From: Turritopsis dohrnii
Taxonomy: Eukaryota > Cnidaria > Hydrozoa > Anthoathecata > Oceaniidae
Length of the DNA stretch: 64,000 bases
Direction of reading: 5' to 3'
NCBI GenBank assembly: GCA_027922465.2
Contig: BQMF02000221.1
Coordinates: forward strand, 605,751-669,750
Both the position numbers and the translations under genes were made by a program. Positions 1 to 64,000 of this stretch are shown here, piece after piece; the stretch's first letter is position 1, and each line of letters starts with the position of its first letter. The notes beneath the pieces are model-generated. The model saw only the letters and a list, made by a program, of their open reading frames with translations, searched no databases and was not told where the DNA came from.

Positions 1-32
1 TTTTGAAGTGAAATATGAGACATTATGTCGAC

Positions 33-588
33 CTGTCGGACGGATTCGATAAATCAGTGCATTTTTACTTCATTACGTTCATAATTACTTTTTATCGAAA
101 AAAGGGTTTTTGATTGGTTAATGGAACTTGGTTAGATAATATATTCTTTATGTGAATGAAATATAACAAAATCTTTTTAATTACAACTAAGTTTCTCAAA
201 CATCAAGAACTTTTGAACAACGTTGTAAATCAGTCGGACGGATCTGTCGGATGGATGTTTTTGAACAATATATTTCAAATTACTAAAACAAAGTTAAAAA
301 TGTTCATGATTGACGAAAACACCCTTACGGAAAAGGTTTTATCTTCATTTACAATATATTCTAACTATTTTCAAAAATATACGAAAAGAAGACATACCGT
401 CCGTCCGACTGTTTTTCGGCTCAAACTTGCTACATAAATAAATTAAGAACGAAGCTTAAAAGAAAAATAAATACTAAAGTATACCAAACTACCTAGAAAT
501 CTGGAAACATATTACCTGATCACAACAGTATATTTACAGAAATGTCATATATATTGGAACGATAAGTTTAGTTTAGTCCGTCCGACAG
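33..588. repeat. Left subterminal motif cluster of the DDE transposon
   Basis: Five copies of the 12-mer CTGTCGGACGGA or close variants: plus orientation near 33, 231 and 244, minus near 396 and 576. No gene is supported here. Motif clusters of this kind at transposon ends are commonly transposase binding sites (inference). Confidence 0.65.
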
Positions 589-597
589 TTTAATTAT

Positions 598-2592
598 CTA
601 GTACTCGAAACATGTCTCGTGAAACCATTGAACACAGATCGGACATTTTAACCAGTCTTCATCTTCTTTCTCACCCAAATGTTGATTGTTGCAGTAAGCA
701 CATGTTGATTTAAACATGGCAAGGGTATCAAACTCCCTTTCAACATGACCGCATGTTTTATTTAATCTAGAATAAATTTGCGTGAAACAAGATTCTTTCG
801 AATTCGAAAGAAAGTAAAATGAAAAGGCGGAGGTACAATCGGAAGAATCCATCCTGGTAAATCTGTGTATCTTCAATGTGGCGGGGATTGACGGGGCTTG
901 GTTGATATCTTCCGGCTCGGAAAGGACATTTTCTTCTTTCTGAAATAAGGTTGTAATTGCCGGAACAAAAAGATTAGCAGCTTTGTAAAATTCTTCGGCT
1001 GAATTGATTGTAACTTTGCCCGATCGCACTTGTCGGTAGATCACATTTTTGACTGTCCCTCCAATCCCATCCATTGGTCCTTTCCCATGGTGCGCTTCGT
1101 TATAATTCCATTCAAGTTGTAGGTCGGGGCGGTATTCTGATAGCAATTTGAAAACGAAGCGGGATCTAAATTGCGCAGCACAGCCATCACTCCATAAAAT
1201 GACCTTTTTTAAAGGTATATGTTTCTCCATTTCCTTGATAACCATATCAACACATGTTAAAGCAGCTATTCTTGAGTGGTCAGAGCTTTCGCTTACGACG
1301 CAGATTGGACGCTTAACAAGCACATTATTCTCGTCAACATTATAACCACAAGCAGTGAACAGACTAAACGATGTTTGGCCGAAATATGCACTCTGCACCT
1401 CATTTTGTTGTTTGTTTTTGTAGCTCTCACTATAATCCACGTGTAATAGTGCTTCCCCTTCCTTCAATTCAGCTTTTTGTATGTTGTACGACTCAACTTG
1501 TACTCGCTTTCGGTGGATGTGCGCCTTAAGGTCAATGACAGTTTGCTTCCACAGTTTGTAGAATTCAGTTTTTACTACCGATTTAGATAGTTTCTTCATT
1601 TTTTTCTCCTCTCGCGTCCATGTCCAGAATGTAATATTGTCATCTTCCTCATCACTATCACTACTGCTTGTACTTTCTGCTTCGTCCCATGAGCTTAGAA
1701 TTTCATCTGGACGACATTTAGGACATGCATTTGTAATGCACGAGATGTTTTTTGAATCGCAGGAATATTTTTCGACAATCTCATGGGCATTTGTCGGGTG
1801 TCCCCGTTTGCATTTACGCATGCCTTTTGCCATTAACTCTGCATTTTCACATATCTCACAAAGACACGACGTCTCTGGAATATCTTTTTGCAAGATTATT
1901 TGCTTCTTTCCTTTGATGAAATGGTAAAAACGGGCAAATGATAGGGATTCTCCGAATTCTTCCTTATAGCCCGCTTCACCGTTGATTATTTCTAGAGCAT
2001 CTCGTAGTGACCAAAGAAGATATCTTTTCTGAACATATTGCTTTTCACCATTACACTTACCAATGTAAGCATGATCTTTTCTGCCTGGAGTGGTGTAAGT
2101 TAAATCAGACCGCTCGAACACTTCCATCAGCCAGTCCTCTTGATCTGAAGTCAACAGTTTCGCTTTTCGTCCACGTTTCTTTTGATATTGAATCCGAAGT
2201 TCATACTTCTTAGCCAAACTAGTAAGTACTTCAGATTTCTTCCTAGGACTATTTGGTAGGAACCGTTCTGCTCTATTTACACTGCGATGAAGTGACTGCC
2301 GACAACTGAATGCACTAGTGGATTGTGACGATGATGATGACGAAGATTGAGATGGTGTTTCGGCTAGGCTTTTCTCCATTTTCTTACGGTTACGGTATGC
2401 TTTTGCTCTTTCGCGGTCCTTTTTTAATCTTTTTTTATATTTTTCTGGGCAAACCACTTTCTCGTATTCTCTTTCAAATTTCTTTCGCTCTTTTTCTTTT
2501 TCCTTCAATTTTTCTTTGTTTTTCTCGCGATACTTCTTACAATACTCTTTGTTTGCAAGACTTTTATCTTTGTTTGTCTTCGGTCTTCCCAT
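598..2592 (-). CDS. Transposase of a DDE-type DNA element, intact single-exon ORF
   Basis: An uninterrupted ORF of about 664 codons from the preferred start, a methionine beginning MGRPKTNKDKS; an upstream in-frame ATG at 2637 adds 15 unlikely residues. Numbering from that upstream ATG, the N-terminus is very basic and helical (residues 16-90), followed by a Ser-rich linker and a GRK-containing segment (about 155-160). A Cys/His-rich region (258-308) could bind zinc. A candidate acidic triad is D401 (HVDYSESY), D484 (WSDGC) and E514 (YNEAHHGKGPMDG). The C-terminus has a PHD-like half finger (C646, C649, C665, C668, H673, C676). The EAHHGKGPMDGIGG block marks a protein family I know from cnidarian and arthropod genomes; its superfamily I cannot name firmly. 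The open frame suggests recent activity. The DDE role is inferred from motif spacing. Confidence 0.75.
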   Translation of the reverse strand: MGRPKTNKDKSLANKEYCKKYREKNKEKLKEKEKERKKFEREYEKVVCPEKYKKRLKKDRERAKAYRNRKKMEKSLAETPSQSSSSSSSQSTSAFSCRQSLHRSVNRAERFLPNSPRKKSEVLTSLAKKYELRIQYQKKRGRKAKLLTSDQEDWLMEVFERSDLTYTTPGRKDHAYIGKCNGEKQYVQKRYLLWSLRDALEIINGEAGYKEEFGESLSFARFYHFIKGKKQIILQKDIPETSCLCEICENAELMAKGMRKCKRGHPTNAHEIVEKYSCDSKNISCITNACPKCRPDEILSSWDEAESTSSSDSDEEDDNITFWTWTREEKKMKKLSKSVVKTEFYKLWKQTVIDLKAHIHRKRVQVESYNIQKAELKEGEALLHVDYSESYKNKQQNEVQSAYFGQTSFSLFTACGYNVDENNVLVKRPICVVSESSDHSRIAALTCVDMVIKEMEKHIPLKKVILWSDGCAAQFRSRFVFKLLSEYRPDLQLEWNYNEAHHGKGPMDGIGGTVKNVIYRQVRSGKVTINSAEEFYKAANLFVPAITTLFQKEENVLSEPEDINQAPSIPATLKIHRFTRMDSSDCTSAFSFYFLSNSKESCFTQIYSRLNKTCGHVEREFDTLAMFKSTCAYCNNQHLGEKEDEDWLKCPICVQWFHETCFEY

Positions 2593-2951
2593 TCTAATAA
2601 AAAGATCAAAATAGACTATTGTACTCGTCAAATCCAAAATCCAAAATCAAATTTATCTAGACCCGTTTTAGACACTTACTTTTGATTGTTCTTCTCGTAG
2701 ACTTCAATAGTTTGCCTCCAAACATCAGTGTTCAAAACAATACAAGAAATTAAAAAAATCTTTTTCAATGAATTGTATTACGTCAAACTACACTGTAATG
2801 GTATCTTTCAAACAGCAATGCAATGGTTTCTTTACAGTTGTAACGTACCCATTCGTACACGGTGAAAAGGTACGACAAACTTAGGTTTTGTATATGTTTA
2901 AAACGTAACCAATCGATAGATTAGCGGTAAAATAATAAAACAAACATATAA

Positions 2952-3480
2952 CTGTCGGACGGATTTTCATGCTTTGCTACCCTAATTTTCATGTCCTCAT
3001 TTTCTTTTTATGCCGTGAAAACGGCTTTAATAGACATTTTGGCCACAAATAATGGAAATAAGAAAACTTAATTTGGCACTGCTGGTCGTTTATATCAATA
3101 TGGTAACTATTATTAAAGTTACAATAGATCTGTCGGACGGACTAAATGCTTTATGCTCAAGTTAACTTAAAATGGCACACTTAAACAAATTTTGGAAAGC
3201 TGAAATTGAATCTATGCTAGTTAGGTTGATGATCTCGATGGTTTTTACAGCTGCTTCACTATTTTTAATTCCTATACATAAAAAAGTCGATACAAATAAA
3301 TCTGTCGGACGGACTTGCCACAAAGTTCTAGGATTAGAAAAATAATCATATGAGTTTTGAAACTATTTATTACATTGTTGCGATTCATTTGACAAGAGCT
3401 TTCATAAATGCTAAAAATATTAAATAATCAAATGGTTAATTAACTCAAAAAATATCGATTTGTAAAAATCCGTCCGACAG
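2952..3480. repeat. Right subterminal motif cluster of the DDE transposon
   Basis: Four copies of the same 12-mer as on the left, at about 2952, 3130 and 3302 (plus) and 3469 (minus), spaced about 170 bp apart. The rest of 2638-3480 is AT-rich and holds no supported gene. Confidence 0.65.
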
Positions 3481-3756
3481 TCTAAATCCTACCATATGCG
3501 ATGAAGAAGGGCGTGAAAATAACATAAAAACATATCTAATCTATACATCTTTTGTTTTTTCTTGTTCTTGGGTGTCAATACTTATCTTCCATCACCGAAG
3601 TTTATCAATTTTTGGAAAAACAATTTCAAGGCTGTGTGATGACGAATTACAAAATATGCCCATTAACGTTTGTTTTTAACATCTTTTTGTTTGTATTTTG
3701 GAGTGTTGTATTGTAAATTGTAAATGTGTTGCATTGTAAATCCTAACAGAATCAAT

Positions 3757-3876
3757 CCCAGTGGTCAAAATCGCCAAAAAGTCACTACGATGAAGAGCAT
3801 TTTTACTGAAATGGTGCGTATAGTTTTATAGAAACGCACTCCATCGCAGTTATTTTCAGCAGATTTGCCAATGAGA
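3757..3876. repeat. Short palindromic MITE, copy 1
   Basis: Starts CCCAGTGGTCAAAATCGCC and ends with the degenerate inverse (GCAGATTTGCCAATG). The internal halves, GTCACTACGATGAAGAGCA and CGCACTCCATCGCAGT, pair with each other. It belongs to a ~115-bp family found at least eight times in this window. Confidence 0.6.
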
Positions 3877-4428
3877 TATTATCCGTCAAAAGAATTTGTG
3901 AAACTTTGTTGAGTGAGTGAATGAATGAAATAGTGGATGAATGAGAGGAGATATTTGCCATAAAAAGAAGCGTGCCAATGATAAAAAAAAAAGACAAATA
4001 TAGGGAACTTGTAACTTATTTGCCTTATCATGGAAGCCTCAAATTCGAGCATGTCAGGTATCATATACTTCCCAATATAATATCCTGGAATGTTTAAACC
4101 CACATATAATTAACACATAACAAAAACGGAAGGAAATTGAAATGTGAGATAATGTGAGAACAGAAGATATCTCAAATATCTCAAAGTCTCGCCGTTTGGT
4201 TTCAATCTTTTCACCAAAGCTTTTTAGAGTTCATTTCTTCTTTATATCGTTTCCTAGAACTGAGTTCCACAAAAGTAAACAACCTGTTACTCAGGCTTTT
4301 TTTTTGTTTTCTCGCCCACGTCATAAAGGAGTTAAACAAAAAGATTGAACAAACAATTCCAAATGCTCTACAACATTTTAATGTCACTGTTGATTAGCGT
4401 ATACACCATGCTTGAACGGCTTTAGTCT
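3877..4428. other. No gene recognised
   Basis: AT-rich sequence without recognisable coding or repeat structure. It would include the 3' flank of the minus-strand peptide gene that follows. Confidence 0.4.
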
Positions 4429-4779
4429 TCACAAGTTGTATCGTCCTCTGCAGATAGGTACACAGAATGTCACGTAGTAATAGTACACACGACCAAAGAA
4501 ACGAAATTCCTTTCTCTGTTTCCTGATTTCACATTTGCAGCTTCCTCCGTATAAATGTCTTACTCCTGTTGGCTCATTTCGCACACGTCTAAGGTGCCGA
4601 TCTTTTCTTAGAAAATCATGCGGATTGTTGAAACGATCCAAAAACACTTCATCTTCTTCAACCTCGTCTTCGTGAACAATTTTCCCTTGCGATTGGGTTG
4701 TTGTATACACATTATTGATGAAGCCGGAATCATACGGCAAAGTTAAAAGGATTATGTATAGAACTGCCTTCATCTCCAT
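4429..4779 (-). CDS. Putative secreted, cationic, four-cysteine peptide precursor
   Basis: Single-exon ORF of 116 residues from the methionine of MEMKAVLY; an ATG 14 codons upstream (4821) is possible but would bury the signal peptide. A hydrophobic segment (KAVLYIILLTLP) looks like a signal peptide. It is followed by an acidic stretch (HEDEVEEDE) and then a basic C-terminal half beginning after candidate dibasic sites (LRKDR, LRRVR). The C-terminal region has four cysteines as a CKC pair and a CVPIC pair about 22 residues later, plus a YYYY run. A signal, acidic prosegment and cationic cysteine-containing end is the usual layout of host-defence peptides and some peptide hormones. I do not recognise the family, so function is open. 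No intron is evident. Confidence 0.5.
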   Translation of the reverse strand: MEMKAVLYIILLTLPYDSGFINNVYTTTQSQGKIVHEDEVEEDEVFLDRFNNPHDFLRKDRHLRRVRNEPTGVRHLYGGSCKCEIRKQRKEFRFFGRVYYYYVTFCVPICRGRYNL

Positions 4780-4821
4780 AACGTCTGATAAAATCCTATG
4801 AAATGAATTGCTATCAAACAT

Positions 4822-6939
4822 TTAAAAATGTCTTTGTTCGGTAAAATGTGCTGGAATTAAGGATAATCACATCAATTATTTAACTAACGGCATCCATTGC
4901 GTATGCACTACTGGAGTTGTTGAAAAGGAGTGCTCTAAAATTGTACAGTTCAAATATATTTCTTCATTCTTTTGAAAAAAAAAACAGTGGTACCCAATTG
5001 TCTTTGCATACGGTATGTGGTTGATAAAAAAATTGTTAAGAACCTACTCTACTAAAAACATACAAAAGTCATTTGACAACGCCAGATCATTTTGGTTGGG
5101 CAACCCTGGAGAAGATCATTGTTTGAATCGTGCGTAATGTCTCGTTATAAAATACCCACAAACATTTTTACTTAATAGCAGATGGATTGTTCGTCCCTCG
5201 TTTGCAGTTAATTACAGTCTTTATAATAGATGTTGAAGTATCTTACACAGATGCAAATTTGCTTTGTCTGATTTATTTTGCAACCAATGCTTGCCAAGAT
5301 CTATATTCCTAAAGCAACTTTAAGCCTTCACATAACATCCTTTTTTTTTGCTAAGTCAACATAGGATAATCTCCAACCTCGTACCCAGCCCTGTTTTTCT
5401 CTCTTTGATATGAGAACTCTTGGATTGTAGGCCCAAGATCTCGACTAAATAGAGTTATATCTACAACGAAAACCTATTCAATTATCTCCTGTGTCATACA
5501 ACCACGAGAATGGAACGAAATATGATCATTAATGATAGCTCAAGGGTGTTTTTTAGAACTTGCGTTAGTGCCTATTCCATGACAGGGTGTTTAAAAGAAA
5601 GTGGGGCGCTTAATAGTGGCGTTTGTAAAGTAGCAGTTTTTTGTCACCGAGTTTCGTGTTGATATTTTATTGAGGCGGTAGAAGGGTGCAGTCATGGCAA
5701 GATTTTCATTGCATGTCAGTTTTTTTATAGTCACGCACGCCCTCCTCTCGCACGCCCTCCTCTCGCACGTCCTCCTCTCGCGTGTTGGACGGAACCTAAC
5801 CAAACACCAATTAAAATAATTTGATTGATTTAGGCTGAAATATTTTAGAAATCAAAATATCATCGTGTTTTCCCTCCTTAACAAACAGAACAATATTTCA
5901 GATAATATCTTCGAGGAAGTCTTTGTTGTTTTATTTGAGAGTGAACTTCGAATTTAAAAGTTCCAACTAACGAGCCCTTTATTTATACTTTTGCTTTGTT
6001 GATGTGGACTGTATTAAAGGCAATGATTGTCTTCATTAAGTAAAGAATAACGCTTCTCCTGTTACGGTTTATAGATTATTCGTCACAGCCATTACGTAAC
6101 AAACGAAATTACGTGAAATTTTCCATAAACTTTAAATAAAGTTGTAACCGACTCTCGCCACTTCATCCTCAGGAAAAAAAATCACGAGGAGAGGATGATG
6201 CGCCCAATGGAGGAGGGCGTGTCTGTCTAATTCTTTAAGGTTTATGTAAATAAAGAAATGAATGAAAATGAATTACGCCCCGGCACCCAGTCTCCACAAT
6301 TTAGTTATATAACTAGGAAAAAAAATGTGTCAGCTGTTCTTCGTCACATCTTTTATGAGTAAAGTACAATTCTTGAATGCAAAACAAAGGGTCGAATATC
6401 TGTTCTAAAAACAACCAAGTTCAGTTTAATAATAACAGATTGGCGTGTGTAATATGATAACACTTGACAATGAAACACATCCATAGCGTTCAAATATTAA
6501 AAGTTTATATCGTTTTACTGTATGTAGTGAATGCATGGAAGAATGGTTTTGATCATTTGTTTGGACTAATGGTTCGTCATGCAAAAGTGTCTACGAAAGT
6601 TGTTTTTTTAAGAAATGCTGGTTGGGTTGACTTGAAACATAAGGTTTATTTGTTAAATTTACAACAAACCCAGGGTTATTTGCCTCGTTTTGATATATAC
6701 AGGAAACTCAGCTTCATTTTATGTTTCAAAATTTTTTTCTCACTCACTCAAGGTTAATTTCATTATATTTTCCCCGTGTATGTTCCCATGTGATTTTTTT
6801 AAACTAAATTTACATTAACTAAATATCTAACATAGGTCACCATACATGATATTAATATCAACTATTAATGAAATTGACTAGGAATAGACCCTGCACTTGT
6901 TGATTTTTCTTCTGACTTAACATTCATTGATTACTACCT
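4822..6939. other. Intergenic, mostly featureless
   Basis: AT-rich DNA with no gene I can support. It contains a 15-bp tandem repeat (5734-5778) and a related inverted GC-rich patch near 6183-6220. A 97-codon ORF at 6464-6757 has a hydrophobic start but no recognisable domain. Confidence 0.4.
5734..5778. repeat. 15-bp tandem repeat, three copies
   Basis: Three consecutive copies of CGCACGCCCTCCTCT, with one C-to-T change in the third. It is GC-rich within AT-rich surroundings. Confidence 0.8.
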
Positions 6940-7679
6940 TTAAGGGAAGAAATTGTTTGCGGAAGAAATTTTTGCGGAACATAATTTTGCGGATGAATGA
7001 CTCAAAAATGCCATATTTTGCGGAAGAAATTTTTGCGGATGGAGACCACAAAGGAGATTTTGCGGAATTAATTTTTGCGGATGCAACAAATTTAATAAAA
7101 TCGAAAGTCGGGAAACACGTAGTTTAGTACCTGGGTATATACAAACTTTAGGAAAAAGCAGATTTATGGAATAACATCTATTTTTCATCAGTTAAACATC
7201 AAAAAAGAATACTAAGCTATAACAAACAGATAGTGTAGCTGGATCTTATCTTTGATCAGAGAAGGTCAATGTACTGCCAGCAACTGAGAATATAACTCAG
7301 TCAAAGTCTACTTCCCATAAATAAAAGGATCGTTTCTCAAAGTAAAAGCAACAGCACGAAGCGCTAAACCTGTCGCAAGTGCAGATGCTGCTTGTGTTGT
7401 TATTGACGAAGAGCAATAAATAAGTTCTTAGATGTTTAATGACCTCGACTTTTTTTCCTTTTTCAACCCCCTTTTTCACTTTTCAAACGCTTTGTAAAGA
7501 CGAGACTTGCAAAGCAAAGTGAAAAATCAATTCTTTACGGGTAAAAAATTTAAAAAATTTTGCGGAATAAATTTTTGTAGGTGAAGAATTTTGAAAATTT
7601 TAAGGGAAATCCGCAAAAATAAATTCCGCAAAAAAAAGTTCCGCACAAATTTCTTCCGCAAACAAATTCTTCCCTTTAA
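6940..7679. mobile_element. TTAA-flanked MITE with TTTGCGGA repeats
   Basis: Long inverted ends: left GGGAAGAAATTGTTTGCGGA, and the right end reads the same on the minus strand (GGGAAGAATTTGTTTGCGGA). TTAA sits at both outer edges (6940-6943 and 7676-7679, off by one base on the right). Both ends repeat the motif TTTGCGGA with AAATTTTTGCGGA variants. The interior (7150-7550) has no coding capacity. The TTAA target suggests a Kolobok- or piggyBac-type non-autonomous element; superfamily is inference. Confidence 0.7.
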
Positions 7680-8515
7680 CATTTATTTCTTATGTAAGTT
7701 AATTTTTTTTGTTTTATTTCATTAGCAATAAAATTCTATAAACTAAAGTATTTGAACCTTATCAAGAATAATTTCCTGTCTGATATTTGCAAGATATTTT
7801 AATTGCGTGTCTTATTTAGTATGCAAGACGACATTGGAAACATATTCATGATCTAAAAATTCTGATTTGATCGGCAACACTAGCTACATTAATACACGCA
7901 TATAGCTAAGTTACAAGACGTTTTTCTGTTAGCCAGAGGATGGTCTCCATCACTACACATCAAACGGAAAAATTATCATTCATAAAACGCTTGAATACAA
8001 AAGATATTATGCATCAACAATGACATTTTCCTTTAATAAAACAAAACTCGCCGTTTCTATAATACTTGAATTTGATTGTTATTGTTGAAAGGAGTGCATT
8101 TCTACAGAAATATGATCGCTATTTCAATAAAAATATTCTTCACCACAGTGATTACTTGTCAATTTGGGAAAGACTTTCCAAAACCCTGAAACGTACCTCG
8201 TATTCTTCACACACAATTGTTGCTTCAAACGCAACAGAACATCTGCCCCTCCTTCCCCAACCCACCCCAAATAAATCACCCACCCCTTGTGTTTGTTGTT
8301 GTTATGACAGTTCTAGCAAATTGAGAACATCAAGGCACATCTTTCCTCGGCTATTCTAAAGTTTTTTTAAGTTTGTGTTAGTGAACACATGCACAACTAT
8401 GTGAATTTGGGGTCTCGATTTAATGCGTCTTTTAGTTACCATGACAATGATATCATATGACTGATTTGAGAAAAAAACTCTTTCATTGCAAATATTTTCA
8501 ATATGTTCGCTAGTA
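7680..8515. other. No gene recognised; contains MITE copy 2
   Basis: AT-rich spacer. At 8081-8169 lies a degenerate copy of the short palindromic MITE family (GGAGTGCATTTCTACAGAAA followed by the inverted half). The ORF at 8066-8359 runs through this repeat and is not supported as a gene. Confidence 0.4.
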
Positions 8516-8517
8516 TT

Positions 8518-8640
8518 GTTGAAATACGTGAACACCTGGCACCCAGTCTATTTCCATCATTAAACTGAACATGTTATATGATGAACCATGTAGACTGGTC
8601 CTAAGTTGAAATACGTGAACACCTCGCACCCAGTCTACGG
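8518..8640 (+). repeat. Spaced direct repeat
   Basis: GTTGAAATACGTGAACACCT followed by GCACCCAGTCTA occurs at 8518 and again at 8606, with one mismatch. A related GGCACCCAGTCT occurs near 6287. Confidence 0.6.
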
Positions 8641-8723
8641 TGAGTTGGAGTTGCATTGAATGTTTTGGTATTGTGCGTAATTAGAAAAGATACAATAGTG
8701 ATGCATCATGGGGAGGCTGAATA

Positions 8724-8890
8724 AAAATAATTATAACACCACGGCACGTCAACAATACCTAAGTAAACTACAGACAGCGACAATAGAAGTTTGAAATTCA
8801 GTTAGATAAAATAATTATAACACCGCGGCACGTCAACAATACCTAAGTAAACTACAGACAGCGACAATAGAAGTTTGAAATTCAGTTAGA
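8724..8890 (+). repeat. 84-bp tandem duplication
   Basis: Two nearly identical head-to-tail 84-bp units (8724-8807 and 8808-8890) with a single A/G difference in CACCACGGCACG versus CACCGCGGCACG. Part of the unit (GAAATTCAGTTAGAACCAAT) recurs at about 10710-10735 inside another repeat. Confidence 0.8.
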
Positions 8891-8915
8891 ACCAATATTT
8901 AACCTGAATGCTTTA

Positions 8916-9267
8916 GGGACTGTTTATATGAAAGGCGGGACGGGACGAAAAACGAGATCCCGCCTCCGTTGAATTTTTCATAAAAAATCTATCTCGTGTT
9001 TATATGAAAATAACTATCCCGGGACAAAAAACATCCCGTCCCGGTTAGGGGAGATCTCGCTTTGTCAAACCGGGATCCTGCTTGAAGCGGGACGTTTTTC
9101 ATCATATAATCACACTGTCTCGGGTCGTTTTATAATGTTTTAAATGTGATTGCTGTCTCGCCCCGGCAAAGCTTCTGCTAAATATTTTCTCATGTAAAGG
9201 CGGGATAAAGTCATCCCGTTTTTCGTCACGGCAAACGTCCCGTCCTGCCTCTCATGTAAATAGCCCC
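8916..9267. mobile_element. MITE with GGGRCTRTTTAYATGA inverted ends
   Basis: The left end GGGACTGTTTATATGAAAGG and the right end (reverse complement GGGGCTATTTACATGAGAGG) are imperfect inverted repeats. Each is followed by CGGGACGGGACG-like and CGGGAT/ATCCCG blocks, so the interior is also largely self-complementary. It has no coding capacity. The termini resemble invertebrate MITEs of the hAT type (inference); I could not confirm a target duplication. Confidence 0.7.
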
Positions 9268-9784
9268 ATAGAATACAGTGAACTCTCTCTAATTCAAAAA
9301 AGGCAAGGGACCGGAAAACAAAAACATTCGATTTATGGAAAGATCGAATGACAGAAATACTAGGTGAAAGTTCAGGGTGAAATTGATTAATGAATAAAGC
9401 TAATATGTTTCGATCTTATATGATCATCTTCAGGTCGAAAATATAAATTATCGTAAGATTAAAATCTATAACAAAAGTTTGTTGAAACAGGTGAAGGGCC
9501 CACGAAATTCGTTCAAATGATATGGAAGTTCAGGGCCGTAATTTCTTCAAAAATATTGAGAGGGCTAAAAAAAATGGAGCGAGCGAAGCGAGCGAGAAAA
9601 TATTTTGAGGCGGGGGGCTCTAAGCCCACCAGCAGGGGTTTTAGGGGTCGGAGCCTGAAGTTTCAGTGTAGTAGTTTTGTAAGAAATGCTTAGAAATGAA
9701 TAATTCAAATTTATCCTAATTTTGTGCTAATTTATTCTGCTAAGTCATTCCGCTAATATATCCCACTTTATCTAAGAGACCATT
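9268..9784. other. Upstream region of the SLC22 gene; one pogo-like repeat end
   Basis: Near 9275 the sequence CAGTGAACTCTCTCTAATTC, followed by a GGGACCGGAAAA block, resembles one terminus of a pogo/Tigger-like element with no partner seen. A GAGCGAGCGAAGCGAGCGAG patch lies near 9575-9598. I recognise no promoter motif for the downstream gene. Confidence 0.4.
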
Positions 9785-12700
9785 ATGAGCAGTTACCAAA
9801 AAATCATTATTTCATCCATTGGAGAGTTTGGTCGGACGCAAATCCTAATTACACTAGCAAGTACTGGCCCAAAATTTATCATTGCCTGTAGTATGGTCAT
9901 GATGGGCTTTGCAGTAGCTCAACCAAACTGGTGGATATACCAAAATCAGTTTAACAGCACGAGTAAGTACTTTCATTCTTAAACTTTTTGATGAGCCAGC
10001 TTTGTGTTGAGCATGAAATTTCCTTTGAGTATATATAACAGACGTTTTCACTAAAGACTGCTCTAGGATAAAGTTTCCGAAAGTTGTCTGATAAAAGCTA
10101 CAAATAAACTAAACCTTACCCTCACCTACCCAAACAAACATAACAAGGCTTACAACACAAACATAGCTAGTTTATATGACCAGTATAGGCCTTTGAGCGT
10201 CGTATTCAATGTCGGTTTTAACAAAACATAATTCAATTTGATTTCAGGTAACGTTACGTCATTCGTAAGGGCAGAGAAAACGTGTCCTGGCTCAACCAAT
10301 CAAAGCGTTTCATTTGAAAGTAACATGTATACGATCGTGAGTGAGGTAAATTTCAATAATTCGATGTAAAGAGAACCAGATTAAGGAGCACATTTATTTA
10401 GTTACTTTTTTAGATATTTGCTTATAATTCATTTAGGTAAAAGGGACCTAGGCTAACAAACAGATTTGAATAAATAAAAGACTGGTATCCCTGATAAAAA
10501 TGTTTCATAGGTTCGATAGCTAACATAGAAAGTAACAAGAAGCTATAGTAATTTTTTGTACTGTATAATCGTCCTTACAAGCAAGAGGACATCATCAGAG
10601 TGAAAATTTATTATACCCTATTCCCCCGCATATGAGCCCACCCTGTTTAAAAGCCCATTGCCTCATACCCGGACATAATACAAATAGTTTAAGCGACATT
10701 AGAAGCTTGAAATTCAGTTAGAACCAATATTTAACCTGAACACAAATAATTTGTATAGGACGAACTGACAGAAGTTGTTAGCCGAGGTGAGATAAGTTTC
10801 TTGTCCTTTAATGACATATCTACATGGTACTTCTAAACCATTACCTCTTTTGTTTTGTCTTTTTCCATAGACAATAGCTCTCATTTAAAAAAAAAAATGA
10901 TTTGTCTCGTTCATTTATTAAAAATATAGGCCCATGAGCTTTTATACGGGGAGCGTTTTTCAAAATTAAAAGTTCAAAAATCGGCAAAAATTCAGATAAA
11001 AGCCCATGGGCATATATGCGAGGGAATAGAGTACTAATAAAACCTTAAAAGATAAAAAGGTGCTATATGCATATAAAAGGTTCACTGGTTTAAACTGGTT
11101 CACTCAAAACTGAAAAAGGATTTGGAAAGAAACTTTTATCGTAGAAACCTGAAAGACAACCAATTATCAGAATGAAAAAAAAATTACTGACTACTTTTTA
11201 TCAAAACCATATTTTTTATATGCGTAAGATGAACTTTTATTTTTACGACAAACAGCAATATGACAACAGAACAAAATTGTTAACACGAAAAGAAAGGAAT
11301 CTATAAGGTGCGACTGTATATTTCTCCACCTAAGCCGAATTGCTGAAAATGATTGTCGCAATTTGAAAGTGGCTGTCTTAAGTATATTTCTGCCATGTTC
11401 CGCCATGTTCCATTCTGCCCTTGATGAGATCTGTGCAGGATTTTATTAAATTTGAATTCACACTAAAGACTGCTTACCTCAAAGGGCATGCGCATACTTA
11501 CTAATAATAAATAAGAACGAAGAACTGTTAGTAACATAATGAGGTACAACCTTAGATGGAAAATGAATGGCGCGTAAACTATAGTGACTAGGGTCAGTTG
11601 AATAAAAATGGACCCAAAAACACATCACAGCGTTCGTCAAAGCAGAAATAGGACAGTTCCATTGCGGGAAGAAGAAAATCTGGGGCTAGGCAATCTAAAA
11701 TTTGGGAAGACACAAAAAAGTCAGTCTCGAACTCAGGGTTTTTGGGATATCCGTACTTGGAAAAGGCAAAAAATTCCTAGACTCTAGGTTGTCAAAAGGT
11801 GTTTATTTACACGTTTTTCTCTTCATATCTCCATCTCTCACCTATACAAATCTTTCTTATTTGGGGTTATTAAACACTTGTGTATAAAATATCCGTAAAA
11901 ATTCCGGTGGAAGGGAAAATTGAAAGTGAGAATTACTTTTTGTTGTTTTAGTGGAATCTTGTATGCAACCGAGAATGGATAACGACAGCTATACTGACAA
12001 GTCAAATGACGGGGGTGCTGGTGGGAGCAGCGGTGATGGGGCAATTAGGTAACAATACGATTACCTTATATCTGGCGAAGTTTTGTTGCCAACTTTTTGC
12101 CAAAAACTGTTTCAGCATTTCAAATCTTTTTGAACGGAGTGATGAGAAAACCTTGTTTCCAGATTGTTTTAGGACAGTATCGGTTCGGTGGAATATATTA
12201 GAGTAAATAACGTTGCATTCATAAGTTCTTCCTGGAGTCCTCCCAGGGACTTTTCGTCTTTTTGATACAAGAAACATCAAAAAGGGAAAGAAGCCCTGGG
12301 AAAGAGATTCATTTACATCATCAGTGAAGTACTGTTGATTGATATGGTAAAGATCGTATATAAACAGTCTTTAAAGGTTGGTTTTCATTGATCCGGATCT
12401 TGACTAGATCGCTTTGGATCGGATCGAAATCCTGTCCGGTAAAGATTTCCAATTAAATAGAAATGCGAAGAACAGCGTCTAAATTTTCCAAGTAATTCTA
12501 CTTTTGATAATTTTAAGAATGCAAAGAAGAACATGGCTATCTCCTTCATGATTTTCTCCAACTCACGTGACAGAGTACTGATTGTTCATTGGATGATAAA
12601 AGCGAGCCATCAGTCTACAGATTGGAAAGAAACTTGAACTTTCTTCAACTTTATCGAAATCCGTTTTAAATCGGATCGATTAGATTTAGATGGACAAGTT

Positions 12701-15700
12701 CAAGATAAGGCGTATGCGTGGTTCGTAATCCGATCCAATCCGGTAGCCAACCTGAACAAAGAATTTATTTCGAAAATTCGTCTGCTTTGCATTTAATAAT
12801 TTTCTCCTGCTCTGTCGTAGGGGATTGGATCGGACGAAAGCCTACAATGATTATTACGTACGCAATGGATCTGGTTTTTATTTTCACGCTGGGATTTTCT
12901 GTGAATTGGCAAATGATGATCGCCTGTGTATTTTGTCTTGGATTTGCCATGGGAGGTTAGCATGCTTACAGAAACAAGCATTTCTTTATAAACTACTTTG
13001 GTCTGTAAATTCGAAAATGAAGCAAATTATTCTTCCTGCAAAAATTTATGTTGGTTCAACCGTTACATGTTTGTCTCCGTATTTCCGTATTGTGAATTTT
13101 TTCGATGATACAGATCTTTTGAATAGAGCTTTCCCGAACATTTAAGCACGGTGTTAATGCCTTGCTATCAAGTCTTGCCTCGCTTCTATACATTCTATTG
13201 TTTCACTTATTACATTTTCTTATTACTTAGTAATACGTATTTAATGTTTCCATTCCATAGTGGGATAATAAAAATAATAAGAAGAATAACACAATGTTTA
13301 AACAGAAATTAGGGAAAGGTCTATTCAACTACACAATAAAGCTAGCATTACTTCAACGATTAAATTATGCCGATGCTGTTCCCAAACATTAGTTACTTTC
13401 CTAATGTCGGTTCTAATTGGGATTCTAATCCGTGTCTAATCTTATCCGGAAGCATTTAGGCTGAAGGACAACCTCGAGCCCAGGGGCCGACGTTATATTG
13501 AAAAGGAAAGGTCCTGGGTTCAATTAGTTGGGAAGATTGGTCAGTGGGAAAAATTGTCACTACGACGAAGAGCATTTTCATTGTGCTTATTTGCCTGTCT
13601 TTCCGTAGAAATGTACTCCTTTGCAGTGACTTTTCAACAATGTGTCCACCGATTAACATGAAGCAGTAGCATAAATGGTGAAATATTAGAGATACCTTCC
13701 ATGTAATTATCAAATGAATATAGAAACATTTCATTCATCAATCAATAACAAAAAACAAAAATAAAACAAACAAACAAACAAATATTTATTTGTCTAAATT
13801 TATTTATGTACCTGTCTGAAGACAGAAAACCTGCAAATAAACATTTGTATAATCGATAAGGGTCAATGACTTACAAAAAGAGTTCCAAAGATGAGTCCCA
13901 GTTCTCCTGTTAAAACAGAGACTGGTTAAAAACTCAACACAATTTTTTGTTCGTATCATATCGTATCAGCGTGACATTAAATACGTATCCAGTTGGTAAA
14001 GTTCTTAAAAAGTCACTGCGAAGGAATGCGTTTCTATAAAAATATACACACTTTATCAATAAAAATGCTCTTCATCGCAATGACATTTCGACAATTTTGC
14101 CCACTTGGTATTTATCATTATTTATCATTATTTTCCATCTTGCAGGATGTCTGGTCCTTTACAATATATACATGCTGGAATTCATCGGAACCAAATGGAG
14201 ATCTATTTGTGGCGTGCTGCCGTTTTGGGGACTGGGTTTGATGTTTTTCGGCGTTCTATTTAAATTTTTACCCAATTGGCGCCATCTTTGCATCACGACT
14301 GGAATAACAGGAATTCCAATGCTTATCTTGATGTGGTAAGGCTCATTCTTGATAATGGCGATCTTCTCTGTTCATCGAGCTTTGCTAATCACGTTATTGC
14401 GGAGATAACAGTAAAGTAAAGCAAAACGCTTGTGGCAATATGACATAAGACTTCTTTGAGTGAGAGGTATCGCTTCGATATCCCAGTGTAGTTTTAAGTG
14501 CCAATGCCACCGAGTCAAACGTTTTCGATGTTGCTTTCTGTAGCATGTGATAATCAGATTTATAGAGATCTCCTTTTTGTGTAGTCTTACGCCACGAAGC
14601 ATCCGGTGGTTGTTTACCCACGGTAAATTTGAGGAAGGAAAAAAAGTAATTCGTCAAATTGCGAAAAAGAACAGACTGCCAGAGCCAGACCTATCCGCCC
14701 TGGACAAAATGATCCAAACGGAATTGCTGAGCAAAGAAGACACAACCTATAGCTACTTCTCCTTACTCAAGTTCAAAACAACACGAGGGAAGACTATAGT
14801 ATTAGCGTTACAGTGGTAAGCATTTTTTTTGAAGAAAGAAACGCCCTCTTGTTGCCGAAGCTTCCTTATCATATACGCCCCCTCTCAAATACGCCCCCTT
14901 ACCTTTTGAAGTAACAAATTTGTTACCTGCTGTTGGTGCGACTTTCCAGTTTGTATTGATAATGTTTAGAGAAGGAAACCACGGTCCAAGAGAAATCTCT
15001 TCGTTTATTAAGAACAACTTTCGAATAATTACTGAGAAGAAATGCAATGTTCATTGGCGTTATGGCGTTATGGCGATTGGCATGGCGTGACGTGCGTATT
15101 TTGCGAGCCTTTCTCTAGTTATGCTATAGTAATACTCCTCAACAGTGTGGTGTTTTTAAAATTTGTCCACTGGAAGTAGACCTATCCCGATATTCTGCTC
15201 GAACACTTACTTGTAAACAGTTCACTCGAGACATAGTAGAAACACTGTGAATATTACTAATGTAATCAATATAAGACATTAGTAAACCAATAGAATACAT
15301 AGTAACGAAGCTAGTAACATGGAGAAAAAATCGTGTCAGCAATTTTCTTGTGAGATAATCTCCAGGAGGAAGCCAATCATTTTTTACATTGTTTGAGCTC
15401 TTTGTTACTGATAAACAGCTCATTTCCCAATTGTTCTATTTCTACTGACATCAGCATAGTGCAACCCTCAGCTCTACATATAATAGTTCATTATCTGTAA
15501 ACCGAACCTTTGCAAAGTTTTTAAGTTAGTCAAGCAAATAGATAACAGCGATGGTGTAGTGGTTAGTAGCTTTGAGTGCAACCGCTGCGACCCTTTTTCG
15601 AGTCCAGTTATGTCGTATCTCGATGTGGAGTATCCGATGCGCTTTAAAAGCAGTGTATCAGCACATTTGGGAGCCATCGACTGACTGCACACTGGCCTTC

Positions 15701-17601
15701 GGGCAAGTTAGAGCAATGTTATAAGTACCTCTGGGGGTAAGTCAACTAATAGTTGCAAGTCGGCGGGCAGAAGAACCAACCACTTCGGATACAAACCCAA
15801 GGATTAAAAAGTCTCGGTTAGTTACTTACTTACTAACCCTATCGGCAAAATCGACAAAAAGTCACTGCGATTGAGAGCACTTTTATTGAAATTGTGTGTA
15901 TATTTCTATAGAAAGGCACTCCTTCGCAGAGATTTTTTAACAAATGTGCCGGCTGGGAAGTCAACATGTTCTTTCTATTCTATTAAGGTTTACCTGCTCG
16001 TTCGTATACTATGGGTTAACCCTGGGTGTAAGCCAACTTTCCGGTGATATAACTATCAACATGGTGCTGATGGGACTCGGTGAAGTTCTCTGCATGGGAA
16101 TGGCGTGGATATTATTCAAGTGGTAGGTCGCAATCTCTCGGTCACCGTAAAATAATCAATACGACTCTTCTACTTTGCTTTGTGTGGTCATGCTGACATC
16201 AAAAAAGGGACAAGTGATTTTGCAATTGGAATATCCCTTACATTTGATGAATTTCTCACTCTATTTTCTCGTCACGATAATATCACCAGAGGCGTGGCTC
16301 AGATTGACTGACAGAGGCGTAGCTGGAGCCCAGTTAAGATTGACTGACAGTATACACCTATAGACTCAGACTGCCCTCGTCACGCAACATCGTGGCTGAG
16401 TAAAGGGATAGTTGACTGGAAGTACAAATAAATGATTTCTTTTTCAAAGAGTGTTTTATATTTTCTTTTTAGTTCTGGGCGGAAGTACACAACAATGGGG
16501 TTATTTTTGATGACAGGGTTACTTTCACTTGGTATTCCTATCACATACTACATAGACAGGTCGAAATTTCAACTGATGACAAACATCTTAGCTTTGACGT
16601 CCAGATTCTTTTTATCGGCTGCCTGGACATCTCTCATACTACTGACAACAGAGACATACCCAACGGTTGTCAGGTGAGGTCTTTTTGTAGTGTTGTCGGT
16701 TGCTTGGTGAGGTATTTTTGCAGTGTTGTCACTGTTTGTCTTCGGTCCACAAACATCTAGTTCTCCCTTGCTTAGTTGAACACATAATTTTGTTCAACAG
16801 TGTTTATTTACTTTTCGGATAATCAAAAATTGCGGGTTAGGAAAATCAGATGAAGTTCTTACATTTTAGTCCAAAATAACAAGTCTAATGTGTCCCACAA
16901 CACAAAATTTTTAGATCATTTTATTAACAATGGAGGTGTACTTAGATAAGCGAGAACTTAGAATTCGAATAAGCGAGAACGTATTGTATCAATTAAATTT
17001 TCTATTGTAATGAACTTTCGATTCGACCGTCTTCTAGTGTCGGTACTCTGTATGTGAGAGCAAATCGTTGGAATCATAAAAAGATTTCACAAAACAAACT
17101 GTTATTCTCGTAGCTTTTTAAGAACAATGCCTAAAGTAATCCCAGAGCGATATAGCATGTAGCGTTGCATTATGATATTTGTATGAGGTATTAAAGAGAT
17201 GGGGAATGGCTAATTCAGAGGTTTATACAGAAGAGAGTAAGCTATAAAAAACACAGTCGGTTCTCGAACTTCTCGCTATCTCCGTACTCCATCTCATATT
17301 GCTGCAGCATCTCGATATCTAGGAACAGCTTGGTTCGTAAAAATCAAGAATTCTGATATGTTAAAAAAAATGTAATCAAGATCTAATTAATTTTTACTCT
17401 AGGAGCACAGGTTACGGGTTTGTATCTGTGATAGCCCGGGTTGCTGGCATGGTTGCACCACAGACTAAAACTTTATCCAACGTGGTGGCTCATCTGCCGT
17501 TTGCATTGAACGGTGCACTGGCAGTGGTCAGCGGTTTGCTTTGTTTTTTCCTAACCGACACGTACAAAGCTGAAATGCACGACCATCTGGAAACGACGTA
17601 A
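9785..17601 (+). CDS. SLC22-family organic cation/anion transporter, nine exons
   Basis: Exons 9785-9962, 10248-10345, 11952-12048, 12821-12955, 14146-14335, 14585-14815, 15988-16122, 16473-16673 and 17403-17601 join in frame with GT/AG junctions to about 487 residues. This is a twelve-helix MFS transporter of the plasma membrane. Supporting motifs in order: N-terminal GEFGRTQ; an extracellular loop with N-glycosylation sites (NST, NVT, NQS); WNLVCNREW; the MFS loop motif GDWIGRKP; EFIGTKWRS; PRSIRWLF; YYGLTLGVSQLSGD; SGRKYTTMG; and TTETYPTVVR with RSTGYGF. SLC22 members usually run about 550 residues, so loops and tail are short here. The TAA stop is embedded in a consensus donor (ACGAC|GTAAGT), so a further exon is possible. 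Substrate cannot be predicted. Introns are rich in MITEs and hold a SINE. Confidence 0.88.
10616..11031. mobile_element. TA-flanked MITE in SLC22 intron 2
   Basis: Imperfect inverted ends: left CCCTATTCCCCCGCATATGA, right reading CTCTATTCCCTCGCATATAT on the minus strand, with TA on both outer sides. GAGCCCA/GGGCTC-like blocks follow. It has no coding capacity. The TA target suggests a Tc1/mariner-type MITE (inference). Confidence 0.7.
12373..12756. mobile_element. MITE in SLC22 intron 3
   Basis: Imperfect inverted ends built on AGGTTGG with GATCCGGATC and GGATCGGATC blocks. The left starts AAAGGTTGGTTTTCATTGAT and the right reads TTCAGGTTGGCTACCGGATT on the minus strand. It is non-coding. 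Confidence 0.55.
13542..13650. repeat. Short palindromic MITE, copy 3
   Basis: CAGTGGG at the left, GTGTCCACCG at the right, with the internal GTCACTACGACGAAGAGCAT and ACTCCTTTGCAGTGAC halves. It lies in SLC22 intron 4. Confidence 0.65.
13989..14108. repeat. Short palindromic MITE, copy 4
   Basis: CCAGTTGG to TTGCCCACTTGG, with AGTCACTGCGAAGGAATGCG paired to ATGCTCTTCATCGCAATGAC. It ends only about 37 bp upstream of SLC22 exon 5. Confidence 0.7.
15544..15834 (+). mobile_element. tRNA-derived SINE in SLC22 intron 6
   Basis: The head contains a pol III A-box-like TGGTGTAGTGGTTAGTAGC (15552 on) and a B-box-like TTTCGAGTCC (about 15597-15606), spaced as in a tRNA gene. A ~220-bp non-tRNA body follows, including TGGCCTTCGGGCAAG and GGGGGTAAGTCAAC. 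The insertion ends just before short MITE copy 5. The complete tRNA fold is not preserved, so it is a SINE and not a tRNA gene. Confidence 0.65.
15838..15958. repeat. Short palindromic MITE, copy 5
   Basis: Left ATCGGCAAAATCGACAAAAA, right AACAAATGTGCCGGCTGGG. The halves GTCACTGCGATTGAGAGCAC and GGCACTCCTTCGCAGAGA are complementary. It lies just upstream of SLC22 exon 7. Confidence 0.7.
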
Positions 17602-17643
17602 GTGACAGACGGATTTGTTTACTAAGAAGGAGAGCATCAGAAA

Positions 17644-17690
<47 letters not shown>

Positions 17691-17974
17691 AAAAAGGAGT
17701 GAGAGGTCTGGAGTAAATTTCATTTCAGTTTAAAACAACCACTGGAAATACGGTATGTCCTGTAATAGGTGCGACGGTACCAGGGCATTTATAAAATTTT
17801 ACAAAATGCAAAAGCTCTGTGAGGGTATTCATTGGAAATCTGGAGCGTTTGTAACAGGTAAAATCACAACTGTAAATTTATTCCTCAGATGAAAAATGAA
17901 CACGTGCGTTTTAAGTGTCTATCACTTTGTACTGTACACACACTGAATAAAAACATAATGGTCGAAAAGTACTA
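17602..17974. other. SLC22 3' flank with (AAAT)n microsatellite
   Basis: An (AAAT)n tract of about 12 units lies at roughly 17640-17692. The rest is AT-rich with no gene. It is the presumed 3' flank of the transporter. Confidence 0.6.
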
Positions 17975-18948
17975 CAGTAGACTCCCGGTTATTCGAACCT
18001 GCACTTATTCGAATAATTCGGTCATTCGAAGTGAGATGGCGTTCCCCTTGGATCTGCTTACCCAACTCAGGCAAAAACACTCTCGGTTATTCGAACTTCA
18101 GTTATTCGAATAATTCGGTTATTCGAAGTGATTTCTATTCCCCTTGGGGCCAATTATAGGCTAAGTCACCCTCAGTTATTCGAATTTTTCTTATTGGGAG
18201 ATCGTCGAGTGAGAACATTGATTTTCTGCGATTAAAACACTTTTTTTCTTCAAAAAATCAGGTTTCAATATTCTCTTTCTGACAGCATAAGCGAGTTGAA
18301 AAAAAGAGAAGTTGACGGCGACATCTTGAACGCAGATGATTTTGTGGATATTGATTTTGAGGTATGCACGAGTAAATCAATTGAATTGACTGATGAGGAA
18401 ATCGTGGAAATCGTACTTAATGAGGACAAAGATCAAAACGAGCCGAATCTCGAAGATGACGATGATGATGAAGAGGCACATGACATCCCCCCGAAGAAGC
18501 CAAAGCAGTCAGAGTTGGAAGAAGCCTTAGAATTGTTGGAAAGATTGTCTTTGTTTGACGAGAATGGTCTTGAAATCAGAAAGCAGTTAAACATGATAAC
18601 ACGTACATGTCAAAAACACTACATCGATAGTAAAAAACAATGTAGCATTAAAGATTTTTTTAAGAGTTGAACTCCTTGTATTTACTAGATACATTTTCTT
18701 TATAACTTTCATATTTTAAAACCTGTTAACAATTTGTTCAAATTTATTCTTTCTTCAAAAAGTAAAAATTCTTTGTGTTTATTACGCTCAACTGAACCAC
18801 AATGCCTCAATTACTTCAGAAAAGTCCATCCCATTAAGGTTAAGTTGAAAATCTGGCGGGAAAACGAATTTTTCAGTTATTCGAACTCCCGGTTATTCGA
18901 AGTAAATTCTTATCCCCCTTGGAGCTTCGAATAACCGGGAGTCTACTG
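17975..18948 (+). mobile_element. Tigger/pogo-type deletion derivative, 3' transposase end kept
   Basis: Perfect-looking inverted ends: left CAGTAGACTCCCGGTTATTC and right GAATAACCGGGAGTCTACTG, flanked by TA on both sides (17973-17974 and 18949-18950), the pogo/Tigger target. Additional GTTATTCGAA blocks occur at each end. At 974 bp it is too short for a full transposase and keeps only the last part of one. Confidence 0.85.
18296..18670 (+). pseudogene. C-terminal fragment of a Tigger transposase
   Basis: About 120 codons ending SIKDFFKS. It contains LTDEEIVEIVLNED, an acidic run (EDDDDDEEA), PPKKPKQSELEEALELLERL and a terminal K-Q-x-S-I-x-D-F-F motif. This arrangement is the usual C-terminus of Tigger/JRK-type transposases. 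The DNA-binding and DDE domains are absent, so it is a remnant. It sits between the inverted ends of the element that carries it. Confidence 0.75.
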
Positions 18949-18950
18949 TA

Positions 18951-19155
18951 ATAAAAGGTTGTTTAATTTAAAATAGCGCGTATAATCCAGAAATGAATTT
19001 AAAAAAATTCAATTCGTCAGAATAATGAGGTGTGACGTTGCAATAATAAGAAACCCTCTCTACCAGATTATTCAAAAAATTTTTATCATGCTCATGTCAT
19101 CATCTCGAAATCCCAAGGTTGACAACTCTTGTATACAATCAAAGGTGATACAGAA
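18951..19155. other. Short spacer
   Basis: AT-rich sequence between the Tigger derivative and the lectin pseudogene; nothing recognised. Confidence 0.4.
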
Positions 19156-20396
19156 TCAATGTCTAGAAGGACCTTCATTTCCATACTTTGTTTTTAGATC
19201 TAGTTGTTTACATGTGACAGAGATGGCGTCGTATGTAGGGCGTACTTTAATGTAAATAAAGGTTAACCTTTCTTGACAGCAGTCATACCTGTTGTAAATC
19301 CTGACATTGAATATTTTGAAAACCTCCAATAAATCCACTTCCCACCATCCTGGGAAATTCAAAGTGGTATGGGCTATCCTGTCAAATGATCCATTGTTGC
19401 CGGAGTTTTCCGTGTGAGATTTATACACGAAGGACTGTTTGGATGGTTTCCCTTATGATAGTAGAATAGCTCCTGAAAAATAAATACATAACCATTAAGA
19501 AAAATTCATTGAATGTTGAACACATTCTGTTCTATGAGGCACACTTTAAATGAGTTGTAAGGATATTTGTGAAAATGACACTTCATATACGCCCCCGAAA
19601 GACAAAATGACAAAATATTCATATAAACTTGTCTTCTTTATGTAACATTTATAATGGCCATAATTTTCAGAAAAGTACATTTTTATTATTTGACTCACTT
19701 CTTGTTTTCATCACGGAGTACTTCACTCTGGTAGAGGTGCTCCAAGTGTTTCCATTTGGGTAAGGTTCTAAATATAAGCCAGTCATGTATCCTCTGTGGC
19801 ATACTGCGAACCACCAGCCACCTCCCCCGTAACTTGAAGAACATCCATTGTCTTTGTCTATAGTATAAAACATCTTGTTATTGCATCGAAGCAACCCGTC
19901 TGTAGCAGAGTTCCCGCAATGCCGACAGTATCTATCGATTGGCAGCTTACACTTTTCCTCCTCCGAACCAACTTGAAATTGAAAATAACGAGCACATTTC
20001 TCTGTTACGAGCGGTTGAGAGTTCCACAAAAAGTTCGTTCACACAGTGACTAACAGTTGATGGATTTTGTCATTACCTAACCACAACGATGCATGATTGA
20101 AACCAAAACCGTTCTTGTAATCGTCCCACGTTTTGTTGAACTCTAGTCCGTCATCAGTTCGTCGAAGTACCATTGTCCATCCACCACCATTATTTTCCAT
20201 GTCACACCAGGCTAGAAATGTATCCATCCTATTAAGAGAGATTCTATAGATGCCACTCTTTCTGATACCATCAGCATACAAAGACAAATAATCACTTTTT
20301 CTCCTTTTGTGCAGAAACTTGAAATTTTTTCTTGCCACAAATTTACACTGTTGGAAATTTACAAACACACATGGATCGAAAACAAACAAATGACAG
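19156..20396 (-). pseudogene. Broken copy of the fibrinogen-domain/F5-8C lectin gene
   Basis: Clearly paralogous to the lectin gene at 27740-29342 but inverted and damaged. Read on the minus strand, it begins within the region before the fibrinogen domain (FDPCVFVNFQQ) and has no signal peptide; similarity stops at a T-run near 20396. The frame breaks after NDKIHQL (near 20039) by a one-base loss relative to the intact gene. The fibrinogen part then resumes (ARYFQFQVGSEEE, YGGGGWWFAVCHRGYMTGLY) to about 19667. A second exon (NNGSFDRIAHTT, WWEVDLLEV, VRPTYDAISVTCKQL) ends early and lacks the C-terminal third of F5/8C. The splice layout matches the intact gene, so it arose by DNA duplication and not by retroposition. 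Confidence 0.85.
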
Positions 20397-20749
20397 ATTT
20401 TTTTTTTGATTTACGAGCTCTTAGAATTTGCATCAATGTGAAAATGTTCCCAAGCTAGAATCAATCCAATCAATTTCTAGTTGATGAATATCAGTTTCTC
20501 GTTCATCTTGCTTTCTAGCCTGACGAAGTATTTTTTTGAACAAATCTTCAGGAAAATTGCTTCGTCGTATGTACAAATACAGGAATAAATTTTTTCACCA
20601 TAAAGAATTTTTGTACCCACTCCAGTCCAACCCCATATTGGTCCCTCGAGTCGTTACCGGGAACACCTAAACATGGATATTGATGACGATAAGAGAGCGA
20701 GCGAAGAAAAAGTCTTATCTTTTAAGAAACCAGCAAAAAAAACTTTATG
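20397..20749. other. No gene recognised
   Basis: Sequence upstream of the lectin pseudogene breakpoint; nothing recognised beyond AT-rich DNA. Confidence 0.4.
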
Positions 20750-20972
20750 TTGGTCAATTTTCCATACTTGCTGAAGTCAACTTTTGTGAATCCAGCAAAA
20801 TCCGAGAAGTTTCATCCGCAATAACTTTTCTTCCTTGCAGAATCTCCCCAGTAGATAAATTTGTTGCCGTGAGCGTGTCACTCTTGCATCCCAGCGTGCT
20901 GCTCTACCTTAAATACATTTCCTTCATCAACGCTTTTCACTGCAGACTCGCTCAATTACTTCTACAACTCAG
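20750..20972 (-). repeat. Left copy of an inverted repeat pair bracketing the DOCK exons
   Basis: The reverse complement of this stretch matches 25213-25430 with many substitutions. Shared blocks include GTGAAAAGCGTTGATGAA, TTTATCTACTGGGGAGATT and AAAGTTGACTTC. I do not recognise the element. Confidence 0.65.
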
Positions 20973-22000
20973 GGGCGTAATTAGCCTTTTTTTTAGGACA
21001 GTCATAATTGTTCTTGAAGGAGTGTTCCTCGCATCCGAAGGATGCAACCCTCTCCGCTCGGGAGTTTGGGGGCGCGCTCTGAGCGGCCCCAGTGGGTATT
21101 TCGGGCTTTCGGTATTTTGACATTTGGTAGCCAAAGAACACTCATTCCTTTGCTATACTTGAAGCATCTTTTCTGTAACATGTTCTGTCGTATTCGAAAA
21201 AAACCCCACATGTATCACAAGTCTTTAAAATGGACTCCACACACGAAAAACATTCTTTGTGATTGTCAAAAAGAGATAAGAATAATGGATGTTGAGCATA
21301 AAATTCAGCATGCATAAATAATTCAGTATTTATTGCTACTCGTAGTTCATCCACTAACGAGTTAGAACCAGTAAGCACCAGAGATGGAAAGGGGCTGAAC
21401 ATATTTTGGGACATCCACTGAAAGTCTCAAAGATTGAATACGTAATAAAAATTGCCTGTAAAAAGATGTATTAAAAGAATATTAAGGGACACCCCACACA
21501 CACAAAAGTAAGTTATGTTGCTCAGACACCATGTTTACAATTAGCTTTCTCGTGATTGCAAAAACACATTACGTCATGTGAAAATTTCATGAACATTAGT
21601 TATTATGAATCCATCATTATGCTTGAACAATAATAATAATAACAAGACTCAACGAGATTGAGGAAGATTTCGCGAAATGTATAACTTATTGTAATAGCAG
21701 TAAATGAAACTTTCAAACATAATTTGTTTTATCCTTCTTCAAATTTCATTGTCCCTTCACCAATCATTTCTTTGTATATGAACCACTATAATTTGAAATT
21801 TCCATAAATCCACTTGTGATGATTTCCGCTTTAACAAATGACAACCGCCGATGTGTATACAGAAGCTGTACACATGGATTACTACAAATCGTAGTACGTA
21901 TGTCCCCCCTAACTAGCTGTCACTCTCCATACAATTTATCTATAAATCTATCTTTTCTCAATTTCTTTCTGAGTGTCGTCAATCTCTCGTTGTTCTTCAG
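20973..22000. other. No gene recognised upstream of the DOCK exons
   Basis: Contains a GC-rich patch (about 21030-21100) and AT-rich DNA. I searched by eye for the DOCK exon that should precede 22001, which would encode the C-terminal part of lobe B of DHR2, and did not find it. Confidence 0.4.
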
Positions 22001-22754
22001 ACTGTGCTGACACCAATCGAAGTTGCGATCGAAGATGTGCAATCAAAAACGAACGAGCTGAAGAAAGCTCTCTCTCAAAGTAAACTTGATGTCAAGATGT
22101 TGCAGATGGTCCTGCAGGGATGTATAGGAACCACTGTCAATCAGGTAAGTTTTTCGTTCCACAAAGTGTTTTGACAAGGATTGCCTTACGTAGAATTCCA
22201 CTTAGTGTCTCAATCGTTTGTAGTGTAAACTTTGTGATTGTGACTTGGCTGAACGATCATGCCTCGATAGAAAAGAGATTTTGTTATAGAAAGTCTTACA
22301 ATAGCAGACCGTAATCGAGACGAAGTCCTTGTAATATTTGGGATGATTTATTTCAGGGACCTTTCGAAATTGCTAACGTCTTTTTGTCGGATTTCGAAAA
22401 AGATCGTAACGGCGTCACCACAATCACACGACATCATCACAAACTCCGACTGTGTTTCAAAGAATTTGTGAAAAAGTAAATATTTTGTTTACCGTTAATG
22501 CTCGATTGGCCGCCCTGAGCTCTGCTTCTAAAATTGACTTTGCTTAAAGGCGCTCCTCAGAGAAAATTCACGCCCTATTTGTTTCCTTCAATTGAGCGAG
22601 ATAGAGGGCGCTAAATCGAGATATTATGTAATTGCTTTTGTTTTCAGTGGTTCATGTTTTGCATCCTTATTAATTGATTTAACTTTTGTTATTTACGAGA
22701 GAACAGTGATGTTCAACGGAACAAACCGATATTTTCACTGTCATTTTGTAAAGG

Positions 22755-23245
22755 CTTAAGGTAGATTCACACTAGACGATTTTGCAGCTCATTTGGATCG
22801 GTGCATGCGCATACTTATGTGTTTACTGCAGTTACAAAACAATAACATCTTAATAAATTTTTATATGTGATGCTCCAGGGAATTTTGATAACAAACCATG
22901 AAACGTTATTATAAATACCGTTAAAACGTTGAAAGGAACAAAAGAAACAACAATAAAAGTTGTTCAGGTGAAGTAAAACTATCAACGTTTTATGGTCTGT
23001 TATCAAAATCCTTTGGAGCGTTGCATATATATTGGTACAGTCGTGTCGCGCCGTCTTAAACTGTCAATAGACCGGATAAAAGTTGGAGATAGCTCGACTT
23101 CAAGATAACGAGATTTATAGCGTGTTGTAAATGCTGACAAGATCTTTGTTCGAGAAAGGGACAGTCAACTGTATATATGTTGGTGATGAAAAAGTGAGCT
23201 GCTATTTCGCTAGTGAATTCGTGTAGTGTGAATCGCCCCTTAAAG
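22755..23245. mobile_element. MITE in the DOCK fragment intron
   Basis: Inverted ends: left CTTAAGGTAGATTCACACTA, right reading CTTTAAGGGGCGATTCACAC on the minus strand. A nested inverted repeat lies inside (GCTCCAGGGAATTTTGATAA near 22872 against TTATCAAAATCCTTTGGAGC near 22999). No coding capacity. Confidence 0.7.
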
Positions 23246-23452
23246 CAATTACTTGCTCATAAGACGAGGGATTACAGAAGGACCTTGTGGTAGGTTAAAG
23301 ACGTGTTATAGCGATTGTTGAATGAGAGGAACTGCCTATTTACTATATCTCCTTAATATGCGGCCACAATGTAATGAGGAAAAATAAAAGTTTTCGAGAA
23401 CAAAACCGATGTTCTCACGAACCATTAAGGCAGTGCTTAAAGTAATCCTAAA

Positions 23453-23567
23453 GCAAGTAGTTATAGCATTTTGATTGGCTAATGCAAGTAGTTATAGCAT
23501 TTTGATTGGCTAAAGCAAGTAGTTATAGCATTTTGATTGGCTAAAGCAAGTAGTTATACCATTGTAT
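23453..23567 (+). repeat. 31-bp tandem repeat, about 3.5 copies
   Basis: Unit GCAAGTAGTTATAGCATTTT followed by GATTGGCTAAA; three full copies and one partial copy. It lies in the same intron, just before the third DOCK exon. Confidence 0.85.
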
Positions 23568-23980
23568 TATGGTTGTTGTATTAAGGAGATAACTGTATTA
23601 TGGGATCGGTCAATTTTTTATGTGTATTGGTCACTTGATACCATATAATAGGTGTGAAGAAGCCTTATCGAAGAACAAAGCCCACATCTCTTTCGATCAA
23701 CGAGCTTACCAGAAGGAACTGGAGAAGAACTACCACCAGTTCGTCGAAAAGCTGGAACCGCTTTTGAAAAGTAAATTTGGTCAACTAAGAGGGTCGTTAC
23801 GGAAACGGTAACTTTTTGAATTGTTTTCATTGAGTTTTGTGATTTCCGCGTCCACTATGAATTTGTTTAGATGAATTTTGATTGATTTTTGTGTCAGCGA
23901 GGAAATGTTTTGTTTTCAGAGAGTCGTATAAAGTGGTGCGACCTGTGTCGTATACACAAGAACAACCTAGTCCGATGTAG

Positions 23981-25212
23981 ATCATTTCACTGGATGTAAA
24001 GATGATCGCGATCAGAATTCGAATCCAATCACCAATCAGGAACGATTGAATTTCACCAATCAAAAGCTTCAAAAGTTCCCTATTGATGCCCTACATGCAC
24101 CTGTATAATGACTAACAACATACACGCTCTTATTTACAATGTCTCGCTACACCTGCCTAATGTTCTTCTGACGTTTTTGTGATTCACACGTTAATTGAGG
24201 CAACACAGTTTTCATCATTGTTTTTTCTTGTCACGTGACCATGTATATACCAACCAATGGCATTGCCACAACGAGTTGAAATGGACGGTTCTTGCCACTG
24301 ACTGTTGAAATTAAATTGCGTCGATGGCTGGGCGTGTTCTAGCTTTCTCCGTTTTTTTCGTTTCTTCCGATCTTTGTAACGGTTTTTTCATAGGGACGTC
24401 CTTCATATAACTCCACGTGAAACATTCAAATTCAGTAAAATCGCACTGAATCGTACTTTACTATGTATTTCATCACATGCGCTTTGAAACCCTGGGTCTA
24501 GTTGAAAAAAGAGGGCGGTCAGGAATCGTTCGTTTCTTTAACCTAATATTTGCGCACAGAACGCTATTGTTTCTTTCACGTGACCACAAATAAAGCTTTT
24601 TAATTGGTTTACAGAATATTCCTCAACAAAAAAAGTTGATCTTGATCTGCAGAAATAACAAAAGCTTGTTGGAAGCTGAACGTTCCACTTAGTGTAACTC
24701 TCTCCTTGATTTACACGAAAAATGTTAATTCTTGTAAATAATTTCATCTATTTTTTTTTTTCCCTCAGATATATCTGAATGTGAATAAACGCTTGTCTAT
24801 CCTTACCAACATATCCTCATACCAAATCATCTTGTAGGACAGAATTGGACGTATAGTCCCATGTTACAAATGGCATATTTTACCAAATTACTCAAATTCC
24901 AAACGAGTCTAACGAACATTGCATTTGTTTGCATTACCAGACGGTCATAAATTACGTCACAACCCCTTGTTTTCAAACTGAGACATTCGCATAGTTGGTA
25001 ATGGCACCTCAGTGGCCTCCAAACACGACGATCTTTGAGTCCGCACTTTCTGCCTGACTACAGGAAGTTTGATTTACTCGATTCTGCAATTTATTAGTCA
25101 GTTCATTGAATCTTTGTTCAGCGGTTATTTGAACGTCTTTAAAGGCAAGAGACCCTGGGTTCAAGGTTGTTTAAGGCCCGGTAAAATGTAAACATTGTCA
25201 TGAACATCATGC
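23981..25212. other. No gene recognised
   Basis: About 1.2 kb following the DOCK stop codon. No exon of RAD54 upstream of its 25804 exon could be found here. Confidence 0.4.
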
Positions 25213-25430
25213 TAGTTGTAGAAGTAGTAATTCAACGAGTCTGGCAGTGAAAAGCGTTGATGAAAGAAGTGTATTTGAAGCAGAGCAGCACGCTTGGGTG
25301 GAAGAGTGATACGCCCTTGGCGACAAGTTTATCTACTGGGGAGATTATTCAAGGAGGAAAACTGTTGCAGACGAAACCTTTCGGATTCGCAAAAGTTGAC
25401 TTCTGCAAGTATGAAAAGTTGACAAACATA
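25213..25430 (+). repeat. Right copy of the inverted repeat pair
   Basis: Diverged inverted copy of 20750-20972. In the plus frame it reads an open stretch (LATSLSTGEIIQGGK) that is only partly preserved in the left copy, hinting at an old coding repeat whose family I do not recognise. Confidence 0.65.
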
Positions 25431-25496
25431 AATTTTTTTAGTGGTTACAAACATTGTTTATGGTGAAAAATTTTATTCCTGCATTTGTACATACGA

Positions 25497-25575
25497 CGAA
25501 GCATTTTTCCAGAAGATTGGTTCAAAAAAAATGCTCTTCATAGCAGTGGCTTTTTGTAGGCTTTGCCAACTGAGA
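25497..25575. repeat. Short palindromic MITE, partial copy 6
   Basis: Half-copy with AATGCTCTTCATAGCAGTGG followed by TTTGCCAACTG; the left half is degenerate. Confidence 0.5.
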
Positions 25576-25803
25576 ATATCTACGTGTAAATGGTCCTTGA
25601 GGTTTTGCTATGCAAGAAATAAGAAAGGCGCATATGGAGCCAACCAACGCAGTCAATTTATGTTAACTTTTGATTTATTTCCTCGGTATTCATACAACGC
25701 CTGCTATCAGTAAGTCTATTGCGTCCCCACTTGAGGCGTTAGTTATTTTTCGTTATTGTTGCGTCACGCCTGATTTTTGTTTCCATGGTTATTTGTGTTT
25801 AAG

Positions 25804-26852
25804 ACTGGCACTATTGAAGAGAAGATCATTCAACGCCAAGCTCACAAGAAGGCGTTGAGTAGTTGCGTTATTGATGAAGAAGAAAACGTGGAGCGACATT
25901 TCACCATGAACGATCTGAAAGATCTGTTCAAGTTTGACGAAAACACCAATTGCGATACTCACGACAGGTATAAAGGGCCAGTCCTATGGTTCATTCACTC
26001 TCCGTAGGCAGGGGCTAATAAAGACCGATTTTCACTTGCACATAATACAAGTTATCTCAAAAAACAGGATAACAAAAATACTGTCAACCCAGCCGGCACA
26101 TTTGTTAAAAAATCTCTGCGAAGGAGTGCATTTCTATATAAATATATACACAATTTCTATAAAAATGCTCTCCGCCGCAAAGACTTTTTGGCGGTTTTGC
26201 CCACTGGGAATGTCATTGCTATTTCACAAAATCCACGACAAATAATGCAGAAATAATGCAAAGATCGGCAGATGGTTTCACATCTTAACGTGCTTCAACT
26301 GTATTGCAGTTTTTGATTGTAAAACTATCAATCTAATCAAATGTTGCATCTGAATGCAGTCGGATAGATTTTCCAGTTATTAGTCTTGGCTGTTTTGCGT
26401 GAAATAATGAGAAATTAAAAGATTTCAATTCATTGCTCAATTCATAGCACTATGTAGCATGTGGAGGCATTCTAAGCCTATTTGGACACTCTAAAGAGCT
26501 CAAAATTTTCGTAGACCTGTTTAGTTTGTTTGCCGGCGCCCAAAAAATTCTTCTGTATTGCCCCTGGTAGGTTACAGAGGAATAAGTGATTGCCTGAATT
26601 CTACTTGAAAAACCGCTTGTTCAAATGGTATACCTTTTAGTTTTTGCAGGCTGAAATGCCGTCTATGTGTCAACAGCATCCAAACGAAGCCGCCCTCAGA
26701 TGACGCAGATTGATTGCACAAATGACTTGTCCATGTGGAACCATTGCGCCTCTTCGAAAGGCATTGTTGATATAGCATTTAGGCGGGCGTGGGATGCGGG
26801 CGTTTCGTTTGTGTTTCATCAAAAGTCTCACGAACAGATCACGGTTGCTTAG
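25804..26852 (+). pseudogene. RAD54L: Last two exons of RAD54, frameshifted
   Basis: Exon 25804-25967 encodes [20 protein letters not shown] and the [14 protein letters not shown] segment, characteristic of the region just after helicase lobe 2 of RAD54. RAD54 is the Snf2-family motor of homologous recombination. Exon 26650-26852 continues through a zinc-binding-like CRLC to PPSDDAD. A tandem duplication of ATTG (26709-26716) then places TGA directly after DAD. In another frame the family's C-terminus resumes (DCTNDLSMWNHC, AWDAGVSFVFHQKSHEQ) and ends at TAG. Removing the extra four bases would restore the family alignment. No earlier exon of this ~750-residue protein is present, so this is a broken 3' fragment or carries an assembly error. 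Confidence 0.85.
26088..26208. repeat. Short palindromic MITE, copy 7
   Basis: CCCAGCCGGCACATTTGTTA at the left and TTTTGCCCACTGGG at the right, with complementary internal halves. It lies in the RAD54 intron. Confidence 0.75.
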
Positions 26853-26930
26853 TAACAATGCATGAGATAATGCTGTGATATGATTGACTGTAAAATTTCT
26901 TCTGTAGGGTCAAAAGAGTTGACACTGCAT

Positions 26931-27060
26931 CAGTGGCCAAAATCGTTGAAACAGCCACTGCGGCGAAGAGCATTTTCATTGAAATTCTGTATAATATTTG
27001 TATGTCCTTTTATTAAAACATACCCCTTTTCGGTGGTTTCAACATATATTTGTCCACTGG
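26931..27060. repeat. Short palindromic MITE, copy 8
   Basis: CAGTGGCCAAAATCGTTGAA to ATTTGTCCACTGG; internal CACTGCGGCGAAGAGCATTT. It lies just left of the detectable palindrome arm. Confidence 0.7.
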
Positions 27061-27739
27061 AGCCCTGTGAAAGCAATGGAAATTTATCCATCACAGGTAA
27101 AGAATCCCATAAAGATACCAACAAAAACAATTGATATTATGAAGTTTGTATATAATGTAAATTTTATTTTTCAATAAAATGCTCGTTATGAAAATGCTCG
27201 AAAATGCCCATATTTTCTTTTTAGTTAAAGAAATTTTGACACGAACGCATGGTGATGACACGAAATCATCAAACATGAGAGAGGTACTCCCTCACAGTGT
27301 TTTTTCAGCAATGTGAAAATTTCAGTTTTGCTGAATCCTGTAAAAAAAAAAGTTTAGAAACTTATCAATTATAAAAGATGTTTCATAAATTCATCATTTT
27401 TTCCGAATTTAAATAAATCTTGATTAATTCGTTATTTTTTGCCATTTCAAATGTTTTTTACAGTTGACAATTTTTCAATTGCTTAAGATTCTTGTGTTGG
27501 TCGCACATTCTGCTAATGGATAAATAACTTGCCTTCTACTTCATCTTGACATCGCGTAGGGAGAAGGGACAGTAAAACTATGGTGATCCTGCCACAAAAC
27601 GGAACGATTCAATCCAATGAATGTATTCATTCAATGTATCAATGAAATATCTGTAACGTCTCAATACAACATAAAAACACAAAATTCTAAAAAAAAAAAC
27701 TTTTCATATTGACGAAAGTTTCAGTTCATAAATCAAATA

Positions 27740-29342
27740 ATGCTTCTACATTTTCGTATATACATCTTTCGTACTCTCTTCGCCACGTTATTGGCGTCAA
27801 AATCAAATCAACAGTTTTCATTGGATGGAATGTTTCATCAGCATGAAATCGGATTGGCACTGAATCTAACAACAACATTTGTGATGAAGAGAGATTTAGA
27901 ACACCAGTGTATGATCGACTGTTTCTATAAGGAAGGTTGCGAAGGAGTGAATATCGAAACTGTTCAACAACATGTTTTCTGTCATTTGTTTGTTTTCGAT
28001 CCATGTGTGTTTGTAAACTTCCAACAGTATAAGTTTGTGGTGAGAACAAATTTCAAGTTTCTGCACAAAAGGAGAAGAAGTGATTGCTTGTCTTTGTATG
28101 CTGATGGTATCAGAAAAAGTGGCATTTATAGAATCTCTCCCAATGGGATGGATACATTTCTAGCCTGGTGTGACATGGAAAGTAATGGTGGTGGATGGAC
28201 AGTGATACTTCGACGAACTGATGACGGACTAGAGTTCAACAAAACGTGGGACGATTACAAGAACGGTTTTGGTTCCAATCATGCATCGTTATGGTTAGGT
28301 AATGACAAAATCCATCAACTAACTGGCCACTGTATGAACGAACTTTTTGTGGAATTCACAAGCGACAATAACACAGAGAAATATGCTCGTTATTTTCAAT
28401 TTCAAGTTGGTTCAGAGGAGGACATGTATAAGCTGTCAATCGATGGATTCTGCCACTTTTGCAAAGACACTGCAGGAGACCAGTTGTCAATATACGATAA
28501 TATGACGTTTTCAACAACAGACCAAGACAATAATGGTGGACAATGTTCGTCAAATCACGGTGGAGGTGGCTGGTGGTTTTCATTATGTCACACAGGATAC
28601 ATGACCGGCTTGTATATGGAACCTTACCCAAATGGAAACACATGGGGCGACACGATCAAAGTGATGTACTCCGTGATGAAAACAAGAAGTAAGTCAAATA
28701 TTAAATGTACTTTCCATGAACTTATAGACTTTGCAAATGTTATATAAAGAAGACAGCTTTGTATGAATATTTTATTATTTATATTTTATAATTTATATTT
28801 TATCATTCTGACTCTTGATAGGGAAAAGGAAATGCCATTCCCACAAATTTTCTCAGGTATCATTCAAAATGTACATCATACAATAGGACGTATTAAATGT
28901 TTACTGAGTTCTTCTTATTCGTTAGCTGTTTAATTTTTCAGGAGCTATTATACTATCAGAAGGGAAACCGTCCAACCAATCCTCCGTGCGTGATGGTTAC
29001 ACGGCAAACTTTGGCAACGATGGATCACTTATCGGAAGAGCTCAGACAACTAAAGACAAGCCAAAGTGGTGGGAAGTGGATTTGTTAGAGGTTTCCAGAA
29101 TATTCAGAGTCAGAATTTACAACAGGGATGACTGCTGCCAACATAGGTTAACCTCTATTTACATTAAAGTGCGACCCACATACGACGCCATCTCTGTCAC
29201 ATGCAAACAACTGGGTGATGCTCTTAAAAAGCTTATTGTTGATCTACCTTGTGAAGCAGAAGGTCGATTTCTTCGTTTAGAACAACATAACAATGTTGAT
29301 TTGAACTTCAGAGAGTTGCAGGTATTTGGGATTTTTCCATAA
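27740..29342 (+). CDS. Secreted lectin-like protein: signal peptide, fibrinogen C-terminal domain, F5/8C domain (left-arm copy)
   Basis: Exon 27740-28688 (donor AA|GTAAGT) and exon 28942-29342 (acceptor TTTTTCAG) join in phase to about 449 residues. Residues 1-20 resemble a signal peptide. Residues 48-92 carry spaced cysteines (CMIDCFYKEGC, CHLF) resembling a PAN/apple module, tentatively. From C116 to about 316 is a fibrinogen-related domain: DGIRKSGIYRI, WCDMESNGGGWTVILRR, FNKTWDDYKNGFG, LWLGNDKIHQLT, a calcium-site-like TTDQDNNGGQCS and GGGGWWFSLCH. The second exon is an F5/8-type C (discoidin/fucolectin-like) domain: WWEVDLLEV, RVRIYNRDDCC, RFLRLEQ, ending LQVFGIFP. Such proteins bind glycans outside the cell, often in recognition or immunity; the ligand here is unknown. 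An identical copy faces it in the other arm and a broken paralogue lies at 19.2-20.4 kb. Confidence 0.9.
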
Positions 29343-29926
29343 AATTTTTCACACATATATATTTTGAAGAATGCAAATGATACTTGATTAGAACACTGGG
29401 TGAGGCACGGTGATTCGATTGATGTATATTCGAAGCGAGCACCCTTCACAATTGTGCTTTGTGCAAATTTTTATAAAAATCGGAGAAGTTTCATAATTTG
29501 GTCTTGGTTCATCGTACTTTGTTTTCCGTCGGTGGCGAAATGTGTAAAAACGCTGAGTTAATAATAAGGATTAAATCAACAGAACAGCATGCAAAACACT
29601 GAATGAACAAGTAGACAACAAGATGCAAACAAAATGCCCCTACATGCATTAGGATTTGTGAAAAATCAGCTGAAGCATCAAACATGAAATATTTTATGAC
29701 GTTTTTGAATTTCGAAAGAGAAAGTTGAACGATTTTTGAACAACTATATACAAATACGCCCTGGGCATTGTGAAAGCATAATTAATACAATAACAAACTT
29801 ATATAATATACATGTATATTAATATATTAATTTATTTCTAATTATATATACTCCTTTTTGTAAATATTTAGCTTTGTGTATAATAAAAGTTACTAAGTTC
29901 TAAAAAAAAATATATATTTCTAATTA
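29343..29926. other. Lectin 3' flank
   Basis: AT-rich sequence with ATATATTA-rich stretches near 29800-29920. No gene is recognised. Confidence 0.4.
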
Positions 29927-29975
29927 TTTGGGTGGGTTTGAACCACCGCCCTTTCGGCTAACAGCGGAATGCTGT
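29927..29975 (-). other. tRNA-Asn-like 3' half, degenerate
   Basis: On the minus strand GCTGTTAGCCGAAAGG is followed by GGTGGTTCAAACCCACC, closely resembling the anticodon loop (GTT) through T-arm of animal tRNA-Asn. The T-stem GGTGG/CCACC is perfect. The anticodon stem has a mismatch and no matching D-arm or acceptor 5' strand is present. It is a tRNA-derived fragment within a repeat, not a functional gene. Confidence 0.55.
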
Positions 29976-30624
29976 TGAAGATAAGTATGGGTTTCTTTTA
30001 TAGATTTGGGGTTTTTTTACCAGGACAATTTTGTTTCTGTGTACTGACTAAAACCGCCCCCACCAAGGTTGGGCGGCAAAGAAATATTTTGGGTACTTTT
30101 CTTAAAAACGCCATTTCATGCTATTTCAGAGCGTTAATATGCCGAGGTATTTTCGATCGAAGCAAGGGGTATTGAAGTACAACAAAAGGCCCATAGGTCT
30201 TAAGGTCGGCGCGAACTACTGTATGCTCAAAAATCTAAAGATCATAATCACTTTGCAAAAGAAATGATTAACTTTGTTGTAGAGCTCGAAAAACGGATCA
30301 AAAAAATGTATGGGATCGTTTCGCTACGACCAACCGTTACAGAGATATCATCGATCAAAAGTTTTGATGACGTCACAGACCCGTCCCTAAAAAAAGCTAC
30401 ACCCAAATTTTTTGTAACCCCGTCGCCTGTATCGCGGACCCCAAAAACGTCAGTTATCCCTATTGGCTACCGAGATAATTTCCCCTAAACGTCGCATTCG
30501 ATTAGGGTCTCAATGCAATGGTTTCACACTGACGTCGCACAAAATAAAATGAAATAGTCACTTTCACTATTTATCTACCATTTTGCGTGATAGACAAACA
30601 GAGAATCGGCTATTAATATATAGA
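29976..30624 (-). mobile_element. Helitron-type 5' end segment (minus strand)
   Basis: Read on the minus strand it starts TCTATATATTAATAGCCGAT. It then continues with GTCACGCAAAATGGTAGAT-like sequence, GTGCGACGTCAGTGTGAAAC, AATAGGGATAACTGACGTTT and CCGTTACAGAGATATC-type blocks that match the third plus-strand Helitron unit at 35634-36304. The match fades near 30283. The remainder has no recognisable 3' hairpin. Confidence 0.6.
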
Positions 30625-33174
30625 AGAAGGTGATATCAAGAGTCTACTCTTTGAAGCTGAGACCATCCAGCAACGCCTAAAAAATTTCTCGACGAAATAA
30701 ATCAATTTCACAGATTTCGAAACGCTTCGAAAGATATATGTCAAAAGGAAATGTTAACAGTGCACTAAAACTGCTCACAAACAACACCTCAAATGGCATC
30801 CTTCCACTAACCAATGAGACATATTAAAGTTGCGACAAAAACATCCTGAAGGTAAACGTGCCAATCCGGACATTTTGATCCAAGGAGAAATTCCAGAGGT
30901 CCATCCGGTGATTTTTGAATCGATAGATGAAGAACTTGTAAAAGAAGCCGCTCTTAAAACCAAAGGTGGTTCAGGCCCATCCGGCTGGTGTAAAATATTA
31001 GTTTCGAACCATTACGGGGGCGCCGGGGTTGACTTGAGAAGAGCCTTTTCAGAAATGATCAAGAAAATATGTACATCATGCGAACAAACAACAGGAGGAA
31101 CGTCCTCCTTAGAAGCCTTCCTCGCCTGCAGACTTATCTTCTTCGACAAAAATCCTGGACTACGACCAATAGGTGTAGGAGAAGTACTAAGACGCATAGC
31201 AGGGAAAGTTGTCATGAAGATTGTGAAAAATGACGTGAAAAAAGCTACTGGTGGGTTGCAAATGTGTGGTGGTCACGAATCCGGAGCCAAGGCTGCAATT
31301 CATGCGATGCAAGACATTTTTGCATGGAACGAGACAGAAGCTGTCCTCCTTGTTGATGCCGAAAACGCTTTTAATTCAGTGAATCGTCAAGCCATGCTAC
31401 ATAACATCCAGCACCTATGTCCTGAAATCTATGTTTTCGTCTATAACATCACACAAAGGCGCTACCCAAGGAGATCCCACCGCTATGGCTTCATATGCAC
31501 TAGCACTTGTTCCATTGTTAACTCTTCTTCTGCTTTTCGAAAATCCCGCTTTACAGGTAGCTTTTGCAGACGATATTACTGGTGCTGGCACACTTGAAAG
31601 ATTGCTCACATGATGGAATGTCCTTACCGAAGAAGGTAAAAAATATGGCTACTTCGCAAATGTCTCGAAATCATACCTAATCGTCAAACCCGAACATCTC
31701 GAAAAAGCGAAAAGAATATTTTCGGGTACCGAAATTAACATTACGTCAGCGGGAAAACGTCACCTAGGAGCTGTTATCGGTAGCTTGGACTTCAAGCATG
31801 AATACATAAACAACATGGTCAACAAATGGGAGGAAGAACTACACCTTCTCTCTGAAATCGCCAAAGTCCAACCGCAAGCCGCCTATGCTGCCTTCGTCTT
31901 TGGGTTTAAACATAAATTCACCTACGCCACGAGAACCATCCCTGGTCTTTCAGATCACCTAAGCAAAATCGAGAAGATTCTGCGACAAGAGCTTATACCC
32001 TCGATCATTGGAGAACACAATTGCTCAGACGACGAACGAAAACTACTAGCGCTACCGGTGAAGATGGGAGGCCTTGGAATCGATGAGGTTGAAAAAAGGG
32101 CCGATTTCGAATACGAGGCTTCACGAAAAATCACTGAAAAGCTGGTAAAAAATATAAAGAATCAAGATGCCATAGTCAAAGACAACACCATACATCAGAA
32201 AAGAGTGAAGCTTGAAATAAAAAAAATTAAAAAAGACGAACGAAACCAAAACGACCTCAAAGAAATTTTATCAAGAATGTCGCCAAAAGCTCAACGACAA
32301 CATGAAATTACGTTGGACGGGATGTCAAACTGGTTGACATCTCTACCACTAGAGGAATTCAACTTCAACCTCAATAAAAGAGAATTTTAGGATGCTCTAC
32401 GTCTACGCTATAATTGGTCAATTCCAAATTTACTATCCCGTTGTGCCTGTGGTGATTTATTCAATTTACATCATGCGTTAACTTGCAAAAACGGCGGTTA
32501 TGTAATCCGAAGGCACAATGACCTCAGAGATATTACAGCTACACTACTATCTGAAGTTTGCAACGATGTCGAAGTCGAGCCCGAACTGATAAAGTTGACG
32601 GGTGAAGTAATGCAATACGCCACCGCAAAGAGAAACGACGAAGTGCGTCTCGATATTGCTGCAAGGGATTTCTGGGTCAAAGGCCAAAGAACTTATCTGG
32701 ATGTCAGAGTCTTCGATCCGAACGCCCAAGAAACACCAGAATCTTCCACTGAAACGATGTTACCAGCGTAATGAAAATGAGAAGAAACGCCATTATAATG
32801 AAAGAATCCAACGTGTGGATCAAGGCAGCTTTTTTCCTTTGGGTTTTTTATTAGCGGGTGGAATGGCAGTCGAGGCGAAAGTTTTCTACGCGAGGATATC
32901 CGAGAAGATAGCTACAAAGCGCAACGTTGAACCAAGCGTTATCAAAGGGTGGATCAGAACAGTGATAAACTTTTCACTCATCCGTTCGATGCTGCTGATG
33001 TTGCGAGGCTCAAGAAGTCTTACAAAGAAGATCAACATGGTTGACGAAACCATTGCTGAAGTCACCAGGCATTGTTAAATCACTATTTATGTATATATTT
33101 TATATAAAAAAATTTTATTATTTTGTAAAATTTAATGAAGAAGGAAAATTAACTTTTAAAAATTAATATATAGA
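30612..33174 (+). mobile_element. Non-LTR-like reverse transcriptase element with 13-bp target duplication
   Basis: The 13-mer ATTAATATATAGA lies on both sides (30612-30624 and 33162-33174), enclosing about 2537 bp with broken coding sequence. The motif is itself the start of a Helitron read backwards, so the element inserted exactly at a Helitron end. The coding order from 30830 is an N-terminal RT segment, RT catalytic motifs, a thumb-like region, a zinc-knuckle-like segment and a C-terminal nuclease-like region. The element is probably 5' truncated. Confidence 0.8.
30830..33075 (+). pseudogene. Reverse transcriptase with C-terminal nuclease-like region, several frameshifts
   Basis: Segment 1 (30830 to about 31440) has RPIGVGEVLRRIAGKV, LQMCGGHESG and VLLVDAENAFNSV. 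A frame change leads to GATQGDP (31458-31478) and the catalytic AFADD (about 31563-31577). After a further break, GKKYGYF, YLIVKPEH, GKRHLGA and LPVKMGGLGI follow (to 32390). Next come a CACG...H...C segment near 32448-32495 and RLDIAARDFW...DVRVFDPNA, which has the acidic spacing of a PD-(D/E)XK nuclease, tentatively. Last is GGMAVEAKVFYARI and a SLIRSMLLMLRGSR end. The family is abundant in cnidarian genomes in my recollection; its clade name I leave open. Relative to the right-arm copy, this one has extra frame changes near 32535 and 32945-32970. Confidence 0.75.
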
Positions 33175-33262
33175 TAGCTGCCAAGACGGCGTCGCTCGCC
33201 GCCCATGTTCAGCCTACTTTGAGTTCACGAAAAATAAAATTAAGGAATTGGTTATGATACTG
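33175..33262 (-). mobile_element. Helitron 3' end (minus strand), hairpin form
   Basis: Read on the minus strand: ATTTTATTTTTCGTGA, then GGGCGGCGAGCGACGCCG hairpin sequence, then TCTTGGCAGCTA. This matches the end of the unit finishing at 36304, with CTAT replacing the canonical CTAG. It abuts the 13-bp repeat, so before the RT insertion it formed a head-to-tail junction with the minus-strand Helitron 5' end at 30624. Confidence 0.65.
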
Positions 33263-33382
33263 GTAATGAAAATATCAATATTTTAAGGACTAAGTGGAAC
33301 CTAACAAAATGGCAACTAAATTAAAGAAAGGTTTGTATATAGGTTGGATTAATCCTGATATAAACAGCGAGTAAAATATGTT

Positions 33383-33914
33383 ACCCTATTCATATAAATT
33401 GTTTGCGGGAGAATTCATTAGGGGACAACTCGTTGTGAATCTAACCTAAAAAAACGTGATTTGCTGGACTTAGTTTATCGAATTTGCCAAAAATCTTGAA
33501 ATTTGCAGGACAAACTTGTGCAACTCAAAGACAAATTTGAAAAAATAAATATCCTTTACTCATCATCAGTTTTATTATCTATAATATAAAAAATATTCCC
33601 ATTTTTACAATCTAAAGAATAGAATCTTTCTCATTTTTTACCTGTACAAGAAAGAAAAAAAGCTCTGAATGTAATAGTATTAATAATGATACGGACGGAC
33701 CAAAAAGTAAAATATTATTTCTTCTTGTTTCGGGGTCCATTATTTCCATATATTTCACTTCCCCTTTACGTATATAATTTAGAAATAAATTTGCTCTAAA
33801 AATGAGAAAAAAACGAGGAAATTTTTGGGGATTTCATGAAAAAATTGCAAAAATAAATCCCACAAGAAATAGTGCCGCAAGAAATTCTCCAGCATAAATA
33901 AGTATGAATAAGGT
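33383..33914. mobile_element. MITE with ACCYTATTCATA inverted ends
   Basis: Left ACCCTATTCATATAAATTGT with TTGCGGGAGAATTC; the right end read on the minus strand is ACCTTATTCATACTTATTTA with GGAGAATTTCTTGCGG. It is non-coding, and ends directly before the first Helitron unit. The TTGCGGGAGAA motif recalls the TTAA MITE at 6.9 kb. Confidence 0.6.
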
Positions 33915-33916
33915 AG

Positions 33917-34774
33917 TCTATATATTAATAGCCGATTCTCTGTTTGTTTGTTTGTTTGTTTGTTTGTAAGTCACGCAAAATGGTAGATTGAGTTGTGAGC
34001 GAAATTATTTCTTTTTTTGTGTGCGACGTGAGTTCGAAGCAAATACATTGCAACCCCAATCGAACGTGACTTTTTTTGGCTGATGAACTAATAGGAATAA
34101 CGTTTTGTTTTTATTATTATTGTTAGTTTTATATTCCAAGGACTACGTTGACTACGTTGGCTTTGAAAACAATACATCAACTAAATACAAAGAAACTAAT
34201 TGATTAAACAATTTGGACAAAAAGCAGCAGTGGCAGAACTTGGCAGCATGTTTGCCAGTGTATCCTAACGTATCCTTGCCTGACTGTCTGAGACGGGTAA
34301 ACTTTTTTTCGAGCAATCAAAATGTTTAAAAACCGATAGGTAAAAAAAGAGTATCATGAAACAAAATATTTTTTGCTTTTCTTTTAATTTAATTTCTTTT
34401 TTTAATTGTTAAGCGCTTCTGATCGAACGTTTTTTTATTCTCTTTATTCATTTAGAACGTGCCTTTTTTTCTCTGCTCCTGTGTGATCTTTTTAAGAAGA
34501 GAAACGATTTCCCCCTTACGTTTGATATCACCCATGTTAGAGCGCATAACTTTTTTAAAACAAAAGCTAAAAAAAGTTGGAGTTTCCTCTCTCTACGTTT
34601 TGGGTGTATTGTTACACTGATAAAAGATTGGTTTTACCAGAGGTTGTGACTTCGAATCTGCTTCTGGTTGAACACAAGTTGTACGAGCCGTATATAAGGA
34701 AATTTGACATTTATTGATACAGTGATACAGAGCAGGTGGACATAGGCGGCGAGCGACGCCGCCTTGGCGGCTAG
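33917..34774 (+). mobile_element. Non-autonomous Helitron, tandem unit 1
   Basis: Starts TCTATATATTAATAGCCGAT and ends with the hairpin GGCGGCG-AGCGA-CGCCGCC, seven bases and CTAG, the textbook layout of a Helitron 3' terminus. A GTTTG microsatellite follows the start. There is no Rep/helicase coding capacity. The next unit starts immediately after CTAG. Confidence 0.8.
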
Positions 34775-35633
34775 TCTTTATATTATTAGCCGATTCTCTG
34801 TCTGTCTGTCTGTCTGTTTGTTTGTTTGTTTGTTTGTTTGTAAGTCACGCAAAATGGTAGATTGAGTTGTGAGCGAAATTATTTCTTTTTTTGTGTGCGA
34901 CGTGAGTTCGAAGCAAATACATTGCAACCCAAATCGAACATGACTTTTTTGGCTGATGAACTAATAGGAATAACGTTTTGTTTTTATTATTATTGTTAGT
35001 TTTATATTCCAAGGACTACGTTGACTACGTTGGCTTTGAAAACAATACATCAACTAAATACAAAGAAACCAACTGATTAAACAGTTTGGACAAAAAGCAG
35101 CAGTGGCAGCATGTTTGCCAGTGTATCCTAACGTATCCTTTCCTGATTGTCTGAAACGGGTAAACTTTTTTTCGAGCAATCAAAAATGTTTAAAAACCGA
35201 TAGGTAAAAAAAGAGTATCATGAAACAAAATGTTTTTTTGCTTTTCTTTTAATTTAATTTCTTTTTTTAATTGTTAAGCGCTTCTGATCGAACGTTTTTT
35301 TATTCTCTTTATTCATTTAGCACGTGCCTTTTTTTCTCTCCTCCCGTGTGATCTTTTTAAGAAGAGAAACCATTTCCCCTTTACGTTTGATAGCACCCAT
35401 GTTAGAGCGCGTAACTTTTTTAAAACAAAAGCTAATAAAAAGTTGAAGTTTTCTCTCTCTATGTTTCTATGTTTCTCTCTCTATGTTTTGAAAGTACTGA
35501 TAAAAGATTGGTTTTATTAGAGGTTGTGACTTCGAATCTGCTTTTGGTTGAGCACAAGTTGTACGAGCCGTTTATAAGGAAATTTGACGTTTATTGATAG
35601 AGTGATACAGAGCAGGTGGATATGGGCGGCTAG
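34775..35633 (+). mobile_element. Non-autonomous Helitron, tandem unit 2, hairpin lost
   Basis: Starts TCTTTATATTATTAGCCGAT and is closely similar to unit 1 throughout. It ends GGATATGGGCGGCTAG. Compared with unit 1, the stretch between two GGCGGC direct repeats is missing, which removes the terminal hairpin but leaves CTAG. Confidence 0.75.
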
Positions 35634-36304
35634 TCTATATATTAATAGCCGATTCTCCATTTGTCCGTTTGTCCGTCACGCAAAATGGTAGATTAAGTTG
35701 CAGAGTGATTATTTTATTTTATTTTGTGCGACGTCAAAAAAAATGAAAATGAACTTAACATGGGAGGAAGCTGTGAATATAGCAAAAGCAAACCTGACAG
35801 TATGGAATAACACAATCGATGAACATTTAAAGACTATTCAAGATCTTTTGTAGAGCAAAATCTTTTGTATGTAAATCTTCTATGCGTACTTAGGTAGTGT
35901 AAATTTCTATTTACGGAATAAACCTATTGAATGAATGAATGAATGACGTCAGTGTGAAACCACTGTATTGAGACCCTAATCGAATGCGATGTTTAGGGAA
36001 AATTATCTCCGTAACCAATAGGGATAACTGACGTTTTCTGGGGTCCGCGATATAGGCGATGGGGTGACGAAAAATTTGGGTCCAATTTATTTGGGGAAAG
36101 GATCTATGACGTCATCAAAAGTTTTGATCAACAATATCTCCGTAACGGTTGGTCGTAGCAAAATGATCCCATACATTTTTTTTGATCAGTTTTTCGTGCT
36201 CTACAACATGGATACACTTTCCGTTGTCAATTCCTAAATTTTATTTTTCGTGACATCAACGCAGGTTGAACATGGGCGGCGAGCGACGCCGCCTTGGCGG
36301 CTAG
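35634..36304 (+). mobile_element. Non-autonomous Helitron, tandem unit 3
   Basis: Starts TCTATATATTAATAGCCGAT directly after the CTAG of unit 2 and ends with an intact GGCGGCGAGCGACGCCGCC hairpin and GGCGGCTAG. The middle differs from units 1-2 and matches the minus-strand segment at 30283-30624 (AATAGGGATAACTGACGTTT, GGTTGGTCGTAGCAAAATGA). Confidence 0.75.
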
Positions 36305-36924
36305 TATTGTATAATTGTTTTTGTTTTGTTTCAATGTTCTTTTCTTCGTCTTTATCATCTTATGCACTGATGTGTGTTATTTCCACTGTAATTACTTTTC
36401 CACCAACCTTACATATTTTATAACTCTAATTAATCTCTAATTACTTAATATTTAACCCTTGTACAGTGCGTCTCTGAGAAATTTAGCCCGAAACTTCAAC
36501 AAGTAATAACTTTTTATACACTTGTCAGTTTTTAGCAATTCAAACACCATCAGAAAGATAATTCTGTAAACTATCTTATAATTCAAAAAAACTTTGTATT
36601 TATGGATGGTTAAGAAGCTAAAAGGGATTTTCTAGAGGTAACAGATCATTTAAACTATAATGATCGATTAACACATTCTTACAATAAAAATTACAAAGTG
36701 CTACAGATGTAAACAATAAAACTAAAAGTCATTTTAACAAAATCAATTTTATATGCAAGGGCTTCCGTAACGGATTTTTTGAAGTCTGAAAATATTGAGT
36801 AAAAAATGTGTATTTTCTGCTCTTTTCCCTTGCATTGCCTTGCAGAAATCTAAAAATTGAACAAAGTAGAGGTAGGAGCTAATTGGGCCTTGACTGAGTT
36901 CATTTTTTAAGATTTTATCGCAGA
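36305..36924. other. No gene recognised; possible LINE 5' region
   Basis: AT-rich sequence between the Helitron array and the first LINE codons. A 7-A versus 8-A run here differs between the two arms. Confidence 0.4.
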
Positions 36925-37314
36925 ATGACGAACTTACGAAGAATCTTTATCCACACCGCGTTCCTGTTGTTATTTTTGCTTACTGAAGATTGTAATACCG
37001 AAGCAACGAATATCGCCCGTACAAAGACATTTCATCTGACTAAATCAAAGCGAACAAAATGATCTTCACCACATCCCTACTACAGCAACCACAACACAAC
37101 ATAAAGCATATTATTGGCAGGAGATATCGAAATAAACCCTGGTCCAGCACTATGCAACGTATGTTTAAAAACAGTAAAGTGTAGTACTAGACGTATGGAG
37201 TGCTGCCAATGTAAGTCTGCCACCCACTTTAACTGTACAAAAAACGTTAAAGTGCAGTTTTCAAATGCAAGAATACCATCAATTTGGACTTGCAATAGCT
37301 GTCTTTGGCATACC
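36925..37314 (+). pseudogene. LINE N-terminus: signal peptide, 2A-like motif, PHD finger
   Basis: ATG at 36925 opens a hydrophobic leader (HTAFLLLFLLTE). In the same frame a TGA (37060) and a TAA intervene before LLAGDIEINPGP. GDIEINPGP fits the 2A consensus D-x-E-x-N-P-G-P, which makes ribosomes skip the final Gly-Pro bond. After it comes a Cys4-His-Cys3 PHD-type finger (CNVC, CCQCKSATHFNC, WTCNSC). Known CR1-type LINEs in some invertebrates pair a signal and a 2A in this position. Here the two stops show decay. Confidence 0.75.
37123..37146 (+). other. 2A-like ribosome-skipping motif (DIEINPGP)
   Basis: Encodes D-I-E-I-N-P-G-P, matching the 2A core in every conserved position. Skipping is expected between the last G and P in an intact element. 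Confidence 0.8.
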
Positions 37315-39939
37315 CCAGCAGGCACCCAACGTTTATCTAACGTTAGTCTAACGTTGGTTCTAGGTTTAACGTTACCAACGTAAAACCAACGTTATTCCAA
37401 CGTTAACTACTTACGTTAGTACAACGTTAGAAAGTTACATCAGGACAACGTTAAATTTCGTTAATTTACGTTGTATTAACGTTAGTGTTACGTTAGTTTT
37501 TACGTTGTGGTAACGTTAGTGGTTGGTTAGAATGGAAGTCTTTTTTTAATTAGTATAACGTTAAATACTTACGTTAGTATAACGTTAGATACTTACGTTA
37601 GTATAACGTTAGATTATACTTACGTTAGTATAACGTTAAATTTCGTTAATTTACGTTGTACAGTCGACTCTCGATAACTCGAACTCTCACGGGACCTTGA
37701 AAAAAGTTCGACCTATTGAGAGTTCGAGTTTTCGAGATGTTAGGTAATATAGTCGGTATCTCCAGTTCCGGCGTTTTTGACTCCCTCCGGGTATTTTTCG
37801 CTGTCTCCATGTATTACCGAAAGTGCAAAAATCGCAGGGTGTACTGGGTAGACAAGGTGTTAGGTTAAATCAAGAAGAAAATGAAAATGACACAGAGGAA
37901 TTTGGAGCAATTTTCTTACTTATCATTTCTTACGAAAAAAATCGGTCATACAACTTTGTTTGACTTGACTTGTTAAACCCCGCAATCTTTAATTTCTTTG
38001 CAAATTCCAAGGCTTTTTCTTTAAGAATGGTGCCATCAATTGGAACTTGTTGACTCTTCGTACCCACAAACCATTTAAAAACAGCTTTATCTAACTGATC
38101 GTAGTCTCCACAACGTGTGCTTTTTCGTGATGAAGACATGCCTTTCTTTTCCAGTGAAGCTGTTAATTTCTTTTTATTTTTGAGGCATGTTGAAAGGGTG
38201 TTTTTTTAACTTTGCTGCAACGTCCTTGTTTTTCACACCTTTTTCCAAGTCTTTTAGGGCTTTACATTTAATCCCTATGGATTTATTGTCTAGCTTTCGT
38301 GGTTTTACAGGCGCCATTTTAAATGATCTTTGTGATATGTTTTTCATGCGTTTCTTCTGTGTTTTGAAAATTCGAATTTTTCGAAAACATTCGAAATTCA
38401 AACGTTCGAATTACAACGTCTTTTCGAATTTTTTTAAAAATATTTGAGAAAAGTTCGAGTTATCGAGAGGAATTCAGCGTAGGGACCGAAAAAAAAGTTC
38501 GACCTATCGAGATGTTCGACTTTTCGAGTGTTCGAGTTTTCGAGATTTTTTTTGCCTCAAAAGGGCTTGTAAACTCAAGGGACCTTAAAAAAAGTTCGAC
38601 CTACCGAGTTGTTCGAGTTTTCGAGTGTTCGAGTTATCGAGAGTCAACTGTATTAACGTTAGTGTTACGTTAGTTTTTACGTTGTGGTAACGTTAGTGGT
38701 TGGTTAGAATGGAAGTCTTTTTTTAATTAGTATAACGTTAAATACTTACGTTAGTATAACGTTAGATACTTACGTTAGTATAACGTTAGATACTTACGTT
38801 AGTATAACGTTAGATACTTACGTTAGTATAACGTTAAATTTCGTTAATTTACGTTATACTAACGTTAGTGTTACGTTATTTTTTACGTTGTGGTAACGTT
38901 AGTGGTTGGTTAGAATGGAAGTCTTTTTTTAATTAGTATAACGTTAAATACTTACGTTAGTAAGGGCTATCATAAGTAAGTCCTTGAGGATGATATGAAT
39001 TTTGATTCGCACTTGCTACACATTTTCGCCTTTTCAATTAAGAAGTGTATCTCTTGAAAAAACTCGCTTTTACCGTGCTAACCTAGTATTTCCTCTCCAT
39101 TTTACACATGGTAATATGTCTATTATATATCTATTATATACTTCGTGCTAGTCTAGCCTTAAAACGAGAAATCAGTTTGATTATTTAATCTTGGTTTTGC
39201 TGGCAAGATCTGTACTACATGACTTATAGATGATAGCTAGAGTATTAGGGCCTGCTACTTGATTATTTTTAATAGAAATCTTTTACTCAAGGTTTCTGAT
39301 TAATTTTGTTGTATCCCCAGAGTGTTTTGCTTTGTTAACATATGAAAGCACAAAATGTCTGTTCTATGGACATTAGTCAGCTGGAAAATAGATATCTGTT
39401 CTAGCATAAATTTCTATTGATTTTCATTTATTGCAATTTGCCGTAACCACAAGCATTCGTTTAACACCTTCACTTATATTTGTTTCTTTTTCTTCTATTA
39501 GGCATGCGTAAATATTGACATAAAAATATACTTTTCTTGTCAATTAAAGGTAAATATCAACTTCTATGACTACTCGCTGTTTTCGTCATTTGTCTTACTT
39601 TGTTGGGATGGACACCGGGATTTGTTTATAATGACTTCAGAAGTCATTACAATGTTATAACATTTTGATGTTGTTAACGAAATTTAACGTTGTCCTCATG
39701 TAACTTTCTAACGTTATGCTAACGTAAGTATTTAACGTTATACTAACGTAAGAATTTAACGTTATACTAACGTAAGTATTTAACGTTATACTAACGTAAG
39801 TATCTAACGTTATACTAACGTAAGTATCCAACGTTATACTAATTAAAAAAAGACTTCCATTCTAACCAACCACTAACGTTACCACAACGTAAAAAATAAC
39901 GAAACACTAACGTTAGTATAACGTTGGGTGCCTGCTGGG
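37315..39939. mobile_element. ACGTTA-rich MITE inserted in the LINE
   Basis: The termini are perfect inverted repeats, CCAGCAGGCACCCAACGTT and its complement. The outer parts are built from many near-copies of TTACGTTAGTATAACGTTA. The LINE PHD finger stops at the left end and the LINE reading resumes at the right end (TLPFRNVED). ACC adjoins both ends and may be a target duplication. A Tigger derivative is nested inside (37661-38650). The stretch 38970-39650 is unrelated AT-rich sequence. Confidence 0.75.
37661..38650 (-). mobile_element. Tigger/pogo-type deletion derivative, 5' transposase end kept
   Basis: Inverted ends CAGTCGACTCTCGATAACTC and GAGTTATCGAGAGTCAACTG, with TA on both sides (37659-37660 and 38651-38652). 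Further TTCGA-rich blocks flank each end. On the minus strand it keeps two transposase N-terminal fragments in different frames: KPRKLDNKS...KALKDLEKG (38317-38174) and a CENP-B-type HTH (about 38139-37930: LDKAVFKWFVGTKSQQVPI, ILKEKALEFAKKL). The catalytic domain is missing. Confidence 0.8.
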
Positions 39940-41585
39940 ACCCTACCATTTCGTAACGTTGAAGACATAACATTGGTCAATGATCCACATGAAATTCCCC
40001 TTAATAACAACATTAATCTAGATATCAACAGTCATCTAAATGTAATCGACAGTCACAGGAACTATACCAGCATAGCTCACCTAAATACACGTTCAATTTG
40101 CTCCTCGTTTGACGAATTTCAGTACCTCATTGAGACGCACAAGTTAGATATCATGAAATTATCCGAAACATGGCTGAAAGCTGACCCTAATCTTTTGAAC
40201 TATGTGAAAATGCCAGGATACAACATGGAATACATCAACCGTTCACCAATGAAATTTCCATTCCTAAATCCATAAATTCCTTCCCATCTAGGAGTGTCTC
40301 TCACCAAGATAAGTTGCTTTATTCTGCCTTGTTATTTGAATTATTGTATTGAATTATTTGAGGGATCATTTGCATACTGTGAAACCTTTCGTGTGACAAG
40401 CTAGAATTGTTTGTATATTTATGGATGTCTGTGCTCAAATTCTTGTAACAGTGTCAAGTTAACTTGATGCCAGAGATACTTTAACTGTTAGTTTTTTGTT
40501 GGACATTTGCATTAACTCATTCAGGCAGTGATCATGCCGGATGACAAGCCATGACCACCAACTTCCTAATTCTGAATGCGAAAACATTCTGATCAATGAG
40601 CAGATACATCCATACTGATTAGTAGAAATGACTTTTAGTTTGATTGACAATGTGGGTGTGCAGCTGGGTTTGCTATGTGTTCGGATATAGGAAAAAGAAG
40701 TGGTGGTGTCCGAGCCTACATCAAAAATAGTATTCGTTATAAAATTCGAAAAGATCTAAACCGGATAGATCCAAGCATAGAACATCTATGGCTGGAAATC
40801 AAAGGTTAAAACAAAAACCACACTCTTTTACTCGGTATTGTCTACCAAACCCATTCAGACTCGACGATGAAAGATTTATGCATCTTGCGATTCGAAAATG
40901 TGTTAGCACAAATAAGCAACATCTGGGATGGACCAATGATAATATGTGGAGATTTTAATATCAACCTACTTTCGAATTCCCCAACAGAAAGAAAATACCA
41001 AGAAATGCTTCAAATCTTTGAGTTAAAAAACATCGTGGATAAACCAACTCGAAACGATCACTTATTGATTACATTATCACAAACATTCCTGAAAAAATTC
41101 TCCACACAGATGTCATTCCTTGTGAAACGATCAGTGATCATGATGCTCCTTACATCATCGCAAACATCAGGAATGAACCTTTCAAACCACGATACAAGTT
41201 TATACGCGACTTCAAAAATTTCAGATTAGAGGAATACATCAAATACTTCAGTCAAATTCCTTTCAACATATTATACGCATTTGACAATCCATCCGACCAA
41301 CTGAATACGTTCAACTTACTTGTAAGTGAATGTATCAATCGCCATGCGCCTGTGAAGTATAAAATGACAAGACCCCCTGCTCCTTGGTTGAAAGACTTCG
41401 ATCTCTCACAGAAACTTGAAAAAAGAAATAATCTCATAAGGACAGCTCACCGTACCCAAAGTCAAGCGGACTGGAACGCTTACAGAAACATCCGTAATGA
41501 ACTGAAGTCAATTATAAAGAAAGCAAAAAGTTTATTTTATAGAAAAGCATTATCATCTAAACGTCCAAAAGAATATCACCATTAA
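39940..41585 (+). pseudogene. LINE endonuclease domain, fragmented
   Basis: The AP-endonuclease start is clear (IAHLNTRSI, LDIMKLSETWL) up to YNMEYINR near 40240. About 430 bp of unrelated sequence follows before SGGVRAYIKNSI and IEHLWLEIKG (about 40690-40806). It continues with MIICGDFNINLL (40930s) and then a one-base frame change after TRND, beyond which LIDYIITNIPEKIL and SDHDAPYI are read in another frame. The pre-RT region (APWLKDFDLS, RNELKSIIKKAKSLFYRK) ends near 41585. Confidence 0.75.
40246..40675. mobile_element. Unidentified ~430-bp insertion in the LINE endonuclease
   Basis: The sequence separating two collinear endonuclease parts shows no coding potential. It may be a SINE or MITE; I found no clear terminal repeats. 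Boundaries are approximate. Confidence 0.45.
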
Positions 41586-41683
41586 CACACATTATCAATA
41601 ACTTTATCCAAAACAACAAATTTCCTGTAGCGTCTTTCGTCACCAAGCGACTATCGTCCAATATCAGACTATCAGTCCTTCCC

Positions 41684-42975
41684 GTGTTGTCGAAAGTTTA
41701 TGAAAGAGTTGTTCTGCATCGGCTTTGTGAATACATAGAGTCACGATCATTATGCCAATCAACACAGTTCGGCTTTCGCAAGTCTCATTCCACCATCTCC
41801 TGTCTCCTAAAACTACGCGATGATATACTCAAAGCCATGAAAAAGGGCGAAATAACGATTGCTGTCTTTGCTGACTACTCGAAAGCCTTTGATACAATTG
41901 ACTTTAAAACACTAATTCACAAACTTCACAAACTAGACACTTCAAAATCTTTCCTTTTCTGGGTCACCGCTTACCTTTCAAACCGATCACATTATGTTCA
42001 AATCGACGAAAAAATCTCTGATACTCTTCAATCTGGATTTGGTGTTCCACAAGGATCCATTCTGGGACCTGTCTTGTTCAACCTATATGTCATAGACCTA
42101 AAACAACAATTAGAACATTCCAATACTCTTCAATATGCCGATGACACCACACTATACATCCATTCATCTCCAAAAGATCTGTATATCTCAAAACAACGAC
42201 TGGAAAAAAATATCAACAACCTCAACAAATGGTCCCTATTGTCGAACCTAGTTACCAAAACAAAATCCATGCTTTTCTCCACGAGTCAATTATCTCGTGT
42301 TCACCAGCTTGATAACAACGAAATTAAAATAAAATGCAATGGCGAAATCCTGGAACGAACAAAGTCGATGAACTGCTAGGTGTAATAGTCAACGAACATC
42401 TTCACTGGAATGACCATATAACCAAAGCAACCAAAGATTGTTACACGACACTACAAACACTGCGAAAATTGAAACGACTTCTCACTTTCAACGTTAGAAA
42501 GCAACTGGCATTATCACTAATCCTTTCCAAACTGGACTATAGTAATGCAGTTTTAAAAAATCTACCAGAATATTTAATTAAACGTTTACAAAAAGTCCAA
42601 AACGCTGCTGCTGGTTTCGTTCTAAACAAACGTGCTGACATCACAGACGTCGTTCGTTTATCCTGGTTACCAATCTGTGAACGAATGGATTACTCCATAG
42701 CAGTTCTTGCCTTTAATGGAATACATAAGGAAGACGCACCTGCCAATGTCTGTGCAGATCTTAAGGAAAACATACATAACCTAAGGAACTCAAGAGAGAA
42801 CATAGGACATACCATCATATGTAACGATGCATTCAGTTCATTTCAACATGATGCAATGAAAACATTTAACGACTTGCCAAGACCTGTTCGTGAATGCCAA
42901 GAAGTCAGCGCCTTCAAACGTGAAACCTTTAAATATCTCCTGGACAAATCAATAGCGAAACATTTTCATAAATAA
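41684..42975 (+). pseudogene. LINE reverse transcriptase and C-terminal region, one frameshift
   Basis: RT core with FGFRKSHSTISC, VFADYSKAFDT, GVPQGSILGP (about 42041-42070) and catalytic YADD (42134-42145), then KTKSMLF. The frame changes near 42340. The C-terminal region reads LLGVIVNEHLHWNDHI, LDYSNAVLKNLP, RLQKVQNAAAGFV and ends FKYLLDKS near 42975. This is the jockey/CR1/L2-type layout. A stretch between the endonuclease and RT (41586-41683) is shortened. Confidence 0.85.
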
Positions 42976-43037
42976 CATTTTATATATATATACAAAAAAA
43001 AAAAAATTATCCGTTAGCATTACAGTTTATATCAACG

Positions 43038-45335
43038 TTATGCATGTACATAATTTATTCGTATTTCTGGTGGAAGAACCAAATTGATTATTATTATTAT
43101 TGTTATTATTATTATTATTCTATTTTCATTTGTACTATGTAATTCACACAAAGGTATATTTCCTGGTATGTTTTCAAGGTGTTTCTGAGTTCCTTTCTTT
43201 ATGATACCAAGGGCACCGATGATAACCGGGATTGTGGTGGCTCTCACATTCCACATCTTGGAGATTTCAATCTCTAGGTCTTTGTATTTACTCAGTTTTT
43301 CAAATTCCTTCGCTGATACATTTTTATCATTAGGATCACTCATATCTATCAATTGGCACGTTCTTTTGGCTTTATCCTTAATAACTATATCAGGCCTATT
43401 CGCTTGGATAGTTCTGTCTGTGTGGATTGAGAAATCCCACAAAATAGTGACATTTTTGTTTTCAGTAACAGGCTCTGGTTTGTGTTCATACCATTTTTCA
43501 GTTGTGTCGATCTCAAAGTGTTTGCAGACTTTCCAATGAATGTATTGGCCAAAGCGTTTGTGTCTATTCATGTATTCGTTCGGGGCTAAAACAGAGCACC
43601 CTGACACTAGGTGGTCAATAGTTTCAGTCGTTTTATCACATAATCGACATTTTGGGTCTGCTCCGTTGTGCAGGATATTGGCTTGATAATTCCAAGTAAA
43701 CAAGGACTGATCTTGAGCAGCCATAATAAACCCTTCTGTTTCTGCCTTCAGGCCAGCACTTCTCAGCCACTGATGGGTGCCATTTGAATCAACATCAGCT
43801 TTCTGAATTTGAAGAGCATACTGACCATGGAGAGGCTTTCCTTTCCAGGTGTCATGGAATGCTTTGGTTCCATTCATTTTTGCAATTTTCTTTAACTTTC
43901 GGGCATTCTCTGTGACTTTCATTTCTCCCTCAAACTCTACCTCAAGGTCCATTCCCAGTTCATTTGCAAACTTCCTTCCTTCCTTAACTACAGAATGTAG
44001 CTTCTTTCAATTCTCGTGTTGGAAGCTCGTTGCATCATCCAGTCTTGAGATAAATTGAGGTATCTGTAAAGCCCGATGGTTGATGTTTTGTAGGAGAGTT
44101 CAAGTTGCGTCATACCTCGACCTCCGTTTCTTCTTGGCAGGTAGAGACGTTCTACGTCCGCTTTTGGGTGGTGCATGTTGTACATCGTTAATAACTTTCT
44201 GATCTTAGTGTTTATCTTCTTTATTTCATTCAGGTTCCAGTTTATAATATTAAAGCTGTATGTCATGACTGGAACAGCTACAGTGTTAATAGCAGTGATT
44301 CTATTTTTGGAGTTCAATTCTGTTTTCAGGATAGATCGAACTCTGCGGATGACTTCCTTCTTAATTTTATCTTTCATTGAAGCATGGTGAATACCATCAC
44401 CCTCGTTAACTTCAAGATATTTATAAACTTCTCCTTGTTCAAGATCTTTGATCACATTTACATCATCTAAGATGATGTTCTCTTTCTTCGTTAGTTTGCC
44501 TCTTCTAAATTTGGCTTTCGCACACTTATCCAACCCAAACTCCATCCCTATATCATCACTAAATCCTTTCACGATCTTTAGCAGTCCTTCAATTTCATTA
44601 TCATCCCTTCCATAGAGTTTTAGATCATCCATGTAGAAGAGGTGAGAAAACTTATCTTCATCGATCTTATATCCATATCCAGAGTTGTTCAATTCAAAGC
44701 TGAGAGGGATGAGGGAAATACAAAAAAGTAAAGGAGAAAGGGAGTCTCCCTGAAAAATTCCACGTCTTATTTCCAAATTTTCACAGGTGATCATACCATT
44801 CTGATGTGTAAGTAGAAGTCGGGTTTGCCACTGCTTCATGCTTTCTTTCAAGGTTGGGGAGACTTTACAGAGATCTAGCAAGCGGAGTATCCAGTTGTGG
44901 CGGACACTATCAAATGCTTTTTTGTAATCAATCCATGCACAACTCATATTTCTCATCTTTGTTTTACAGTTCTCAAGGATCATTTTATTGACAAGGAGTT
45001 GGTCTCTACAACCATAAGAACCTTGTCGACAGCCTTTTTGCTCAAGGGGAAGAAAGTTATTTTCGTCAAGATGGAGGTCAAAAGCTTGTATGTTGTGGAT
45101 AAGCATGTGATTGGCCTGTAGTTCTTAGATTCTTCAGTTTTGTCATTTTTGGCAAGGAGATAAGTAGTGCCTTGGCAAAGCCAAGGAGGGGATTGTTCCG
45201 GACTTTCCACAATATCGTTCAGTAGCTTGGCCAGAGTCATGTGCGATGAGGATAAGCTATTCAACCAAAAATTGGTGACTTTATCAACTCCAGGAATTAT
45301 TGTTATTGTTATTACTATTATTTCTGTTGTTGAAT
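43038..45335 (-). mobile_element. R4/Dong-like retrotransposon bounded by TAA repeats
   Basis: A minus-strand RT and endonuclease coding region lies between two TAA/ACA-rich microsatellites (43087-43127 and about 45296-45335). Dong elements are known to target TAA repeats. The 5' part is truncated: coding begins abruptly at PGVDKVTNFW next to the microsatellite. Confidence 0.75.
43087..45295 (-). pseudogene. R4/Dong-type reverse transcriptase plus restriction-like endonuclease, two frameshifts
   Basis: From high to low coordinate: SPPWLCQGTTYLL and NYRPITCLSTTYKLLTS; a frame change near 45060; GCRQGSYGCRDQL; WIDYKKAFDSV; RRGIFQGDSLSPLLF; catalytic YMDDLKLY; IGMEFGLDKCAKAKF. A second frame change follows near 43985. 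The rest has a CCHC knuckle (CRLC...H...C) with the DHLVSGCSVLAPNEY signature, and a restriction-like endonuclease with RPDIVIKDK and LIDMSDPND. These together are typical of the R2 superclade and closest to R4/Dong as I know it. It runs into the TAA repeat (poly-isoleucine) with no clear 3' UTR. Confidence 0.85.
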
Positions 45336-45613
45336 CGTTTACGAATATAGATATGTTTAAAGTATATACATATACAAAAAGCTAATTAGTATAGCCTTAT
45401 TACTCAGCGAACATTAAAGGGGCATTGGCCGGCTTAAAACAATAGAATTTGAGTTACTCTTGGTTATTCAAATCTGCCATGTGATTTGAGGAATAAAAAA
45501 TTAGAATGATCGAAGTTGTTATAAGTTGTTGAATAAGTTGTTATATATTATATCAAGTTCTTGTTTCTTTTTTTGTAACTGTACTGATTTTGCATCACTT
45601 CAAATTTGCTAAC
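45336..45613. other. Innermost part of the left arm
   Basis: AT-rich DNA with no gene, ending GCATCACTTCAAATTTGCTAAC at the spacer border. Confidence 0.5.
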
Positions 45614-45798
45614 ATTTTACCGTTACGCTCTTTCTGGCATGATGTTTTCTTGGTTAACTATGGCGTCAACATGAATTTTTGTTACATTCATGGAATCATT
45701 ATATTGTTAAATAGCACTATTAGATGTGACATTCACTGCCACATTTATTTATTTATTTATTTATTTACCTAATATTTATACACGATAAAAACACTTCA
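45614..45798. other. Unique 185-bp spacer at the palindrome centre
   Basis: The only non-mirrored sequence inside the palindrome. It includes a (TTTA)n tract near 45743-45768. Arm homology stops at AAC (45613) and restarts at GTT (45799). No gene is present. Confidence 0.9.
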
Positions 45799-46076
45799 GT
45801 TAGCAAATTTGAAGTGATGCAAAATCAGTACAGTTACAAAAAAAGAAACAAGAACTTGATATAATATATAACAACTTATTCAACAACTTATAACAACTTC
45901 GATCATTCTAATTTTTTATTCCTCAAATCACATGGCAGATTTGAATAACCAAGAGTAACTCAAATTCTATTGTTTTAAGCCGGCCAATGCCCCTTTAATG
46001 TTCGCTGAGTAATAAGGCTATACTAATTAGCTTTTTGTATATGTATATACTTTAAACATATCTATATTCGTAAACG

Positions 46077-48374
46077 ATTCAACAACAGAAATAATAGTAA
46101 TAACAATAACAATAATTCCTGGAGTTGATAAAGTCACCAATTTTTGGTTGAATAGCTTATCCTCATCGCACATGACTCTGGCCAAGCTACTGAACGATAT
46201 TGTGGAAAGTCCGGAACAATCCCCTCCTTGGCTTTGCCAAGGCACTACTTATCTCCTTGCCAAAAATGACAAAACTGAAGAATCTAAGAACTACAGGCCA
46301 ATCACATGCTTATCCACAACATACAAGCTTTTGACCTCCATCTTGACGAAAATAACTTTCTTCCCCTTGAGCAAAAAGGCTGTCGACAAGGTTCTTATGG
46401 TTGTAGAGACCAACTCCTTGTCAATAAAATGATCCTTGAGAACTGTAAAACAAAGATGAGAAATATGAGTTGTGCATGGATTGATTACAAAAAAGCATTT
46501 GATAGTGTCCGCCACAACTGGATACTCCGCTTGCTAGATCTCTGTAAAGTCTCCCCAACCTTGAAAGAAAGCATGAAGCAGTGGCAAACCCGACTTCTAC
46601 TTACACATCAGAATGGTATGATCACCTGTGAAAATTTGGAAATAAGACGTGGAATTTTTCAGGGAGACTCCCTTTCTCCTTTACTTTTTTGTATTTCCCT
46701 CATCCCTCTCAGCTTTGAATTGAACAACTCTGGATATGGATATAAGATCGATGAAGATAAGTTTTCTCACCTCTTCTACATGGATGATCTAAAACTCTAT
46801 GGAAGGGATGATAATGAAATTGAAGGACTGCTAAAGATCGTGAAAGGATTTAGTGATGATATAGGGATGGAGTTTGGGTTGGATAAGTGTGCGAAAGCCA
46901 AATTTAGAAGAGGCAAACTAACGAAGAAAGAGAACATCATCTTAGATGATGTAAATGTGATCAAAGATCTTGAACAAGGAGAAGTTTATAAATATCTTGA
47001 AGTTAACGAGGGTGATGGTATTCACCATGCTTCAATGAAAGATAAAATTAAGAAGGAAGTCATCCGCAGAGTTCGATCTATCCTGAAAACAGAATTGAAC
47101 TCCAAAAATAGAATCACTGCTATTAACACTGTAGCTGTTCCAGTCATGACATACAGCTTTAATATTATAAACTGGAACCTGAATGAAATAAAGAAGATAA
47201 ACACTAAGATCAGAAAGTTATTAACGATGTACAACATGCACCACCCAAAAGCGGACGTAGAACGTCTCTACCTGCCAAGAAGAAACGGAGGTCGAGGTAT
47301 GACGCAACTTGAACTCTCCTACAAAACATCAACCATCGGGCTTTACAGATACCTCAATTTATCTCAAGACTGGATGATGCAACGAGCTTCCAACACGAGA
47401 ATTGAAAGAAGCTACATTCTGTAGTTAAGGAAGGAAGGAAGTTTGCAAATGAACTGGGAATGGACCTTGAGGTAGAGTTTGAGGGAGAAATGAAAGTCAC
47501 AGAGAATGCCCGAAAGTTAAAGAAAATTGCAAAAATGAATGGAACCAAAGCATTCCATGACACCTGGAAAGGAAAGCCTCTCCATGGTCAGTATGCTCTT
47601 CAAATTCAGAAAGCTGATGTTGATTCAAATGGCACCCATCAGTGGCTGAGAAGTGCTGGCCTGAAGGCAGAAACAGAAGGGTTTATTATGGCTGCTCAAG
47701 ATCAGTCCTTGTTTACTTGGAATTATCAAGCCAATATCCTGCACAACGGAGCAGACCCAAAATGTCGATTATGTGATAAAACGACTGAAACTATTGACCA
47801 CCTAGTGTCAGGGTGCTCTGTTTTAGCCCCGAACGAATACATGAATAGACACAAACGCTTTGGCCAATACATTCATTGGAAAGTCTGCAAACACTTTGAG
47901 ATCGACACAACTGAAAAATGGTATGAACACAAACCAGAGCCTGTTACTGAAAACAAAAATGTCACTATTTTGTGGGATTTCTCAATCCACACAGACAGAA
48001 CTATCCAAGCGAATAGGCCTGATATAGTTATTAAGGATAAAGCCAAAAGAACGTGCCAATTGATAGATATGAGTGATCCTAATGATAAAAATGTATCAGC
48101 GAAGGAATTTGAAAAACTGAGTAAATACAAAGACCTAGAGATTGAAATCTCCAAGATGTGGAATGTGAGAGCCACCACAATCCCGGTTATCATCGGTGCC
48201 CTTGGTATCATAAAGAAAGGAACTCAGAAACACCTTGAAAACATACCAGGAAATATACCTTTGTGTGAATTACATAGTACAAATGAAAATAGAATAATAA
48301 TAATAATAACAATAATAATAATAATCAATTTGGTTCTTCCACCAGAAATACGAATAAATTATGTACATGCATAA
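46077..48374 (+). mobile_element. R4/Dong-like retrotransposon, right-arm copy
   Basis: Mirror of 43038-45335. The protein segments (46306-47424 and 47460-48374) are identical in both arms, including the same frameshifts. Confidence 0.8.
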
Positions 48375-51300
48375 CGTTGATATAAACTGTAATGCTAACG
48401 GATAATTTTTTTTTTTTTGTATATATATATAAAATGTTATTTATGAAAATGTTTCGCTATTGATTTGTCCAGGAGATATTTAAAGGTTTCACGTTTGAAG
48501 GCGCTGACTTCTTGGCATTCACGAACAGGTCTTGGCAAGTCGTTAAATGTTTTCATTGCATCATGTTGAAATGAACTGAATGCATCGTTACATATGATGG
48601 TATGTCCTATGTTCTCTCTTGAGTTCCTTAGGTTATGTATGTTTTCCTTAAGATCTGCACAGACATTGGCAGGTGCGTCTTCCTTATGTATTCCATTAAA
48701 GGCAAGAACTGCTATGGAGTAATCCATTCGTTCACAGATTGGTAACCAGGATAAACGAACGACGTCTGTGATGTCAGCACGTTTGTTTAGAACGAAACCA
48801 GCAGCAGCGTTTTGGACTTTTTGTAAACGTTTAATTAAATATTCTGGTAGATTTTTTAAAACTGCATTACTATAGTCCAGTTTGGAAAGGATTAGTGATA
48901 ATGCCAGTTGCTTTCTAACGTTGAAAGTGAGAAGTCGTTTCAATTTTCGCAGTGTTTGTAGTGTCGTGTAACAATCTTTGGTTGCTTTGGTTATATGGTC
49001 ATTCCAGTGAAGATGTTCGTTGACTATTACACCTAGCAGTTCATCGACTTTGTTCGTTCCAGGATTTCGCCATTGCATTTTATTTTAATTTCGTTGTTAT
49101 CAAGCTGGTGAACACGAGATAATTGACTCGTGGAGAAAAGCATGGATTTTGTTTTGGTAACTAGGTTCGACAATAGGGACCATTTGTTGAGGTTGTTGAT
49201 ATTTTTTTCCAGTCGTTGTTTTGAGATATACAGATCTTTTGGAGATGAATGGATGTATAGTGTGGTGTCATCGGCATATTGAAGAGTATTGGAATGTTCT
49301 AATTGTTGTTTTAGGTCTATGACATATAGGTTGAACAAGACAGGTCCCAGAATGGATCCTTGTGGAACACCAAATCCAGATTGAAGAGTATCAGAGATTT
49401 TTTCGTCGATTTGAACATAATGTGATCGGTTTGAAAGGTAAGCGGTGACCCAGAAAAGGAAAGATTTTGAAGTGTCTAGTTTGTGAAGTTTGTGAATTAG
49501 TGTTTTAAAGTCAATTGTATCAAAGGCTTTCGAGTAGTCAGCAAAGACAGCAATCGTTATTTCGCCCTTTTTCATGGCTTTGAGTATATCATCGCGTAGT
49601 TTTAGGAGACAGGAGATGGTGGAATGAGACTTGCGAAAGCCGAACTGTGTTGATTGGCATAATGATCGTGACTCTATGTATTCACAAAGCCGATGCAGAA
49701 CAACTCTTTCATAAACTTTCGACAACACGGGAAGGACTGATAGTCTGATATTGGACGATAGTCGCTTGGTGACGAAAGACGCTACAGGAAATTTGTTGTT
49801 TTGGATAAAGTTATTGATAATGTGTGTTAATGGTGATATTCTTTTGGACGTTTAGATGATAATGCTTTTCTATAAAATAAACTTTTTGCTTTCTTTATAA
49901 TTGACTTCAGTTCATTACGGATGTTTCTGTAAGCGTTCCAGTCCGCTTGACTTTGGGTACGGTGAGCTGTCCTTATGAGATTATTTCTTTTTTCAAGTTT
50001 CTGTGAGAGATCGAAGTCTTTCAACCAAGGAGCAGGGGGTCTTGTCATTTTATACTTCACAGGCGCATGGCGATTGATACATTCACTTACAAGTAAGTTG
50101 AACGTATTCAGTTGGTCGGATGGATTGTCAAATGCGTATAATATGTTGAAAGGAATTTGACTGAAGTATTTGATGTATTCCTCTAATCTGAAATTTTTGA
50201 AGTCGCGTATAAACTTGTATCGTGGTTTGAAAGGTTCATTCCTGATGTTTGCGATGATGTAAGGAGCATCATGATCACTGATCGTTTCACAAGGAATGAC
50301 ATCTGTGTGGAGAATTTTTTCAGGAATGTTTGTGATAATGTAATCAATAAGTGATCGTTTCGAGTTGGTTTATCCACGATGTTTTTTAACTCAAAGATTT
50401 GAAGCATTTCTTGGTATTTTCTTTCTGTTGGGGAATTCGAAAGTAGGTTGATATTAAAATCTCCACATATTATCATTGGTCCATCCCAGATGTTGCTTAT
50501 TTGTGCTAACACATTTTCGAATCGCAAGATGCATAAATCTTTCATCGTCGAGTCTGAATGGGTTTGGTAGACAATACCGAGTAAAAGAGTGTGGTTTTTG
50601 TTTTAACCTTTGATTTCCAGCCATAGATGTTCTATGCTTGGATCTATCCGGTTTAGATCTTTTCGAATTTTATAACGAATACTATTTTTGATGTAGGCTC
50701 GGACACCACCACTTCTTTTTCCTATATCCGAACACATAGCAAACCCAGCTGCACACCCACATTGTCAATCAAACTAAAAGTCATTTCTACTAATCAGTAT
50801 GGATGTATCTGCTCATTGATCAGAATGTTTTCGCATTCAGAATTAGGAAGTTGGTGGTCATGGCTTGTCATCCGGCATGATCACTGCCTGAATGAGTTAA
50901 TGCAAATGTCCAACAAAAAACTAACAGTTAAAGTATCTCTGGCATCAAGTTAACTTGACACTGTTACAAGAATTTGAGCACAGACATCCATAAATATACA
51001 AACAATTCTAGCTTGTCACACGAAAGGTTTCACAGTATGCAAATGATCCCTCAAATAATTCAATACAATAATTCAAATAACAAGGCAGAATAAAGCAACT
51101 TATCTTGGTGAGAGACACTCCTAGATGGGAAGGAATTTATGGATTTAGGAATGGAAATTTCATTGGTGAACGGTTGATGTATTCCATGTTGTATCCTGGC
51201 ATTTTCACATAGTTCAAAAGATTAGGGTCAGCTTTCAGCCATGTTTCGGATAATTTCATGATATCTAACTTGTGCGTCTCAATGAGGTACTGAAATTCGT

Positions 51301-51472
51301 CAAACGAGGAGCAAATTGAACGTGTATTTAGGTGAGCTATGCTGGTATAGTTCCTGTGACTGTCGATTACATTTAGATGACTGTTGATATCTAGATTAAT
51401 GTTGTTATTAAGGGGAATTTCATGTGGATCATTGACCAATGTTATGTCTTCAACGTTACGAAATGGTAGGGT

Positions 51473-54097
51473 CCCAGCAGGCACCCAACGTTATACTAAC
51501 GTTAGTGTTTCGTTATTTTTTACGTTGTGGTAACGTTAGTGGTTGGTTAGAATGGAAGTCTTTTTTTAATTAGTATAACGTTGGATACTTACGTTAGTAT
51601 AACGTTAGATACTTACGTTAGTATAACGTTAAATACTTACGTTAGTATAACGTTAAATTCTTACGTTAGTATAACGTTAAATACTTACGTTAGCATAACG
51701 TTAGAAAGTTACATGAGGACAACGTTAAATTTCGTTAACAACATCAAAATGTTATAACATTGTAATGACTTCTGAAGTCATTATAAACAAATCCCGGTGT
51801 CCATCCCAACAAAGTAAGACAAATGACGAAAACAGCGAGTAGTCATAGAAGTTGATATTTACCTTTAATTGACAAGAAAAGTATATTTTTATGTCAATAT
51901 TTACGCATGCCTAATAGAAGAAAAAGAAACAAATATAAGTGAAGGTGTTAAACGAATGCTTGTGGTTACGGCAAATTGCAATAAATGAAAATCAATAGAA
52001 ATTTATGCTAGAACAGATATCTATTTTCCAGCTGACTAATGTCCATAGAACAGACATTTTGTGCTTTCATATGTTAACAAAGCAAAACACTCTGGGGATA
52101 CAACAAAATTAATCAGAAACCTTGAGTAAAAGATTTCTATTAAAAATAATCAAGTAGCAGGCCCTAATACTCTAGCTATCATCTATAAGTCATGTAGTAC
52201 AGATCTTGCCAGCAAAACCAAGATTAAATAATCAAACTGATTTCTCGTTTTAAGGCTAGACTAGCACGAAGTATATAATAGATATATAATAGACATATTA
52301 CCATGTGTAAAATGGAGAGGAAATACTAGGTTAGCACGGTAAAAGCGAGTTTTTTCAAGAGATACACTTCTTAATTGAAAAGGCGAAAATGTGTAGCAAG
52401 TGCGAATCAAAATTCATATCATCCTCAAGGACTTACTTATGATAGCCCTTACTAACGTAAGTATTTAACGTTATACTAATTAAAAAAAGACTTCCATTCT
52501 AACCAACCACTAACGTTACCACAACGTAAAAAATAACGTAACACTAACGTTAGTATAACGTAAATTAACGAAATTTAACGTTATACTAACGTAAGTATCT
52601 AACGTTATACTAACGTAAGTATCTAACGTTATACTAACGTAAGTATCTAACGTTATACTAACGTAAGTATTTAACGTTATACTAATTAAAAAAAGACTTC
52701 CATTCTAACCAACCACTAACGTTACCACAACGTAAAAACTAACGTAACACTAACGTTAATACAGTTGACTCTCGATAACTCGAACACTCGAAAACTCGAA
52801 CAACTCGGTAGGTCGAACTTTTTTTAAGGTCCCTTGAGTTTACAAGCCCTTTTGAGGCAAAAAAAATCTCGAAAACTCGAACACTCGAAAAGTCGAACAT
52901 CTCGATAGGTCGAACTTTTTTTTCGGTCCCTACGCTGAATTCCTCTCGATAACTCGAACTTTTCTCAAATATTTTTAAAAAAATTCGAAAAGACGTTGTA
53001 ATTCGAACGTTTGAATTTCGAATGTTTTCGAAAAATTCGAATTTTCAAAACACAGAAGAAACGCATGAAAAACATATCACAAAGATCATTTAAAATGGCG
53101 CCTGTAAAACCACGAAAGCTAGACAATAAATCCATAGGGATTAAATGTAAAGCCCTAAAAGACTTGGAAAAAGGTGTGAAAAACAAGGACGTTGCAGCAA
53201 AGTTAAAAAAACACCCTTTCAACATGCCTCAAAAATAAAAAGAAATTAACAGCTTCACTGGAAAAGAAAGGCATGTCTTCATCACGAAAAAGCACACGTT
53301 GTGGAGACTACGATCAGTTAGATAAAGCTGTTTTTAAATGGTTTGTGGGTACGAAGAGTCAACAAGTTCCAATTGATGGCACCATTCTTAAAGAAAAAGC
53401 CTTGGAATTTGCAAAGAAATTAAAGATTGCGGGGTTTAACAAGTCAAGTCAAACAAAGTTGTATGACCGATTTTTTTCGTAAGAAATGATAAGTAAGAAA
53501 ATTGCTCCAAATTCCTCTGTGTCATTTTCATTTTCTTCTTGATTTAACCTAACACCTTGTCTACCCAGTACACCCTGCGATTTTTGCACTTTCGGTAATA
53601 CATGGAGACAGCGAAAAATACCCGGAGGGAGTCAAAAACGCCGGAACTGGAGATACCGACTATATTACCTAACATCTCGAAAACTCGAACTCTCAATAGG
53701 TCGAACTTTTTTCAAGGTCCCGTGAGAGTTCGAGTTATCGAGAGTCGACTGTACAACGTAAATTAACGAAATTTAACGTTATACTAACGTAAGTATAATC
53801 TAACGTTATACTAACGTAAGTATCTAACGTTATACTAACGTAAGTATTTAACGTTATACTAATTAAAAAAAGACTTCCATTCTAACCAACCACTAACGTT
53901 ACCACAACGTAAAAACTAACGTAACACTAACGTTAATACAACGTAAATTAACGAAATTTAACGTTGTCCTGATGTAACTTTCTAACGTTGTACTAACGTA
54001 AGTAGTTAACGTTGGAATAACGTTGGTTTTACGTTGGTAACGTTAAACCTAGAACCAACGTTAGACTAACGTTAGATAAACGTTGGGTGCCTGCTGG
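51473..54097. mobile_element. ACGTTA-rich MITE, right-arm copy
   Basis: Mirror of 37315-39939, with the same inverted ends and interior. Confidence 0.75.
52762..53751 (+). mobile_element. Tigger derivative, right-arm copy
   Basis: Mirror of 37661-38650. The transposase N-terminal fragments are at 53095-53238 and 53273-53482 (plus). Confidence 0.8.
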
Positions 54098-54487
54098 GGT
54101 ATGCCAAAGACAGCTATTGCAAGTCCAAATTGATGGTATTCTTGCATTTGAAAACTGCACTTTAACGTTTTTTGTACAGTTAAAGTGGGTGGCAGACTTA
54201 CATTGGCAGCACTCCATACGTCTAGTACTACACTTTACTGTTTTTAAACATACGTTGCATAGTGCTGGACCAGGGTTTATTTCGATATCTCCTGCCAATA
54301 ATATGCTTTATGTTGTGTTGTGGTTGCTGTAGTAGGGATGTGGTGAAGATCATTTTGTTCGCTTTGATTTAGTCAGATGAAATGTCTTTGTACGGGCGAT
54401 ATTCGTTGCTTCGGTATTACAATCTTCAGTAAGCAAAAATAACAACAGGAACGCGGTGTGGATAAAGATTCTTCGTAAGTTCGTCAT

Positions 54488-55108
54488 TCTGCGATAAAAT
54501 CTTAAAAAATGAACTCAGTCAAGGCCCAATTAGCTCCTACCTCTACTTTGTTCAATTTTTAGATTTCTGCAAGGCAATGCAAGGGAAAAGAGCAGAAAAT
54601 ACACATTTTTTACTCAATATTTTCAGACTTCAAAAAATCCGTTACGGAAGCCCTTGCATATAAAATTGATTTTGTTAAAATGACTTTTAGTTTTATTGTT
54701 TACATCTGTAGCACTTTGTAATTTTTATTGTAAGAATGTGTTAATCGATCATTATAGTTTAAATGATCTGTTACCTCTAGAAAATCCCTTTTAGCTTCTT
54801 AACCATCCATAAATACAAAGTTTTTTTTGAATTATAAGATAGTTTACAGAATTATCTTTCTGATGGTGTTTGAATTGCTAAAAACTGACAAGTGTATAAA
54901 AAGTTATTACTTGTTGAAGTTTCGGGCTAAATTTCTCAGAGACGCACTGTACAAGGGTTAAATATTAAGTAATTAGAGATTAATTAGAGTTATAAAATAT
55001 GTAAGGTTGGTGGAAAAGTAATTACAGTGGAAATAACACACATCAGTGCATAAGATGATAAAGACGAAGAAAAGAACATTGAAACAAAACAAAAACAATT
55101 ATACAATA
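54488..55108. other. Mirror of 36305-36924; no gene recognised
   Basis: AT-rich sequence. The run of 8 T here corresponds to 7 A in the left arm. Confidence 0.4.
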
Positions 55109-55780
55109 CTAGCCGCCAAGGCGGCGTCGCTCGCCGCCCATGTTCAACCTGCGTTGATGTCACGAAAAATAAAATTTAGGAATTGACAACGGAAAGTGTA
55201 TCCATGTTGTAGAGCACGAAAAACTGATCAAAAAAATGTATGGGATCATTTTGCTACGACCAACCGTTACGGAGATATTGTTGATCAAAAACTTTTGATG
55301 ACGTCATAGATCCTTTCCCCAAATAAATTGGACCCAAATTTTTCGTCACCCCATCGCCTATATCGCGGACCCCAGAAAACGTCAGTTATCCCTATTGGTT
55401 ACGGAGATAATTTTCCCTAAACATCGCATTCGATTAGGGTCTCAATACAGTGGTTTCACACTGACGTCATTCATTCATTCATTCAATAGGTTTATTCCGT
55501 AAATAGAAATTTACACTACCTAAGTACGCATAGAAGATTTACATACAAAAGATTTTGCTCTACAAAAGATCTTGAATAGTCTTTAAATGTTCATCGATTG
55601 TGTTATTCCATACTGTCAGGTTTGCTTTTGCTATATTCACAGCTTCCTCCCATGTTAAGTTCATTTTCATTTTTTTTGACGTCGCACAAAATAAAATAAA
55701 ATAATCACTCTGCAACTTAATCTACCATTTTTGCGTGACGGACAAACGGACAAATGGAGAATCGGCTATTAATATATAGA
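55109..55780 (-). mobile_element. Helitron tandem unit 3, right-arm copy
   Basis: Mirror of 35634-36304, with CTAG and hairpin at the low-coordinate end. Small homopolymer differences from the left arm. Confidence 0.75.
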
Positions 55781-56643
55781 CTAGCCGCCCATATCCACCT
55801 GCTCTGTATCACTCTATCAATAAACGTCAAATTTCCTTATAAACGGCTCGTACAACTTGTGCTCAACCAAAAGCAGATTCGAAGTCACAACCTCTAATAA
55901 AACCAATCTTTTATCAGTACTTTCAAAACATAGAGAGAGAAACATAGAAACATAGAGAGAGAAAAACTTCAACTTTTTATTAGCTTTTGTTTTAAAAAAG
56001 TTACGCGCTCTAACATGGGTGCTATCAAACGTAAAGGGGAAATGGTTTCTCTTCTTAAAAAGATCACACGGGAGGAGAGAAAAAAAAGGCACGTGCTAAA
56101 TGAATAAAGAGAATAAAAAAAACGTTCGATCAGAAGCGCTTAACAATTAAAAAAAGAAATTAAATTAAAAGAAAAGCAAAAAAACATTTTGTTTCATGAT
56201 ACTCTTTTTTTACCTATCGGTTTTTAAACATTTTTTGATTGCTCGAAAAAAAGTTTACCCGTTTCAGACAATCAGGAAAGGATACGTTAGGATACACTGG
56301 CAAACATGCTGCCACTGCTGCTTTTTGTCCAAACTGTTTAATCAGTTGGTTTCTTTGTATTTAGTTGATGTATTGTTTTCAAAGCCAACGTAGTCAAACG
56401 TAGTCCTTGGAATATAAAACTAACAATAATAATAAAAACAAAACGTTATTCCTATTAGTTCATCAGCCAAAAAAGTCATGTTCGATTTGGGTTGCAATGT
56501 ATTTGCTTCGAACTCACGTCGCACACAAAAAAGAAATAATTTCGCTCACAACTCAATCTACCATTTTGCGTGACTTACAAACAAACAAACAAACAAACAA
56601 ACAGACAGACAGACAGACAGAGAATCGGCTAATAATATAAAGA
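55781..56643 (-). mobile_element. Helitron tandem unit 2, right-arm copy, hairpin lost
   Basis: Mirror of 34775-35633, including the same missing hairpin, so that deletion predates the inverted duplication (or is shared by both haplotypes). Confidence 0.75.
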
Positions 56644-57502
56644 CTAGCCGCCAAGGCGGCGTCGCTCGCCGCCTATGTCCACCTGCTCTGTATCACTGTA
56701 TCAATAAATGTCAAATTTCCTTATATACGGCTCGTACAACTTGTGTTCAACCAGAAGCAGATTCGAAGTCACAACCTCTGGTAAAACCAATCTTTATCAG
56801 TGTAACAATACACCCAAAACGTAGAGAGAGGAAACTCCAACTTTTTTTAGCTTTTGTTTTAAAAAAGTTATGCGCTCTAACATGGGTGATATCAAACGTA
56901 AGGGGGAAATCGTTTCTCTTCTTAAAAAGATCACACAGGAGCAGAGAAAAAAAGGCACGTTCTAAATGAATAAAGAGAATAAAAAAACGTTCGATCAGAA
57001 GCGCTTAACAATTAAAAAAAGAAATTAAATTAAAAGAAAAGCAAAAAATTATTTTGTTTCATGATACTCTTTTTTTTACCTATCGTTTTTAAACATTTTG
57101 ATTGCTCGAAAAAAAAGTTTACCCGTCTCAGACAGTCAGGCAAGGATACGTTAGGATACACTGGCAAACATGCTGCCAAGTTCTGCCACTGCTGCTTTTT
57201 GTCCAAATTGTTTAATCAATTAGTTTCTTTGTATTTAGTTGATGTATTGTTTTCAAAGCCAACGTAGTCAACGTAGTCCTTGGAATATAAAACTAACAAT
57301 AATAATAAAAACAAAACGTTATTCCTATTAGTTCATCAGCCAAAAAAAGTCACGTTCGATTGGGGTTGCAATGTATTTGCTTCGAACTCACGTCGCACAC
57401 AAAAAAAGAAATAATTTCGCTCACAACTCAATCTACCATTTTGCGTGACTTACAAACAAACAAACAAACAAACAAACAGAGAATCGGCTATTAATATATA
57501 GA
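56644..57502 (-). mobile_element. Helitron tandem unit 1, right-arm copy
   Basis: Mirror of 33917-34774, with several single-base indels relative to the left arm. Confidence 0.75.
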
Positions 57503-57504
57503 CT

Positions 57505-58033
57505 ACCTTATTCATACTTATTTATGCTGGAGAATTTCTTGCGGCACTATTTCTTGTGGGATTTATTTTTGCAATTTTTTCATGAAATCCCCAAAAATTT
57601 CCTCGTTTTTTTCTCATTTTTAGAGCAAATTTATTTCTAAATTATATACGTAAAGGGGAAGTGAAATATATGGAAATAATGGACCCGAAACAAGAAGAAA
57701 TAATATTTTACTTTTTGGTCCGTCCGTATCATTATTAATACTATTACATTCAGAGCTTTTTTCTTCTTGTACAGGTAAAAAATGAGAAAGATTCTATTCT
57801 TTAGATTGTAAAAAGGGAATATTTTTTATATTATAGATAATAAAAACTGATGATGAGTAAAGGATATTTATTTTTTCAAATTTGTCTTTGAGTTGCACAA
57901 GTTTGTCCTGCAAATTTCAAGATTTTTGGCAAATTCGATAAACTAAGTCCAGCAAATCACGTTTTTTTAGGTTAGATTCACAACGAGTTGTCCCCTAATG
58001 AATTCTCCCGCAAACAATTTATATGAATAGGGT
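57505..58033. mobile_element. ACCYTATTCATA MITE, right-arm copy
   Basis: Mirror of 33383-33914, with a small length difference. Confidence 0.6.
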
Positions 58034-58152
58034 AACATATTTTACTCGCTGTTATATCAGGATTAATCCAACCTATATACAAACCTTTCTTTAATTTAGT
58101 TGCCATTTTGTTAGGTTCCACTTAGTCCTTAAAATATTGATATTTTCATTAC

Positions 58153-58240
58153 CAGTATCATAACCAATTCCTTAATTTTATTTTTCGTGAACTCAAAGTA
58201 GGCTGAACATGGGCGGCGAGCGACGCCGTCTTGGCAGCTA
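58153..58240 (+). mobile_element. Helitron 3' end, right-arm copy
   Basis: Mirror of 33175-33262: GGGCGGCGAGCGACGCCGTC followed by TTGGCAGCTA. Confidence 0.65.
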
Positions 58241-60804
58241 TCTATATATTAATTTTTAAAAGTTAATTTTCCTTCTTCATTAAATTTTACAAAATAATAA
58301 AATTTTTTTTATATAAAATATATACATAAATAGTGATTTAACAATGCCTGGTGACTTCAGCAATGGTTTCGTCAACCATGTTGATCTTCTTTGTAAGACT
58401 TCTTGAGCCTCGCAACATCAGCAGCATCGAACGGATGAGTGAAAAGTTATATCACTGTTCTGATCCACCCTTATGATAACGCTTGGTTCAACGTTGCGCT
58501 TTGTAGCTATCTTCTCGGATATCCTCGCGTAGAAAACTTTCGCCTCGACTGCCATTCCACCCGCTAATAAAAAACCCAAAGGAAAAAAGCTGCCTTGATC
58601 CACACGTTGGATTCTTTCATTATAATGGCGTTTCTTCTCATTTTCATTACGCTGGTAACATCGTTTCAGTGGAAGATTCTGGTGTTTCTTGGGCGTTCGG
58701 ATCGAAGACTCTGACATCCAGATAAGTTCTTTGGCCTTTGACCCAGAAATCCCTTGCAGCAATATCGAGACGCACTTCGTCGTTTCTCTTTGCGGTGGCG
58801 TATTGCATTACTTCACCCGTCAACTTTATCAGTTCGGGCTCGACTTCGACATCGTTGCAAACTTCAGATAGTGTGAGCTGTAATATCTCTGAGGTCATTG
58901 TGCCTTCGGATTACATAACCGCCGTTTTTGCAAGTTAACGCATGATGTAAATTGAATAAATCACCACAGGCACAACGGGATAGTAAATTTGGAATTGACC
59001 AATTATAGCGTAGACGTAGAGCATCCTAAAATTCTCTTTTATTGAGGTTGAAGTTGAATTCCTCTAGTGGTAGAGATGTCAACCAGTTTGACATCCCGTC
59101 CAACGTAATTTCATGTTGTCGTTGAGCTTTTGGCGACATTCTTGATAAAATTTCTTTGAGGTCGTTTTGGTTTCGTTCGTCTTTTTTAATTTTTTTTATT
59201 TCAAGCTTCACTCTTTTCTGATGTATGGTGTTGTCTTTGACTATGGCATCTTGATTCTTTATATTTTTTACCAGCTTTTCAGTGATTTTTCGTGAAGCCT
59301 CGTATTCGAAATCGGCCCTTTTTTCAACCTCATCGATTCCAAGGCCTCCCATCTTCACCGGTAGCGCTAGTAGTTTTCGTTCGTCGTCTGAGCAATTGTG
59401 TTCTCCAATGATCGAGGGTATAAGCTCTTGTCGCAGAATCTTCTCGATTTTGCTTAGGTGATCTGAAAGACCAGGGATGGTTCTCGTGGCGTAGGTGAAT
59501 TTATGTTTAAACCCAAAGACGAAGGCAGCATAGGCGGCTTGCGGTTGGACTTTGGCGATTTCAGAGAGAAGGTGTAGTTCTTCCTCCCATTTGTTGACCA
59601 TGTTGTTTATGTATTCATGCTTGAAGTCCAAGCTACCGATAACAGCTCCTAGGTGACGTTTTCCCGCTGACGTAATGTTAATTTCGGTACCCGAAAATAT
59701 TCTTTTCGCTTTTTCGAGATGTTCGGGTTTGACGATTAGGTATGATTTCGAGACATTTGCGAAGTAGCCATATTTTTTACCTTCTTCGGTAAGGACATTC
59801 CATCATGTGAGCAATCTTTCAAGTGTGCCAGCACCAGTAATATCGTCTGCAAAAGCTACCTGTAAAGCGGGATTTTCGAAAAGCAGAAGAAGAGTTAACA
59901 ATGGAACAAGTGCTAGTGCATATGAAGCCATAGCGGTGGGATCTCCTTGGGTAGCGCCTTTGTGTGATGTTATAGACGAAAACATAGATTTCAGGACATA
60001 GGTGCTGGATGTTATGTAGCATGGCTTGACGATTCACTGAATTAAAAGCGTTTTCGGCATCAACAAGGAGGACAGCTTCTGTCTCGTTCCATGCAAAAAT
60101 GTCTTGCATCGCATGAATTGCAGCCTTGGCTCCGGATTCGTGACCACCACACATTTGCAACCCACCAGTAGCTTTTTTCACGTCATTTTTCACAATCTTC
60201 ATGACAACTTTCCCTGCTATGCGTCTTAGTACTTCTCCTACACCTATTGGTCGTAGTCCAGGATTTTTGTCGAAGAAGATAAGTCTGCAGGCGAGGAAGG
60301 CTTCTAAGGAGGACGTTCCTCCTGTTGTTTGTTCGCATGATGTACATATTTTCTTGATCATTTCTGAAAAGGCTCTTCTCAAGTCAACCCCGGCGCCCCC
60401 GTAATGGTTCGAAACTAATATTTTACACCAGCCGGATGGGCCTGAACCACCTTTGGTTTTAAGAGCGGCTTCTTTTACAAGTTCTTCATCTATCGATTCA
60501 AAAATCACCGGATGGACCTCTGGAATTTCTCCTTGGATCAAAATGTCCGGATTGGCACGTTTACCTTCAGGATGTTTTTGTCGCAACTTTAATATGTCTC
60601 ATTGGTTAGTGGAAGGATGCCATTTGAGGTGTTGTTTGTGAGCAGTTTTAGTGCACTGTTAACATTTCCTTTTGACATATATCTTTCGAAGCGTTTCGAA
60701 ATCTGTGAAATTGATTTATTTCGTCGAGAAATTTTTTAGGCGTTGCTGGATGGTCTCAGCTTCAAAGAGTAGACTCTTGATATCACCTTCTTCTATATAT
60801 TAAT
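58241..60804 (-). mobile_element. Reverse transcriptase element with 13-bp target duplication, right-arm copy
   Basis: Mirror of 30612-33174. The 13-bp repeats are at 58241-58253 and 60792-60804 (TCTATATATTAAT on the plus strand). The nuclease-like C-terminus is more open here: one frame reads from TSEILQLTLSEVC through RLDIAARDFW to DPNAQE without a break (58647-58898), whereas the left arm is frameshifted near 32535. Conversely, this copy has frame changes near 58448-58472. Confidence 0.8.
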
Positions 60805-61440
60805 AGCCGATTCTCTGTTTGTCTATCACGCAAAATGGTAGATAAATAGTGAAAGTGACTATTTCATTTTATTTTGTGCGACGTCAGTGTGAAACCATTG
60901 CATTGAGACCCTAATCGAATGCGACGTTTAGGGGAAATTATCTCGGTAGCCAATAGGGATAACTGACGTTTTTGGGGTCCGCGATACAGGCGACGGGGTT
61001 ACAAAAAATTTGGGTGTAGCTTTTTTTAGGGACGGGTCTGTGACGTCATCAAAACTTTTGATCGATGATATCTCTGTAACGGTTGGTCGTAGCGAAACGA
61101 TCCCATACATTTTTTTGATCCGTTTTTCGAGCTCTACAACAAAGTTAATCATTTCTTTTGCAAAGTGATTATGATCTTTAGATTTTTGAGCATACAGTAG
61201 TTCGCGCCGACCTTAAGACCTATGGGCCTTTTGTTGTACTTCAATACCCCTTGCTTCGATCGAAAATACCTCGGCATATTAACGCTCTGAAATAGCATGA
61301 AATGGCGTTTTTAAGAAAAGTACCCAAAATATTTCTTTGCCGCCCAACCTTGGTGGGGGCGGTTTTAGTCAGTACACAGAAACAAAATTGTCCTGGTAAA
61401 AAAACCCCAAATCTATAAAAGAAACCCATACTTATCTTCA
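60805..61440 (+). mobile_element. Helitron-type 5' end segment, right-arm copy
   Basis: Mirror of 29976-30624 (the 13-bp start is shared with the target duplication). Confidence 0.6.
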
Positions 61441-61489
61441 ACAGCATTCCGCTGTTAGCCGAAAGGGCGGTGGTTCAAACCCACCCAAA
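61441..61489 (+). other. tRNA-Asn-like 3' half, right-arm copy
   Basis: Mirror of 29927-29975; reads directly on the plus strand as GCTGTTAGCCGAAAGG followed by the GGTGG/CCACC T-arm. Confidence 0.55.
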
Positions 61490-62072
61490 TAATTAGAAAA
61501 TATATTTTTTTTTAGAACTTAGTAACTTTTATTATACACAAAGCTAAATATTTACAAAAAGGAGTATATATAATTAGAAATAAATTAATATATTAATATA
61601 CATGTATATTATATAAGTTTGTTATTGTATTAATTATGCTTTCACAATGCCCAGGGCGTATTTGTATATAGTTGTTCAAAAATCGTTCAACTTTCTCTTT
61701 CGAAATTCAAAAACGTCATAAAATATTTCATGTTTGATGCTTCAGCTGATTTTTCACAAATCCTAATGCATGTAGGGGCATTTTGTTTGCATCTTGTTGT
61801 CTACTTGTTCATTCAGTGTTTTGCATGCTGTTCTGTTGATTTAATCCTTATTATTAACTCAGCGTTTTTACACATTTCGCCACCGACGGAAAACAAAGTA
61901 CGATGAACCAAGACCAAATTATGAAACTTCTCCGATTTTTATAAAAATTTGCACAAAGCACAATTGTGAAGGGTGCTCGCTTCGAATATACATCAATCGA
62001 ATCACCGTGCCTCACCCAGTGTTCTAATCAAGTATCATTTGCATTCTTCAAAATATATATGTGTGAAAAATT
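61490..62072. other. Lectin 3' flank, right-arm copy
   Basis: Mirror of 29343-29926, with one small difference near an A/T run at about 61500. No gene is recognised. Confidence 0.4.
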
Positions 62073-63675
62073 TTATGGAAAAATCCCAAATACCTGCAAC
62101 TCTCTGAAGTTCAAATCAACATTGTTATGTTGTTCTAAACGAAGAAATCGACCTTCTGCTTCACAAGGTAGATCAACAATAAGCTTTTTAAGAGCATCAC
62201 CCAGTTGTTTGCATGTGACAGAGATGGCGTCGTATGTGGGTCGCACTTTAATGTAAATAGAGGTTAACCTATGTTGGCAGCAGTCATCCCTGTTGTAAAT
62301 TCTGACTCTGAATATTCTGGAAACCTCTAACAAATCCACTTCCCACCACTTTGGCTTGTCTTTAGTTGTCTGAGCTCTTCCGATAAGTGATCCATCGTTG
62401 CCAAAGTTTGCCGTGTAACCATCACGCACGGAGGATTGGTTGGACGGTTTCCCTTCTGATAGTATAATAGCTCCTGAAAAATTAAACAGCTAACGAATAA
62501 GAAGAACTCAGTAAACATTTAATACGTCCTATTGTATGATGTACATTTTGAATGATACCTGAGAAAATTTGTGGGAATGGCATTTCCTTTTCCCTATCAA
62601 GAGTCAGAATGATAAAATATAAATTATAAAATATAAATAATAAAATATTCATACAAAGCTGTCTTCTTTATATAACATTTGCAAAGTCTATAAGTTCATG
62701 GAAAGTACATTTAATATTTGACTTACTTCTTGTTTTCATCACGGAGTACATCACTTTGATCGTGTCGCCCCATGTGTTTCCATTTGGGTAAGGTTCCATA
62801 TACAAGCCGGTCATGTATCCTGTGTGACATAATGAAAACCACCAGCCACCTCCACCGTGATTTGACGAACATTGTCCACCATTATTGTCTTGGTCTGTTG
62901 TTGAAAACGTCATATTATCGTATATTGACAACTGGTCTCCTGCAGTGTCTTTGCAAAAGTGGCAGAATCCATCGATTGACAGCTTATACATGTCCTCCTC
63001 TGAACCAACTTGAAATTGAAAATAACGAGCATATTTCTCTGTGTTATTGTCGCTTGTGAATTCCACAAAAAGTTCGTTCATACAGTGGCCAGTTAGTTGA
63101 TGGATTTTGTCATTACCTAACCATAACGATGCATGATTGGAACCAAAACCGTTCTTGTAATCGTCCCACGTTTTGTTGAACTCTAGTCCGTCATCAGTTC
63201 GTCGAAGTATCACTGTCCATCCACCACCATTACTTTCCATGTCACACCAGGCTAGAAATGTATCCATCCCATTGGGAGAGATTCTATAAATGCCACTTTT
63301 TCTGATACCATCAGCATACAAAGACAAGCAATCACTTCTTCTCCTTTTGTGCAGAAACTTGAAATTTGTTCTCACCACAAACTTATACTGTTGGAAGTTT
63401 ACAAACACACATGGATCGAAAACAAACAAATGACAGAAAACATGTTGTTGAACAGTTTCGATATTCACTCCTTCGCAACCTTCCTTATAGAAACAGTCGA
63501 TCATACACTGGTGTTCTAAATCTCTCTTCATCACAAATGTTGTTGTTAGATTCAGTGCCAATCCGATTTCATGCTGATGAAACATTCCATCCAATGAAAA
63601 CTGTTGATTTGATTTTGACGCCAATAACGTGGCGAAGAGAGTACGAAAGATGTATATACGAAAATGTAGAAGCAT
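62073..63675 (-). CDS. Secreted fibrinogen-domain/F5-8C lectin, right-arm copy
   Basis: Mirror of 27740-29342, with first exon 62727-63675 and second exon 62073-62473 on the minus strand. The translated protein is identical to the left-arm copy, including splice sites, so both would be functional if the palindrome is real. The two copies are transcribed toward each other across the 33-kb transposon-filled interior. Confidence 0.88.
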
Positions 63676-64000
63676 TATTTGATTTATGAACTGAAACTTT
63701 CGTCAATATGAAAAGTTTTTTTTTTTAGAATTTTGTGTTTTTATGTTGTATTGAGACGTTACAGATATTTCATTGATACATTGAATGAATACATTCATTG
63801 GATTGAATCGTTCCGTTTTGTGGCAGGATCACCATAGTTTTACTGTCCCTTCTCCCTACGCGATGTCAAGATGAAGTAGAAGGCAAGTTATTTATCCATT
63901 AGCAGAATGTGCGACCAACACAAGAATCTTAAGCAATTGAAAAATTGTCAACTGTAAAAAACATTTGAAATGGCAAAAAATAACGAATTAATCAAGATTT
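63676..64000. other. Lectin 5' flank, right-arm copy
   Basis: Mirror of 27415-27739: presumptive promoter region with no motif I can name. The mirror is still intact at the final base. Confidence 0.5.

Follow-up and report, generated by a model that had tools for sequence, protein, structure and literature searches.

The last 64 kb of contig C221 (669,750 bp) of the Turritopsis dohrnii assembly, analysed here as the window (C221:605751-669750), carry a near-perfect palindrome, whose mirrored halves we read, at a probability of about 0.5, as a genuine inverted duplication, of recent date, that covers a segment of ~23.7 kb and has contig C726 as its right flank. A real recent duplication was ranked as slightly more likely than an assembly fold-back, and the alternative, that the contig end was formed by a palindromic PacBio read, accounts for the data nearly as well.

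Geometry, identity and content of the palindrome

The left arm occupies positions 27415-45613 of the window (forward strand, 18,199 bp as assembled) and the right arm positions 45799-64000 (reverse strand, 18,202 bp as assembled), reaching the contig end; the spacer between them (45614-45798, forward strand) measures 185 bp, has a GC content of 0.28 and is single-copy in the window over its whole length. The arms were 99.846% identical by blastn. In a banded alignment, they differed by 27 indels, each of a single base (12 extra bases in the left arm and 15 in the right), and by no substitution, the few apparent mismatches in blastn and MAFFT alignments being shifted indels. Further, the innermost 9,029 bp of the arms matched perfectly, and seven of the seven tandem arrays checked were the same in both. 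A chance origin of this likeness is excluded, and the assembly sequence contains two inverted copies flanking a single-copy spacer. These values confirm the palindrome of at least 36.6 kb, with arms of ~18.2 kb and a 185-bp spacer, proposed in the initial annotation. There, it had also been described as not ended at the window edge; the right arm does run to that edge, but the edge is the end of C221 and the palindrome stops there. On the left, the duplicated segment extends beyond 27415, as sequence from position 21949 onwards is common to C726.

The arms contain an open reading frame with a Fibrinogen_C domain (27740-28747, forward; right copy 62668-63675, reverse) and an F5/8 type C-like frame (28926-29342, forward), the mirror of which is identical (62073-62489, reverse). 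They also harbour a LINE reverse transcriptase (RVT_1; 41684-42379, forward; mirror 49033-49728), a Tc5-type transposase DNA-binding domain (37930-38205, reverse; mirror 53207-53482) and a second RVT_1 reverse transcriptase (43988-45106, reverse; mirror 46306-47424). The claim that all genes, frameshifts and insertions are mirrored has to be amended for a LINE-like frame at ~32.4-33.1 kb, which is shifted in the right arm by indels absent from the left. The closest protein match of the fibrinogen frame came from Saccostrea (33%). Elsewhere in the window, the frame at 598-2637 had a top protein match of 68% and a Clytia match of 53%, and neither RNA families at gathering score nor tRNA genes were detected in the 64 kb. 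A mobile element with long inverted ends was considered and rejected: the arms consist of unrelated retroelement and transposon pieces plus a lectin-like gene, and the longer segment bears DOCK exons.

The absence of substitutions bears directly on a haplotype join, in which one haplotype would be followed by the other in reverse. In its favour, the source clone is heterozygous and its assembly is described as phased and purged. However, the heterozygosity published for TUR_r2.0.1, the probable source assembly, is 1.88% and predicts ~342 substitutions across the 18,199 bp, whereas none was found; we therefore rejected this explanation, which, barring homozygosity of the whole arm in the clone, is scarcely credible. 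The other origins that the initial annotation had put forward, a young or gene-converted palindrome and a fold-back, stay candidates.

Almost all inter-arm indels (26 of 27) fell in one patch, located at 32541-36584 in the left arm (forward) and 54828-58876 in the right (reverse). In 20,000 random placements, the densest stretch of patch length held at most 17 indels. Homopolymer richness alone was rejected as an explanation, given that runs of at least 7 bases differed between arms in 9 of 21 cases inside the patch vs. 0 of 20 outside it (Fisher p 0.0013, the nine differing runs being counted by hand from the banded alignment). When both the left arm and C726 were used for comparison, the right arm was the odd one out at 23 of the 24 indel sites scored.

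The outer edge of the segment and contig C726

C726 is homologous to C221 from position 21949 and ends inside the segment, with the stretch 21949-27414 (forward) forming the outer part of the left side. Between the two contigs, no mismatches were found in 21949-22626 and 42 in 22627-25175 (1.65%), while C726 equalled the left arm exactly over 25176-33545. Since allelic copies would be expected to differ by 1.88%, the latter match favours a duplication. The flank of C726 beyond 21949 differs from that of C221 and carries further exons of a DOCK-type gene: exons for DHR-2 Lobes A and B lie on C726, and the Lobe C exons come next, within the sequence common to both contigs (first part 21917-22174, last part 23593-23811, both open frames on the forward strand). 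C221 retains only the Lobe C part, a 3' fragment, the gene being cut at 21949. Within a single purged assembly, the segment is bordered on its outer side by two distinct sequences, one on C221 left of 21949 and one on C726.

We asked how C726 relates to the left flank of C221. An ordinary haplotig was rejected, as L042:1-3900 and four 1-kb samples of C726, compared with C221:575751-669750, gave only repeat-type matches (≤86%). In line with this, for two stretches found only on C726 (3,900 and 1,000 bp), the 40 candidates scored in each search of the assembly included no further copy of similar length, and C726 is therefore unlike a leftover haplotig.

Where the left copy meets its outer flank, 319 bp (21635-21953, forward) match C171:69065-69383 at 318 of 319 positions, and their last five bases (TATCT) also begin the duplicated segment. 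The outer end of the left copy is thus joined to different sequence at 21949 through a 319-bp insertion, which we read as a putative templated insertion. Both the second outer flank on C726 and this rearrangement junction at the edge of the segment favour a duplication, although a heterozygous rearrangement at 21949 could yield two flanks without any palindrome. Likewise, the 1.65% patch counts against a single recent duplication, as it needs a further step; we read the difference as allele-level, arising from haplotype mixing in the C726 contig or from later conversion.

That patch could alternatively be the unconverted edge of an old palindrome whose arms gene conversion has kept identical. 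If C726 were the outer right arm, this would agree with identity inward of 25176 and substitutions outward. Nevertheless, such an origin is very unlikely: 21949-22626, outside the patch, is free of substitutions, the patch diverges at the published allelic level (1.88%), and only 1 of 319 sites separates the insertion at 21949 from the C171 sequence, indicating a recent event.

The spacer, the central join and the origin of the inverted copy

The spacer is natively continuous with the left arm, as window 45531-45743 corresponds to C470:104996-105210 (96%), another copy of a repeat. Its end, 45744-45799 (forward), is a (TTTA)n-tailed repeat piece that occurs three more times in the genome (identities of 100, 98 and 98% across 52-58 bp). 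These other copies run past 45799 into different sequence, and the new join was therefore placed at 45799. There, one base (G) is shared, as judged from the three other repeat copies rather than from the native locus; inverted microhomology of at least 2 bp was not found at the join between spacer and inversion.

In a technical alternative, to which we assign a chance somewhat below even, the end of C221 derives from one palindromic read: a library molecule of ~18.4 kb that had a hairpin cap or lacked an adapter would have been sequenced along its length and back again, and the assembler would have taken the product as a long seed. The link between C726 and the segment would then stem from a heterozygous rearrangement or from a duplication event of its own. 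The right arm leaves the palindrome in none of the contigs and stops at exactly the same point as its contig; an inverted copy at a contig end, with no exit, is what is expected of such an artefact and counts against a duplication. So does the arm length, 18.2 kb being close to one insert of the PacBio library, which is described as peaking at 15 kb and as assembled with FALCON. FALCON builds from long seed reads. Further, 27 indels with 0 substitutions form a spectrum of consensus errors and not of divergence. The deviation of the right arm at 23 of 24 scored sites, as thin support would give, also counts against a duplication; nonetheless, we weighed this bias as nearly neutral because support is thin at any contig end. 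Palindromic and fold-back reads are themselves described as artefacts (PMC6218980, PMC12870357).

On the other hand, a plain missed adapter leaves either the adapter or no spacer, whereas the turn here consists of 185 bp of genomic sequence, in which four sequencing-adapter sequences scored at best at or below the window background. The spacer was joined to no other continuation among the scored places of the assembly. Both observations favour a duplication. A technical fold-back would also leave the second flank on C726 and the junction at 21949 to be explained separately. Virtually no fold-backs were found in PacBio HiFi data in the results given by one survey, although the library used here is of the older subread type.

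To describe the preferred reading, a real inverted duplication, we denote the native order as D (5' part of the DOCK gene, on C726), A (21949-45613), sp (spacer) and Y (sequence past the spacer). C221 has the order Z, 319 bp like C171, A, sp, inverted A and contig end; C726 has D, A and contig end, DOCK-type exons continue from D into A, and sp is continuous with A. A broken chromosome end may have fused with, or been copied back on, itself, and the double-ended chromosome would later have broken and healed onto foreign DNA. Firstly, a break would have occurred just past the spacer, followed by rejoining, at a single shared base, to the inverted strand at a point 185 bp further in. The spacer-bearing side would then have broken again, at 21949 within the DOCK intron, and the new end would have been repaired by attachment to Z, with 5 bp of microhomology and a 319-bp piece copied from C171. 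Inverted A on C221 would lead into inverted D, and C221 and C726 would be the two sides of one palindrome of ~47 kb, presumably left unjoined by the assembler because both contigs stop inside an identical arm.

Comparison with known systems and significance

The arrangement resembles human non-recurrent inverted duplications with a spacer, attributed to fold-back and breakage-fusion-bridge events and joined to a translocation (PMC3907307), in its inverted copies and in a short non-duplicated spacer continuous with one of them. A further common feature is that one copy has its outer end on foreign DNA with an inserted piece. However, among the 21 sequenced human cases reported in that study, the spacer ranges from 766 to 70,466 bp, and inverted microhomology of 2-8 bp is present in 13; the 185-bp spacer and single shared base found here lie below these values and count against a duplication. 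Moreover, our segment spans tens of kb and is known from the assembly alone. We limit the likeness to fold-back events to "works like" because the native continuation at the spacer end was judged from other repeat copies.

Long-read palindromic artefacts, as described in PMC6218980, PMC12870357 and PMC13265396, share with our palindrome a substitution-free inverted copy that ends with the contig and has consensus errors in the second arm, but differ from it with regard to the adapter-free genomic spacer and the different outer flank provided by a second contig. Inverted gene pairs of Caenorhabditis that are kept identical (PMC1803023) share the near-identical inverted gene copies and short spacers (126 and 414 bp in two examples); those described are conserved between species and have intergenic arms of 124-160 bp, whereas the palindrome described here is known from one genome.

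If the right arm were an artefact, the animal would lack 18 kb of what the reference shows, among them the second copies of the lectin-like gene and of the two reverse transcriptase frames, and this sequence would need trimming ahead of gene counts or copy-number work. At even odds, by contrast, a rejuvenating jellyfish maintains, in clonal cells of both germ line and body, a natural, nearly perfect palindrome of ~47 kb whose spacer measures just 185 bp; of fold-back origin, with its far end healed onto another chromosome by way of a copied-in 319-bp patch, the palindrome would double a lectin-like gene, leave part of a DOCK gene behind as a broken surplus fragment and join C221 to C726. According to one review (PMC10766186), long palindromes are unstable wherever they are introduced and rare in natural genomes. 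If real, the present case would connect two contigs in a reference on which rejuvenation studies draw, and both of its rearrangement junctions would be resolved to the base; it would also be an example of a long palindrome, its spacer very short, that has survived in a clonally kept animal.

Arms of the palindrome and their differences

The inverted copies were located at 27415-45613 and 45799-64000 with a 185-bp spacer between them, confirming the two arms of ~18.2 kb described in the initial annotation. The palindrome had also been regarded as unfinished at the window edge. The right arm does reach that edge; however, the window maps to C221:605751-669750 and this contig, in the assembly searched (891 contigs, 435,911,712 bp), is 669,750 bp long, so the edge is the contig end and the right arm stops there too.

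A banded alignment of the arms revealed 27 differences, all single-base indels, and no substitutions, with a perfect match over the innermost 9,029 bp. All but one of the indels (26/27) fell inside 32541-36584, while the maximum in 20,000 random placements was 17. Homopolymer runs of at least 7 differed in 9 of 21 cases inside the patch vs. 0 of 20 outside; tandem arrays, where drift would be expected, were equal between arms in 7 of 7 checked. This spectrum reflects consensus error, not divergence, and the 95% upper bound for inter-arm divergence was ~0.00016. An old palindrome whose arms were kept alike by conversion was judged very unlikely.

According to PMC9835754, the T. dohrnii assembly TUR_r2.0.1 was built from PacBio Sequel subreads (15-kb-peak library; DNA of ~1,500 medusae of a single clone) with FALCON and FALCON-Unzip, Arrow and Pilon, then Purge_haplotigs, and heterozygosity is 1.88%. 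At that value ~342 sites per arm would be expected to differ between haplotypes, against the 0 substitutions observed, which rules out the haplotype join proposed earlier and leaves it virtually no chance of explaining the mirror pair.

A three-way vote with C726, another contig (146,263 bp) whose end corresponds to window position 35962, was possible at 24 of the 27 indels (29599-35962). The odd copy was the right arm at 23 and the left arm at one (34886); C726 itself deviated further in 17 alignment columns. Moreover, a LINE-like frame at 32.4-33.1 kb is maintained by the left arm at the sites where the right arm is shifted, so that the frameshifts are not, as previously stated, mirrored in this frame. 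Of the two arms, it is thus the right one that has poor support. This bias was given little weight either way, because contig ends are thin and reads fitting the left arm better would be drawn off from the right. Whole copies of 35900-38450 were confined to the two C221 arms among the 40 scored out of 6,090 candidates, the others being single elements.

The spacer and the central join

The spacer is natively continuous with the left arm, since 45531-45743 occurs uninterrupted at C470:104996-105210 (96%); parts of it are also present in further genomic copies. At 45744 a (TTTA)n-tailed repeat starts, three other copies of which (two on C15, one on C3) read CACTTCAG and then AA(T or A)AATTACAAATTCTG, whereas after CACTTCAG the window turns into the inverse of the left arm. 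That the other copies run on where the window switches points to 45799, on the right-arm side and with one shared base, as the novel join.

A hairpin-capped molecule of ~18.4 kb, with the spacer as its loop, would yield exactly such a contig end, and a technical fold-back of this kind is a serious possibility, somewhat short of even odds. PMC6218980 and PMC13265396 document palindromic reads for amplified DNA, and PMC12870357 gives 0.55-0.6% fold-back reads in nanopore DNA but virtually none in a few PacBio HiFi sets. Literature searches retrieved no description of FALCON assemblies with palindromes at contig ends. Four sequencing-adapter sequences scored no better at the centre than at random window places, and only C221 carried all of 45500-45900 among the 40 scored out of 80 candidates.

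The second flank and neighbouring genes

The segment 27415-30200 has a third copy at C726:137716-140501, scoring equal to the left arm itself. C726 was letter-for-letter equal in the four pieces compared (25176-25898, 25899-27899, 29599-30899 and 30900-33545) and, as the former match bridges the gap, identity extends over 25176-33545. Further left, 42 mismatches, all within 22627-25175 (~1.65%), were accompanied by a 98-bp insertion in C726 and smaller gaps; no mismatches occurred in 21949-22626, and homology ended at 21949. To the left of this point, two frames on C726 matched DHR-2 Lobe A, with Lobe B matched as well, and Lobe C was found in two frames inside the common segment. A DOCK-type gene thus crosses the boundary, continuous across 21949 on C726 and cut on C221. 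Under a technical fold-back, C726 and the junction at 21949 would need an explanation of their own, e.g., a heterozygous rearrangement.

No allele-like second copy was detected for C726:128201-132100 (40 scored out of 4,830 candidates) or C726:60000-60999 (40 out of 1,740). Against the last 94 kb of C221, a 3.9-kb stretch and four 1-kb samples of C726 gave nothing but repeat-type matches. C726:1-500 lies in a repeat related to 33956-35321 (87-89%); thus, C726 is flanked by repeats at both ends.

Older fibrinogen/F5-8C-like paralogues of 27415-29342 at 19202-20397 (minus strand; 80%) and C221:502378-504324 (82%) show that lectin-like genes are clustered locally here and that one inverted copy arose earlier. 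A 24-bp unit (TAACGTTATACTAACGTAAGTATC) forms arrays at 37382-37660, 38649-38962 and 39674-39924, near-identical copies of which are dispersed on many contigs; they surround the remnant of a Tc5-type transposase, by which a LINE seems to be interrupted. A 679-aa frame (598-2637, minus strand) matched no Pfam family and had 61 relatives among the matches listed (best 68%), including one from Clytia; it resembles a hydrozoan repeat element. Scattered frames at 12000-17600 resemble membrane transporter exons, with a weak Sugar_tr match under the cut-off at 14544-14819. A dispersed repeat of ~105-120 bp (3753-3867, 13989-14111, 15844-15957 and 26088-26212) has many copies in the window and the assembly.

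Origin of the mirrored pair

We put the probability of a real young inverted duplication at about 0.5. The most economical single picture runs from C221 sequence left of the duplicated segment through a C171-like insert (21635-21953), the segment itself (21949-45613), the spacer and the inverted segment to the inverted 5' part of the DOCK gene, the right flank being C726. A chromosome end broken after the spacer would have been joined to the inverted strand of either itself or its sister, giving a symmetric product open to breakage on both sides; the break would have fallen within a DOCK intron on the spacer-bearing side and healed onto the left C221 sequence with the C171-like piece.

According to PMC3907307, human fold-back inverted duplications adjoin translocations, junction insertions occur, spacers span 766-70,466 bp and 13 of 21 sequenced junctions carry inverted microhomology of 2-8 bp; here, the spacer is shorter (185 bp) and a single base is shared. 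Palindromic transgenes in mice, as summarized in PMC8701086, were rearranged in ~35% of offspring and 25 times stabler once asymmetric. A review (PMC7999016) describes inverted elements of 6 kb, separated by a 280-bp spacer, as stable in wild-type yeast; a 185-bp spacer would therefore be compatible with persistence.
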